Assembly (NCBI GenBank): GCA_030998225.1
Contig: JAPYXD010000522.1
Coordinates: forward strand, 3,100,001 to 3,164,000
Origin: Diplolepis rosae
Lineage: Eukaryota; Arthropoda; Insecta; Hymenoptera; Diplolepididae
Length of the DNA stretch: 64,000 bases
Reading direction: 5' to 3'
Shown here: positions 1 to 64,000 of the stretch, one piece after another
Position numbering within the stretch: the stretch's first letter is position 1
How the letters are laid out: each line of letters begins with the position of its first letter
Program-made: the position numbers and the translations under genes
Notes under the pieces: model-generated
What the model was told of the DNA's origin: nothing
The model's input: the letters and a program-made list of their open reading frames with translations, nothing else
The model's database searches: none

Positions 1-30
1 AAAACAGCAGGTACTAAGTTGCTTACCTAA
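1..30 (+). mobile_element. Right terminus of a mariner element
   Basis: The first 30 bases match the right end of the mariner at 45555-46296, including the terminal motif that pairs with GCAACTAAG at that element's left end, followed by a TA at 31-32. Only this tip is inside the window. It marks the same insertion in both arms of the segmental duplication. Bases 31-167 that follow are non-coding and match 46297-46371. Confidence 0.6.
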
Positions 31-167
31 TAAAATAATTGTGGAATGCTATCCGGAAGCAAACGAGTTCTACATGGGTAATATGTACTCAAATTAAATT
101 ATTTTAATTGGAAAACGGGACCTAACAGGGCAAAGTTGGCTTCCGTCCGGGATTAGTATATGAAAAT

Positions 168-460
168 TGGACGCTCATCGAGTCATTCGTCTCACTTGTG
201 GTGAAGAATAGGGAGCTCCATGGGCGTTGGGAGTGAAACAACGGGGAGTATCAGTAGAAATCGCATCGGGGCTTACGCCCCTGATCGCGAGTGCGGCTGG
301 TCGGTTAAGCCTAATGGCGATCGGGCGGGGTGGGGGGATGGGGGTGAACGGATGACCAAAGAGTCGTACGCGACTATAAGCCGGAACCAATCGTCGGTGA
401 ACTTCAGTGCCGAAAGGTGGTTCCGCGGGCGGTGTATTGGTTCGAAAGAGGGGGTCTTTG
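168..460 (+). mobile_element. 3' end fragment of an R1-like non-LTR retrotransposon (block A)
   Basis: This matches the region just downstream of the reverse-transcriptase ORF in the better R1-like copies at 19300-22350 and 41024-42585, starting in the last codons (a degenerate version of the ESFVTLVM motif) and running into the 3' untranslated region. The same insertion is at 46372-46795, where it reaches the poly-A tail. Here about 65 bp near 293 and about 380 bp after 460 are missing relative to block B. It has no coding capacity. Confidence 0.7.
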
Positions 461-567
461 GTAGAAACACATGTTCTAACAGGGTTCTATCGAGTTCTAA
501 TGGTTTTTTAAGCAGGGACGCTTCAATAAGCTTTCGTTTTCTGGGTACTTATTATAGATGCAAAACT

Positions 568-2365
568 AACGCCCGTTAGGCAGGCCGACAAGCCACGCCA
601 GCCAGGGAAGGAATAAAACGACCCCCCCCCCCCAAACGACGCGGGCAGCCAAGTCCGCCCAAGACGTAGGACCGCAGGTGCAGGCCCCGATGCGATTTCT
701 ACTCGCCCCCGTTGTTGCCACGCTCTGCGCGCCCATCTTCGCTCCCTCGTCTTCATCACCAGGGTGATGAATGACTCGATAAGTACCCATTTTCGTTCAG
801 ACTGGAGCATGAGAGAGACCATCGTGTCAGGGGTGAGTTGTGCGCCCACTTCCCGTCTGACAGCCTCTCTTGCCACGCCACACCTGGCACAGAAGAAGAG
901 TGTGTGCTCTGCATTGTTCACAACGGAGCCGCAGTAGCTACACGACTCGTCCTCTCTTTTTTTGAAGCGCTTCAGGTACGCATTAAAGCAGCCACGGCCT
1001 GAAAGTGCTTGCGCCAGGTAAAAGCCGACTTGACCGTGCTTTCTATCTAGCCAGGTGGTGAGCTCCGGGATTAGACGGTGTGTCCATCTCCCGGATGGGT
1101 CACCATGCCATCTCGTCTGCCATTTCTCGACGAGTCTGCGCCTTCCATCTTTGAGGATGGCCTCCTTCGCGCGAGCGATTTCCTGCAGGTTGGTTAAGCA
1201 GGTGAGCTCCTTACGGAGCTGAAAGGTCTCTTTCCTTCCCGCCGCCAATAAGTCGATTGGCGGGAAGCTCGCCAGGACCAGCACAGCACTCGTCGAAACA
1301 GTTCGGTATGCTGAGACAATTCGCATCACCACACCTCTCTGTGCTGAGAACAGCTTCTTCAGGATAGCATGGTTGTTAAGCGCACTTGTCCAGATCGGAG
1401 CTGAATAAAGCAGCTTCGAATTAACCACGCTCGACACCAGCCTTCTCTTAGCTTTCCTGGGTCCAGCAATGCTAGGCATGAGCCGAGTCAGGGCGGCCCC
1501 ACATTGGATGGCTTTGGCAGTCGCGATCTACAGGTGTTCGCCGAAGCTAAGCCTTCGATCCAACTGCACTCCCAGGTACTTAATGCTCTTTTTCCACTTG
1601 ATTTCATGTTCCCCGTGAACGATCTTCGGATATTGGAAGGGTCTCCTGTCTGTGACCATCAAAGCCTCGGTCTTTTCAGGGGCCATTTTCAGGTCTCTGC
1701 TATCTAACCAACGCTTTGCCCGCCACAGACTATCATTGACTTTTTTTACTTTTTTGTTCATAACATTAAAGGTAATTATCCAATCATAATAACATCAGTT
1801 GAAAAGTTTTAGACAATTGAGTTGTGAACAAAATAAGCCGTCGCTTGATTTGATTTGAAGAGCATATATTCTGCTACTTTTCCGCCAATCTTCAACCAAA
1901 AAAGTAAAAAATTAACTGAGATATTAATTTGTTTAACAGAAGCTAAATTTCTCAGTTTTTCTGAATTTTCTCCGCTTCTAATTATCCCATCAGATTAAGC
2001 GACGGCTTATTTTGTTCACAATTCAATTGTCTAAAAATTTTCAATTGATGTTATTAAGATCGGATAATCACCTTTGATGCTATAAACAAGAAACTAAAAA
2101 AAGTGCGATTTTTTGGTCTCAAATGTTAATAAAAAATTTATAAATCATATTTCGTTGTCCAAAATATGACACAATTACTCTAAGACCAACCTTTTTTCTG
2201 ATGGCGCATTCCGTTTTCTAAAATAAATAATGTCATAACAAATCCCCTGTTGCTTGGACTACAAGTGCGTCATCCGCGAGGCCGATGATGCTCGTTCTAG
2301 CAGGCAGGTCTATGCGCAGGAAATCGTCGTACATGACGTTCCAAACGAGTGGACCCACGCGCGAC
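568..2365 (-). mobile_element. R1-like non-LTR retrotransposon, truncated and interrupted
   Basis: On the minus strand 523-1479 encodes the C-terminal part of an R1-clade pol protein: the post-RT region with IVSAYRTVST and a CCHC-like motif (CSYCG...H...C near 890-960). The palm region continues at 1528-1735 (RRLSFGEHL, KTEAL). After a foldback insertion and loss of about 40 bp, the FADDALV catalytic region resumes at 2268-2365. There is no poly-A tail, so the 3' end is truncated. Flanking host sequence 461-567 and 2366 onward is contiguous in block B (47082-47190, 47369 onward), so this copy arrived after the duplication or was lost from B. Endonuclease and ORF1 are absent. Confidence 0.85.
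1742..2106. repeat. Foldback element inside the R1-like copy
   Basis: Bases 1742-1860 are the imperfect reverse complement of 1990-2106 (shared motif AAGCGACGGCTTATTTTG around 1846 and 1996). The arms of roughly 115 bp surround an AT-rich loop. There is no coding capacity. Sequence 2107-2262 between the foldback and the resumed R1-like sequence is not recognised and may belong to the same insertion. Confidence 0.7.
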
Positions 2366-3132
2366 TTCAATAGATATCAGGTAGAGGAATAATAAAATAA
2401 AGGAATTACACGCCTAGGCACATAATATATTATTATGTGACTTCGGTGCGTATACGAGTTTTTATGCGTACACTCGAATCTAATCTAGTATTCATCATGA
2501 TTCTCGTAATTGCACTTGATATTTCGCGACCAGTTCCGGCCATTTTGATTTTCTCAATCTTGTGTAGTAGTAGCGTATTTTAATAGAGCATGCGCAGTTC
2601 AAATGTACAAGGCTTTGTCAGTACGGTGCAAACGCTGTTCGAATGAGAAGAATATTACGCTCCGCTGTATGGTTATAGGCGCATGCGCAGTTCAATTTTT
2701 ACATTACATTTCTCTGTATCGTAATACACAAAATTACGCTACTCTCAACTATAGCGTAAGAACGAGTTTACGCGCCGGAGGCACATAAAATAAATGATAT
2801 CCACAGCCATTTACAATGAAAATCATACAGGAAAATGTATTGTGAAACATTGGCTTTAAATGTAACTTAATATACTGTCATAACAACCATTGAAATTTAC
2901 CAAATCCGTTTTCAAATTCATAGAATATCTTTCACGAATCATGCAATAATCGTCTGTATTCACTACTCTAAAATTGCTTTTATAAACTTCAAAATTTTTT
3001 TCTTCCTATTAAAAAACTAACAAAGAATATTTACCAGTTAAGTAATATTACTGCATGTTCTTTGTAATAAAGCTGACTTGGGAACTATGTACAGATTTAT
3101 TTTGTAAATTTTTTTCTGCCTTTTTTGTGCAG
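2366..3132. other. Intron 1 of SPH copy A, non-coding
   Basis: This stretch aligns with 47369-48285 in block B. It contains short repeats of CATGCGCAGTTCAA (2590, 2682) and AT-rich sequence ending in a polypyrimidine tract and the AG acceptor at 3131-3132. No gene is seen. Confidence 0.6.
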
Positions 3133-3482
3133 GAATCAACGCCACATTTCTGGATGCTAAGATGGACAATCCTGATGATGATAATTATATTTCTGCGCCC
3201 GAAGAATCACAATTACACTTCAAGAAATTCTTGTGTTCAATACTCTATGATGGTAATCAAATACTTACCGGAGTCTTTATTTCTAGGATACATGTCTTAA
3301 CAGTAGCCTATCGGTTACATATCAACGCGACCACAAGAGTAGACATGGCAAAGTTAACAGTTTCTTACAACAAAAAATTTAATTCTTCCCAACCGTTAGA
3401 GCCAATTATATGCCAAGTTAAACAGATGCACATTGAAAACTACACGTATGGATCGTTTGTTAATAATATTGTAGTCCTAGTA
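3133..3482 (+). CDS. SPH copy A, exon 2
   Basis: The acceptor is TTTTGTGCAG before 3133 and the donor is GTAAGT at 3483. The exon starts with two bases of a split codon and ends in phase 0 (116 further codons). It encodes the N-terminal half of a chymotrypsin fold: HVLTVAYRL replaces the usual LTAAHC (catalytic His is Tyr) and VNNIVVLV replaces NDIALL (catalytic Asp is Asn). From about 3230 to 3482 it is nearly identical to copy B. The upstream part, encoding an Asp/Asn-rich linker, differs strongly and is one codon shorter. Confidence 0.75.
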
Positions 3483-4109
3483 GTAAGTATTCAGATAAAA
3501 ACACTGTCAAGTTATATCAAATATTGTAGCTATTTTATAAGTACTCCCCTAGTCGAAATTTCCAATGGGAAAATCCCTATCGATATTTGCTCCATAAATT
3601 GGTATTAGTGTAAGATTCAATTTTCCGAACCGTTAGATCTCACAAAATTTTTTTTTGTCATCCTAATATCTGCCGCCCAGAGTATAAAGGTAGTTAACTA
3701 CATTTGACTGGAATTTGATAAAATCATTAAGCAAAAATTTTCTTTCAGAATGAAATGAAAAAATTATTATTTTTTTTTGTAAAACCGTCTCTAAGACAAT
3801 TAAGGCATGCTTAATCTAATTCTTTTTAAAAAATTGAGTTTTTTAATAGCAACAATTAGTTTATGTAGTTACATTTTCCGGACGAAAATACTCGCTCAAA
3901 AGGCCGTAACTGCACTTATGGCTTTTCATCAAGGAATAGCGTCCGAACCCGGGCCTGTTTCCAAAGCAAGAAGGTTGTCAACTACATTTGTGTGAGTTAA
4001 ATGCATAAAACTTCTTGATTTTCTAACTTCCAATTTTAATACTTACGTTTTCTAATCTATGAAACATAATTTTATAAATAGTATATAAATATATAAATAA
4101 ATGAATATA
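3483..4109. other. Intron 2 of SPH copy A, non-coding
   Basis: It matches 48639-49190. It contains a degenerate repeat with the phrase AAGGCCGTAACTGCACTTA (3900-3918), related to sequence at 8160-8340 on the other side of the gypsy insertion. No gene is seen. Confidence 0.5.
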
Positions 4110-4350
4110 TGTAAAGTACATTGTACTATTTAAATTATCCGGTGGACTTAAGTCGTGTAGATAAGGTAGATTACTGTTCGTGCTAAGGAGAGCGGAAGAA
4201 GACTAACGTGTGGTGATAAAGCAAGTTATTGAAAGCTATTAAAGAATATATAATATAATAATAAATAAAAATATTCTTTTTACAGAGAAACACAACTTGT
4301 TATTACTCTGCCCTGGTTCTAATTATAATAGAACGAGAAAGAACATTTTA
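4110..4350 (+). repeat. 5' LTR of the gypsy relic
   Basis: It shares start, a GTAGATTACTGTTCGTGCTAA core and the end GAGAAAGAACATT with the 3' LTR, but lacks a central segment present there (7890-8010). Confidence 0.75.
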
Positions 4351-5411
4351 AAACGACATTATCGTTAAGGAAAATATCTTAAACATGGAAAAACTGGAAT
4401 TTGGATTTGAGGAAAAAGCGTCGGAAGACAGAAAAAGCAACATAATTTTTCTAACCCTAATTATGACTCAAGACAATAAACGCTATGTCATGCCAAAAGA
4501 ATATCAAAATATGACTGCACACCCTGCTTGGAAATACGTAAATTCGGCTTATGGTAGAATAAAAAACACTTTAAAAAAAAGACACTTTAAACTATTGAAG
4601 ACTTATTTAATGAAGTGTGAAAATTGGAACATTTAATTGATAAGAAGTTTGGTGGGAAAGAAATGAGCAATACAGAAGTAAACTAAAAAAATCACCATGT
4701 AAACAATGTTAAACTAATAATAAAGGAACACGTTTCCACTCAGAAGATGACTGTTGGTTTAAGCCAAAGGAAAATGAAAAAAAGGAAAAAGTAGAATTTA
4801 TTAATAATGAAGAATTAGAAGACGTAATAAAAGAAGAATCAAAAAACCGACTTTGATATCATTGATAAAAATAAAAGTATTGCTTAATGATTTTCTTGAA
4901 GTGAATGGTATTTATGACTCCGGGTCAAACATATCCCTAATAAATTCAAAATTAATCAAAATAAATTAAAGACAAGTAAGCAATTCTGAAAGAACAAACA
5001 TAAAAACAATCAATGGTGTCAGGGGACGGATGGTTTGATATGTGTAAAAGTGAAAATCTTAGAAATTGAAAGAAAAAAAACCTTATTGTCATAAACAGCG
5101 AATATTTTGACCATGATATTCTAATTGGTTTAGTTTGCATAAAGGAATTTAGTTTTTGCCATGATGAAAATTTAGAAATCACACAGGTAAATGTTAAAAA
5201 TAAAATTGATAAAAATTTATCAAAAAATGTAAATAGCGAAGATGATAAGATATTAAAGAGACAAAAACATTTAACTATAAACTTCAATGAAAATTCTTAC
5301 GAGAAAAACTTTGAAATACAAATAAATCACCTAAACTGACAAGAGAAAAGCAAAATCAATAATTTAATAGGAGAATACAAGGAAATTTTTGCGAAAGATA
5401 AATACGATGTA

Positions 5412-6027
5412 CCAGGTGTACAAGTATGAAACCGGTAATTTTTTTGAGAAAATACACGTTTATTTAATAAAAATGGTTATACATTCAATCTTCAAAGTAA
5501 TGGCCATTGCTAGCCACACATTTTTACCATCTCTCTGGCAATTTGTGTATGCCTCGCCAAAAAAATTGTTCGTTTTTTGAGTCAAACCAGTCATCGAGCC
5601 ATTTTTTCACATTTTCGTACGAATCGAAGCGTTGTTCAGCAAGTGCGTGCCCCATTGATGAAAATAAGTGGTAGTCAGATGGAGCCAAGTCTGTTGAATA
5701 AGCCGCATGGGGGAGGGCTTCCCAGCTGTACGAATTTACCAATTCCCGAGTCTTTTTTGTTCGATGTGCTGGTGCATTGTCATCAAGAAAAATCATTTTG
5801 TGTTGCCTAGTTTGATATTCTGGACGTTTTTGGCGTAAAGCACGATTCAAATCGGCCAATTGTTGTTGGTAGCGTTGACCAGTAACTGTTTCACCTGGTT
5901 TCAGAAGGTCAAACCAGATAACACCCTTCTGATCCCAATCTTCGAACTGTTTTGGTGGTTTTCCACGATCTTCGTTTCTCACATCAAAATTACCACTTTT
6001 GAATTTTTTAAACCGCTCGAAACACTG
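5412..6027 (-). mobile_element. Truncated mariner inserted in the gypsy relic
   Basis: The left terminus CCAGGTGTACAAGTATGAAA follows a TA at 5410-5411. The minus-strand frame 5524-5982 encodes the C-terminal half of an irritans-type mariner transposase, with [10 protein letters not shown] for the second catalytic Asp and [15 protein letters not shown] for the third (DD34D type). The right part, including the N-terminal DNA-binding region and right TIR, is lost where gypsy sequence resumes near 6028. The same family is at 57564-58464, at a different site, so these are independent insertions. Confidence 0.85.
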
Positions 6028-7755
6028 GACATAAACTCAGATTTTTGGTCGATACCGCTAAAAATCGAAGATAAAGCGAAAGCAGGTTTTATCACTCAAG
6101 AAGGCCATTTCTAATGGACCTGTTTACCGTTTGGTCTGAAGACGTCACCAGCAATTTTCCAAAGAATCTTGACCAACATAATTTTAAAGAAAACCTTTCC
6201 GGCTCTACAGTAAACTATATCGATGATATATTAGTATTCTCAGAAACTTTCAATGAACATATGCAGCATTTAAGAAAATAACTAGATGCAATAAAAACTG
6301 AAGGATTCAGATCTAAATTCATAAAGTGTGTTTTTGCCAAAGACTGCGTGAAATATTTTATCTAAAACTCAAAATAAAAATTTACACAGATGCTAGCATG
6401 AAAGAAATTGGTGCAATATTGAAACAAACTCAAGAAAATAGTGAAGAAAAACCAATAGCGTATTTTTCCAGAAAACTGAATGATACACAAAAAAAAGCCA
6501 TATATTTGGAATGCCTAGCTGTAAAAGAAGCCGTAAAATACTGGCAATATGATTAATAGGGAGAAAATTTGAAGTTTAAACGGATTACAAACCGATGGAA
6601 AATCTAAACTTGAAGCGCAGAACAGATGATGAACTAGGCGATATGAAATATTATTTGTCACAATATGATCTTTAAAAAAATGCGCCCCTGGCAAATACAG
6701 TCTTGAAGGAGACTGTTTAAACAGAAATCCGGTATTGGAACCAAACGGAGAAGAAAAGCTCAAATTTGTAAATCTAATGACTACAGAAGATATCAAAGAA
6801 GACCAAATGAGAAATGAACGTTATACGCAAATCAAAATAAACTAATTAAAAATGAGAAATATACTACAAAAAAGGAACTAAAAAGATGAAATAATACTCT
6901 CTGAAAAATTAAGTATAAAGTTTATTAAAAAAATTCATGAATACTATTGACACAATCGGAGGATTCGGCTGAGCGAGATAAAAAAAAAGTATCTTCACCT
7001 ATTGTTTGACCATTTTACTAGATATGCTTGGATGACGACGTCGAAAACTCAAAATGTAGGAGACTTCATAAAATTAGTAATAAAAACTGCTGATGAAGAT
7101 AAAATAGGAATGGTACTCACTGATATCCAGGCATCAACTCAGGAGAATTCAAAAACTATCTAAAAGAAAAAGAAATACCATTAGTGTTTCCAGCAATAGA
7201 TTCACCTTTTTCAAATAGTCTCAACGAAAGGTTAAACCAAACTTTGGTAACTAAAATTAGGTTCACAATTAATGAAGAGAAGAAAAAATTGCATGGGCAA
7301 CGATCGCCCAAGAATGTATAAAAGGATACAAAAAAACAGTACACACAATCACAGGTTTTGCACCCAAATATTTTCTAGTGGGTAAGAATAGAACAATTCT
7401 ACCAGAAGAATTAAAACAATGTAAAACACCGGAAGACTTACAAGAAGATAGAAAAACTGCATTCCAAAACACGTCAAAATCTAACAACTATAACAAAACA
7501 AGTTAAACAGGAAAAAGCTCGATGAAGTCAGCATTGGACCACATGAAATTGCGAAATAAATATCCAAGTCATTTCATGAAATAAACACAGGACATAGAAA
7601 GAAAAAGTCAAATTTGTTACACAGTACAGAAATTAATACCCTGCCCTACGAAAACAAGTGACTAAAGAAGATAAGGACGAAATATAAACAAACAAAAAAA
7701 AGAATAATGCATATAAAAAAATTTTCCGCGAAAATTTTTATCCCAGGAGGGGAGA

Positions 7756-8095
7756 TGTAAAGTACATTGTACTTTTTAAACTATCCGGCGAACGTAAGAT
7801 GCGTAAACAAGGTAGATTACTGTTCGTGCTAACGAGAACGGAGGAAGACTAAAGTGTGGCGATAAGGCAAGTTATTGAAAGCTATTAAAGAAATTAATTG
7901 TTCAACATTTGTAATCAGAGAAAGAACAAATTTTTAAATTAGGACATTTGATGTCCTTTTTCCTCTCACAGGTGGGTTTGTAATAAGTGTAAATATTAGT
8001 GCACATAATAAATTAAAATATTCTTTTTACAGAGAAACACAACTTGTTATTATTCTACCCTGATTCTAATTATAATAAAACGAGAAAGAACATTA
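7756..8095 (+). repeat. 3' LTR of the gypsy relic
   Basis: It begins TGTAAAGTACATTG directly after the purine tract at 7745-7755 and ends near GAGAAAGAACATT. A TA-rich microsatellite (8093-8160) follows. Confidence 0.75.
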
Positions 8096-8605
8096 TATAT
8101 ATATATATATATTATACAATATATAAATATAAAAATACATAAATATATAATATATATTGCAGATACGACTCTTTTCTTTGGAAAACGGGCCCAGAGCTCG
8201 TGTGAATTCCAAGACAAGAAGGCCATAACTACATAATGACCTTTTTATTTTGAATCAAGGAGTATTCTTCGATGCTCCTGCCAGAGAAGAAAGCCGTAAG
8301 TGCAGTTATGACACTTTTTCCTGGCAAAGTCATGACGTATTTGAGGTTTCTTTCTATTTTCATGTTAGTTATGACACTTAATTACTTCGAAAAATCTAAT
8401 TGAATCTAAACTATCGTACTTTAGATTTTTTTAATTAAAAAACCATTGCGATTTCTTTGAAATGACAAACACAATAAAACGCGAAATTTCTTCATAAATC
8501 GAATGATATAAAAAAGTCATTTTCGCTCCCTTGCAACACAATATACTATTATGGATGTTACGGGGAGAGTCCCTTGCCTTTTACTTAATTTCAAGCTTAA
8601 CTATA

Positions 8606-8899
8606 CAGGGTTTGCCATTTAACAATTGGGAAATATAGAAAACACTTCCAAAGTGGTGTCTTCTACCCAAACTGTAAGAAATTCACGAAAAAAAATTGGC
8701 AAAAATGAAGTGCATTCATCGCAGTTTGTGGATCAATTTGTAAATCGGGCTCGTGACCAGCAGTGGCAGTCAGTTGAATAATGTAGTGTTTCATTCTTAA
8801 ATGGTAAGGTTCAATCTTTCTAATAAAACCTTCCTTTTGGAAAATATCCATAAGTTTTTTTAGCCGATTCAAGTCTCAAATGTTAGATAGCCAACCCTG
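8606..8899. mobile_element. Short TA-flanked TIR element
   Basis: The left end TACAGGGTTTGCCATTTAAC and the reverse complement of the right end, TACAGGGTTGGCTATCTAAC, form an imperfect TIR with TA on both sides (8604-8605, 8900-8901). This is typical of non-autonomous Tc1/mariner-type elements. The 69-codon minus-strand frame inside (8663-8872) has no domain I recognise. Confidence 0.55.
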
Positions 8900-8901
8900 T
8901 A

Positions 8902-10190
8902 GTACTTCTTGATAGATGCGTAATAGTAAATAGAATTGTCAATTCGCTATACGCACCTTTCCAAGGTGGCAAATAATATAATCCGCTTGTTCTGCCAGAG
9001 CATTAAGTCGTCTCGAGACCCTCAATATTATGACGGGAAGTCCTAACAGTACAGTAAAAGTTACCGCAAACATTCACTTTCTGACTGTACACCCTCTCAC
9101 TCCTTTCTAATAGGAGTCTACTGGACCCGACACCTTTTTCTCCATTTACCGCTCTAACTCCATATTTTGAGGGGCCTACGCTGGAAAATTCTAAGAAAAA
9201 TATAGAAAGCGGAGAAATGAAGACACTCGTTCTCAAACTGCCCCTTCCTGATATAATTGGTGGCAAGTAACCAAAGAGAGAGAGTGAGAAAAAGAGAGGA
9301 GAGCGTAGACGTGAGGACGATGGATGACACTGGCCATACCCTTGAGTTCACAAAATGTACAAGAACTGTATGAGAGGAAAGAAGCCCAATTGCGAAAATC
9401 TGTCTAGAAAAAACGCATCTTTCCTCTACTAAGAATTCCCCTCAGTTTCCCCATCTACGACAATTTAGTAAGTTGCGCTCGGAGTTTTTTCTGGGGTATC
9501 AGAAAACGTCCACTCTTTAAGTATTTACTAGCGGGGGCACTCTAGTAAACTCCCTTCTATCAGCTTGAGGAACCGATAAATATCTATTCTCTAACTACTT
9601 TTAGGGAACCAAAAGGAGGCATTTTGTTCTTCTCTTTCCAAAACTCCAACTCATCCGAAAAACTGATAATTCGTCCTTTTCTGTCAATAACCTGAAGTAC
9701 CCAGGCAGTTTCCTACAGCGTATCTCTTCCGGAAACCAAGACATACTCTTCTACTTCTATCCAGTTATAGCGGGGGACGGGAGTAACTACCCTGAAATTT
9801 GTCTTTTAAATGTTCCAAATGGAAAAGGGGAAGAAGAAGTGCCCGTCAGAGGCCAGTAGAGACTTAGGGAGAAGTCTCGACCGTGCAGATTAAAATCAGG
9901 CCCAGAGGTTGTCGAAGGGAGCCAACAAGGCCCTACAGCAATACAGCCCGACTCAACCGGGGTTACAACTGTTTTAAGTACATTCCTATAAAAAAATAAT
10001 TGTAAATGAAGTGTAAGACCTTGCACCCTATGAAAAAAGTTATTTCAATATTTGTAGATTTTTTCCACCCGTTTTTCTTCGAATTTGATATTTTTTGGAA
10101 TATTGTGCTACTGAACACCATATGTTTTTTCTAAATGAAAATTGATACAGCCGTTCTTGAGAATACAACTTTTTTCTGTTCTTCTTCGTA
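8902..10190. other. Unassigned sequence unique to block A
   Basis: About 1.3 kb with higher GC than its surroundings and no convincing coding frame. It is absent from block B, where the gypsy relic (to 52399) joins directly to the equivalent of 10190. It holds a GAGA-rich patch at 9272-9300. It may be part of a larger mobile element, but I see no diagnostic ends. Confidence 0.4.
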
Positions 10191-10694
10191 ACCCAATACC
10201 TCCCATAAATTTTCTTTCAGATCACATCTTTTGGAAAATTTAATCTTACTACAATGCCAACTTATGGCAAATTAACGAATAGGATTCCTGAGGAAGGGGG
10301 AGCCCATACGTGCTTATTAGAATGATACATAGTTTACTATTTTTGGAAATGCTAAATGCACCGGCGTTTTTATGAGTTTTTGTTAAACTGTGAAAGATTA
10401 CCAAGAAAAAATTCATCGAAGAATATTTAGATGTCGCTACTTAATATAAAAGTTTTTGAATTTTGATTGAATAGGTTTTTTTTTCAAATAGTTTTCATTT
10501 TAATTCATATTTTTTACATTCTGGATATAATCACCATATAGGAAACAATATCGTTTTCTTGACGTTTCTTATACTTTTCGGCTTCGCTCACTTGCTTCTG
10601 CTGATCTTTGAAAAATATTTTACATCTACTTTCTCAGTCCTGCTGATCCTGCTGGTCCTACTAAACCCCAAAGTTTCCTGTTTTCCTCGCCAAA

Positions 10695-11350
10695 TCATGA
10701 CTCTGGAACCGCGTTAGCTTTTACTTCAGGGCCATGCTCTATAGGCGCACTACGCTGAGTTACGGCATGCTTCAGTTCCTCTAGAGGGTTTCTTGGTTTG
10801 AGACACCTTAATGTCTTTTGCCGATCTATGACCGAAGAAGCTACCGCAACCTGAGATGAGGTTGTGGACAGATCCACTTGCACCAGGGTGGTGTTTGAGG
10901 GTGGTCTTCTGCCACCTTCTGTCCTCCTTAACGCATATAAGCTCCAACAGATGATCCTTGGAGCAAGTCTCCCTAATCCCACGAACATTGACGTCCACTT
11001 CCTCAGGTTTTTGCCACTTCTTCAGGCCCTTCAAACTGGCCGTGTAGCTCACCCCTTCATTTGGCATTATTTACACCATTTCCGGGTGTCGACGTCTTGA
11101 AAACTCCAGTTTTTTAGCCTCCAGTTTAGGTTTTTGTTTTCGAAGGTTCTTCCTGGTCAGAACCTCCACCTACTCCTTCTCTTCTGTGGCAGTTCTCGAC
11201 CTCTTCACCTCTGGTTTCTTTGTTAAAATCCCCTGTGGTCTCATGGTCAGCTCTCTTGACTATTTCCGTGAGTCCGGAGCGGACATCATCCCGAGTTGTG
11301 AGACTGTCTGTCAGTCCTCATCCTCAAAGTTAACCCGGCATTTTTTACTT
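10695..11350 (-). mobile_element. Non-LTR retrotransposon ORF1 (gag-like) relic, block A
   Basis: Minus-strand frames 10695-11067 and upstream pieces contain [20 protein letters not shown], resembling the RRM-like ORF1 region of R1/jockey-type elements, in which a short arginine-rich strand is followed by a leucine-rich strand. The reading is shifted several times and no reverse transcriptase follows. It is duplicated at 53486-54120. The assignment rests on motif resemblance only. Confidence 0.45.
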
Positions 11351-11670
11351 GCCTGCTTCGTTTTCCTAACTTTTATAATTTCCAAAAGATGGTACTTTTA
11401 CGATTTGGAGCGCTACCTGCATTCATTATTTTTAATTCGAAAAAATGATTTTATATTTTGAAAGTATTTATGAACGCGCTGTAAAAGTTTTATTATAACA
11501 GTCCTTTATTCAGTCCTACAAAAAAATACATAAAAATACATTCGAAAAAACAGATGTCATACTAGAATAGAGACTTAAATCACATCGATAAATAATCTTT
11601 TTACTTTATTACCATAGTTTATTTTATCTTCTTATACAAACACATTAAGTGGTATTCATAATTTTCTTAA

Positions 11671-12402
11671 GGGGGAACCTGATTTAGAACGCGGAAACTT
11701 GCATGATATTCGGCACAGTTTTTTAGGCTGCCTAACTTATGAAATGTTTCAAGTGCTGCTGAAGTAGGTCATAGATACACAAATCTTGCAGAAAAAATCT
11801 ATTTTTATTTTATTCGATAATGTTTTGCAATAAAAATTCGTATTTGTTTGGTGCACTACTCGCTTGAAGATTCTCCACTGCGTACATGATAGCGATCGTC
11901 TTTTTTATCTGAAACATTAAAACCAAAATGTTTTTTGCACTTTAGGAGTTTATCTTCTATTTAAACCTAAGAAATTTATTGAAATGCTAAAAATTGCAAA
12001 TTTTATGAGAGTTTAAAAAAAAATTCGCGTTTTACTGAAGAAATTTTGAGATAATTAACAAAAAATAGTTATTAAAAAAAAATGTTATGCGACTTTTTAG
12101 GTTATCATAGAAGCTTACACTTTCAGCTCTAAAAAGAGCTATCACTTATAAAAATGAAGCAATTACAACATTCTTAATCGTGTACGCAGTGCAGGAAAAC
12201 GCTGTTTCGAGAAAATCGCGTTCAAAGTTTTTTTCCAAAAGCTAATTTTATATATTTCAAACTCTCCAACACCAAATGCTAGTCTGATATTCCTGCTCCA
12301 TACATTAGTCCTTTAACTTCTCTGTAAAACTCATTTTGAGCCATGAATGAGATGACTTTCAAAAAATTGATATTTTTTAACCCTCTAAACCAGGTTCCCC
12401 CC
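11671..12402. mobile_element. TIR element with GGGGGAACCTG ends
   Basis: The left end GGGGGAACCTGATTTAGA follows TTAA (11667-11670). The reverse complement of the right end is GGGGGGAACCTGGTTTAGA, followed by ATAA (12403-12406). The 0.73-kb interior has no ORF. TTAA-like flanks suggest a non-autonomous Kolobok or piggyBac relative. Block B lacks 11570-13078, which holds this element and the mariner at 12430-12952. Confidence 0.6.
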
Positions 12403-12429
12403 ATAAGCACCTGAGTTTGGTTGTGCATT

Positions 12430-12952
12430 TCCCGCTCCTAGATAAGAATTGTTTTTGATTGAAGGTTTTGATTAAAATTATTGATACGAGAACTGTCTGG
12501 AAATTTTGAAACGTTTGCGTGAAGCAGTGAGAAGAAAACGCCCGCACTTTTGGTCAAGTGGTGACTTGCTTCTCCATCACGATAATGCGGCAGCGCATTT
12601 ATCGAATCTTGTGCAGCAGTTTCTGAGTAAACACAGTATCGCATTGCTTCGACAGCCTCCGTACAGTCCAGACATAGCCCCCTGGGACTTTTGGCTGTTT
12701 CCAAAACTCAAAAAACTACTCAAAGGACAGCGAATCGATGACAAAACGACGGTTGAAAATAATGCGACGAGCGTACTCAAGGCCATCCCTAAAAGTGAGT
12801 TCCAGAACTGTTTCAAGAAGTGGAAACTTCGCTGAAACCATGTTATTCAATCAAGTGGGGATTACTTTGAAGAATGCCACCCGGCCGATGATGAAGAATA
12901 ACGCCAGCGCGGAGATATAAGGGTAGGCCCGATACTTTCCGGAAAGACCTCG
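12430..12952 (+). mobile_element. 3' half of a mariner transposon
   Basis: The + frame 12506-12895 encodes the C-terminal catalytic part of a mariner transposase, with LLLHHDNAAAH (second Asp) and PYSPDIAPWDFWLFP (third Asp), ending shortly after GDYFEECHP. The right TIR (TACTTTCCGGAAAGACCTCG, ending at 12952) is followed by TA. The 5' half and left TIR are missing. It is the same family as 37345-38296. Confidence 0.85.
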
Positions 12953-13678
12953 TATATGCTGTGTATGCTCTTTACATGATTCTTCGTGATCTCTTGTAGA
13001 ATGATGTTGTAAGGGCTGGGACTCTATGCATGATTTTACCGTTCATTTTTATGTTTCAGTGAATAATTCATACAACAATGATCTAATAAAAATGTAAAGG
13101 TAGTTAATAAAAGGTTTTCTGAGATTAAGAATGTTTTTTGCATCCAAGGGTGGTTTAAGAAGCTGGTACTATTGACTATTTTATCACAAAATCTTTAAGT
13201 CATTTTGTATATTTTGTGTCCGCTGTATGAATTCAGAAATCATAAAAACTTGTAAACACAAATTTTCGTAAATAATAAAGGCTGGCTTTTACACGTAAGG
13301 ATAGTTTTGCATGAATTAGGGATTATAAAAAAATGTCGTCTCCTATGATTCTCTATGACTCCAATACGGCATCTATTTTGAATGTGCGTTACGTCAAAGA
13401 AACACAGGTTATAAAGAGTTAAACATGACTTCAATTACATCCCAGCTGAAAATTGTTCGGAAATAATTATTCTATAATTCAAAAAAATTTATCAACATAG
13501 AATTTCTATTACGAGAAATCAAAACTATTATAATTTTATGTTTACATCTAACTGATTCAGAAACAATAGAAACCGGAGTATGCGATTCACGTTACAGTCA
13601 AGTTCGACTTCTCAAATAAAAGAATACATATTTAAAATTTACTGCTACAATCCATTCAGAAAAGCTTGTTTTTTGTAG

Positions 13679-13964
13679 GTTGCAAATAAAAATAGAATAA
13701 GTTTTCGTAAGCCTCCTGTAGTAGACAAAAATCTGCCCAAGAAAGAAACATGCTATTCGTTATATATGTATATGAAGGAAACGATTCCTCCTGAAAACAT
13801 TCAAAGAACTTATGTTGACAATATAGGCATGACTAAGATGGAAAAAGAATCTTGCAGTAGCATTCCTGGTGTACATGAAATGGAAGAAAAGAAAAATTTA
13901 TATCATTGTTTTCAAACATTTGAAGTTCAATTTGAAGAGGTAAGAAATTGCGTAAAATTGTTAC
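13679..13964 (+). CDS. SPH copy A, exon 3
   Basis: The acceptor is TTTTTTGTAG before 13679. The donor GTAAGG at 13965 gives phase 1, which matches the terminal exon; a second good donor at 13940 (GAG/GTAAGA) would give phase 0. The exon encodes the middle of the protease fold, starting [20 protein letters not shown], immediately after the Asp102 strand as in chymotrypsins. It differs from copy B at 15 amino acids but at only 2 synonymous positions by my count. Confidence 0.7.
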
Positions 13965-14057
13965 GTAAGGATTAAACAAATCAAAATAATATTTTGTGAT
14001 ACGGACGTAGAAGAGTTAAGTCCTGACTACACAAAACTGTCTAACGAAGGTATCGCC

Positions 14058-14196
14058 ATACGTTGATATTTTTGTTTTTCTCCATACTTTGTGATAGTAG
14101 ATTTTGAGCAGACATTGTAATTGCTAAAATAGTGAAGCGCACTATCCAGCTGTTTTCGAGAAAATAGCGTTGGTGTATTTGCGTACTTCACATAGA
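14058..14196 (+). repeat. Left arm of a 3.5-kb-spaced inverted repeat
   Basis: About 139 bp here are the imperfect reverse complement of 17577-17716, anchored by ACGTTGATATTTTTGTTTTT at one end and GCGTACTTCA at the other. The same arrangement, with a shortened left arm, is at 55306-55390 and 59108-59250. They could be termini of one old element or two copies of a short repeat in opposite orientation. Confidence 0.6.
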
Positions 14197-14219
14197 CAAA
14201 ACTTCCCTATTTTTTCGAG

Positions 14220-14330
14220 GGGAGCTTAGATCAGTGACAACGTTTCTCAATTAGCAGGCGAAAGGCTCTGGGTTCGATACCAAGCGCCGAGCGCCTAGGC
14301 AATATTGCATGCGCATCCTCAATTGAACCA
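14220..14330 (+). repeat. tRNA-like (SINE-head-like) sequence
   Basis: GGTTCGATACC (14271-14281) fits an RNA polymerase III B box, and TTAGATCAGTG (14227-14237) resembles an A box at roughly tRNA spacing. A complete cloverleaf is not obvious. Block B has the B-box half at 55393-55470. It could be a decayed tRNA-derived SINE or chance. Confidence 0.3.
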
Positions 14331-14479
14331 AGTGTGTTTGGAATTTGATGAATAATTCGTTAGCATTTAGTTTCGTATGCCACGCCTTTATCGAGTCAAC
14401 CGTGTGTTCGACTCACAAGAAATTTCAGGGAGAAAGGAGAGGCTCAGTGTGTGTGTTATGTCTAAAAAATTTTCTTAAA

Positions 14480-15860
14480 CGCGAAATTCGCGAGTCATGA
14501 ATAGCAGTACAGAAGTCTCAAGTATGCAGGTCCACGCTACGTGGCGTCGAGAGCTTTTGATTCTCCATCTTGGTACGCGCGCGATCGGACATATCGAAAC
14601 AAGAAAGAGCACGTATACCTTTGGAAAAAAATACATTCGATGGTTTTCTTCTAATAAATACGTATCTAAGCAATCCACCGATTCCTGGAATTGAGAAACT
14701 CAACAGTTGTCCACTGAGTAATTCAAGAGACGGGAATCGTTTGGGAATGCCGTCCTCGATTGACATGTTCGAGGATTCGCGTTTCGGTATGAACGGGAAT
14801 AAAAACTTCAAGTATTAAGCAAGAGACGAAACCCTTGTGCACCCTGAAAATTATCAAAATACGCAACAGAGCTGAGCATTTCAGCGCCGCGGTGCTTCGA
14901 GGCCGCAAGTCACCGGACGTGTTCCTCCGAATTTGTGACGCACATTTCTCAAGCAAGCGGTTTTTGACTCAGGCATGCTCGATCATTCCGGACATAGCAA
15001 TCCAAAATAGGGATCACTTAGGGTGCAGTGTCCCACCGTTGTCACAAAGGGCGCAGGGACCAAGACTGAATGTAGCGCCACCACCTGGAATATACCAGTA
15101 CCATCCGCAGTCTCATACGGTACCGCGATCGTACAGGTAAAACACGAACTTCACGTCGGGAATTCCCCCTTGTTCCTACGAACCGATGATCTTCGCTATG
15201 AAGCAAGAGGTGCAGGAGATGATTCGTCAAAACTCCAATCTCACCCAACAAGTAATACAAACTCAAGGATTACAATCACAAAAACATCTCGTCTCATAGC
15301 TGATTTGTGAAGACTATTTCTACATTTAAAGGGGAAGAAGGACCTCTCGAGACCAAAGTATGGCTGGAACAAGTCTAGGCAGCGGCGAGAACAAATCAAT
15401 GGCCAGAATCCTTCACATTGTAAACGGACGAAAGTTAACTCAAGGGAGCAGCTCAATCTCGGTACCGAGGATTCCAGGGAGACCTTCACGACTCAGGAAT
15501 TTTTCGTGCCGAATTCAAAGATACATTTAAGCAAGATCCGTGCAATAGCGTGGCTTGGAATACGATAAAAGACAGACTGAAAAAACCCTACAAGTTTATA
15601 GCCTCCTGTTTTTATGATAAAATACGTCTTTCCCGCTAACTAGATCTTACATTTATTCAAATAAAAGACTATATCACAGGTGGTCTAGTCAAAAGAAATG
15701 GTTATACGTGTAGCCACCGTACCTTACGAAGATGAGAATAGACTTTTAACGGTTATGACCAGATATGAAATATGACTCAAGCGTTTCAATCACGGTCATC
15801 CGCAGGGCGATAAATTCAAGGAAAACCGGGAAGTCCAATCGACATACAAAAAGATCAAGT
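14480..15860 (+). mobile_element. Ty3/gypsy gag relic with possible LTR remnant
   Basis: From about 15190 to 15770 the + strand, across several frameshifts, encodes a gypsy-type gag: a coiled N-terminal stretch (MKQEVQEMIRQNSNLTQQ) then KGEEGPLETKVWLEQV, LTQGAAQ, RYRGFQGDL and AWNTIKDR. Protease and RT are absent. The preceding 14480-14820 is shared with block B (56470-56815) and may be LTR-derived. B lacks the gag part, so it was probably deleted there. Confidence 0.6.
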
Positions 15861-16180
15861 GAACACCAACTCGAAGAAAATACAGTGAGAGTGAATCACG
15901 TTTTAAAAAATATTCTTTAGTGAATATATAAACAGTGCATTGGCAACTGTTCATACCATTTCCTGTTAACATAATTAATACAAATAACTCAAAAGTGTGC
16001 TTCATAAAGCATATAATTGAATGTTTTATCATTTTGTGCTACTTTGGAAGAGTTGTTTTTCTTGCCGATACCAAAAAATTCAGAAACTTCTGCACTATCC
16101 AAGATATTCTCTGGTTCGCTATGAAAATATAAATTAGGAAATTACTTTATTATATATTATATTATTTATATTATTTAAAA

Positions 16181-16550
16181 TTACGACGTCGTAAACTACG
16201 TCGCAAGCTACTTAGTAAACCGCATAATAAGCTACGTCGGAAATTGGGATAGTCAACTTCATAACATGTGACGTGGTTTACGACGTGGTTTATTACGCAG
16301 ATTGATTTTTTTATTTGGAAAATTATACCTTAATTAATACCACGTCGTAAACTACATAGTAAACTCAGTAGTATGCGATGAGGTTTCTACGTCTAAACTG
16401 CGTAGTGAACCGCGCCGTATACCACGCAGTTCACTATCCCAATTTCAAACGTGGTTTATGGTCCCAATTTTAAACGTAGTTTACGATCCCAATTTTCAGC
16501 GTAGTGTACGGCGTAGCTTACGATGTGGTTTACGACACAGTTTAGACGTC
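16181..16550. repeat. ACGT/GTTTACG-rich degenerate repeat array (block A)
   Basis: The segment is built of many close variants of CGTAGTTTACGATCCCAATTT in both orientations. It includes AAACTACGT and ACGTAGTTT palindromic pairs and ends in matching TTACGACGTC-type motifs. It has no coding capacity. A shorter version lies at 57236-57412. A non-autonomous element with subterminal repeats is likely. Confidence 0.6.
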
Positions 16551-16810
16551 GGATTTTCCAATACGGCGTTCACTTCGATTTTATTTCGGACCTTCATATT
16601 CACAGGAGGTCCACTCCTATAGGAGTAAAGAAGAACGTATTATAGTGTTTGCTATCAACAAACGGTGGCGTTATTGTCCCTACCGATGTTCTTTTTAACC
16701 TACTGTAACCATAGCAACCATAGTTTGATATTTTTTTGATAAAATTTGATAGTATAAATCATTGATTAATGTTCGAAAATTTTCCGCTTTTTAGAATATA
16801 CCTAGTAAGC

Positions 16811-16978
16811 AGGTGGATATTGAGTGGCATTGATGTTCAAATCTGGAAAGAAATGGTATAGAGAATGAAACTTTTGAATGCATTTTAATTCTTGGACATT
16901 GAAAAGCATTCAAAAGTTTCATTCTCGATTCCGTTTCTTTCCAGATTTTGACATTTCAATGCCATTCAATACCCACCT
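16811..16978. repeat. 168-bp hairpin element
   Basis: AGGTGGATATTGAGTGGCAT at the left is the near-perfect inverse of the right end. Both arms share TCTGGAAAGAAA and GAATGAAACTTTTGAATGC around a loop of about 25 bases. It is absent from block B, where a mariner (57564-58464) lies at about the same place. Confidence 0.75.
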
Positions 16979-17044
16979 TTTTGCCGGATATCGGGTTTGC
17001 ATTGATATTATTTATTGCTATCATAACTTGGCGGCACTGATTCG

Positions 17045-17400
17045 AAGTATCTCAACAATGAAACTTGCTTTTACCAAAATTGCTGCAAGTTACATTTCGG
17101 TACGTGATAAATAAATGTCTCTTCATTGAGTAGTGGAAGCTATCTGGAACTACAGAAGTTCTGTGATTTCTGTGCAAAAAACTTTGATTCTCACAGGCCT
17201 CTTTTGAAGTCAACTTTACACTAGCAAGAGAGTTCTGTCGGGACCGAAACAAATGATTATTTGATGGTGAAAGATCAGGGCAATACGGTGGATTCATTAA
17301 AACTTCTCAGCTAAGCCTTGTCAATTTTTGACGGGTTGACAACGGTGTTTACGGTCGGGCGTTGTCGTAACGGAAAACGGCGCCTTTCCTATTAATTAAT
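17045..17400 (-). mobile_element. Mariner transposase relic (block A)
   Basis: Minus-strand frames carry NPPYCPDLSPSNNHLFRS, matching the [17 protein letters not shown] signature around the third catalytic Asp of mariner transposases, followed by [17 protein letters not shown]. The D in SDYHLF is Asn here. The upstream strand portion is visible with stops. It is shared with 58565-58930, so it predates the duplication. Confidence 0.7.
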
Positions 17401-17576
17401 TCTGGAAATCTATCGAATTTCTTCTTTTATTCACTTCTTTCCAAGACGCAATAATTTTTTACTGACTAGACGATTATGTGACAACTTTATTTTTCCGGAA
17501 CTCTACGATATTTCGCCTTTCAAACGTACAAAAGTATTTCCAGATTTAATTAATATTACTAGAATTATGCGATCCT

Positions 17577-17716
17577 AGCTATATGAAGTACGCAAGTAAA
17601 TAAAAGCTATCTTTTTCAAAACGGCTGAATAGTGCACTTTACTATTTTACCAATCGCACTGTTTGGACATGGTCTGAAATTTTACAAAGTATAAATAAAA
17701 ACAAAAATATCAACGT
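17577..17716 (-). repeat. Right arm of the inverted repeat paired with 14058-14196
   Basis: Reverse complement of the left arm with roughly 75-80 percent match by eye. See the left arm for the alternatives. Confidence 0.6.
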
Positions 17717-18182
17717 CTGGTGGTTGCCTCGTGAACAATCTTACGTGCTTTTTTTTGATGTGGCAGCTCTGTTACAAACAACACGAGCTGAAGAAAAATG
17801 TTGCATAAAATATGATCTGAACGCAAGTGCGGTTAACTTTACATTCTTCTTCAAAAGTCGTTCAATTTCCACGCGGATTAGATGGGCGTATCTCAAGAAC
17901 CTTTTAATTTTAAGTAAAAAAATAATGGAAAAATTTTTGTAAATACAACACTGGGAATTTTAAAGTAATGTCTGAAGGTACTACAATATTATACTCTGCA
18001 ATTGGAAAGAAGAAAACTATTTTCTTACAATAGTTATAAATGTTTGAAATATTATTTATTTTCTTTGTGTGACGTCACTCGACACATCTTAGAAATTTCG
18101 CATGAGACACATTTCAATTTTATATTTGACCATCACGCTCAATCATGATGATTTATAATTTTCTGCATGGAGTGAGTAATTA

Positions 18183-19065
18183 AAGCGTTTTCCAATAGGG
18201 ACATAACAATTTTATCTATGAATAAAACACAGAAATATTTGAGATATTGAGTTCAAATTTATTGTGGGTGTAGTGCAAACATTACATTTTATGAATGAAA
18301 TTTGATATCGGTCATATGACCACCATGAGCCCGTTTACAGCGGTCGATTCTTTGTACCCAATTTTCCACCACTCTGGCACACATTTCGACCGGAACGTTG
18401 GCAATTTCGCGTTGGGTGTTGTCTTTGAGGTCGTCTAAAGTTGCTGGCTTGTTGGCATAGACCAGTGACTTGATATGGCCCCATAAAAAGAAATCCAATG
18501 GCACATAGCACGATAGCGCTAACCATTGACGATAACATGACGGTCGTTTTCATCCACGAAAAAATACGGCCCAATCACACTTCCGGCATGAAAACCGCAC
18601 CAAACATGTAGGCCAAGATCTTTTCGCACAACACGCCACAGTGTCGTTTGAGCAATTCCCAATTTTTTAGAACGACGTGGAGTCGACTGATTTGGCTCAT
18701 TTTCGATCGATGCACTTACCGCTACAATTATTTCTTCGCTTCGAGGAAAAAGACGTCTTTTTGGCACCGGAACGTCTAATAGTGTAAATTTCGTATCAAA
18801 TTTATCCACTATAGCACGCACAGCCAGTCGGGTGGGACGATTATTACGGCCGAAAATTGGAGTAAGCGCTCTTAAAATTGCGATCACCGACTCAGAATTT
18901 CGGTAGTAATTTTTTATGATTTCCAAACGTTGCTATTTCGTGAACTTTACCATGATGAAAATGTTGACTTCAACTAACGTTTTGACATTGACAGTTCAGT
19001 AAAAGAGTTTAAGGGTGCGTTCATATAAAGATACGAAATTTGTATGTCCCTATTGGAAAACCTTT
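18183..19065 (-). mobile_element. Internally deleted Tc1/mariner-family element
   Basis: The TIRs contain TTTTCCAATAGGGACATA and are flanked by TA (18181-18182, 19066-19067). Block B has the empty site at about 60569-60575, which confirms insertion and TSD. The minus-strand frame 18519-18926 encodes the N-terminal helix-turn-helix part and GLHVWCGFHAGSVIGPYFF before the catalytic region. 18289-18504 encodes the C-terminal part (PLDFFLWGHIKS ... CKRAHGGHMTDIKFHS). The sequence between, with the second catalytic Asp, is deleted, so the element is non-autonomous. Confidence 0.88.
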
Positions 19066-19228
19066 TAGGTATTTGTTCCTTGCGCACAATTAGAGATACA
19101 TAGCTTAAGGACAAGCGTGAGAAGGGAGGTGTATGTCCCAATTAGTGACCAAATTTTTTATTCGCTGGCATAACTAATTGATATGTTTGTACTAAATATT
19201 AATGAAATCATTGAAAACTGTCAAATTT
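19006..19228 (+). repeat. Left copy of a 225-bp direct repeat flanking an R1-like element
   Basis: It begins AGTTTAAGGGTGCGTTCATA and includes the last 60 bp of the element at 18183-19065 plus host sequence to GTCAAATTT. The second copy is 22356-22583, just after the R1-like element. Confidence 0.75.
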
Positions 19229-19299
19229 TTCCAATTTCATTATAAAATTTATATATACATGAGTACGAACAACATTAAATCATAATGGAGTTCAAAGTT

Positions 19300-22200
19300 G
19301 CGCGCCTATCCCGTTACCTTTTTACTAGCTTCAGTTAATGTGTCGATAGGATCGACCATCCGATAAGCCGCTTCACGGTTTCGGCGCACATAACTACGGA
19401 TTTATACAGGTGGGGATAGTAGCCCTACTGCGGTAGGGTTCCCATGATGGGCGAACCATCTTAAGACTCGAATTTTCTAAAAATATGAATTCTAATGAAA
19501 ATAAAGGAGATGGAGAGGTGAAGGCGCCAGATGCGCACTCACACACTCCCCCAGGGGCTGAGGGATGGAAAGACGTCCTTCAGCTCCTGAAGGAGCAGAG
19601 TATCAAAATGGAAGAGTTGGCTAGGGCTCTCAGCGTTATCCAGCAGGGTATGCTGAGAAAAAACCCTGGCCATGTTAAGGACAGTGTCAGTGAGGCAACG
19701 GAGGTGTTGAGCGGAATGCTCAACACCCACAAGTAACTACTAGAAAGCGGGATGGAAATCCATGCAAGGCTGGATTCCCAACCCGCCTCAAAAAATATGG
19801 GTATCTTCCGGAGACTGCGCTCTGCGTCTGGGAGATACTCCAAAAAGCTGACAAAGGGGGAAAAGAGGGTTACTCCTTCTCCCCCCGACGATCGGCTTCC
19901 TAAGAAAGGGAAGGATGGCGAATCGCCCTCGTACGCTGCGGCCACCAGAGGCCAGACCCCACAAAAGGATGGAGAATGGCAACTGGTGCAAAAATAGAAA
20001 AAGAAAAAAAAAGGAAAAGAAAGAGTGGCGGGGGTACGTGTGTACAGCTGCTACTTCTTTTCCAACGATCCTTTCGAGATCTTTGAGACCCAGATCCTCC
20101 TCCTTGAGGAAAGCATCAAAGAGGCTAGTGGGCAGTCCCTTGTTGCGGGCGACTTTAATGGTAAGTCGCCCGAGTGCGGAAAAGCCCGTCTGGACAGGAG
20201 GGGAATCTTGGTCGGTGAGATGGTCGCCAGGAATGACCTGATTGTATTGAATCGGGGCAGGGATTTCGCGTTCAGACGAGAAGCGGGGGGAGTCGATTAT
20301 CGACCTCACGATCGCTACGCCCCGTCTTGCCTCAAGGATAGGCGACTGGTGCATCCTTGAGGTAATAACCTTGAGTGACCACCAGAGAATTGAGTTTAGC
20401 ATCCAGGAACGAAGTCACTCAGTGGATACGGGAAGGGGCGGCAAGGTAAGGAGCCCCTCCTGGAACACAAAACGACTCAGGAAAGACAAGCTTCGCGAAC
20501 ATCTTGAAGAAACCAGGCTCATAGATGAGCTTGGTTGGGCAAGGTCTGCTGGGTCGTTGGAGGACACTGTGCGGGCGGCGGGGCGGGAAGTGGTCGCAGC
20601 ATATGATAAAGAAGGCCAGGCATAAAGAAAAGCCGACTTCAGTGCTGGAAAGACTTGATCGGGGAAGTCGAGAAGGATCCATGGGGTCTCGCCTTCAAAA
20701 TAATCACTAAGAGATTGATGACTAGAAGAATGACCCTGGGCCTGGATAATGTTGATCGAGTCAAATACATCGTGCGAACTTGTGCAGAGGTTGGTCCTGC
20801 TGAGGAAGGGCAACAAACCTCGAGGGGATGCCTCATCGTATAGACCAATATGTTTATTGGATACGATGGGGGAACTTCTGGAAGAAATAATCCTACAAAG
20901 ACTACAGGGTCACATGGTCCTCGAGAATGGTCTCTCGGAAAACCAGTTTGGCTTTCGGGAAGGCAGGTCCACACTTGACGCCATCCAGGCAGTGGTGGAC
21001 ATCGCCACTAAAGCAAGAATAGGAACTGGTAAGCGTAAGGGATTCTGCGCGTTGATCAGCATTGACATACGCAATGCGTTCAATACCGCGAGATGGAACA
21101 TTTGCATCGAGGCGATGGTACGGAAAAGGTTCCAGACTACCTATTGCAAATGATAGATCACTATCTGAGGGACAGGTGGGTGATATACGAGGGCGACAAA
21201 TGGTCTCTCAATGAAGAGATGACATGTGGCGACCCTCAAGGGTCGCGGGTGGGTCCATTCGTTTGGAACGTCATGTACGACGATTTCCTGCGCATGGACC
21301 TGCCTGCTGGAACGAGCATCATCGGCTTCGCGGACGACGCACTTGTTGTGTGCGCCGCTGACGACGTCAGAATCCTAGAGCTGAGGATCAATGAAAGTCT
21401 GTGGCGAGCAAAGCGTTGATTGGATAGCAGAAAATAGCCTGAAAATGGCCCCTGAAAAAACCGAGGCTCTGCTGGTCACGGACAGGAGATCCTTCCATTA
21501 TCCGAAGATCGTTCTCGGGGAACATGAAATCGAGTGGAAAAGGAGCATTAAGTACCTGTGAGTGCAGTTGGATCGAAAGCTTAGCTTCGGCGAACACCTG
21601 CAGATCACGACTGCCAAAGCCATCCAATGTGGGGCCGCTCTGACTCGGCTCATGCCCAACATTGGTGGACCCAGGGAAGCTAAGAGGAGGCTGGTGGCGA
21701 GCGTTGTAAATTAGAAGCTGCTTTATGCAGCTCTGATCTAGACAAGTGCCCTTAACAACCATGCTATCCTGAAGAAGCTGTTCTCCGCACGGAGAGGTAT
21801 TAGCTGGCGCAAGCGCTTTCGGGCCATGGTTGCTTTAATGCGTACCTGAAGCGCTTCAAGAAAAGATGACGATGAGGCGTGTCGCTACTGCGGCTCCCTT
21901 GCGGAAAATGCAGAGCACACACTCTTTGTCTGCGCTAGGTGGGCCGCGGAAAGGGAGGCTGTCGATCGGGCAGTGGGCGCAGCACTCACTCCTGACACGA
22001 TGGTCTCTCTCATGCTCCAGTCTGAACAGAAATGGATGCTTATCGGGTCATTCGTCACCCTGGTGATGAAGACGAGGGAGCTCGATGGGCGTGTAGAGCG
22101 TGGCAACAACGGGGACCAGTAGAAATTTCATCGGGGCCTACACCCGCGGTCCCGCGTTTTGGGCGGACTTGGCTGTCCGCGTCGACCGGGGGAGAAATCT

Positions 22201-22350
22201 TCTTATTCCTCCCCTCGTTGGTGCGGCTAGCCGGCCTTCCTGACGGGCGTGTGCCAGCGGATGGGAGTCCCTGTCGAACGGACGACGGAAGAGTCGTACG
22301 CGACTTTAAGCTGAAACCAACTGCCCGCGAATTTTAAAGCCGAAAGGCTC
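19300..22350 (+). mobile_element. R1-like non-LTR retrotransposon with ORF1 and ORF2 remnants
   Basis: This is the longest R1-like copy. ORF1 starts at 19485 with a hydrophilic gag N-terminus and breaks at a stop (19734-19736); its zinc-knuckle part is deleted. ORF2 has an AP-like endonuclease fragment with LVAGDFNGKSP near 20140 and a gap. RT motifs SSYRPICLLDTMG (20830), NQFGFREGRSTLDAIQ (20942), ISIDIRNAFNTARW (21056), GDPQGSRVGPFVWN (21229) and GFADDALVVC (21322) follow, then a CCHC-type C-terminus (21868-21950). Frameshifts and in-frame stops are present, and the 3' end is truncated without poly-A. It is dead but contains most family landmarks. Confidence 0.9.
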
Positions 22351-22355
22351 AAAGA

Positions 22356-22583
22356 AGTTTAAGGGTGCGTTCATATAAAGATACGAAATTGTTTAGTCCC
22401 TATTGGGAAACCCTTTAGGTATTTGTTCCTTGCGCACAATTAGAGATACATAGCTTAAGGACAAGCGTGAGAAGGTATTTAAGGTGTATGTCCCAATTAG
22501 TGACCAAAGTTTTTATTCGCCGGGATAAGTATTTGATATGTTTGTACTAAATATTAATGAAATCATGGAAAAATGTCAAATTT
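22356..22583 (+). repeat. Right copy of the 225-bp direct repeat
   Basis: It starts at the 3' edge of the R1-like element and repeats 19006-19228 with a few substitutions. After GTCAAATTT it continues into GAATGCACTGTCC, which in block B lies about 1 kb away (61757). Confidence 0.75.
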
Positions 22584-22631
22584 GAATGCACTGTCCATTC
22601 CTTACATGGTCACTAATTGGGACATTCACCT
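22482..22631. mobile_element. Short derivative of an AGGTGAATGTCCC-ended TIR element
   Basis: The left end AGGTGTATGTCCCAATTAGT and the inverse of the right end AGGTGAATGTCCCAATTAGT form a TIR. A longer member of the same insertion is at 60630-61808. No coding capacity. Confidence 0.6.
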
Positions 22632-23132
22632 TATGAACTTTTCAAATACTTGTATTCATATTTTAAGGAGTATCATGAGTGTTACGGTAGTTTATAAATT
22701 TCTACGCACATAATTTTTCTATAAATCATGATAAACAATGGTTTGTTTGTTCACAAAAACTCGGCAAATATAAACTGTTAGGGTCAAAATCTCGTAATTC
22801 GATGGACATACATATAAGGCCTATAACTTGGTTTGTATTAAACAGAACGCAGATTCTCATGAATGGAAATGATTTCGCTTTAATTATCTTGATATATTGT
22901 ACATATTTTGTTTTATAGCCTCGTCTTATTTGAGAATAAATTTCAAGCATAAAAAGCATATGAAAATGTGGATCGAGAAAAGCTGACTTCGTCAACAAAT
23001 GAAAATTCAAACTCCAATGACATTCGATAGTGAAACTATATCTATTTGAAACCATTTGCGCAGTATACTTTACAATATAATACATATCTTGGGACCAAGA
23101 TTAATTTCACATTTATTGTAATTACCTATATA
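22632..23132. other. Intron 3 of SPH copy A, non-coding
   Basis: It matches 61809-62220. The 119-codon minus-strand frame inside is low-complexity and not conserved as a frame in block B, so I do not call a gene. Confidence 0.5.
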
Positions 23133-24716
23133 CTAGGGTGTTTGATATTAAAGTTATAAAATGAACAAGAATTTTTTTTGGGAAAAATCGGTTTTATTTC
23201 TTTATGTATCCTCATTTTAGCTTGATACAACTAGGCCAACCATCTTTCAATTTTTCTATGCCTTCGAAATGATACGATTTATTAAACCCTTCAAAATACT
23301 CCACTGTTTTGACACTTCACGTGATTCCGGAGTATAATAGTGGATCCCTGTTTCAACCATCATCATAAATCGAAGCAAAAACTCCTGGATTGCGGTTAAA
23401 ACAGGCCAAATTTTTCTTTGAAATGGTCACACGAATGGGTTTTTGGTCAAGCTTTCTCATGCACAAATTCGTATACAAAATATTGGCCATACGCTCAGTT
23501 AAGATGGATATGATCTCAGCTATCTCACACACTTTCGGGTCATTAAAAAGAATATCATGAATTTGATTGAACATTTATAGTGTAGTGATCTCATTTGATC
23601 TACCTGGACTTGGTATGATTTCTGTGCTCGTACGACCACAACGAAATTCGGTAAACCACTTCTGAACTATTGATGGGCGATACGTCGGAAAGTATCGATA
23701 ATTCGTATCGATACGTATCGGTTGTGTTTGTATCGATACGCAGAAAAAATCAAATAAAAGTATCGATATAGTTGTATTGATACACATATTTCAATCAATA
23801 TTTGCAAATATCACACGAACTTATAGATACTTTAAGGATATGATTATTTAACGTAGTCGTACCGAAATTTTGCATAATCTTTACAGGTCATCAAATTTAT
23901 AATCATTAATTTAATTTCAATATTTCGAGCTGTGAAATGATTGAACATTTTTAGATCCACCTTTGAAGTCTTCAGTCTTGAGGAATAAATGTATTACAGT
24001 TTTATCGCATTTATAGATCTTAAATTAATATCGAGAATTTTTCAGTCAACTCTGTACTCTAGTGTCGGTATTTCAACAGTATATTCATAAAAAAACAGAA
24101 ATTCCTTTTCAAAACGGTCATTCAAAGAAAATGAACAACAAATTTAAGATATTTTAACTGTCAATAAATTCGTATATTCATTATATGTTATATGTGATGT
24201 TTATTATTGCGAAAATATATCGTATTTTACAATTTTACTTTTTATGACATTTACGACTTTCCGGATTTTCCCACCACTAACATTGCACTTAAATTAGCGT
24301 ATCGATACAGGCTAACAGTATCGATAGTTCCAAATATCGGGTATGATAATATCGATACAAAATATCGAAGTATTGGTTCAAAATTATCGATACTGTATCG
24401 CCCATCAATATTCTGAACCACTCCATGCGACGGAGCAGAGTCCGAATAATATTTATCAAGCTTGGCCCTGGTTTCAAATAAGGTTTTTTACGCAAAAAGT
24501 AGTGTTAAATCAACACACAAAATTCATTTTTTTCCATCTGTGCAAGAAATTCGGAGGTTGGTTGTTTTCAGACACTGTAACTTGTAAACGATTTAATGAA
24601 TTTGACTCAAATTTTGACAGAAGAGGTTCGAAGGATGGAACTTGTCAACAATAATAGCCGTTTGTTATAAATGGTGACCCGTCATAAAAATATTACCTAA
24701 ATATCAAACACCCTAG
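23133..24716 (-). mobile_element. Mellifera-type mariner with a nested hAT-like element (block A)
   Basis: Perfect terminal CTAGGGTGTTTGATATT repeats are flanked by TA (23131-23132, 24717-24718). Minus-strand transposase pieces include [15 protein letters not shown] (23640-23680), the N-terminal DNA-binding module of mellifera-subfamily mariners, and a following HTH region (23353-23574). The catalytic domain is missing. A 743-bp element (23668-24410) splits the N-terminal module. Block B has the same insertion at 62222-63248 with the left TIR lost. It lies just upstream of exon 4. Confidence 0.88.
23668..24410. mobile_element. hAT-like non-autonomous element
   Basis: Terminal TATTGATGGGCGATAC and its inverse are flanked by an exact 8-bp duplication, TTCTGAAC (23660-23667 and 24411-24418), the hallmark of hAT insertion. 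Subterminal regions are packed with TATCGATA-type motifs (23692-23770, 24298-24395). No ORF. It is absent from the block B copy of the mariner, so it inserted after the duplication. Confidence 0.85.
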
Positions 24717-24737
24717 TACGTTCCAGCGACATAACAG

Positions 24738-24918
24738 TGAAAGGTTCTTGAAATATGCCTATATACTCCTTATTTTAAAAATGCGAAAAAATTTGCGTTT
24801 TCATACCTGTAAAGTTTTATAATCTGGTGTAACTATAATTTTTTGAAAAAGTGTTCGATGTGTTGAAAATAATAATTTTAAATGCTTTTAAGGATGATAT
24901 GGGCAGTCCGATATTGAT

Positions 24919-24920
<2 letters not shown>
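24738..24920 (+). pseudogene. SPH copy A, remnant of exon 4
   Basis: The presumed acceptor is ATAACAG before 24738. The fifth codon is TGA (24749-24751) where copy B has TGG. The later segment from 24849 matches copy B through the active-site loop (DDMGSP, Ser195 position Met) and then ends at the (TA)n tract. It is a decayed terminal exon. Confidence 0.7.

Positions 24921-24921
<1 letters not shown>

Positions 24922-24964
<43 letters not shown>
24922..24964. repeat. (TA)n microsatellite
   Basis: About 43 bp of TA repeats replace the last part of exon 4. In copy B the homologous shorter TA tract (63559-63574) lies just after the stop codon, so the deletion in A probably joined GGTA in the exon to this tract. 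Confidence 0.85.
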
Positions 24965-24966
<2 letters not shown>

Positions 24967-24999
24967 TTCAAGCCATTTTAAAATTGAAAATTAATAATA

Positions 25000-26332
25000 T
25001 ATTTCTTATACTGACGTGTATTATATTATAAGATTAGAAATTATTTAATTTGGGCAATTTTGCAGTTTTATGCAACGGTTTAGTAGCCTATGATTTACTG
25101 TGATCGAGTGGAAATAAGCAGCCCGTTTGCTGATTCGGTGTTTCTTTCTGTATATACAATAGTTACAACGAATAATTAAAATAATTTCGTGTCAATGTCA
25201 TTCTAAATTTTTTTCCGCAATGTAATTTGAAAAATTATAATATACATAAGTTTTAGTTTAAAGAAATTAAAAATTTACGGCATGCTGTCAGAATTCTCAT
25301 AGTTAAACTTCTCTGTGCCAAGGGCAGACTTTTCTGGAAACTGCATAAAGCAGCTTCCTATTCAGTCAAGTTCCTCCCCATACTTCTCCATATTCGACCC
25401 TTCGGTGGCTTGGGCGATCCAAGCGGCCATCAAAGCTCAGGAGGTAGCACATCGTCGTGCTTTGGAATTACTGGCTCTGACTAAGGTGCACGTATCCACA
25501 CCCATGACGCAAGAGTGTATTCACTCACCTCTTCCATCATCTGTTTGCCTAAGGTAAATGGTATCATTCACCTTAGGGATATTCTTACTTGTTTTCCTTC
25601 ATTTTGAGTACCCTGATGATGAATTGTCAGTTTCTTCCGTGTTTTCTGTCTCTTACCTTATTCATGACTTAATTCCATCTTAATTGGCCTATCCTTCTTA
25701 ACCTAATTTTATAGTCTATGCAATTTACTCATTTGTTATTTTATTTTCAGTCCCGAAGCATGAGGAGGGAATGTTGTCGACAATGAACACGATCCTGCAC
25801 CCCAGTTATTATTAGATTTAGCATTCAAAATATTATATATTTTAGGAATAGGCTTAATTAAGTAGTTTATATTATTTATCTCATGCTGACGATAGTTATA
25901 TAATAATGTTATTTGTGAAAAGTTCGTTCTTGCCTTACTAAATAAGTTTGCATCAAGAGTTTGTATAAGAGATTGGCAGATAGGGTTATTACAATATTGT
26001 TTATCTTTCCTTTTTAATGATAGAATCTCCTCTGCCAGTCTCTTTGATTTTCGAGTTTTTGGTTTCCTTTCTTAATTTAATTCCTTATCATATTAACATA
26101 TTTGTAATTAATAAATATATGCATTAATAATGCCAGATCTTCGAATTAGTGTCATCATGGATCCTAATTCTGCATGATGACCGTAATTAAAAATTCTGGG
26201 TGACTATGGGATGGTTATTTTACTTTTCGCACTTAGTGACCCATATTTCTTTATACCATTTTGCTCTTATTTTATTTGATTTATTGACCAATTTGCAGGT
26301 TAGGTAAGGTGCTACATGCTTATCGATTGACC
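25000..26332 (+). other. Spacer with possible LTR start
   Basis: To about 25340 it matches block B (63600-63960). An 80-codon frame at 25315-25557 has an Ala/Gln-rich helix (AIQAAIKAQEVAHRRALELL) but no recognised domain. GAGGAGGGAA followed by TGTTGTCGACAATGAAC (25763-25789) looks like a polypurine tract and LTR start, as in BEL/Pao or gypsy elements. A paired LTR is not found in the window. The remainder is AT-rich and featureless. Confidence 0.3.
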
Positions 26333-26734
26333 ACACGGAGAAAAGAGTGCATTGCTGACGCGTGCACGGGACACAATTCAAACGTGTTCATTATTAAACA
26401 TGGCGTTGGACCCGTACTGTCAACGGGCTGACACAGCTGATGCGTGTCCGCACATGGAGCAGCCATGCACTGGACATGCTATACTATGCTATATTCATTT
26501 TCATGAAAATGATCGCGCGCACGGCGTGGAAGTATTTGGGCACTGCTCTGCCGTGTCTGCACACGGCTCTGCTGTGGAAAAGCATAGAGTGTCCGGTGCA
26601 TGGCTGCTCCGTGCGCGGAAACACATGAGCCGTGTCAGCCCGTTGACACTACGGGTCCAACGCCATATTTAATAAGGAACACGTCTGAATCGTGTCCCGT
26701 GCACGTTTCAGCAATGCTCTCTGTTCTCCGTGCA
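26333..26734. mobile_element. GC-rich foldback element
   Basis: Long inverted arms (about 190 bp each) meet near 26510. The left arm has CACGGAGAAAAGAG, GTGCACGGGACACAAT, GGCGTTGGACCCGTA and ACGGGCTGACAC, all repeated in inverse order on the right. The ORFs within come only from the palindrome. The CACGGAGAA terminus resembles two other foldbacks here (33381, 39004). Confidence 0.75.
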
Positions 26735-27413
26735 GATAGAATAATTTATAACTGAGAATTTATGATTCTTTGGGTTGTGTTCAACTTAATTTATTACCCT
26801 TATCTGATCTCACCAATGAATGACTCCATTAACCCTTTGAGGGGTAGCGTATCATATATGATACCCTAAACTTTTTTCAGTTTTTTATCCATACTGCGAG
26901 CGTTTTCAGCTCAATCGCTTTCGAATAGACTTTTACACCATCATTAGTACTTAGGCTTCGTAATGCTTTGATTAAAAGTTTGGAAATTTATTTATTTAAG
27001 GGGAGATGGTGGTCTAGAATTTTCAAAAAATCGATTTTTTTTTTGATATTTCGAAAGTATAGTTCTTTAAGAACATACTGGGGTCATTCTATTTCAGATC
27101 AGGCAGGTCAGTCCCGACCATGTTATTGTTTTGCTTCATTTTTTTATAATGAATTCTACATACAATTCTAAAAGACACGTATTTTTTCTTTTCGCTGAAA
27201 AAATCGATTTTTTCGATCAGCAGCTGTTTGAAAGTTAACTGTAAGAATAGATGTGTAACCGTAATCCGTTGAGAATTTTTTTTTAAAACATCGTAACTTC
27301 CACAAAAATTAACGGATTTTGACTAATTTTTTTTAGAAAGATTCGTGATTGAATAACCTTTAAGATTCACTAGTAGTAAGCTCGCTTTTTAACAAGATGC
27401 AATATTTATTGTC

Positions 27414-28046
27414 GTAATAATAAAATGAGAAAAAAAAATTCATACACAAAAATTTTAAACTTCATCATTTTTTTCTTACAATTTTTTTTTATCGTGTAGC
27501 ATGGTCTTGACAATATTTGATCAAAATTTCAACACTCCGAAATAGTTTTGTTTGTAAATGAGATTTTTTTTCGGAAATTGGTAATGTGTCATATTTTAGC
27601 GGTTTAGGTGCAATTTTTATTACTATTAATTCATCATTATACCTTGAAAGTTGATTTGCGCGATGAAATTGAATATATTATACTAAATATTTACTGTTTT
27701 GGAAATTCTTGACGAAAAAATGTGATAGCAGTAATCACAAATTTCATCGCCGTGATGCGCATTTACGTGAGGAAGAACAAATTGCAACGAAAAAGATAAT
27801 TCGTACAATTTTAAAAATTTTCTTTTAGTAATAAAAATTGCACCTAAACCGCTAAAATATGACACATTACCAATTTCCGAAAAAAAAATTCTCATTTACA
27901 AACAAACTGTTTCGGCGTGTTGAAATTTTGATCAAATATTGTTAAGACCATGCTACACGATGAAAAAAAATGTGGAAGAAGAAAAAGATGATGAAGTTTA
28001 AAATTTTTGTGTTTGAAATTTTTTTTCTTATTTTATTATTACATCT
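27414..28046. repeat. Long palindrome inside the Kolobok element
   Basis: 27414-27640 is the inverse of 27815-28046 with high match, through ATCGTGTAGCATGGTCTTGA and GGTTTAGGTGCAATTTTTAT. It may be a nested foldback insertion or part of the transposon's own subterminal structure. Confidence 0.8.
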
Positions 28047-28271
28047 TATTATTATTACATCTTCATTTATTAAAATCAATAAAAACCCGAAAATTTGTTT
28101 TTTGGCCCTAAGCTCTCTTTCTCCATTCCACGTCACATATATTGTATATGTTTATAAAAATGGATAAGAAACAGGGGAAATTCAGTTAAAAAAGACCTTG
28201 TTATAAAGCTAAAAAAAGGGGAATTCAGAGGTAATTGGTGTTCCGCTGAAAAAAATACTGATTGCACGAGC

Positions 28272-29962
28272 ATGTCGGCAAAAAAATTAAAAACTACTGA
28301 AGATCTAGATGTAAATGTGAACCCGAGTTTTAATTATTGTATTTTTGAGTTTAGTGCAGTATTTTTTCAATCGCAACAATTATCAAAGTGTAAAGACTGT
28401 AATGGTGAAGTGATTTTTAGTAAAAATGGACAACGTGGGTTATGATTTAAACTTTCAGTGAAGTGTAAATGCAAAGAAACTTTAATTCTATCTTCTCCAT
28501 TTATTGATAAAGCCTTTGAAATTAACCACCGGTTAGTTTTTGCGATGGTAATTCTTAGAGTTGGTTTTGAAGGCATAAGAAACTTTTGCGGATTGATGGA
28601 TCTCGGGCAGGGTATCTGTAATAGCATTTATTACAGCATCGTTAACTATGTGAAAATTGCAGCAGAAGCCGTCTCCAAAATAGTTTTTTAAAAAGCAGTA
28701 AAAGAAGAGATGGGAATGAATGAAGAAGAAGGACATGCCGCTGATGAACTGATGGTGTCTGGTGATGGTTCTTGGACAAGACGTGGTTTTTCATCTCTTC
28801 TTGGAATTGTTTCATTGATTGGAAAGTACATCAACAAGCTTTTGGACGTTGTTGTCAAAAGCAGTGTATACAGAGGCTGTTCAAGTTGGACCGGGAAAAC
28901 AGATACTGTTGAATATGGAGCGTGGTATGATGATCGTCAAGAGCACTGTGAAGCTAATCATGAAGGTAGCTCCGGTAAAATGGAGGTGGATGGGATAATA
29001 GAAATGTTCCAGAGGTCTGAGGAATTATACAACGTCAAATACGCAAATTATATTGGAGACGGAGACACAAAAACTTTTAAATCTTTGATCGATGTAAATC
29101 CATACGGTGACGATTTAGTTGTTCGCAAAAGTGAGTGTGTTTTGCACGTCAAAAAACGTCTTTATAAACGTGGTACTGAAGCCAAAAAAAAATATGCGCA
29201 ACTTCAAAAGGCCAAAAAGCAATTATCGGAGAAGGAAGAAAATAAAAAAGTGACAAAAACTAGCGGCAAAAAAAATGAAGAAATCAAGAGCAAAAAATTG
29301 ACAAATAAAATACTGCAAGAGCTTTCTACATACTACGGCTTAGCAATTCGTCGACATCCGTATTCACTTAAAGACATGAAAAAAGAAATATGGGCAGGAT
29401 TCTATCATAAAATCTCGACTGATAAAAAACCGCAAAACTCATACTGTCCGGCAGGTCCCGAGTCTTGGTGTAAATGTCGTAAAAATTAAGCTGAAGGTAC
29501 TTTGAATACCTTCGAGCATCCACCTGCTCTAGATAATGAAGTACAAGAGATATTAAAGCCGATTTATGAGGAATTAACTGCAGACAATTTGTTGGAAAGA
29601 TGTCTCGGCAGTAATACTCAAAACAACAACGAAAGTTTTAATCCTTGTGTTTGGCAACTTGCGCCAAAACATCAATTTGCATGGAAAAAATTGTGGAAAT
29701 TGCAACATATTGTGCTGCTTGTACATTCAATGAAGGTTTTGCAGCTACCCTGAAAATAACAGAAGTAATGGGCATTACTATCGGTCCAAAAGCAGTACAA
29801 TTTTCCCGAGAACGTGACGCACGGCGAGTGTACAAAGCCGGATTTCAGAGCACTAGTGACTCTAAAGAGGCTAGGTCAGCTCGAAAAAAAGCTAAATCAG
29901 AGGAAGCAGAAGAACATGAACGAACCGAAGGAATATTGTATGGTGCTGATATCGCAGATTAA
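28272..29962 (+). pseudogene. Kolobok transposase (Mutator-like RNase H fold), broken
   Basis: The protein resembles the transposase family found with TTAA-flanked Kolobok elements in arthropods. A Cys-containing N-terminal part (CKDCNGEVIFSKNG near 28390) and HRLVFAMVILRVG precede the catalytic core, with VSGDGSWTRRGFSSLLG (first acidic residue, 28755), CEANHEGSSGKMEVDGI (28950) and YIGDGDTKTFKSL (second acidic residue, 29056). NPYGDDLVV, the Lys-rich insert, YYGLAIRRHP and SYCPAGPESWCKC follow, then FEHPPALDNEV, NNNESFN and a C-terminal region to 29962. In-frame stops at 28446-28448, 28689-28691 and 29487-29489 and a frameshift near 29680 inactivate it. The start was taken at the first Met in frame with the N-terminal Cys motif. 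Confidence 0.85.
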
Positions 29963-30566
29963 CTGCAAGTATATGTTCATAAAAAATTTCTCGAAAATAT
30001 GCATACCTAAAACTTTAAACTCATTTTTCTCGAAGTCACTTTTTTCTGTACGGCGCAGGTAAAAAAAACTATTCATCCGATTGATCTCAAATTTTAACAT
30101 GTTATTAATTACACCACTGGCTATGGCACGTAGTAAAAAAAAAATTTTATTTTGATAACTTCTTATTTTTTACGTTAAAAAACAACCTGGAAAATTGCCT
30201 GTTTTCAGTACTCAAATTTCAAAATCACGCCATTTCTTCAAAAAAAATTTTTTGTTTTTTTTCTGGTACCAGACATAGCTACAGTCGTACAGATTAATAA
30301 TTTGTTTGGTTTTTATTTTTCAAATGGGTAGACGATCCAAAATCACCTGCGCCACCCGGGTCTACTTTTTTGAGCCAGTCATCTTTAGTGCAATTTTAAA
30401 AATAATTAAAAATTTTTTTTTATGATTATACCAATGATTTTGTATGTTAAATATGTAGTATAATATATGTGCAAAGTTTTAATATTGTTGTTTATTATTA
30501 TCACTTTCATAAAAAATCCCGAAAATGCCCCAAATTTACTAGCTCTAGACCACCATCTCCCCTTAA

Positions 30567-31500
30567 TTATTTATAAACAATCGAAGACGGAAAATTTTCA
30601 ATTTTATCGCATAAATTCGGCTAAATATGGCTAAACCATATACTCGCCTGATTGTTCTGTGGGTGTGGTCCCGAAGTTACTATCAACTTTTCATCCATAA
30701 ACAGTGCGACAAATGAGTTTCGAGACTAGCCATGGAAAACACCATTGAAACAAGATATCTGAATATTTTTCGATTTTTTTATTCAAAATATTTTCCTCCA
30801 GTTTCAATTCACTTGTTACAGCGATTCATAGGTGATTCGAATACGTGTTCTAGCGCATTTTGTGGAATTGCCTCTAGTAATCGTGTTGTAGCTGTTTTGA
30901 TGGTTGAATTGTCATTGAAAAAACATTAACACACAGATTTAATCTCAAGCCAAAAATTGACGAAAAATGAGTGAAGTGTGTCTTAGTGCATCATCATGCA
31001 ACAGAGACCAGGTCTCTGGATCACGATATTCGTGTCGAATACAACGGATTCTGGCCATCAGACAGATCAAAACTTCGAGATAATATGCGCCAGTAATAGC
31101 TCAGCCAGTTGGAACGAATAAATCACGTACTTTTTCGACCATTTCAGATGCCCGAGCTGAAATTGGCCTTCCTTCACAAATATCAGCTTCTAACCTCTCT
31201 CTGCCTTCCAAAAAAGGTTTATGCCACAGAAAAATATTTGCTCTACTCAAACAATCATCGCCGCACACTTGCTGCATCAACCAGAATGTTTCTGATGCAT
31301 TTTTAATAAGTTTTGCGTAAAATTTAATAAATTCTCTTTGTTTTAAGTTAGTATTTCAACATCGACAAAAATTTATTTATCTACCGATTGAAGGAAAACT
31401 GGTATTACCGGAAACAGGGATGTCACAGCTTTCAAACACCGGTCTAAACACATAGATGGCGCTAGTAGTCACTCAAATATGGTTCGAGTCTCCGAACTTA
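30567..31500 (-). other. Possible DDE-transposase relic
   Basis: Minus-strand frames around 30740-30930 contain TRLLEAIPQNALEHVFESPM and ETGGKYFE, which resemble the end of mariner-type transposases (helical tail then GxYFE). No TIR or catalytic motif can be confirmed. Otherwise the stretch is non-coding. Confidence 0.3.
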
Positions 31501-31524
31501 TTTGTCACACTGTGTATTCACTAA

Positions 31525-31782
31525 TCACCCTAACTTTAGATTTCTAAATATGAGACATGAATTAAGGAAATCACTGAAGACAGTTTGATCACTTTTAATC
31601 GATTTTATTTTTTTTTCCAAAAAGTCATCAAGTATTCCATATTCATTTAGTAATTTTTTTAGCGAAATGAGCTTTCCGGAAAATAGGATCTCAGACAAAT
31701 GAATACTTTTACTGCACACATATGACAAAACAATTTGGTCGAAAAAAATAAGTCTCCTTGATTCCTTATTTTTTATATGCAT
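31525..31782 (-). CDS. Unidentified minus-strand frame
   Basis: An 85-codon frame with hydrophobic/charged alternation (SIHLSEILFSGKLISLKKLL). No family is recognised. It lies downstream, on the same strand, of the exon-like segments at 32468-32622 and 32735-32850 and might be a further exon of one gene. It could equally be chance in AT-rich sequence. Confidence 0.2.
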   Translation of the reverse strand: MHIKNKESRRLIFFDQIVLSYVCSKSIHLSEILFSGKLISLKKLLNEYGILDDFLEKKIKSIKSDQTVFSDFLNSCLIFRNLKLG

Positions 31783-32467
31783 TACTGGCAGTTACATTTT
31801 GTATCAGAATAAAGCCCTTGACTCTGTAACAAAAAAAAAATTATAATCGATTAAACCTTATTCAGAGGTTATTCATTGAAAATTGAATTTTTAACAGCGT
31901 ATATTGTGAATAACGATAAGCGGCCCCACGCTCGAAAAAACGAAAGAGTAGAAAAATAAAAACCGCGAAATTTCGTTACTGAAAAATCCATGTTTTTCAA
32001 TACTGAACTCGTCGTAAAAAATTCATTTTTCAACATATTTACACAAATTTCATACACTTTTATTCGGGAGGCTCTAGCAAAAACAACGTTGTGAAAAAAT
32101 TAATATAAAGTTAATTATAAATCAATGTTTTTTCAATACGTATAAAAAACCATGTTTTTCGAGTTTCGCATTAAAAAAGTGTTGACGGAAGTTCAATCCG
32201 CAAGAAAATTTCTGGGTTCTCTATGCCCGTTAGTTTACTGTCGAACTTTTCGAAAAGTATGAGCTCCATAATGTCTCTATAAAAAAACAGCGAGATGACA
32301 CAAGCGCACGGCGCATTACGATTGCTTTTTCGAGAAATGCACTCATGCAAACATGCTTCGATACCCGCACATGCCGGTTATTGTATGAACGAGCTCATAT
32401 TAGTTCTAGAAATTTCCTTACAAATTACTACGAATGAAAGCATATTATATCAAGGTGATATACCTTT

Positions 32468-32622
32468 AATTCATTTTTAACTGATTCAAAAATGATATTA
32501 GTTTTTCGACAGAAGATATGTGTGTTCCCAGTAAGAATACCTTGACCTTTTACCTCGAACTCATCACAAATGGCTACAATTTTGTTAGACATGAATAAAG
32601 GGCTGCTTTTCCAGACATAATT
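32468..32622 (-). CDS. Putative exon of an unidentified gene
   Basis: On the minus strand ATATACATTTCAG precedes AATTATGTCTGG, and the open segment NYVWKSSPLFMSNKIV ... NIIFESVKNELK ends at a possible donor GTATAT. Composition looks more protein-like than the surrounding sequence. No homology is recognised. Confidence 0.3.
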
Positions 32623-32734
32623 CTGAAATGTATATAAAAGAATATGATAATAGAATATATAATGTATCAAAAGTGTTTTTGATTCATTAAAAATAAATAT
32701 ACAAATAAATATCCGAAGGAAATCTCGCTTATAA

Positions 32735-32850
32735 TCTTCTAGTGAGTTGGACGAACTTGGTTCGAGTCTACGAAGCCAATCGGAAAATGACGGAAGCACT
32801 CGAATGACAATCTGAAACGAATTATTTAAAAAACCGAGAATGAATGTTTC
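32735..32850 (-). CDS. Putative exon with a second copy at 39835-39950
   Basis: The minus strand reads IVIRVLPSFSDWLRRLEPSS then SNSLEDYKRDFLR after an acceptor ATAATTCGTTTCAG. The same acceptor and exon, with stops, recur at 39835-39950. Conservation of the splice acceptor and the coding look suggest a real gene exon of unknown function. The donor is unclear. Confidence 0.35.
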
Positions 32851-33380
32851 GATTTTTCCTTCCATTCTGTCTGAATCTACTTCTATTCTAAAGTCATTCT
32901 GAATGATTCCACTTCTATTCCAACTTTTCCTGCAATATTTTGGCCAAAATATTTATAATAGTCTCTGAAACATGTAGAAGACAAGTTAGTTTTTTATTAT
33001 TGACTGAATTTGAATTCAAACTCAATTACTATAAACTTTGCATGAAACCAAAGCGTTTAGAAAAACTACACCAGGAAATGTTTTTAGAAAAAAAGATCTT
33101 GTGAAATTTTATTCAAATGTTATTTTTCCTTTTTCAGAGATTCGAAAAGCTCACTGAACCTTCAAATTGCAATGAAAACATTTTAATATATTTCATGGAT
33201 TTTTTTTCAGAGTAAATTAAACTTTTTAAACTAGCAAATTGATCAAAATGTTTCAAATTTTCTTTCCTGTTCAGTATAAACTAAAAGTCTAATATCATCA
33301 CAAAAAAAATTATATTTCTCTAAAATTTTTATAAGTACCTTCTTTAGATTTAATTCAATCAATTTTATTTTTGTTTATTG

Positions 33381-33954
33381 CACGGAAAGAAAATCCTTAC
33401 TAAAATAGCACTGAGGATTCCCATGCTCCTAGAGCGTGAACAAACCGTACTATAAAGGTACGACCAGTGCGTTGGTAGTATGACAGAGAGTCGTGAAAAA
33501 TTGGTACTCCATCTTTACTATTATAGTTTAGGTTCGATACATCCAGAGTAGCGATACCGTACTAAATGAGTATGGCCATTCGCTTGCTTCAGTTGCACAA
33601 GCCCCATGCTGTTTGGGCATAAGTTTCGTGCAGCCACGGTTGAATTCCCCGCCCAGTTTCATCTTTGATATTTTACATTTTCCCGAGTTCCATGCCCAAA
33701 AAGCATGGGCTTCGAGCATTCGGAGTACGGCAAGTTACGTGAACCCAGTTTACGACATCTATCCTATTTGCGCATCAAATCGAAGCGATTAAATTAAATA
33801 AGTGTCGCTTTCGTGGCACGTGAACGAGCGGCGCTCCAAGCGCATGGTTTCGAGCATTTGTTTCATGTTCGCGGTGTTACTGAAGCACGTTAAATTACCG
33901 TACATTAATAGTACCCGCGTCCATGCTCATATAATAAAGATATTCTTTCCGTGT
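33381..33954. mobile_element. Non-autonomous TIR element
   Basis: CACGGAAAGAAAATCCTTA at the left matches the inverse of the right end CACGGAAAGAATATCTTTA. The interior has short palindromic stretches with GTAC and CCATGC but no coding frame. Confidence 0.45.
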
Positions 33955-34507
33955 GTCCATTTACACGTATGTATACCGTTTATTTTTCTTTTACTCCGAG
34001 CATCTCTGAACGTGCTGCATCGGGATACAGCCATCTCAAGCAGAATACTGTTTTCTCTTCACACGATACCTCAGGCGTAAATTGTTTCAAGTGAAGAAAA
34101 AGTATTTTCGTTCACCCAACACCGAAAGTTAGCCTTATCGATATCGTTTTACGTGCAGAAAGTTGATTCTTCCAAACTAGTGCAGTAAAATTTTAAGTTT
34201 TCAGAAAATCTACTTTCCGCGCGCAAAACGATACCGAGTTGGCTAACTTTCGATATACATCGAATAAAAAATATCGTTCGTATTACGTGCGAAACGTATT
34301 TTAACGCGCGAGCGAGACGCGAGTCGCTCCTGCATTAAGATACGCCTTTCCGCACTTGATACAAAATATACTATTTCACAAATCCTAATGCAAAATTTCA
34401 CCTGTCGATACTTGTTGGGCGATGAGAAAGTAGCGAAATGTAGCCCTGCTTTTACATAGGTGACAAAATGAAAGTGGACAGTGGTACATAAGTACTTTTT
34501 CTAATGC
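33955..34507. other. Non-coding stretch
   Basis: No coding frame or repeat boundary is recognised. It contains two related, oppositely oriented pieces around AAGTTAGCC (34128) and GGCTAACTTTCG (34241), a weak inverted repeat of about 70-bp spacing. Confidence 0.35.
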
Positions 34508-36915
34508 ATGCGCAGAAATAGCAAAGCCTCGGTTTTCTCAGGGGCCATTTCCAAGCCTCTGCTATCCAATTATCGCTTTACTCGCCACAGACTTTCATTG
34601 ATCCTCTGCTCTAGGATTCCGACGTCGTCAGCAGCGCACATGACAAGTGCGTCATCCGCGAAGCCGGTGATGCTCGTTCCAGAAGGCAATTCCATGCGCA
34701 GGAAATTGTCGTACATGATGTTCCAAACGAGTGGACCCACCCGCGACCCTTGAGGGGCGCCACATGTCATCTCTTCATTGAGAGACCATTTGTCGCCCTC
34801 GTATATCACCCACCTGTCGCTCGGATAGTCATCTATCATTCGCAACAGGTAGTTTGGAACCTTTTTCCGCATCACCGCCTCGATGCAGATTCCTTCGATA
34901 CCTCGCGGTATTGAACGCATTGCGTATATCAATGCTGGTCAACGCGTAGAATCCTTTTCACTTACCAGTTCCTTTCCTTGCATTTGTGGCGATGTCAACC
35001 ACAGGTTGGATAGCGTCCACAGTGGACCTGCCTTTTCTGAATCTGAACTGGTTTTTTGAGAGACCGTTCTCCCCGACCAAGAGAGCTTGAAGCCGTTGTA
35101 GAATCAACTCCTCCAGAAACTTCCCCATCGTATCCAATAGACATATTGGTCTGTACGACGAGGCAACCCCCAGAGGTTTGTTGCCCTTCCTCAGCAGGAC
35201 CAACCTCTGTTACATCCCGGTAACATTAAATTTTTAACTTTTGACCTGCATATGAGCAATATGTCATACACTAGCGTAACTAAGTAGTAAATATTCTTTA
35301 AATTCAGTCTTATGGTAATTACTATCTGGACCGGGTAACTGTTCTACAGAGGTAAACTAATGCGCTACCTCACATCGATAAATCGGCTCGACACTTGGTA
35401 ACAAATGATGAAGAAGAGCATCGCTCGTTCTATATGGTAATTGCCCGCGCGGTAATTAGTCAGTGAATCATGCCGCGCGTCGATAAAATAGTGATGCAGC
35501 GCTAGTAACCTAGTGAGACGGTAACAGGTTGCTGGTATAGCGCCATTAACATTGACTTATTACTGCTTTAATTAATAATTATTATACTATCCCTGTTCGT
35601 AATTAAGCATACAATTATTATTAATATAGGTAAAAATCAATAATAATTTAGCAGATAATCACTTACAATCTACAAGTAAGAAAACATTTTATCATAAATA
35701 TAAGGATTAATTGATTATAGAAAATCAATCAATCATAAGCTGTAACACATAAAATATAAACTACAACTAAGTAGATGCATGTATTCTTAGTCATACCTGG
35801 ATCTACTTGTTGATTAGAAATAAAAATATGTAAGAGAGAGAATAGAAGGGATATAAAATCCAAATTGCCGATCAACATTGACCAATAGTAATAGACCGTA
35901 GTGGGAGAAAAACATAGATCTTTGATCAAACGTGACTTTATACAGAGTTGCACTGCGCGTGACTTTATGAAAATTTGCACGGCGCGTGACTTTATACAAT
36001 TTTGCGCGATCTACTCCCACTGCAGTCACTATTGGAAGATCCAATAATATATATACCCCAGATTCACCTCTGGTGGTTTGTCATTAAGTTCCGAGCTGTT
36101 GTACGGTTATTAGGTTCGGACCGGTAATTCAACGTCGTGAGCAAACCCTTCGATAAACGTAAGTCTCAAGTGTATTTCTATGAGCAATTCTACATTCGGT
36201 ACTTGGTAAATTAAATCCTTGGTCCTTAAGTGGTGCAAGTCCGGAAACCGTAGTGCTAGATAGTTCCTTTGGAGTACCTGTATCGTCGTATTTAGTCGTG
36301 TCGGTTAATAGTGATTCATTTCTGAAATCGGGACGAACTTGTTAACACTTGTTAACAAAATCTTGTTAACAAGTGCATGTTTGATTCATTTCTCGTGTAC
36401 TTAGCAAGATACGTAAGCGGATAATTGATCATATCAGTTGCTGGTGGACTTGCATCCCTTACACCATACCTCCTGCAAGATTTATCGTTGTTTTGCTACT
36501 TCACGGAGACTCAAACGAAACCGAACTATCCTGCAAGGATTTGTGCAGTTGACATGACAAGTGACAACGTACCAACAAACAAAAATAAATTATCAGGCCT
36601 TACCAACCTGATATAATCAGCTAACCGCCTTCCTTACATCCAAAATCCAAACTACCCTCGCCTTTTGCTCAGGACGTAACACCTCTGCTTCTTCCAGTCT
36701 ACCAAGAACCTCTACTCCCGAAGACAGGAGTTGAAGGCTTCTAGGAGGGTCTCCGGGTATGCCCCGATCACCTCTTTAAAGATCTCGTTCGGCACCCCGT
36801 CGACACCCGGCGCTGCATTTGCCTTAAGCCTTCCACCCGCTCTCTTTAGTCTTTCGAGAGTGAAGAGTTCTTCGCGCCGGACCACGCAGGAACTTCGGTC
36901 CGGACATAAGGACAT
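34508..36915 (-). mobile_element. R1-like non-LTR retrotransposon interrupted by a solo LTR
   Basis: Minus-strand RT starts at 36915 with NAAPGVDGVPNEIFKEV, continues past the LTR insertion into LLRKGNKPLGVASSYRPICL (35203 downward), KNQFRFRKGRSTVDAI, GAPQGSRVGPLVWN and GFADDALVMC (about 34670). It ends, truncated, at 34508. Without 35208-36681 and one CCTC duplication the frame reads WKKQRLVLLRKG without break. A frameshift lies near 34930. No 3' end or endonuclease is present. Confidence 0.88.
35208..36681. mobile_element. Solo LTR of an LTR retrotransposon
   Basis: The 1474-bp unit begins TGTTACATCC and ends GGACGTAACA (TG...CA with a TGTTAC/GTAACA inverted terminus), flanked by the 4-bp duplication CCTC (35204-35207, 36682-36685). 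It carries a TATA-like TATATATACCCC at 36046-36057 about 30 bp before TCATTAAG, as in gypsy-type LTR promoters. It has no coding frame. It most likely arose by LTR-LTR recombination of a Ty3/gypsy-like element. Confidence 0.85.
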
Positions 36916-37342
36916 TTGAACATCTATTAAATCCTAGTCGAGTAAAATGAATTTGATAAATACCTAATTCACCCAGTGTGAATAACAATTATCGTTCCAT
37001 AGGGAATAGTAAGGAGTTGAATAAAACCTTGTCGACGACAGGGCATCAACATGCGTCAGTGGATTAATATGAAATGTATTAATATATCACCGACGCTTGA
37101 GGTGTTTCAAACCATAGTTGAGTAAAATGAGCATCGGGCGTATTACTTTAACCGGCAATGGTATGGTTCTCTTGAAAGGAAAAAAAAATCCTTACCTGGA
37201 GCCTGCTATTAGTCATCCGATACATACATACATGAACAGAATACAAATACATTCACACCATTCAGTCGCAGCCAATTTTACTTTCTATCACAAATACACT
37301 TGAATATACAGCTTAAAAAATATAAATCTAATAATTAAAATA
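36916..37342. other. Non-coding stretch
   Basis: No gene is seen. A short phrase (TAGT.GAGTAAAATGA) occurs twice, at 36932 and 37113. Confidence 0.35.
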
Positions 37343-37344
37343 TA

Positions 37345-38296
37345 CGAGGGCTGTCCAGAAAGTATCGGACCTACCTTTATATCTCTGCGCTGGCGTTACT
37401 CTTCATCATCGGGTGGGTGGCATCCTTCAAAGTAATCCCCACTTGATTGAATAACACGGTTCCAGCGATGTTCCCACTTCTCGAAACAGTCCTGGAACTC
37501 ACTTCTAGGGATGGCCTTGAGTACACTCGTAGCATTATTTTCAACCGTCGTTTTGTCATCGAATCGCTGTCCTTTGAGTGGTTTTTTGAGTTTCGGAAAC
37601 AGCCAAAAGTCACAGGGGGCTATGTCGGGACTGTACGGAGGTTGTCGAAGCAATGCGATACTGTGTTTACTCAGAAACTGCTGCACAAGATTCGATGAAT
37701 GCGCTGGCGCCTTATCGTGGTGAAGAAGCCAGTCATTGCACACACGTGAGTCATTCCTAAAATCTTGTTCAAAATTTCCCAAACAGTAGTTTTCGGTATT
37801 CCGAGATCATTTTCTAGTTCACGAACAGTCAATCGACGATCACCTTCAATCGCAAGTCGCACCCGCTCAATATTATCCAATGTTTTTGTTGTTGAAGGTC
37901 GGCCCGAACGAGAATCACTATCAACAGAAGTGCGGCTTCCTTTGAAACGATTATACCACCCTTTTATTCGTTTTTTGCTCATACACTCATTCCCAAAGGC
38001 CTTCTGCATCATCTGAATGGTTTCCGAACTCGTTTTTCCGAGTTGAAAACAAAATTTGATGCAAATTCGTTGATCTTGTTTTTCAGTCATTTTTAACAAT
38101 CACAAAATCCGCCGAACTCAAAAATAGCTTTGTAAACAAAGACACGCTGCGCGTGAACTATACGTCTAGCAGATGTCAGCAAGCAATCGATAGGTTCGTG
38201 AGGCCTTACGGTTGACTTTCATGCCCCGCAGAGGTCGCTCGAACACTATGGCGCGGAGATATAAAGGTAGGCCCGATACTTTCCGGACAGACCTCG
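37345..38296 (-). mobile_element. Mariner transposon with both TIRs, internally deleted
   Basis: TIRs CGAGGGCTGTCC.GAAAGTATCGG and the inverse of the right end are flanked by TA (37343-37344, 38297-38298). Minus-strand 37671-38099 encodes the N-terminal domain (FQLGKTSSETIQMMQKAFG, GRPSTTKT, LTVRELENDLGIPKTTV). After a deletion and a frame change, 37396-37782 encodes DWLLHHDKAPAHSS (second Asp) and PYSPDIAPCDFWLFPK (third Asp). The first catalytic Asp region is missing. At 952 bp it is shorter than the usual 1.3 kb. Confidence 0.92.
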
Positions 38297-38298
38297 TA

Positions 38299-39003
38299 TG
38301 TATAGGACGATACGCTCTCGTCGAATCATGCACACGCTCGCGTATAATCCTGAGACATGAAACTTGGAACTTTTTTATATAGTGACTGCAAGAATTATTT
38401 AGAGCTTGTGGACCAGTGTCGTGACTAGAGTTCGTAAGCCTCACCCAAGTAAAAATAAATCAACTTTTTTCATAAATTATTCATAAAATGTTTAAAAAAA
38501 TTAATATAGTTAATCAATTATTATAACAACTATTTTTGATATATATATATAATATAATTATTGAATTATATTTAGTATACATTTTGATTATACGTACGTA
38601 TGAAATTTAATGAAACCACCATTTTGATTATTAAATAAAAGATTGGATTTTTATAATTATACTTTGACTAATAATGTATACTTTTAGAAATCTTTAATGC
38701 AAGCTTTCATACTTCACTCTACACTTCTGAATTTTACTCAACTTTGCTTCATTATTAAACATTTAATATATCACAAATTATTACATTAATATTAAATAAT
38801 TTCTAACCTGTCTGTACATCCCAAATTTGATCGGAAGTTAAGTAAAATTACTTTAACTATTTTTCTCTCCGTACAAACTTATTCCTGAATTTTTATTAAA
38901 ATAGTACTCTCTAAATCTGAATTCGTTTATCGTAGCCTAAGAAAAGAACGAGTATAATCTGAGAATATAAACGGTATAATCTAGATTATAAAAGGTACGA
39001 CTT
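38299..39003. other. AT-rich non-coding stretch
   Basis: No coding frame, repeat boundary or RNA gene is recognised. Confidence 0.4.
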
Positions 39004-40427
39004 ACACGCAGAAAAAAGTTCCGTATAATATACTGAAAATCCGGTAAATTTTACTTAATTTCCAAGTACTTATATGGACAACTGGACAGTTAACTGAATG
39101 TTACTAGGCTGAACAAGTAACTGTTATCAGATTTGGTAGTTACAAATACGAATACATAAATGGTACTGACTTGCGGATCAGTAAATTTCACCGAGCCAAT
39201 TGCTATCCGACACTGTTTCTAAATGCTACAAATGCTTATTATTCTGTTACATTTCCATAGCTTGTGAGAGAATGTAACTTACTGTAACGGTATAGTTTAC
39301 CGAAATTTTAGTGCTCTTTACGTTTGTCGAATGTCAGAATTACTTATAAGACAGTAGCTTTACCGATTTTTCTTAGTGAAAGTAGCATATTCGTTTCGGA
39401 TAACACAGTTCTTTTGTTTTGGCTACTTTCTTTGTACACTGAGAAAAATTAATAAATAATAAATATGAAATTATTAAAACCATAATCTGTAGATGTTAAA
39501 AAAAAGATAGTATCGGATAATATCTTGGATTATAAACTGAAACATAACAGATTTAACGCGTGCAAAACAAAAGAAAGAGAGAGGGGAGAGCTTTGGCACT
39601 CAGAAGAGGGGAAGTTTCAGTGGGAACACATACACAAATATTATGATCATACCTCATTTATGTTCACATATTAAAGTACATAATACTACACTATTTATAA
39701 TCGCATACGCTTGAAATTAAATTTCAGAATCGCTTTTGGGTTCGAACCCTCTAACTCTACCTATATCTACATTAACTAAACGCATTCCTAACGCCTAAAG
39801 CCTCTCGGCTATTCTCGCTTGCCATATTCCGAAATAAATGTCGCTTATAAGCCACTACTGAGTTGGCCAGACTTGGATTTGAGTCTACGAAGCTATTCGG
39901 ATAACGTCGGAAGCACTCGGATGACATTCTGAAACGAATTATATGAAAAACCGAGAAGGAATTTTTTGATTTTACCAAATACTATCCTTACTTTTAACAT
40001 CCAGGTTTTATGATCCGTTTTCTCACTGCAGTTGGAAATTCCTTTGTTTACACCCAGCGCTGCCGGCACACGTGAACCACGTGATTTACACATGAAGGTT
40101 ATGTTTTCGTTACATGTGCGCGATTTAAGCGAAACATCCAGATCGGTAAAATCTACTGATCTTTCGTTAATGTGTACTATACTAGTATTGTAATTCAGTT
40201 CCAGTGAATGGTACTTATCATCCTGTATTTAATACATATGATAATGGTATTTTTAACTCATAAGTGACAGAGTTATATTTACTTTCATTTTACTATGAGA
40301 TTTAAGAAACGCTTAGTAATTCCGACATTTCTTTTCAGCTATGTTAACAGTTTTTACTGTTACACTTACTTAAAATCATTTACTGTTCCTGGTTAGTAAA
40401 TTTTGCCTTTCTTTTTTCTGCGTGTGT
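39004..40427. mobile_element. Large foldback/TIR element containing a gene fragment
   Basis: ACACGCAGAAAAAAG at the left and its inverse at the right begin inverted arms of roughly 350-400 bp, with CAGTAG.TTTTACCGAT shared in the arms. The centre (about 39420-40085) includes an exon-like segment (39835-39950) related to 32735-32850. No transposase is seen. Confidence 0.5.
39835..39950 (-). pseudogene. Degenerate copy of the exon at 32735-32850
   Basis: The minus strand keeps the acceptor ATAATTCGTTTCAG and reads RVLPTLSE, a stop, then LRRLKS and further breaks. Being inside the inverted arms of 39004-40427, it may be a captured gene fragment. Confidence 0.4.
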
Positions 40428-41023
40428 TTAAAACAGAATTATACTACACCCAGATAATAATAATAATGGGAGAGGCACACTGTGTGCCAGCGTGCAAGGC
40501 ATATGTCTCGCATTTTGTAATAGGCATCTGTTTATATGTATATAAAATATTATTGATATAAGCCCTTTTTTTATAATAAAAATGTTAATTTGTGTTAATT
40601 TATAAATAATATTTCATTTATTTTATTTATTTAACGTAACTAATAATTACATAATTAATGTTAATAATTTCCTGCAGAAAAAAGGAAATATAAAAAATTC
40701 CTGGAATATAAATTTAAATTTTGTAAGTATATTTTTAGTTTACTAATATCGACAGACTTATTTCAATATAGAATGTTCACAAGTTAGACATTTTATAATT
40801 AAAGTTTAAGTTACTTTTACTATTTTAAAAATTTTTTTCAATTTATTTCATCTCATAATATTCCCGCGTGATCGCATGGTTGGAATAAACTTCAACATGG
40901 CGTTTCTTTCTGTTGGTTAGGCTAGGTGCATGTTGCATTCATTGATTCAGTGCGAATTCAGTGTGCGTTCAATTCATTAGACAGAAAAACTTATAAATAA
41001 AAGGAAATCTGACAGGTAAGGTA
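40428..41023. other. AT-rich non-coding stretch
   Basis: Nothing recognised apart from AT-rich low-complexity sequence. Confidence 0.4.
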
Positions 41024-42585
41024 ATTTTTTTTTTTTTTTTTTGGTGAGGAGGAAAAATGGCAAAATCTTTTATAGACGTTGTACAGGACTCTCCTAGGAC
41101 GGGTCTAGGCATACCTGTTAAAACCAAAAAACCCCTTCTCACGAACCAATGCACCGCTCGCGGAACCGCCTATCGACTTTAAACTTCGCGGGCAGTTGGT
41201 TCCAGCTTAAAGTCGCGTACGACTCTTCCGTCGTCCGTTCGCCCGGGACTCCCATCCGCGGGCACACGCCCGTTAGGCAGGCCGGCCAACCGCGCCAACC
41301 AGGAAAGGAATAAGAAGATTCCTCCCCCGGTCGACGCGAACAGCCAAGTCCGCCCAAGACACAGGACCGCGGGTGTAGGCCCCGATGCGATTTCTACTGG
41401 CCCCCATTGTTGCCGCGCTCTGCACGCTCATCGAGCTCCCTAGCCTTCATCACCAGGGTGACGAATGACTCGATAAACATCCAAATCTGTTCAGACTGGA
41501 GCATGAGAGAGACCATCGTGTCAGAAGTGAGCTCGGCACCCACTGCCTGACCGAGGGCCTCCCTTGCCGCGCCCCACTTTGCGCAGACGAAGAGTGCGTG
41601 CTCTGCATTATCCACAAGCGAACCGCAGTAGCGGCACGACTCATCGTCTCTTTTCTTGAAGCGCTTCAGGTACGCATTAAAGCAACCATGACCCGAAAGC
41701 GCTTGCGCCAGGTAAAAGCCGACTTGACCGTGCTTTCTATCCAGCCAGGTGGCGAGCTCCGGGATCAGACGGTGTGTCCATCTCTCGGATTGGTCACCAT
41801 GCCATCTCGTCTGCCATTTCTCGACGAGTCTGCGCCTTCCATCCTTGCGGATGGCCTCCTTCACGCGAGCGATTTCCTGCAGGTCGATGCAGGTAAGCTC
41901 CTTGCGAAGCTGAAAGGTCTCCTACCTTTCCTCCGCCAATAAATCTATTGGCGGGACGCTCGCCAGGACCAGCACAGCACTCGTCGACACAGTTCGGTAT
42001 GCTGAGACAATTCTCATCACCACACCTCTCTGTGCCGAGAACAGCTTCTTCAGGATAGCATGGTTGTTAAGGGCACTTGTCCAAATCGGAGCTGCATAAA
42101 GCAGCTTCGAATTTACCACGCTCGCCTCTAGCCTTCTCTTAGCTTCCCTAGGACCACCAATGTTGGGCATGAGCTGAGTCAGGGCGGCCCCACACTGGAT
42201 GGCTTTGGCAGTCGCGATCTGCAGGTGTTCGCCGAAGCTAAGCCTTCGATCCAACTGCACACCCAGGTACTTAATGCTCTTTTTCCACTTGATTTCATGT
42301 TCCCCGAGAACGATCCTCGGGTATTTGAAAGATCTCCTGTCTGTGACCAGCAAAGCCTCGGTCTTCTCAGGGGCCATTTTCAGGCATCTGCTATCCAACC
42401 AACGCTTTGCCCGCCACAGACTATCATTGATCCTCAGCTCCAGGATTTTGACGTCGTCAGCGGCGCACACGACAAGTGCGTCATCCGCGAAGCCGATGAT
42501 GCTCGTTCCAGCAGGCAGGTCCATGCGCAGGAAATCGTCGTACATGACGTTCCAGACGAGTGGACCTACCCGCGACCCTTGAGGG
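41024..42585 (-). mobile_element. R1-like non-LTR retrotransposon, 5'-truncated with poly-A
   Basis: The minus strand starts at 42585 inside RT (QGSRVGPLVWN), runs through GFADDALVVC (about 42480) and RRLSFGEHLQIATAKAIQCG, and continues with IVSAYRTVSTSAVLVL. After a frameshift near 41920 come the C-terminal domain (41394-41864) with a CRYCG...H...C zinc-binding motif and the 3' UTR to GGTGAGGAGG. A poly-T run at 41024-41042 is the poly-A tail. 5' truncation plus the tail indicates target-primed reverse transcription. It defines the family's 3' end. Confidence 0.92.
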
Positions 42586-43107
42586 AAAATAGAATTGACT
42601 AAAGACTTTCAAAATACGTCTTCAAATCCTACTATAAATTCATGTGACAATTTATGTAATGTTTTTGCACTTTTAGGTTAAAATATCCCAAAGTGCATTT
42701 TAGATGCAGTTTTCTACCAGATTTAGCACAAGAAGTTACGTAGGAAATCGCCTTCATATCTCAGTGGGGAAAATGTCCCAGGCCTGTGTCATTAGTATAT
42801 GATTTTTGGATTAACGATTCTTATTTTACCGTGTTCAACATTTTAAAACTTATGAATTATTAAATTTTTTAGGAATATATTTTGTCGTATTCAAAGTAGA
42901 CGTTTCTTCTTGTGGGAAGCAGTAAATTTATTTCACCTTGGACTTATTTTAGTAAAGCAGTTTAAATCCCTCCATTTCATATTCAAGATAAAAAGTTGCT
43001 TCTCAATGATAGGAAGCGCTTTTATAATAAATGAAATCGTCTGTGGAAGCCTAAAGGTTATTAATCATCAATAAGTCATCACGAATCGTCTTTGTAATTG
43101 GATAAAA
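42586..43107 (+). promoter_or_regulatory. Likely promoter/5' UTR region of SPH copy B
   Basis: This AT-rich region directly precedes the signal-peptide exon. A TATA-like CTTTTATAATAAA lies at 43020-43032, about 80 bp before the ATG, and the start context is ATAAAAATG. The assignment depends on exon 1 being correct. No transcription evidence is available. Confidence 0.3.
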
Positions 43108-43165
43108 ATGAGAATTTTGTTCACTATCCTAATGTGTGCATTTCCAATCATAGCTCATGGTCTTG
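43108..43165 (+). CDS. SPH copy B, exon 1 (signal peptide)
   Basis: An ATG with hydrophobic codons ([14 protein letters not shown]) ends in phase 1 at donor GTAAAT (43166). It is the only signal-peptide exon upstream of exon 2 that joins it in frame. Confidence 0.7.
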
Positions 43166-46100
43166 GTAAATATTTCTTTAAATGTTCTTATTTTTTGCAA
43201 ATCAAAAAATTATAAAATTAATGAGATTCTTGAAATTTAACAAAATTTTTATACTTTTTCTCCTCATTTACTATCAGAATTTAACGTTATTTCTCGGTAG
43301 TACCCATAAAATGAAAGATATTAGCCCTTAAAGGGCCAAAATGGCATAAACGATACACCGGTCTTTGAGGCCGTGCAAATTATGCTATTCGCGACTGAAA
43401 AAATTGAGAGGAATTTATTTTTGAAGTTCAAGACGTGCCCTTTCCGATGGTAAATACAAAATTAATCTAAAAAATTATGAATTATAAAAAAATTCAGTTT
43501 AAAAAAAAAGCACGATTTTTTCAATCGTTTTTTTTTTGAACGGTTTCCCGGTCTGTCAACGACTTTGAACATTTTTAACCGGTGGAATAAATGTCGGAAC
43601 TTTGACAAGGTGTGGTTCAGAGATTAATTTTTCACTTTGGTCTTTACAACATGGCGCTCAAATTACGAAATTTTCACGAATACATTCAGGATTTTTTTGT
43701 CAGAAAAGATAGCCAAACCGAGGAAATTACTAAGAATAAGAAGTTCTTAGAATCACTCGAAGAATAAGATTGATCGAATTGAGGCGATGTTGAGAAAAAT
43801 TGGATATCGAGTGGCAACCCCGGGTGAAAATCGTTTACGACTGCAGCAGGCCTGCAGCTCGTTTTGAAACCTGCAACAAGCCTGTAGCAGGCCTGCTTCT
43901 GATCACACGCCTGCAAGAGGCCTGCAGCACGCCCGCAGATTGAACATTTATATATAAATGTAATATTTTGACTAATTAATCTTTGAGAATTTTTTTCTGG
44001 AAATCAATAGACTTATGGCGAAAATTACTTAAAATAAAAAGTTCTTAAAATTGTTCAAAGAATACAAAGAAATTTTTTCGGGATGTTTTGAGCAATTTTT
44101 TGATTTTCTAAAAATTATGCTATTTGCAAAATTGGAAAGTTGCTCCAAACGTTTTGAAAAAATTCAGACATATTCTTTGAGTGATTATAAGAACTTTATA
44201 TTCTTATTAATTCCCTCGGTTTGTTTATATTTTCTGACAAAAAAAATCCTGAATGTATTCATGAAAATTTTGTAATTCGGGCGCCATTTTGTAAATACCA
44301 AAGTGAACTCGCTTTCAAAAAACACGGCCTCAAAGACCGGTATGCCGTTTATGCCATTTTGGTCCTTAAAGGGTCAATGCGTATGGCGATTAAATTTGTT
44401 ATATCGTATTCAATACCATGTATTGAAATCTGTATCCTTAAATACCTTCCAACACATTAAAACGCCCGTGTTGGTATTCAACGTGTCCTAGCTGATAGAG
44501 ATGTCCAAAATATCTATTTGCTGTTGAAAATATTTTTTGAAAGAACGGAAAGTAAATAAAAGTACATAACGATTGTATATTTTCGAAATTTTTAGACATA
44601 CGTGTATTAGAAGATTATTTCTTTTAACTAGTTTTACATGAAAAACTCGATTTAACCTTAAAACATTTACAAAATAAAAAACGATATTTTGAAGGTATTA
44701 ATTTTTTATTTGTTGATAATTGCTCAAAAGTGTATATCTGAAATTTTCGTCAAAATAATAATTAGTCTTTACACAGCGCATTGTGAGTTTGAATTCGCAC
44801 AAGTAATATTTATCAAATTTATGAAATAATAAAAAATGATAGTAGTCAAATTTTACATGAATTTTGAAAACCACATATTAGACATTGTCAGTGATAAAAC
44901 AGGAATATTAGAATGAATGTGTATAAAAGTATTGTAGATGCACCTGACACAAGCACATTCCAAACAAAACTAATGAATACGTTTGCAGAATTTCACAAAA
45001 CACATTCGTGCTCTTGAAGGGAAAATAAATTGCAAATTTACGTATCAAATCTGTTGCTTCAGATTCAATGGTAACATTTTTGCTACATAACTTCAAATGA
45101 TTGATATTTTTAATTTTGAATCTGTTTAAACTCATTCACTTTTCACGCTCTTGTGAATATTACTGTTGAATCTGTTTAAACAGATTCAATCTACATATCA
45201 AGATTTCATGTGATTGTGACGTTAGCTCGACTTTTATATTTGTAACAAACGAATCTGACGAAACAGATAAACTTGAGAAATGTGGCATCTTTTATATCCG
45301 TCAAGCCTATTTCCCAATCTCATAAGACAGATACAAGTTATCTATATTTGTCGAAACAGATGCAGATGGAAGTTTTAATCTGCCTTGTCTCCATAACATT
45401 ATTCAAACGGTGGCGGTTGAATATATCCCTGCTTAAATAAACCGTTAGTGCCATGCTTGGAACCGGAAAAAATGCCATTCAGAACCCGGGGAGGTTTCCA
45501 TTATAAGCTCTGGCACTTTATCCGCACCTACGTGGGTTCTACCGGAAAATTATATTGGGTATGCAACTAAGTTCCCGCTGTTTGTCAATAGATGTCTCCA
45601 GCAGTAAGTGCTGGTTGATTTTGACATATCCAAAACGGCATGAACAAAGCTTAGGCATATGGTAAACAAACCGTTTTTACACATAAGTGACTTTGTTTTG
45701 GCGTTATATACTTTTGGTTGTGTGAAAATGTCTGATTTTGTGCCAAATAATCGTCATTTGCGGGAAGTGTTGATTTTCTTCTTTCATTCGAAGAAAACGG
45801 CGGCTGAAGCGCATCGAGAATTCCAAAAATTTTTCGAAGACGCTGATGTTATTTATCATGAGCCGATCACTGCGCGATTAACGGCCACAATACGATTAGA
45901 GGCACGAAAAAGTGATTCTACAGCATGACAACGCTCGGCTTCACGTTGCCAAACCCGTTAAAACCTACCTGGAAACGCTCCAACGGGAAGTTTTACCCCA
46001 CCCGCCCTATTTTTAGGATATTGCCCCGTCCGATTATTACTTGTTCCGGTCGATGGCACATGGTCTGGCTCATCCGCAGTTCCGCTCATATGAAGACATC

Positions 46101-49100
46101 AAAAAATGGCTTGATTCGTGGATAGCCTCAAAAGATGAACTTTTTTACTGTAACGGTATTCGAAATCTACCAGAAATATGGGTAACAGTTGTAGCCAACG
46201 ATGGGAAATACTTTGAATGATTCATTTGTAACCATTTTTTCTCAATAAAGTTGCATTTTCATAAAAGAAATAGCGGGAACTTAGTTGCTCATCTAATAAA
46301 ATAATTGTGGAATGCTATCCGGAAGCAAACGAGTTCTACATGGGTTATTGGTACTCAAATTAAATTATTTTCATTCGTCACACTTGTGATGAAGACGAGG
46401 GAGCTCGATGGGCGTCGGCAGTGAAACAACGAGGAGTATCAGTAGAAATCACATTGGGGCCTACGCCCCTGGTCGCGAGTCCTTAGTGGACTGGGCTGCC
46501 ACGTCGGTTAGGGGAGGGATCCTTTCACTCCCCTGGCTGGTGCGGCTGGTCGGTTAAGCCTAATGGGCGAAGGTGCGGATTGGGGGGGGGGGGGACGAAA
46601 GAGTCGCACGCGACTATAAGCCGCAACCAATCGTTCGTGAACTTCAGAGCAAACAGGTGGTCCCGCGGGCGGTGTATTGGTTCGAAAGAAGGGGTCTTTG
46701 GTTTTGACAGGTATGCCTATTCTCGTCCTAGGAGAGTCCTGTACAACGTCTATAAAAGATTTCGCCATTTTTCCTCCTCACCCGAAAAGGAAAAAAAAAT
46801 ATATGAAAAATATTTTTCCAATGTGCTCTTTGGGTCTTTAAACGGGTCTAGTGTAGTTGTATCAGATATCTAAGGAATTATAGGTGTGGGCGTCTATCAG
46901 GGTCTAAACCGTCTCTAGCGGGGACACAGATTGACAAATTTGGTCAAAGTGCACTCTGGGTATCTAAACGTATCTACCGTGGTGGCATCAGAGATCCATT
47001 TAAAACCCTTCTTAAGACCGGATAAAACCCGGGACAGGACCTATTTGTAAAACCCTTGTACAACTCCGTATACACCCAGGTAGAAACACATTTTCTAATA
47101 GGGTTCTATCGGGTTCTAACGGTTTTTCTAACCAGGGGCGCTTCAATTAGGTTTAATTTTCTGGGCACTTATTATAGTTGCAAAACTTATATTACAGAAA
47201 AAGTTTCTAAAGCTAAGAGTATTTCAACTAAATCTGATTTACCAACAAAATCATACGCACCTCAGTCTATTACCTTAACCCGTTCGCTTATATACAATTG
47301 AAATACTAAAAAAGAATTCATTGTAAAAAGGTCTCGTCTAATTTTACGCCATATAAAAATGTAACTTCAATAGATAACAGGTTGAGGAATAAAATTACCC
47401 ATTTTTTTGTTATAAAAACTAAATTATAGCGGTGCTAACAAAATCTGGTTAATAGAACAATTTTGTTGTGTTGGCGTTATTCTTGTTTGAATTGTGTTAA
47501 ATTGCAAATTTTCATGTAATGAATTAAATTTTTAATTGCAATTCACAATTTTTTCTACACGAAAGAAATTGTCACCCGAAAACGAAGAAGAAGTGAGAAG
47601 AAGAAGAATAAGAAAAAGATTGCGTTCCACTGCAAGACTATATGCACATGCGCAGTTCAATTTCTACATTGTATTCCTCTGTAACGGAATATACAATATT
47701 CTTTTACTCTCAGCTGTAACGGAAAAACGAGTTTCCGCGGCTGAGGCACATAAAATAGAATATGTGCCAATGCACACAATTCGGGTCATTACGAGACTCG
47801 CTTGAAAGGCTGGCACGACTGATCGCGCTTCGGCTTCGTCTCAGCTTTGTCTCGGCTTCGTCTCGGCTTTGCCTCAGCTACGCCTCACCTAAGCCTCGAC
47901 TATGCCTTGGGTTCGATCTTCTGCGAGCATTGTCGCTCGTCGCGTAATAATCCTTATTATGCGCCCAGGCATATAATATACGCTGTATGGTTATAGGCAC
48001 ATTCGCAGTTCTATTGTTACTTAATACACTTCCATAACAACCACTTAAATTTACCAAATCCGTTTCCAAATTTATAGAATATCTTTCAATAATCATGCAA
48101 TAATCGTCTGTATCCTCTACTCCAAAATTTCTTTTATAAACTTCAAAAATTTTCCCTTTCTGCCCAAAAACTAACAAAGAATATTTACCAGTTAAGTAAT
48201 ATTACTGCGTTTTCTTTGTAATAAAGCTGACTTGAGGACTATGCACAGATTTATTTCGTGAATTTTTTTCTTCCTTTTTGTGCAGGAATCAACGCCACAT
48301 TTCTGGATGCTAAGATGAACGATCCTTATAATAATAATAATTATGTTTATGCGCCCAAAGATCCAGGATTACACTTCAAGAAATTCTTGTGTTCAGTACT
48401 CTATGATGGTAAACAAATACTTACCGGAGTCTTTATTTCTAGGATACATGTCTTAACAGTAGCCTATCGGTTACATATCAACGCGACCACAAGAGTAGAC
48501 ATGGCAAAGTTAACAGTTTCTTACAATAAAAAATTTAATTCTTCCCAACCGTTAGAGCCAATTATATGCCAAGTTAAACAGATGCACATTGAAAACTACA
48601 CGTATGGATCGTTTGTTAATAATATTGCAGTCCTAGTAGTAAGTATCCAGATAAAAACACTCTCAAGTTATATTAAATATTGTAGCTATTTTATAAGTAC
48701 TTCCCTAGTCGAAAGGACATAGCAGGATGAGCAAGTATGTGCTACCCCAATGGGAAAATTCCAGTCGATATTTGCTCCATAAATTGGCATTAGTGTAAGA
48801 TTAAATTTTCCGAACCGTTAGATCTGACAAAATTTTTTTTTGTCATCCTAACATCTACCGTCCAAAGTATAAAGGTAGTTGACTACATTCGACTGGAATT
48901 CGAGAAAATCAATAAGCAAAAATTTTCTTTCAAAATCAAGTGAGAAAATTATTATTTTTTTGTAAAACCGTCTCTAAGACAATTAAGGTATGCTTAATCT
49001 AATTCTTTAAAGAAAATTGAGTTTTTTAATAGCAACAATTAGTTTATGTAGCTACATTTTTCGGATGAAAATACTAGCCAAAAAGGCCGTAATCACTTAT

Positions 49101-52100
49101 AGCTGTTCATCAAGGAATAGCGTCCGAACCCGGGCCTGTTTCCAAAGCAAGAACGTCGTCAACTACATCTTTGTGTGAGTTAGATTATTAGATTATACTT
49201 TTTAAATCATCCTGCGGACTTAAGACGTGTAGATAAGGTAGATTACTGTTCCTCACTTCAAACTATTAAAAACTTATTTAATGAAGTGGGAAAATTAAAA
49301 CATTCAACTGATAAAAAGAAGTTTGGTGGGAAAGAAATGAGCAATAAGAAGTAAACTCAAAAAAATCACCATGTAAACAATGTTAAATTAATAATAAAGC
49401 AACACATTTCCACTCAGAAGATGACTGCTGGTTTAAGCCACAGGAAAATGACAAAAAAAGGAAAAAGTAAAATTTATTAATAATGCAGAATTAGAAGACG
49501 TAATAAAAGAAGAATAAAAAAACTGACTTTGACACCATTTATATAAATAAAAGTATTGCTTAATGATTTTCTTGAAGTGAATGGTAATTATGACTCCGGG
49601 TTAAACATATCCCTAATCAATTCAAAATTAATCAAAATAAACTAGAGACAAGTAAGCAATTCTGAAAGAACAAACATAAAAACAATCAATGGTGTCAGGG
49701 GACGGACGGTTTGATATGTGTAAAAGTGAAAATCTTAAAAATTGAATGAAAAAAAGCCTTATTGTCATAAACAGCGAATATTTTGACCATGATATTCTAA
49801 TTGGTTTAGATTGCATAAAGTAATTTAGTTTATGCCAAAATGAAAATTTAGGAATCACACAGGTAAATGTTAAAAATAAAATTTATAAAAATTTATAAAA
49901 AAATGAAGATGTCGAAGATGATAAGATATTAAAGAGACAAAAACATTTAACTCTAAACTTCAATGAACATTCTTACGAGAAAAACGTTGAAATACAAATA
50001 AATCACCTAAAAACTTGATCGAAGAATCATACAGCCCACTCTCTACCCCAGTGACGTTGGCGTACAAACTTGATGAAAATAAAAAATCGAGACTATGTAT
50101 AGATTTCCTCTTATTGAGGATTTAACGGGAAAAACAGCTGACTGCAAATATTTTTTGTAACTGGACATAACATAGCTTTTTGATCGATACCGCTAAAAAT
50201 CGAAGATAAAGCGAAAGCAGGTTTTATCACTCAAGAAGGCCATTTCCAATGGACCTGTTTACCGTTTGGTCTGAAGACGTCACCAGCAATTTTCCAAAGA
50301 ATCTTGACCAACATAATGAAAAAAAAAACCTTTCGAGCTTTACAGTAAACTATATCGATGATATATTAGTATTCTCAGAAACTATCAACGAGCATATTGG
50401 CAGACTGCAGAAAGGCAGAGGGGATAAACAAAACGATCGAGGCGTTCATGGTGGTGAAAATGCTAAAAGGCGTCGTAGAAGCGTAGCATAGTCTGCATAG
50501 TAGACTGTTGTAAATATTGAATATTATTGTTTATTTCTACAATGGTTAGTAGTTGTTGTGTATTTAATTGTAAAAATACACACGAAAATAGTACGTGTGA
50601 ATTTTACAAATTCCCTAGACATGCTTACAAAAAAAATCAAAAGGAAAAGTGGATTGCTGCTGTACAGCGAGTTCAGTAAGATACCATAACCAAACTTTTA
50701 GTCAGCGGCAATGCCTTCAATACAATACTTGTGTATTTACATTTAGACGTTTTTTTCTAGCCCGAATGGATCTAAATGGATTTTAAAACCACATCATGTT
50801 ATATGCAGTGAGCATTTTGTCGGGTATAAAAAATCAGATTGTTATTTAAGCCCTAGCTACATTCCAACTGTATTCTCTTCTGAAGGTCGAGATGAAGTTA
50901 ATGAAAAGCGCGTACTTAACAGGTATAAATAGATGATTTGAGTGTATTGCTAATGTAATATATTGTTTATTATAAAAAAATTATTTATTTTTAGACACAA
51001 ACGATTTTTAAAACGGAGAATGTCAAACCAAATAACGAAAAATAACACAAACATGGAAAAACTCGACCAAATTGTTCACATGAACTTGATACTTTCCTTA
51101 AGTATCACTTGCTCTTGATTATACAATTTCAAGAAGAATAAATAATTGAACATTTTAAAACTTTTACTCACAATTAACTTCGTAGAGTATGGTGTCGAAG
51201 ATACTGATGCTTGTCTAATTATATTAGCAGAGATTGTATAATAATTTACATCAATTTTATGCTCTTCTTGCACAAATCGAGCATGTCCAGCTTCTACTAG
51301 AGCTTTACCTTTCGACATTGTTTCAGGTTGGAACTGAATTTTATAAGATATTTTTTGAAACCCAGTTTTAATTATAACATTCATAATTCATCTAAAAGAG
51401 AAAAGGTTTCATTCATATTACATTTTTTCAAATCAAGTTTTCATATGAAATGACAGATTAAGAATTATAAAACTATGAAAACATTAATATATTTTGCAAT
51501 TTTTCATTTTATAAGTATATACTTATTACTTAGTCTAATATTTACATTTTAATAACCTAAAATGACGCAGTGAAAATTAATAGTTACACTAGAAAATTTT
51601 ACTTACTTTCAGTTTTCTATTCCCCACGTATTTAAAAACATTATTATTCTCTTTTTCAAACTTATTACTTTTATTTATACGAGCTTTTATTAAAAATCTC
51701 ATAAAAGCTGAACCTTTATCAATGTTATTCTTCCGACGCTTTCGAACGCTTTCACCGAGAGCGGCGCTACCTGTCTTTCTGCAGTCGGCCAATACAGCAT
51801 TTGAGAAAATAACTAGATGCAATAAAAACTGAAGGATTCAGATTGAAATTTATAAAATGTGTTTGCGCCAAAGACTGCGTGAAATATTTAGGACATATTA
51901 TACAGAATAATTGTGTACGTCCACTAAAAGATAATAATATAAAAGATAAACTTTTATAACAAATATGACAAAGACAGTGCAATCATTTTGGACCCACTAC
52001 ACAATTTGTCAAGGAAAAATCAAAAATTCATATGGACAAGTGAGTGTGAAGAATCATTCAACAAAATAAAATTATTATTATGCAGTGAACCAGTCTTGGG

Positions 52101-55100
52101 CACATTTGATCTAAAACTCAAAATAAAAATTTACACAGATGCTATCATGAAAGGGATTGGTGCAATATTGAAACAACCTCAAGAAAATGGTGAAGAAAAA
52201 CCAATAGCGTATTTTTCAAGAAAACTGAACGATACACAAAAAAGAAGAAAGTCATATATTTGGAATGCCTAGCCGTAAAAGAAGCCGTAAAATACTGGCA
52301 ATATCGATTGATAGGGAGAAAATTGGAAGTTTTAACAAATTACAAACCCTTGGAAAATCTAAACTTAAAATGCAGAACAGATGATGAACTAGGGAATATG
52401 ATTCCTTTCTTCTTACTAACCCAATAACTCCCATAAATTTTCTTTCAGATCACATCTTGTGGGAAATTTAATCTTACAACAATGCCAACTTATGGCAAAT
52501 TAACGAATAGGATTCCTGAGGAAGGGGGGAGCCCATACGTGCTTATTAGAATGATACATAATTTAAGATTTTTGGAAATGCTAAATGTACCGCCATTTTT
52601 ATAAGTTTTTGTTAAACTGTGAAAGATTACCACAAAAAAATTCATCGAAGAATATTTAGATGTCGCTACTTAATATAAAAGTTTTTGAATTTTAATTAAA
52701 TATGTTTTTTTTTTAAATAGTTTTCATTTCAATTCATATTTTTTTACATTCTGGAGATAATCACCATATAGGAAACAATATCGTTTTCTTGACGTTTCTT
52801 ACACTTTTCGGCTTCGCTTACTTGCTTCTGCTGATCTTTGAAAAATATTTTTCATAGCGCCTCTTTTGAAAATCCGATTTTTGGTACCTGTAAAGCGGGA
52901 CGAAACTGCGATTTTCAACCCTAGGGGCGAAACTTTAAGGGTAGGGTTGCAAACCGAACTTTCGTCCCGCTTCACAGGTAACGAAAATCAAATTCTCAAA
53001 ACAGTTGCTATGAAATAGTATATTACATTACAGGGGGGAAACACGGCGATTGCAAACGAGTGTGAAGTTTGCTGCACGAGCGAAGAGAGGGCTGCAGTCA
53101 CACGAGTTGCATTCGCTGTGTTTTGTTTCGAGTAATGTATGCTATTTTTCATAGCAACTGTTTTGATAATTTGATTTTCGGTACCTGTGAAGCGGGACGA
53201 AAGTGCGGTTTGCAACCCTACCTTTAAAGTTTCGCCCCTAGGGTTGAAAATCGCAGTTTGGTCCCGCTTTACAGGTACCGAAAATCGGATTTTCAAAAAA
53301 GGCGCTTTGAAAAATAGTATACATTACTCGAAACAAAACACAGCGAATGCAACTCGTGTGACTGCAGCCCTCGCTTCGCTCGGGCAGCAAACTTCACACT
53401 CGTTTGCAATCGCCGTGTTTCGCCCCTTGTAATGTAATATACTATTACATCTACTTTTTCAGTCCTGCTAATCCTGCTGATCCTACTAAACCCCAAACTT
53501 CCCTGTTTTCCTCGCCAGATCATGACTCTGGAACCGCGTTAGCTTTACTTCAGGGCCATGCTCTATAGGCGCACTACGTCGAGTTACGGCGTTCTTCAGT
53601 TCCTCTAGAGGGTCTTTTGGTTTGAGATACCTTAATGTCTTTTGCCGATCTATAACCGAAGAAGCTACCGCAACCTGAGATGAGGTTATGGACATATCCA
53701 CTTGCACCAGGTTGGTATTTCGGGGTAGTCTTCTGCCACCTTCTGTCCTCCTTAACGCATATAAGCTCCACCAGATGATCCTTGGAGCAAGTCTCCCTAA
53801 TCCCACGAACATTGACGTCCAGTTCCTCAGGTTTTTGCCACTTCTTCAGGCCCTTCAAACTGGCTGCGATGCTCACCCCCTCATGTGGCATTATTTGCTC
53901 CATTTCTGGATGACCACGTGTTGAAAACTCCAGTTTCTTAGCCTCCGGTAAATATTATTTCTCGACCTCTTCACCTCTGGTTTCTTTGTTAAAATTCCCT
54001 GTCGTCTCATCTTCAGCACTCTAGACTATTTCCGTGAGTCCGGAGTGCACATCATCCCGAGTTGTGAGACTGTCAGTTCTCATCCCTAAAATCACCCCGG
54101 CATTTTTTGCATGCGTGCTTCGTTTTTCTACCTTTTATAATTTCCAAAAGATGGTACTTTTACGATTTGGAGCGCTACCTGCATTCATTGTTTTTAATTC
54201 GAAAAAATGATTTTATATTTTAAAAGAATTTATAAACGTGCTGTAAAAGTTTTATTATAACAGTCTTTCATTCAATCTTTCAGAAAAATACATAAAAATA
54301 CATTTGAAAAAACAGATGTCATACTAGAATAGATAACAATGTAAAGGTAGTTAAGTAAGGGGTTTTCTAAAATTAAGGATGTTTTTTGCATCTGAGGGTG
54401 GTTTAAGAAGCTGGTACTATTGACTTTTTTATCACAATATCTTTAAGTCATTATCTATATTTTGTCCGCTATATGAAATCAGTAATCATAAGAACTTGTA
54501 AACACAAATTTTCGTAAATAATAAGGGCTGACTTTTACACGTAAGGGTAGTTTTGCAAGAATTAGGAATTATAAAAAAATATCTTCTCCTATGATTCTAT
54601 CTGACTCAAATACTGCATCTATTTTGAATGTGCGTTACGTCAAAGAAACACAGGTTATAAAGAGTTAAACATGACTTCAATTACATCCCAGCTGAAAATT
54701 GTTCAAAAATAATTATTCTATAATTCAAAAAATTTATCAACACAGAATATCTATTAGGAGGAACCAAAACTATTATAATTTTATGTTTACATCTAACTGG
54801 TTCAGAAATAATAGAAACAGGAGTATGCGATTTACGTTACAGTCAAGTTCGACTTCTCAAATAAAAGAATGCATATTTAATATGTACTGATACAATCCAT
54901 TCAGAAAATCTTGTTTTTTGTAGGTTGCAAATAAAAATAGAATAAGTTTTCGTAAGCCTCCTGTCGTAGACAAAAATCTGCCCAAGGAAGAAACATGCTA
55001 TTCGTTATATATGTATATAAAGGAGACGATTCCTCCTGAAAACATTGAAAGAACTCATGTTGACAATATAGGCATAATTAAGGTTGAAAAAGAATCTTGC

Positions 55101-58100
55101 AGTAGCATTCCTGGTGTAGATGAAATGGAAGAAAAGAAAAATTTATATCATTGTTTTGAATCATATGCAGTTGGATTTGATGAGGTAAGAAATTGCGTAA
55201 AAGTGTTACGTAAGGATTAAAAAAATCAAAATAATATTCTGTGATACGTACGTAGAAGAGCTAAATCCTGACTATACAAAACTTTCTAACAAAGGTATCG
55301 CCATACGTTGATATTTTTGTTTTTCTCCATACTTTGTGATAGTAGAGTTTGTGCAGACATTGTAATCGCTAAAAAAGTGAAGCGCTATCCAGTTTCTCAA
55401 TTAGTAGGCGAAAGGCTCTAGGTTCGATACCGAGCGCCAAGCGTCTAGGCGATTATTGCATGCGCACCCTTAATTCCCTAGCGAACTGGCTGAACGATAG
55501 CTTTACGCTGTAGCGTAACATTATCGTAAAGTTATTGTAAAGTAGCATTATAACTCATGAATGAGACAAAATAAACATTCAAAATGTTTTTATCCTTATT
55601 CTACGTTGAAAATAACGTTAACTGGTAATTGAAATATGCAATAATTTTATTTGTTTACGCTAAAAATTAAGAAAACATAATACCTGTTATTGAAGGCAGT
55701 GCAGTGGTTCATCACTTTTCATGTCTTCACCGTCAGGATTGACTATTTGTTAGAGTGAGATGAAAGTATAGTTGTGTCTCACTCCAACCAATGGTGAACT
55801 TTAACGGAGAAGTTCCATAAAAGGTGAACCACTGCACTGCCTTCAATGACAGGTATTATATTTATTTTAATTTTTAGCGTAAACAAATAAAATTATTGTA
55901 TATTTCAATTATCAGTTAACGTTATTTTCAACGTAGAATAAGGATAAAAACATTTTGAATGTTTATTTTGTCTCATTCATGAGTTATAATGCTACTTTAC
56001 GATAACTTTACGATAATGTTACGATAATGTTAGGCTATAGCGTAAAGCTATCGTTCAACCAGTTCGCTAGGGATTAAACCAAGTGTGCTTGGGATTAGAT
56101 GGATGATTCGTTAGCATTTAGTTTCGTATGCCACGCCTTTATCGAGTCAACCGAGTGTTCGACTCACAAGAAATTTTAGGGAGAAAGGAGAGGCTCAGAG
56201 TGTGTGTGTGTGTGTGTGTTGAGGAAAGAGCACGGAAAAAGGAGTGTGTGAACCAAACGGGTTCGGACGGGGAACCCGAGGATTTTCTAACCTCTTACAT
56301 GTACATCCAAGCATCCGATTATAATAAATTACCTACAAAACCAACTTGACATGGTGTTCGAGCATTGCTGATCTAAAGGATTACGATCCTATCGCTGCAA
56401 GTCAGCCAGAAATAAGTTTCTAACTTTCTAAATGTGGGGTTACAACCCTATTTCTAACCAGTTTTGTACAGAAGTCTCAAGTGTGCAGGCCCACGCTACG
56501 TGGCGTCAAGAACGTTTGATTCTCCATCTTGGTGCGCGCGTGAAAGGAAATGTCGAAACAAGAAAGAGCATGTATACCTTTTCGAAAAGATACATTTGTT
56601 GATTTTCAGCTAACAGATACGTATCCAAGCGATCCACTCATTCCTGGACTTGAACAACTCAACAGTTGTCCACTGAGTAATTCAAGAGACGGGAATCGTT
56701 TTGGAATGCCGTCCTCGATTGACGTGTTCGGGGATTCGAAAAAAATACAGTTTGAAAGCAGTTGTAGTGTTAAAAGTGCCGCAAGTGAAAATACCAAGTG
56801 GTTAAATTGCTAGGCTAAGGGATATGTATAGCGTGATTATCCCGAGTCCCGCCGCGATCTCACATGCGCGCGTTGAAAAGAATAAGTCCATGGTATGAAA
56901 AACTGCACGAAACCGATACCCAGTGGCGAAATAAACACAGTGAAAGTGAATCACGTTTTAGAAAATATTCTTTAATGCATATATAAAAAGTGCATTGGCA
57001 ACTGTTCACACCATGTCCTGTTAACATAATTAATGCAAGTAACTCAAAAGTATGTTTCATAAAGCATATAATTGAATGTTTTATCATTTTGTGCTAATTT
57101 GTAAGAGTTGTTTTTCTTGTCAATTTCAACCAATTTTAAAATTTCTGCGCTATACAAGATATTCTCTGGTTCTCTACGAAAATACAAATTAGGAAATTAC
57201 TTTATTATATATTATATTATTAATATTATTTTAAATTCTAACTTCGTAATCTACGTCGCAAGCTACGTAGTAAACCGCGACGTATGCTACGCAGTTCACT
57301 ATCCCAATTTTACACGTAGTTTACGACCCCAATTTTAAACGTAGTTTACGCTCCCAATTTCCAACGTAATGTACGACGTAGCTTACGATGTGGTTTACGA
57401 CATAGTTTAGGACATTGGGATCAACAAGCGGTGGCGCTATTGTTAATACCGATATTCTTTTTAACATGTTGTAACCGTAGCAACCATAGTTTGCTATTCT
57501 TTTGAAATCTGATGGTATAAATCATTGATTCATGTTTAAAACTTTTCCGCACTTAAGAATGTACCACCAGGTGTACACGTATGAAACCGGTAATTTTTTT
57601 GAGAAAATACACGTTTATTTAATAAAAATGGTTATACATTCAATCTTCAAAGTAATGGCCATTGCTAGCCACATATTTTTCCCATCTCTCTGGCAATTTG
57701 TGTATGCCTCGCCAAAAAAATTGTTCGTTTTTTGAGTCAAACCAGTCATCGAGCCATTTTTTCACATTTTCGTACGAATCGAAGCGCTGTTCAGCAAGTG
57801 CGTGCCCCATTGATGAAAATAAGTGGTAGTCAGAGAGAGCCAAGTCTGGTGAATAAGCCGCATGGGGGAGGGCTTCCCAGCTGTACAAATTTACCCATTC
57901 CCGAGTCTTTTTTTTTCGATGTGCTGGTGCATTGTCATCATGAAAAATCACTTTGTGTTGCCTAGTTTGATATTCTTGACGTTTTTGGCGCAAAGCACGA
58001 TTCAAATCGGCCAATTGTTGTTGGTAGCATTTGACCATTATCTTCATCCAATAATGCTTGCAATTCGGCATCTTCAAACTTTTTCGGTGGTTTTCCACGT

Positions 58101-61100
58101 TCTTCGTTTCTCACATCGAAATCGCCACTTTTAAACTTATTGAACCACTCGTTGCACTGTGTTTTGCCTAGAGCATGCTTGCCGTAAGCTTCCACAAGCA
58201 TTCGATGGGCTTCCAAAGCAGATTTCTTCAATTGATAACAGAAAATCAATGATGTCCGCAAATCGTAGTTTGAAGGCACAAAAATCGACATTATTACTAG
58301 CGAGAAAAAATTAGTTGTTGTATGAAACTTGATTGTTTATGAACTGAATATTGTTGACAGAACTCAATGCGAAGAAATGGCGTCAATGATTTGGTTTGAC
58401 AGAGCGTATAGTTTTACCTAGCGACACATATATGTCATTACCGGTTTCATACTTGTACACCTGGTAAGTAAGAAATTTCACTTTTTAAAGTAACCCCGTA
58501 AAATACATGTTAGTGGACGTACTGTGATCATAGTGAACGTTGTAAAGTGACCCTTCGATGCTATGAAGTATTATAACGATGAATCTTGCTTTTACCAAAG
58601 TTGATACAAATTACCTTTCGGTACGTCATAATAAAATATCTCTTCATTGAGTAGTGAAAGCTATCTGGAACTATAGAAGTTCTGTTACTATATTTCTGAG
58701 TAAAAACTGTGATAAGTGATTTTCACAGGCCTCTTTTGAAGTCAACTTTACACTAGTAAGAGAGTTCTGTCGGGACCGAAACAAATGATAATTTCATGGT
58801 GAAAGATCAGGGCTATACGGTGGATGCATCAAAACTTCTCAGCCAAGCTTTTTCACATTTTGACGAGTTGCCAACGATACTTACGGTCAGGCGTTGACGT
58901 GGTGTAAAACGACGCCTTTCCTATTGATTAATTCTGGAAATCCATCGAATTTCTCTTTTGTTTTTACTTATTTTCAAGACGCAATAACTTTTTACTGAAT
59001 GAACAAATATGTGGCAACTTTATTTTCAAATACTCTACGATGTCAGCTTTCAAACGCCCACAAGTATTTCCAGATCTAATTAATATTACTACAGTTATGC
59101 GGTCCTAGCTGTATGAAGTACGCAAGTGAATAAAATCTATCTTTTCCAAAACGTCTAAATAGTGCGCTTTACTATTTTACTAATTGCACTGTCTGGACAT
59201 GATCTAAAATTTTACAAAGTATAAACAAAAATATCAACGTCTGGTGAATGCATCGTAAACTATCTTACGTGCCCTTTTTGAATGTGGCGACTCTATTACA
59301 AACAGCACGAGCTGAAGACAAGTATTGAATAAATACAATCTGAAAGCAAGTGCGGTTAGCTTTACATTCTTCCTCAAACGTCGTTAAATTTCCACGCGTA
59401 TCTCAAGAACCTTTCACTTTTATGAAAAAAAAATAATGGAAAAATGTTTGTGAGCACAACACTGGGAATTTAAAAATATTATCAGAAGGCATTTCTACTG
59501 TGGGCAAAAACTAAGGTGAATTTTGTTATAAAATGAAAATTTTTTATTCATTTATCCAAATCAATTTAACCCCCTAAAGTAATCCCCTCGCGATAGAATG
59601 CACTTATGCCAACGTTTTTTCCAATCGTCGAAACACTTGTTAAATTTGATTTCCGGAATCGCTTTCAAAGCGTTCTTCGATTCGGCTTATATCTCTTCAG
59701 TCGTGTCAAAACGGTGTCCTCGGAGTGGTTTTTTGAGTTTGGGGAATAGCCAGAAGTCACGCGAAGTCAAATAAGGCGAATATGGTGGTTGTGGAACGAT
59801 GTGCGTTGAGTTTTTAGCGAAATGGTCACGAAGAACGAGTGCAGTGTGAGACGGTGCATTATCGTGATGCTAAAACCACGAGTTGTTTGCCCAAAATATC
59901 TTTTGAAACGGTGTTTAGTGATCCTCTTGGAATGCCGATAGTGTCAGCAACGTCTCTAATTGTCAATCGAAGATTTTTGTGCATTAATTCTTTGATTTGA
60001 ATGACGTGTTGCTCGTCAGTTGATTTTGATGGTCGTCCAGGGCGTTCCAAGTCATCAACACGTTCTCGGCCTTCTTTGAAGTCTTTGTACCACTTATAAA
60101 CATTATTCCGCGAAATGGTCAAATCACCGAAGGCCTTCTGCAAAATTCTGGACGTTTCCGCAACTGGAATTTCATTTCGCAAACAAAATTTAATGGCACT
60201 TCTTTGCTCAACAAATTCAGACATTGTAAAAATAGAAAAAATCACTTTTAGTCGTTTAGAAAACACAAGCGTAACTATGTAACAGTAGGTGCAACATAAA
60301 AATAAAAGAGTTTGCCCCAATCGGCTAGCCCGCGAAGTTTAAATTAAAAATTCAGCTTCGTTTTTGCCCATAGTAGTACATTCTGCAACTGGACAGAAGA
60401 AAACTATTTTCTTACAATAGTTATACATGATTAAAATATTATTTATTTTCTTTGTGTGATGTCACTCGAGACATGCTAGAAATTTTACATTAGACACATT
60501 TTAATTTTATATTTGACCATCATAGTCAATCGTAACGATTTATAATTTTCTGCTTAATGTGAGTAATTAGGTATTTTTTCCTTCCGTACAGTTAGATATA
60601 GCTCAAGGACAAACGTGAGAAGGTAATTAAGGTGAATGTCCCAATTAGTGACCAAAATTTTTATTCGCCGGTATAACTAATTGATATGTTTGTACTAAAA
60701 ATTAATAAAATCATTAAAATCTCAGATTTCGTCAATTTCGTTATAATATCATATAGACATGAGTTTACGAACAACATCAAATCATAGTGGACTTCAAAGT
60801 TGCGCGTCTCAACTTTCGTAATGTTTCAAGCGCAAGATGGCTGCTGACAATAACAATCTCGGCGAGCCCGCTTACGTCAAAAGTAATTTACGAGATTAAT
60901 ATTGCAGTTGGTCACTTGAATAAAGTGTGAACACGAGTGAGGAAAGCTCATACAAGTGAGAAAAATCGCGATTACTCAAAAAGTGAGTTCTTTGTACATC
61001 TTTTCGTCCGGTCAGTAATAGGTACGAAAAATTTATGCATGTCGCTTGATATGACCATTTGCATCAAAGTATAGAAAATTTCTATCTTATTGAAGTAATC

Positions 61101-63544
61101 TAGTATCTTTTGCCAGTAACAGACTGAACAAACATTATTTCTGCATTCGAATTTTATTTCATCCGACTAAACTTCCAATGGATTATTCACTGGGAAAATA
61201 TTCATTGCGAGTGACTGCGTATCCGTTGTAAAAAGAGTCACGTATAGGAACATAGTTCTTTTCTGAATAAAAATTTTCATTTAAATTTGGAACTTTCTTA
61301 ATTCCAATTTGCATTTTAATTTAATTTATTACATGTAAAAAATGTGTTAGAAATATAATTGTTGACTACCATGAAAAATAAAATTTTATTTGAAATATAA
61401 GAATATCGAAATGCGATCAAAATTGATTTTAACCACTCATGCACTTGCAATTCATCGCAAATTTTTGTTACGTGAATTATTTATTTACAGAATATCAATT
61501 TTAACAATCAGTAAATTTAATTGTAGCTACGTTTAATAGTTGTTAGTAATTGGTTCAAAAATTAGTAACTAAGACGGACCCCGAAAACACTGCTGGTCAT
61601 TAATTGGGTCAAAAACATGTCAATCATAATTTATAATACATCTTGATTTTGAAAGGATTGAAATGCAAATGCTTACTTTTTAATGTGAAATATAATACAA
61701 CAGACCGAAAAGATGAACAATCACAAGCAAAAACAAACTTTATCAATCTCAGCGTATTTTTAATGCACTGTCCATTCCCTATATGCCCACTAATTGGGAC
61801 ATTCACCTTATGAACTTTCCAAATACGTGTAATTATATTTCAAGGAGTATCATGAGTGTTATGGTAGTTCATAAATTTCTGCGCACATAATTTTTTTCCA
61901 AATCATGATAAACAATCGTTTAAATTTGTATTTACCCTTGATTATAACTCAAATATAGAATTTCAATAAGTTTATTTTGCATGTGAGCTCGTTCGTGAAC
62001 AAAATTGATATATTGTACATATTTTGTTTTATAGCCTTGTCTTATGTGGTCATAAAGTTCAAACATAAAAAGCATATAAAAATGTGTATCGAGAAAAGCT
62101 GACTTCATCAAGAAATAGAAATTCAAACTTCAATCACATTCGAGCGTGAAACTAAATCTATTTAAAACCATTTTGTGCAGTATGTTTTACACTATAATAC
62201 ATACCTTAGGACCATGATTAATTTGGCAACAGATAATAGTCGTTGAAGGCCAGGTCTGGAGACTGCGGTAGATACGGAAGCGATTCGAAACCCAATTTTT
62301 ATTGTCCCAAGTTTTATTGTCTGTGCAATGTTCAATGTATGAGATGGTGCATTGTTATTATGAAAAAGGATTTTTTCCTCTTCAAGTGTGGCCGTTTTTT
62401 CCTTTTCAACCAATCGATCCAATAATGCAGCATAATGTGCTCCAATAATCGTCCTTTCTTTCTTATGGTAGTCGGTGAAGATTACTCCATGTGCATCCCA
62501 AAAAACACTAGCCGTAACTTTCCCAGCCGATTGTTGCGTTTTCGGACGCTTTAGTGCACTTTCACCCGGTTTAACCCACTTTTTTTACCCTTCACGTGAT
62601 TCGGAGTATGATGGTGGATCCACGATTCACTCATCGTCATAAATCGAAGCAAAAACTCTTTCGGATTGTGGTTTAAATAAGCCAAATTTTGCTTCGAAAT
62701 AGACACACGGATGGGTTATTGGTCAAGCTTTTTCATGCACAAATATGTATGCAAAATATTGACCGCACACTCAGATACGATGAATATGATCTCAGATATT
62801 TCACGCATTCTCACTTTTGAGTCATTTAAAACAATATCATGGATTTTATTGATCATTTATGGTGTAGTGATCTCATCTGGACGACCTGGTCGTTGTATGG
62901 TTTCTGTGCTAGTACGACCACAACGAAATTCGGTAAACCACTTTTGAACCACTCCATACGACGGAAGACAGTCTGAATAATATTTATCAAGCTTGGCCTT
63001 GGTTTCTGATGAGATTTTTTCACGCAAAAAGTAGTGTTTAATCATCACAAGAAATTCACTTTTTTCCATCTTTGTAAAAAATTCGGTGGTTGGTTTCTTT
63101 CAGACACTGTAACTTGTAAACTAATCTATGAATTGGACTCGAATTTCTACAGAAGAGGTTTGAAGGATGGAACTTGTCAACAATAATAGCCGTTTGTTAT
63201 CAGTGGTGACCTCTCATAGGAATATCACCTCAATATCAAACACCCTAGTACGTTTTATCGACGTAATAGTGAAAGGTTCTTGGAATATGCCCATATACTT
63301 CTTATTTTACAAATACGAAAAAGTGTGGAAAAAGTATTTAGTAAAGAATAAAGAGGTATTCGATGTGTTAAAAATAATAATTTTGAATGATTTTAAGGCA
63401 GATATGGGCTGTCCGTTATTGATAGGTACCAGACTTGCTGGGCTGTTTATGGCCACTGACGTGGACTCGAGAATATCAGTTTTTGCAAGCGTGCAGGGAT
63501 ACCTGAAATTCATAAGACATATATATGCGAATAAATGGATCTGA
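43108..63544 (+). CDS. Secreted serine-protease homolog (SPH), copy B, four exons
   Basis: Exons 43108-43165, 48286-48638, 54924-55209 and 63270-63544 join with matching phases (1, 0, 1) into 324 codons including TGA. Residues 1-18 form a signal peptide ([18 protein letters not shown]). An Asn-rich linker follows (about 30-48), then a chymotrypsin-type domain. LTVAY puts Tyr80 at His57, VNNIAVL puts Asn132 at Asp102 and ADMGCPL puts Met278 at Ser195, so it cannot be an active protease. The C-terminus [12 protein letters not shown] matches the family's last strand and helix. Such homologs act extracellularly as binding or cofactor proteins in insects, for example in haemolymph cascades or venom; the role here is unknown. 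Introns of 5.1, 6.3 and 8.1 kb are filled with transposons. The splice model is read from sequence alone. Confidence 0.78.
43324..44374. mobile_element. TIR/foldback element in SPH intron 1
   Basis: Termini of about 50 bp beginning GCCCTTAAAGGGCCAAAATG are repeated in inverse at the right end. Longer inverted arms (for example AATACATTCAGGATTTTTTT at 43680 and its inverse at 44235) follow. The centre 43845-43940 is made of degenerate GCCTGCAGCA-type repeats. No transposase is seen. Confidence 0.75.
44375..45554. other. SPH intron 1, non-coding
   Basis: AT-rich. It contains a perfect 24-bp palindrome at 45166-45189 centred on TTTAAA, with a related half-site at 45116-45128. No gene is seen. 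Confidence 0.5.
45555..46296 (+). mobile_element. Mariner with large internal deletion (block B)
   Basis: TIRs containing GCAACTAAGTTCCCGC are flanked by TA. The + frame from 45729 begins [20 protein letters not shown] and [14 protein letters not shown], the N-terminus of an irritans-type (SETMAR-like) mariner transposase. It then jumps to the catalytic C-terminal region across frameshifts, and GIRNLPE..GKYFE marks the end (46155-46217). The right end of the same insertion starts the window at 1-30. Confidence 0.85.
46372..46795 (+). mobile_element. 3' end fragment of an R1-like element (block B)
   Basis: The same insertion as 168-460 but reaching the 3' terminus, GCCATTTTTCCTCCTCACC, and an A-rich tail at 46788-46800. 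It has no coding capacity. 46800-47080 beyond it is non-coding and was deleted from block A. Confidence 0.75.
47818..47915 (+). repeat. Minisatellite of GGCTTCGTCTC-type units
   Basis: Eight or so 11-12-bp units (CGGCTTCGTCTCAGCTTTGT and variants) lie in SPH intron 1 of block B. They are not present in this form in block A. Confidence 0.7.
48286..48638 (+). CDS. SPH copy B, exon 2
   Basis: The acceptor is TTTTGTGCAG and the donor GTAAGT at 48639. It encodes residues 20-137, including the Asn-rich linker, [10 protein letters not shown] (strand around Cys42), the Tyr80 and Asn132 substitutions. The loss of Cys58 (Arg81) means the canonical Cys42-Cys58 bridge is absent. Confidence 0.78.
50542..51118 (+). 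CDS. THAP-domain protein, three exons
   Basis: Exons 50542-50675, 50761-50922 and 50995-51118 join in phase (2, 2) into 139 codons plus a stop. Residues 1-75 form a THAP zinc finger of C2CH type: CCVFNCKN supplies the first Cys pair, followed by [15 protein letters not shown], and HHVICSEHF for the last Cys and His. SPSYIPTVF is the AVPTIF-like end of the fold. A basic tail ([12 protein letters not shown]) and a leucine-rich end follow. THAP domains bind DNA, and in transposons they recognise element ends. No catalytic domain follows, so the product would be a DNA-binding fragment only. All splice sites are GT/AG. Confidence 0.7.
51172..51702 (-). CDS. SWIM-like N-terminal fragment (YqaJ-type protein?), two exons
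   Basis: On the minus strand, exon 51607-51702 (ATG, 32 codons, ending GNRKLK at donor GTAAGT) joins exon 51172-51333 in phase 0 (acceptor AAATTCAG, 54 codons, ending YSTKLI at donor GTGAGT). The second exon, with [13 protein letters not shown] and [19 protein letters not shown], resembles the strand-rich part before the Cys/His cluster of SWIM zinc fingers. The zinc-binding residues and any nuclease are not in the element. Family assignment is tentative. Confidence 0.45.
52853..53448. repeat. Compound palindromic element (P-Q-P'-Q' arrangement)
   Basis: A segment P (about 52856-53003, with GGTACCTGTAAAGCGGGACG and AACCCTAGGGGCGAAACTTT) is followed by Q (about 53006-53150, with CACGGCGATTGCAAACGAGT). 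Then come the reverse complement of P (53160-53312) and the reverse complement of Q (53312-53448). P itself is partly palindromic. The frames seen on both strands are mirror products of this structure. It is absent from block A (empty site near 10620). Confidence 0.8.
53486..54120 (-). mobile_element. Non-LTR ORF1 relic, block B
   Basis: Paralog of 10695-11350 by segmental duplication, with the same [20 protein letters not shown] segment. It is broken by frameshifts and shortened near 53950. Confidence 0.45.
54121..54923. other. SPH intron 2, block B, non-coding
   Basis: Aligned with 11350-11570 and 13079-13678. It shows the pre-insertion sequence for the two transposons in block A. No gene is seen. 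Confidence 0.5.
54924..55209 (+). CDS. SPH copy B, exon 3
   Basis: The acceptor is TTTTTTGTAG and the donor GTAAGG at 55210 (phase 1), with an alternative phase-0 donor about 25 bp upstream. It encodes residues 138 to the first base of codon 233, including [25 protein letters not shown] and [10 protein letters not shown]. Confidence 0.75.
55393..55470 (+). repeat. tRNA-like B-box sequence, block B
   Basis: GGTTCGATACC matches the B-box-like motif at 14271. The A-box half seen in block A is missing here. Confidence 0.25.
55476..56072. mobile_element. 597-bp near-perfect foldback element
   Basis: CCCTAGCGAACTGG at the left is inverted at the right, and the arms of about 290 bp match almost throughout (AATAACGTTAACTG, GGCAGTGCAGTGGTTCA), with a loop near 55765. 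It is flanked by ATT on both sides, a possible 3-bp target duplication. The empty site is in block A near 14318. No coding frame. Confidence 0.85.
56470..56815 (+). repeat. Gypsy gag/LTR-region remnant, block B
   Basis: Matches 14500-14780. The gag remnant that follows in block A is missing, and sequence from 56945 on matches 15885 on. Confidence 0.5.
57236..57412. repeat. ACGT/GTTTACG-rich degenerate repeat array (block B)
   Basis: A shorter version of 16181-16550 with the same CCCAATTTTAAACGTAGTTT-type units. The different lengths imply unit loss or gain after duplication. Confidence 0.6.
57564..58464 (-). mobile_element. Mariner with both TIRs, internally deleted
   Basis: TIRs CCAGGTGTACA.GTATGAAAC are flanked by TA on the right; an extra CCA separates TA and TIR on the left. 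Minus-strand 57962-58291 encodes the N-terminal HTH part ([31 protein letters not shown]). After a deletion with frame change, 57640-58070 encodes the catalytic part: [10 protein letters not shown] and [15 protein letters not shown] for the second and third Asp, ending [14 protein letters not shown]. It is an irritans-type family, like 5412-6027. Confidence 0.9.
58565..58930 (-). mobile_element. Mariner transposase relic (block B)
   Basis: Paralog of 17045-17400 with additional indels. The [12 protein letters not shown] motif is still traceable on the minus strand near 58810. Confidence 0.6.
59498..60373 (-). mobile_element. Mariner with both TIRs, internally deleted
   Basis: CTGTGGGCAAAAACTAAG and the inverse of the right end CTATGGGCAAAAACGAAG are flanked by TA. 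Minus-strand 59859-60230 encodes the N-terminal region ([45 protein letters not shown]). The following frame contains HHDNAPSHT and [20 protein letters not shown], where SPYLT replaces SPDLA. The first catalytic region is deleted. Block A has the empty site near 17985. Confidence 0.9.
60630..61808. mobile_element. Non-autonomous TA-flanked TIR element, long form
   Basis: AGGTGAATGTCCCAATTAGT and its inverse end lie next to TA. The 1.2-kb interior is AT-rich without coding frames. A deleted version is in block A (22482-22631, with half of it also at 19130-19300). Confidence 0.65.
62222..63248 (-). mobile_element. Mellifera-type mariner, block B
   Basis: The right TIR (AATATCAAACACCCTAG, TA at 63249-63250) is retained; the left TIR is deleted. 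Minus-strand 62857-63069 gives the N-terminus ([26 protein letters not shown]). HTH and partial catalytic segments with stops follow to about 62240. It lies immediately upstream of exon 4. Confidence 0.85.
63270..63544 (+). CDS. SPH copy B, exon 4 (terminal)
   Basis: The acceptor is GACGTAATAG before 63270. The exon starts with two bases completing codon 233 and ends at TGA 63542-63544. It encodes the C-terminal half of the domain: [18 protein letters not shown] around the missing Ser195, then [16 protein letters not shown]. The polypyrimidine tract is weak because a mariner ends 20 bp upstream, so the acceptor position is the least certain part of the model. Confidence 0.7.
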
Positions 63545-64000
63545 AATTTTGTGTAAGTATATATATATATATATTCTTCAAGACATTTTGAAATTGAAAA
63601 TTAATAATATATTTCTTATATTGACGTGTATTATATTATAAGATTAGAAATGTTTTAATTTGGGCAATCTTGCAGTTTCATGCAACGATTTAGTAGCCTG
63701 TGATTTACTGTGATCGAGTGGAAATAAGAAGCCCGTTTACTGATTTGGTGTTTCTTTCTGTATACACAATAGTTACAACGAATACTTAAAAAAATTTGGT
63801 GTCAATGTCATTCAAAATTTTTTTCTGCAATGTAATTTGTATAATTATAATAAACATAAGTTTTACCTTAAAGAAAGTCAAAATGTACGGCATGCTGACA
63901 GAATTCTCATTGCTACACTTCTCTATGCCAAGGAAAGCCTTTTCTGGATAGCATGATTATCATGGGAACTTGCCTAGACCGAAGCTGCATAAAGCAGCTT
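63545..64000. other. 3' flank of SPH copy B
   Basis: A (TA)n tract at 63559-63574 follows the stop. The rest matches 24965-25340 downstream of copy A. No further coding exon is recognised. Confidence 0.5.

Follow-up and report, generated by a model that had tools for sequence, protein, structure and literature searches.

The window analysed here, 64,000 nt of the Diplolepis rosae contig JAPYXD010000522.1 (C266; assembly GCA_030998225.1; positions 3100001–3164000, forward strand), contains two members, copies A and B, of a tandem array of four genes arranged along the contig in the order C, A, B, D. Exons 2 and 3 of copy C are at contig positions 3038142 and 3051414 and those of copy D at 3175407 and 3182693, on the same strand as the others. 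Across the whole genome (757.7 Mb, same assembly as the window), copy A exon 3 used as a DNA query matches four places at E≤0.001, all on this contig and all on one strand; as a protein query it recovers the same four places plus a weak, stop-containing match (E 1.4), and copy A exon 2 recovers the same four copies together with 26 distant matches. Similarity among the copies is collinear across tens of kilobases, interrupted by large unmatched insertions, and non-coding divergence between copy pairs is 4.7–8.8% up to 300 nt from an exon and 6.9–10.8% beyond that distance. The four copies are a young birth-and-death cluster of an already known kind of gene. Searches of genome and viral contig collections confirmed no relatives, and a literature search with serine protease homologue (SPH) terms, judged from listings, one abstract and passages of one review, brought up no paper on this array.

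All four copies share a four-exon gene model with intron phases 1, 0 and 0, and exons 1–3 are open in each of them. Exon 1, present in every copy, codes for the signal peptide (18 letters in the shared model) and ends in phase 1; exons 2 and 3 have phase-0 ends and AG and GTAAG splice signals throughout. Exon 3 of all four copies closes at the donor GAG|GTAAGA, and the exon 3 ends given in the earlier note, 13964 and 55209, lie 25 nt beyond it. In each copy the frame would continue for 11 codons if this donor were read through, but a gene ending in exon 3 was rejected once exon 4 had been found downstream. A search for exon 4 by motif gave no result. It was located in copies C and D with the help of paralogues of equal intron phases on contig C349, and was afterwards recovered by alignment in copy B and, as a remnant, in copy A. 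Its acceptor (AAG|G) has no strong pyrimidine tract, which makes the start of the exon less certain. Exon 4 is complete in B and C, truncated in A and six codons shorter in D (exon 4 near contig position 3189298), where the stop precedes that of B and C.

Within the window, all exons lie on the plus strand. Copy B comprises exon 1 at 43108–43165 (a 19-letter signal peptide followed by a phase-1 donor), exon 2 at 48286–48638, exon 3 at 54924–55184 and exon 4 at 63398–63544; the last reads ADMGCPLL...NKWI followed by a stop and has Met where the catalytic Ser would stand. Exon 1 of copy A lies outside the window at contig position 3095211 and carries a Leu8Pro change in the signal peptide. Exon 2 of this copy (3133–3482) is open between a phase-1 acceptor and a phase-0 donor, exon 3 (13679–13939; phase 0/0) is open up to GAG|GTAAGA, and the exon 4 remnant (24893–24994) keeps ten codons before a TA repeat of 21.5 units that replaces the C-terminal part present in B, C and D; the 33 nt directly upstream of exon 4 are also missing. 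Copy A thus has a disabled coding sequence, its exon 4 being truncated, and retains open exons 1–3 with splice signals, exon 1 with the Leu8Pro change. Two database entries were compared with the array as proteins. The 148-residue P0003 (ENA) equals the copy A exon 2 frame continued by read-through into A's own intron 2; it differs only at residues 32, 34 and 45, so part of the difference shown by copy A varies between sequenced sources; P0004 equals copy D across exon 2.

Several other elements are present in the introns. Copy A intron 2 holds transposase fragments at window positions 5527–6036 (minus strand) and 12485–12832 (plus strand), with matches to Pfam Transposase_1 (E 3.7e-13) and DDE_3 (E 4.2e-6, slightly under the cut-off), and intron 3 of the same copy holds a reverse transcriptase fragment at 20734–21150 (plus strand; RVT_1, E 2.3e-13). 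A THAP-domain reading frame lies in copy B intron 2 at 50524–50679 (plus strand; E 2e-6). Close inverted repeats, fold-back-like, occupy 52839–53427 and 55511–56026 in copy B introns, with arms of 165–189 nt that are 92–96% complementary, and the segments 5411–5710 and 57566–57865 are 98% copies of each other.

The array genes apparently encode secreted, non-catalytic serine protease homologues. All three catalytic positions are replaced: LTVAYRL, VNNIAVL and DMGSP stand at the places of the reference motifs LTAAHC, NDIAL and GDSGGP, with Tyr, Asn and Met in the positions of His57, Asp102 and Ser195 of chymotrypsin. The spliced copy B protein has no match to the Pfam Trypsin profile at E≤1. 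Searching the own genome with copy A exon 2 gives two best paralogues at E 4.3e-4 and 6.1e-4 and three weaker matches (E 0.07–0.2) whose exon 2s score 28.9, 37.3 and 24.6 bits, above the Trypsin cut-off of 20.6 bits. Two full-length paralogues, P1 and P2, share the intron phases 1, 0 and 0 and have 24–25% full-length identity to the copies; P1 falls below the cut-off (19.8 bits approximately spliced, 17.6 bits exactly spliced), and P2 has no Trypsin match at E≤0.1. A chymotrypsin-like fold is therefore only an inferred property of the array proteins, since the cut-off is passed by some distant exon 2s and not by the two full-length paralogues. Sequence searches of solved structures returned two weak, unrelated matches in one case and none in another, and the stretch ahead of the protease-like part, where a clip domain was looked for, contains no cysteine after the signal peptide. 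The wider trypsin-like family is large in this genome, with 1172 first-look candidates, 150 scored and at least 157 matches; members lie on contigs C349, C352, C370, C382, C284 and others, several of them close together.

Comparison of copies A and B reveals a bias toward replacement changes. Exon 2, with B's extra codon left out, contains exactly the 15 replacements and one silent change counted by eye in the earlier note, and exon 3, taken as far as its donor site, contains 18 changes, or 15.5 replacement and 2.5 silent when pathways are averaged, close to the 17, 15 and 2 previously reported. The neutral benchmark of about three replacements per silent change is closely matched: with a mutation spectrum derived from the introns, 75.4% of random coding changes in exons 1–3 are replacements. 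Against this proportion, the 30.5 replacement and 3.5 silent changes of exons 2 and 3 together give a one-sided binomial p of 0.019 or, with the half-counts rounded the other way, 0.055, and the departure of this pair from neutral proportions is borderline. The NG86 estimates for the same exons are dN 0.065, dS 0.029 and omega 2.25 (binomial p 0.16; Fisher p 0.27), and none of the six copy pairs is significant by this method over exons 2 and 3. Extended to all four copies, exons 1–3 contain 57 replacement and 8 silent changes (one-sided p=0.0115 against 75.4%); B, C and D with exon 4 included, counted over 42 exon 4 codons with A absent, contain 59 and 12 (p=0.069).

Codon models were fitted with our own GY94 script and omega was tested against 1; the p values come from many overlapping, uncorrected tests on one small data set. 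The maximum-likelihood omega for A and B is 3.24 over exons 2 and 3 (p=0.030) and 2.45 when exon 1 is added (p=0.070). For the four copies, exons 1–3 give 2.22 on a star tree (p=0.023) and 2.15 when A is joined with C and D with B (p=0.031). Copies B, C and D give 2.41 over exons 1–3 (p=0.027) and 0.47 over exon 4 alone (p=0.19). Pairwise, one of the six comparisons over exons 1–3 falls below 0.05 (C–B, p=0.047), as do none of the three over exons 1–4. Site models favor M2a over M1a for the four copies (p=0.0001 on the star tree, 0.0025 on the resolved tree) and for B, C and D (p=0.0009 over exons 1–3, 0.017 over exons 1–4), with p=0.071 for A and B.

These tests leave room for an account in which no positive selection acts, unconstrained loops drift, the GAT/AAT repeat slips and the ratio is inflated because silent changes are few, whether by chance or through mutation; we consider this possible and put it forward tentatively. 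In its favor, the entire coding sequence, represented by exons 1–4 of B, C and D, does not have an omega significantly above 1 (1.44, p=0.25), and the nominal signal in exons 1–3 (p 0.02–0.03) is fragile: omega for the four copies drops to 1.87 (p=0.084) without codons 31–37 and to 1.51 (p=0.28) without codons 31–46. Modelling uneven divergence along the sequence, of the sort that gene conversion creates, also absorbs most of the M2a signal, the M2a/M1a p values becoming 0.026 for the four copies (star tree), 0.068 for exons 1–3 and 0.44 for exons 1–4 of B, C and D, and 0.099 for A and B. With uneven divergence modelled, however, the four-copy omega for exons 1–3 is still 2.33 (p=0.020), which speaks against drift as the sole cause. 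Comparisons within the wider family were made by translating 16 paralogous exon 2s and comparing ten of them in nine pairs, six of which fall within one four-gene cluster that includes a member, L027, apparently frameshifted in its first part. These give omega values of 0.83–1.74 with dN up to 0.28, and none departs from neutral proportions (p 0.58–1.0). Fast protein change thus seems common across the family, with the four copies at its upper end.

Non-coding sequence flanking the exons provides a second neutral reference. The flanks aligned in all four copies show 185 changes at 1358 sites, a count that excludes gapped columns and includes promoter and splice sequence. Base-specific rates from these flanks predict 67.1 replacement and 21.9 silent changes in exons 1–3, compared with the 57 and 8 seen (P(replacement≥57)=0.87; P(silent≤8)=0.0015), so that replacements stand at 0.85 and silent changes at about 0.37 of the flank expectation. 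The replacement-to-silent ratio is therefore high because silent changes are scarce. Changes per site amount to 0.186 beyond 1000 nt from the exons and 0.143 within 300 nt, and because distant introns are more diverged, replacements would look still less excessive against them. The earlier note had proposed intron divergence as the neutral reference for a claim of diversifying selection; overall, this reference shows no excess of replacements, as an account without selection would have it, and residues 21–63 carry more replacements than predicted (22 where 12.9 would be expected; P=0.012 for this post hoc segment).

The shortage of silent changes invites another explanation, which overlaps the others: nucleotide-level selection on splicing or codon signals, or conversion directed at exons, may hold back the silent sites of exons 1–3, in which case dN/dS would be uninformative about selection on the protein. 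The size of the deficit, which in B, C and D is 6 silent changes against 18.6 expected, and the presence of the conversion-like tracts described below are consistent with this. Yet exon 4 of B, C and D shows no such deficit (6 seen, 4.3 expected), and conversion should reduce replacements as well, whereas those in residues 21–63 exceed expectation. We consider this explanation rather unlikely.

Replacements are unevenly distributed along the protein, gathering behind the signal peptide and in the last part of exon 3. The densest 30 codons hold 22 of them, a value that none of 5000 uniform simulations attained, and the largest step between successive replacements is 34 codons (p=0.0026). Eight of the 22 replacements in residues 21–63 fall at codons 31–37, and the 14 others lie away from that repeat-bearing stretch, which counts against an account without selection. 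Because the segments were delimited after the data had been seen, the P of 0.012 multiplied by five segments is about 0.06. The hypervariable stretch, codons 31–46, occupies 3165–3212 in copy A, with GAT GAT GAT AAT at codons 34–37, and 48318–48368 in copy B, which has an extra TAT codon beside AAT AAT AAT AAT. The conserved core of exon 2 follows (codons 64–136; 3264–3482 in copy A), with 8 replacements in the four copies against 21.3 expected, and proximal exon 3 (residues 137–179) has 6 against 12.5. Distal exon 3 (codons 180–223; 13808–13939 in A, 55053–55184 in B) has 18 replacements against 13.9 expected (P=0.17) and no silent change across the four copies. In the alignment with paralogues, the first cluster lies in a length-variable stretch ahead of the first Cys of the protease-like part and the second directly before DMGSP, and both variable segments may correspond to surface loops. 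The exon 2 core is either constrained or shaped by conversion; in four of the six copy pairs it contains one of the pair's four longest stretches of identity, and constraint therefore seemed the simpler reading.

Long identical tracts are present elsewhere in the array. Copies A and C share an unbroken 379-nt identity (13781–14159 in A) that takes in the last part of exon 3 plus 220 nt of the following intron, compared with a simulated 99th percentile of 114 for the longest run. A and D are identical over 337 aligned columns further on, across the joint of two alignment blocks (99th percentile 126), and upstream of exon 1 C and D agree over 166 nt (99th percentile 107). Gene conversion is the natural reading of these tracts, one of which crosses an exon–intron border, and it breaks the assumption of a single tree on which the codon tests depend. 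It is also conceivable, if doubtful, that the array works as a diversity-making cassette, in which conversion would homogenize the copies while selection retains different residues in the two variable segments, with silent differences being erased and replacements kept.

The counts give no support for linking the replacement bias to copy A. Private changes in exons 1–3 number 5 replacement and 2 silent in A, 6 and 1 in C, 14 and 3 in D, and 18 and 2 in B, leaving out ten columns without a single odd copy; the changes are unrooted, paralogues at 24–25% identity being too distant to serve as a root. One-sided p values are 0.77, 0.46, 0.37 and 0.098 for A, C, D and B, respectively. No copy's excess is significant alone, A's seven changes giving little power, and the nominal excess is largest on the intact B and absent on A. 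The earlier note had placed diversifying selection between A and B before copy A broke, that is, before its C-terminus was lost. The A–B omega of 3.24 and the 30.5 to 3.5 split would suit such a history, but the private changes of A are at the neutral ratio, though few, and A's residues 32, 34 and 45 differ from the otherwise equal P0003. We regard this history as very improbable; copy A is a truncated member of the array with no replacement excess of its own.

Taken together, we give a probability of about one half to the reading that this is a young tandem array of dead protease-like genes with a constrained scaffold and fast, possibly diversifying loops. The broader proposal of diversifying selection survives in part: omega nominally exceeds 1 in exons 1–3 and residues 21–63 show an excess, but replacements overall fall short of the flank expectation and significance is lost with exon 4 included or without codons 31–46. 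Diversifying selection on the loops is a fair possibility on these sequence comparisons. The product would be a binding protein built on a constrained protease scaffold, with loops that may evolve as fast as neutral sequence or faster, in part through diversifying selection and in part through tolerance of change in a loop and a trinucleotide repeat. The deficit of silent differences in exons 1–3 would lift dN/dS further, and gene conversion would disturb the selection tests.

Comparable systems are described in other insects. According to a review (PMC13301370), Vn50 of Cotesia rubecula is a non-catalytic venom SPH that, like the array proteins, is protease-like and secreted and has its catalytic residues replaced; unlike them, it has a clip domain, whereas the array proteins lack cysteine in that region and copy B has no Pfam Trypsin match. 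The array product may bind instead of cleaving. The Leptopilina RhoGAP venom paralogues, described in the same review (PMC13301370), form an expanded enzyme family in which most paralogues have lost catalysis and positively selected codons are reported; they belong to a different family and their sites were probed by mutagenesis, whereas the array is known here from sequence alone. A study of the APL1 immunity genes of Anopheles funestus (PMC9222773) describes paralogues with high replacement diversity that its authors ascribe to gene conversion, in another protein family and from population data, whereas the array offers divergence among copies in one assembly.

The striking ratio of replacement to silent changes calls for caution, as it is due in large part to too few silent changes and to a single stretch of 16 codons. 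If the loops are indeed under diversifying selection, the array would let one follow, in a small natural experiment, how proteases without catalysis acquire new binding targets.
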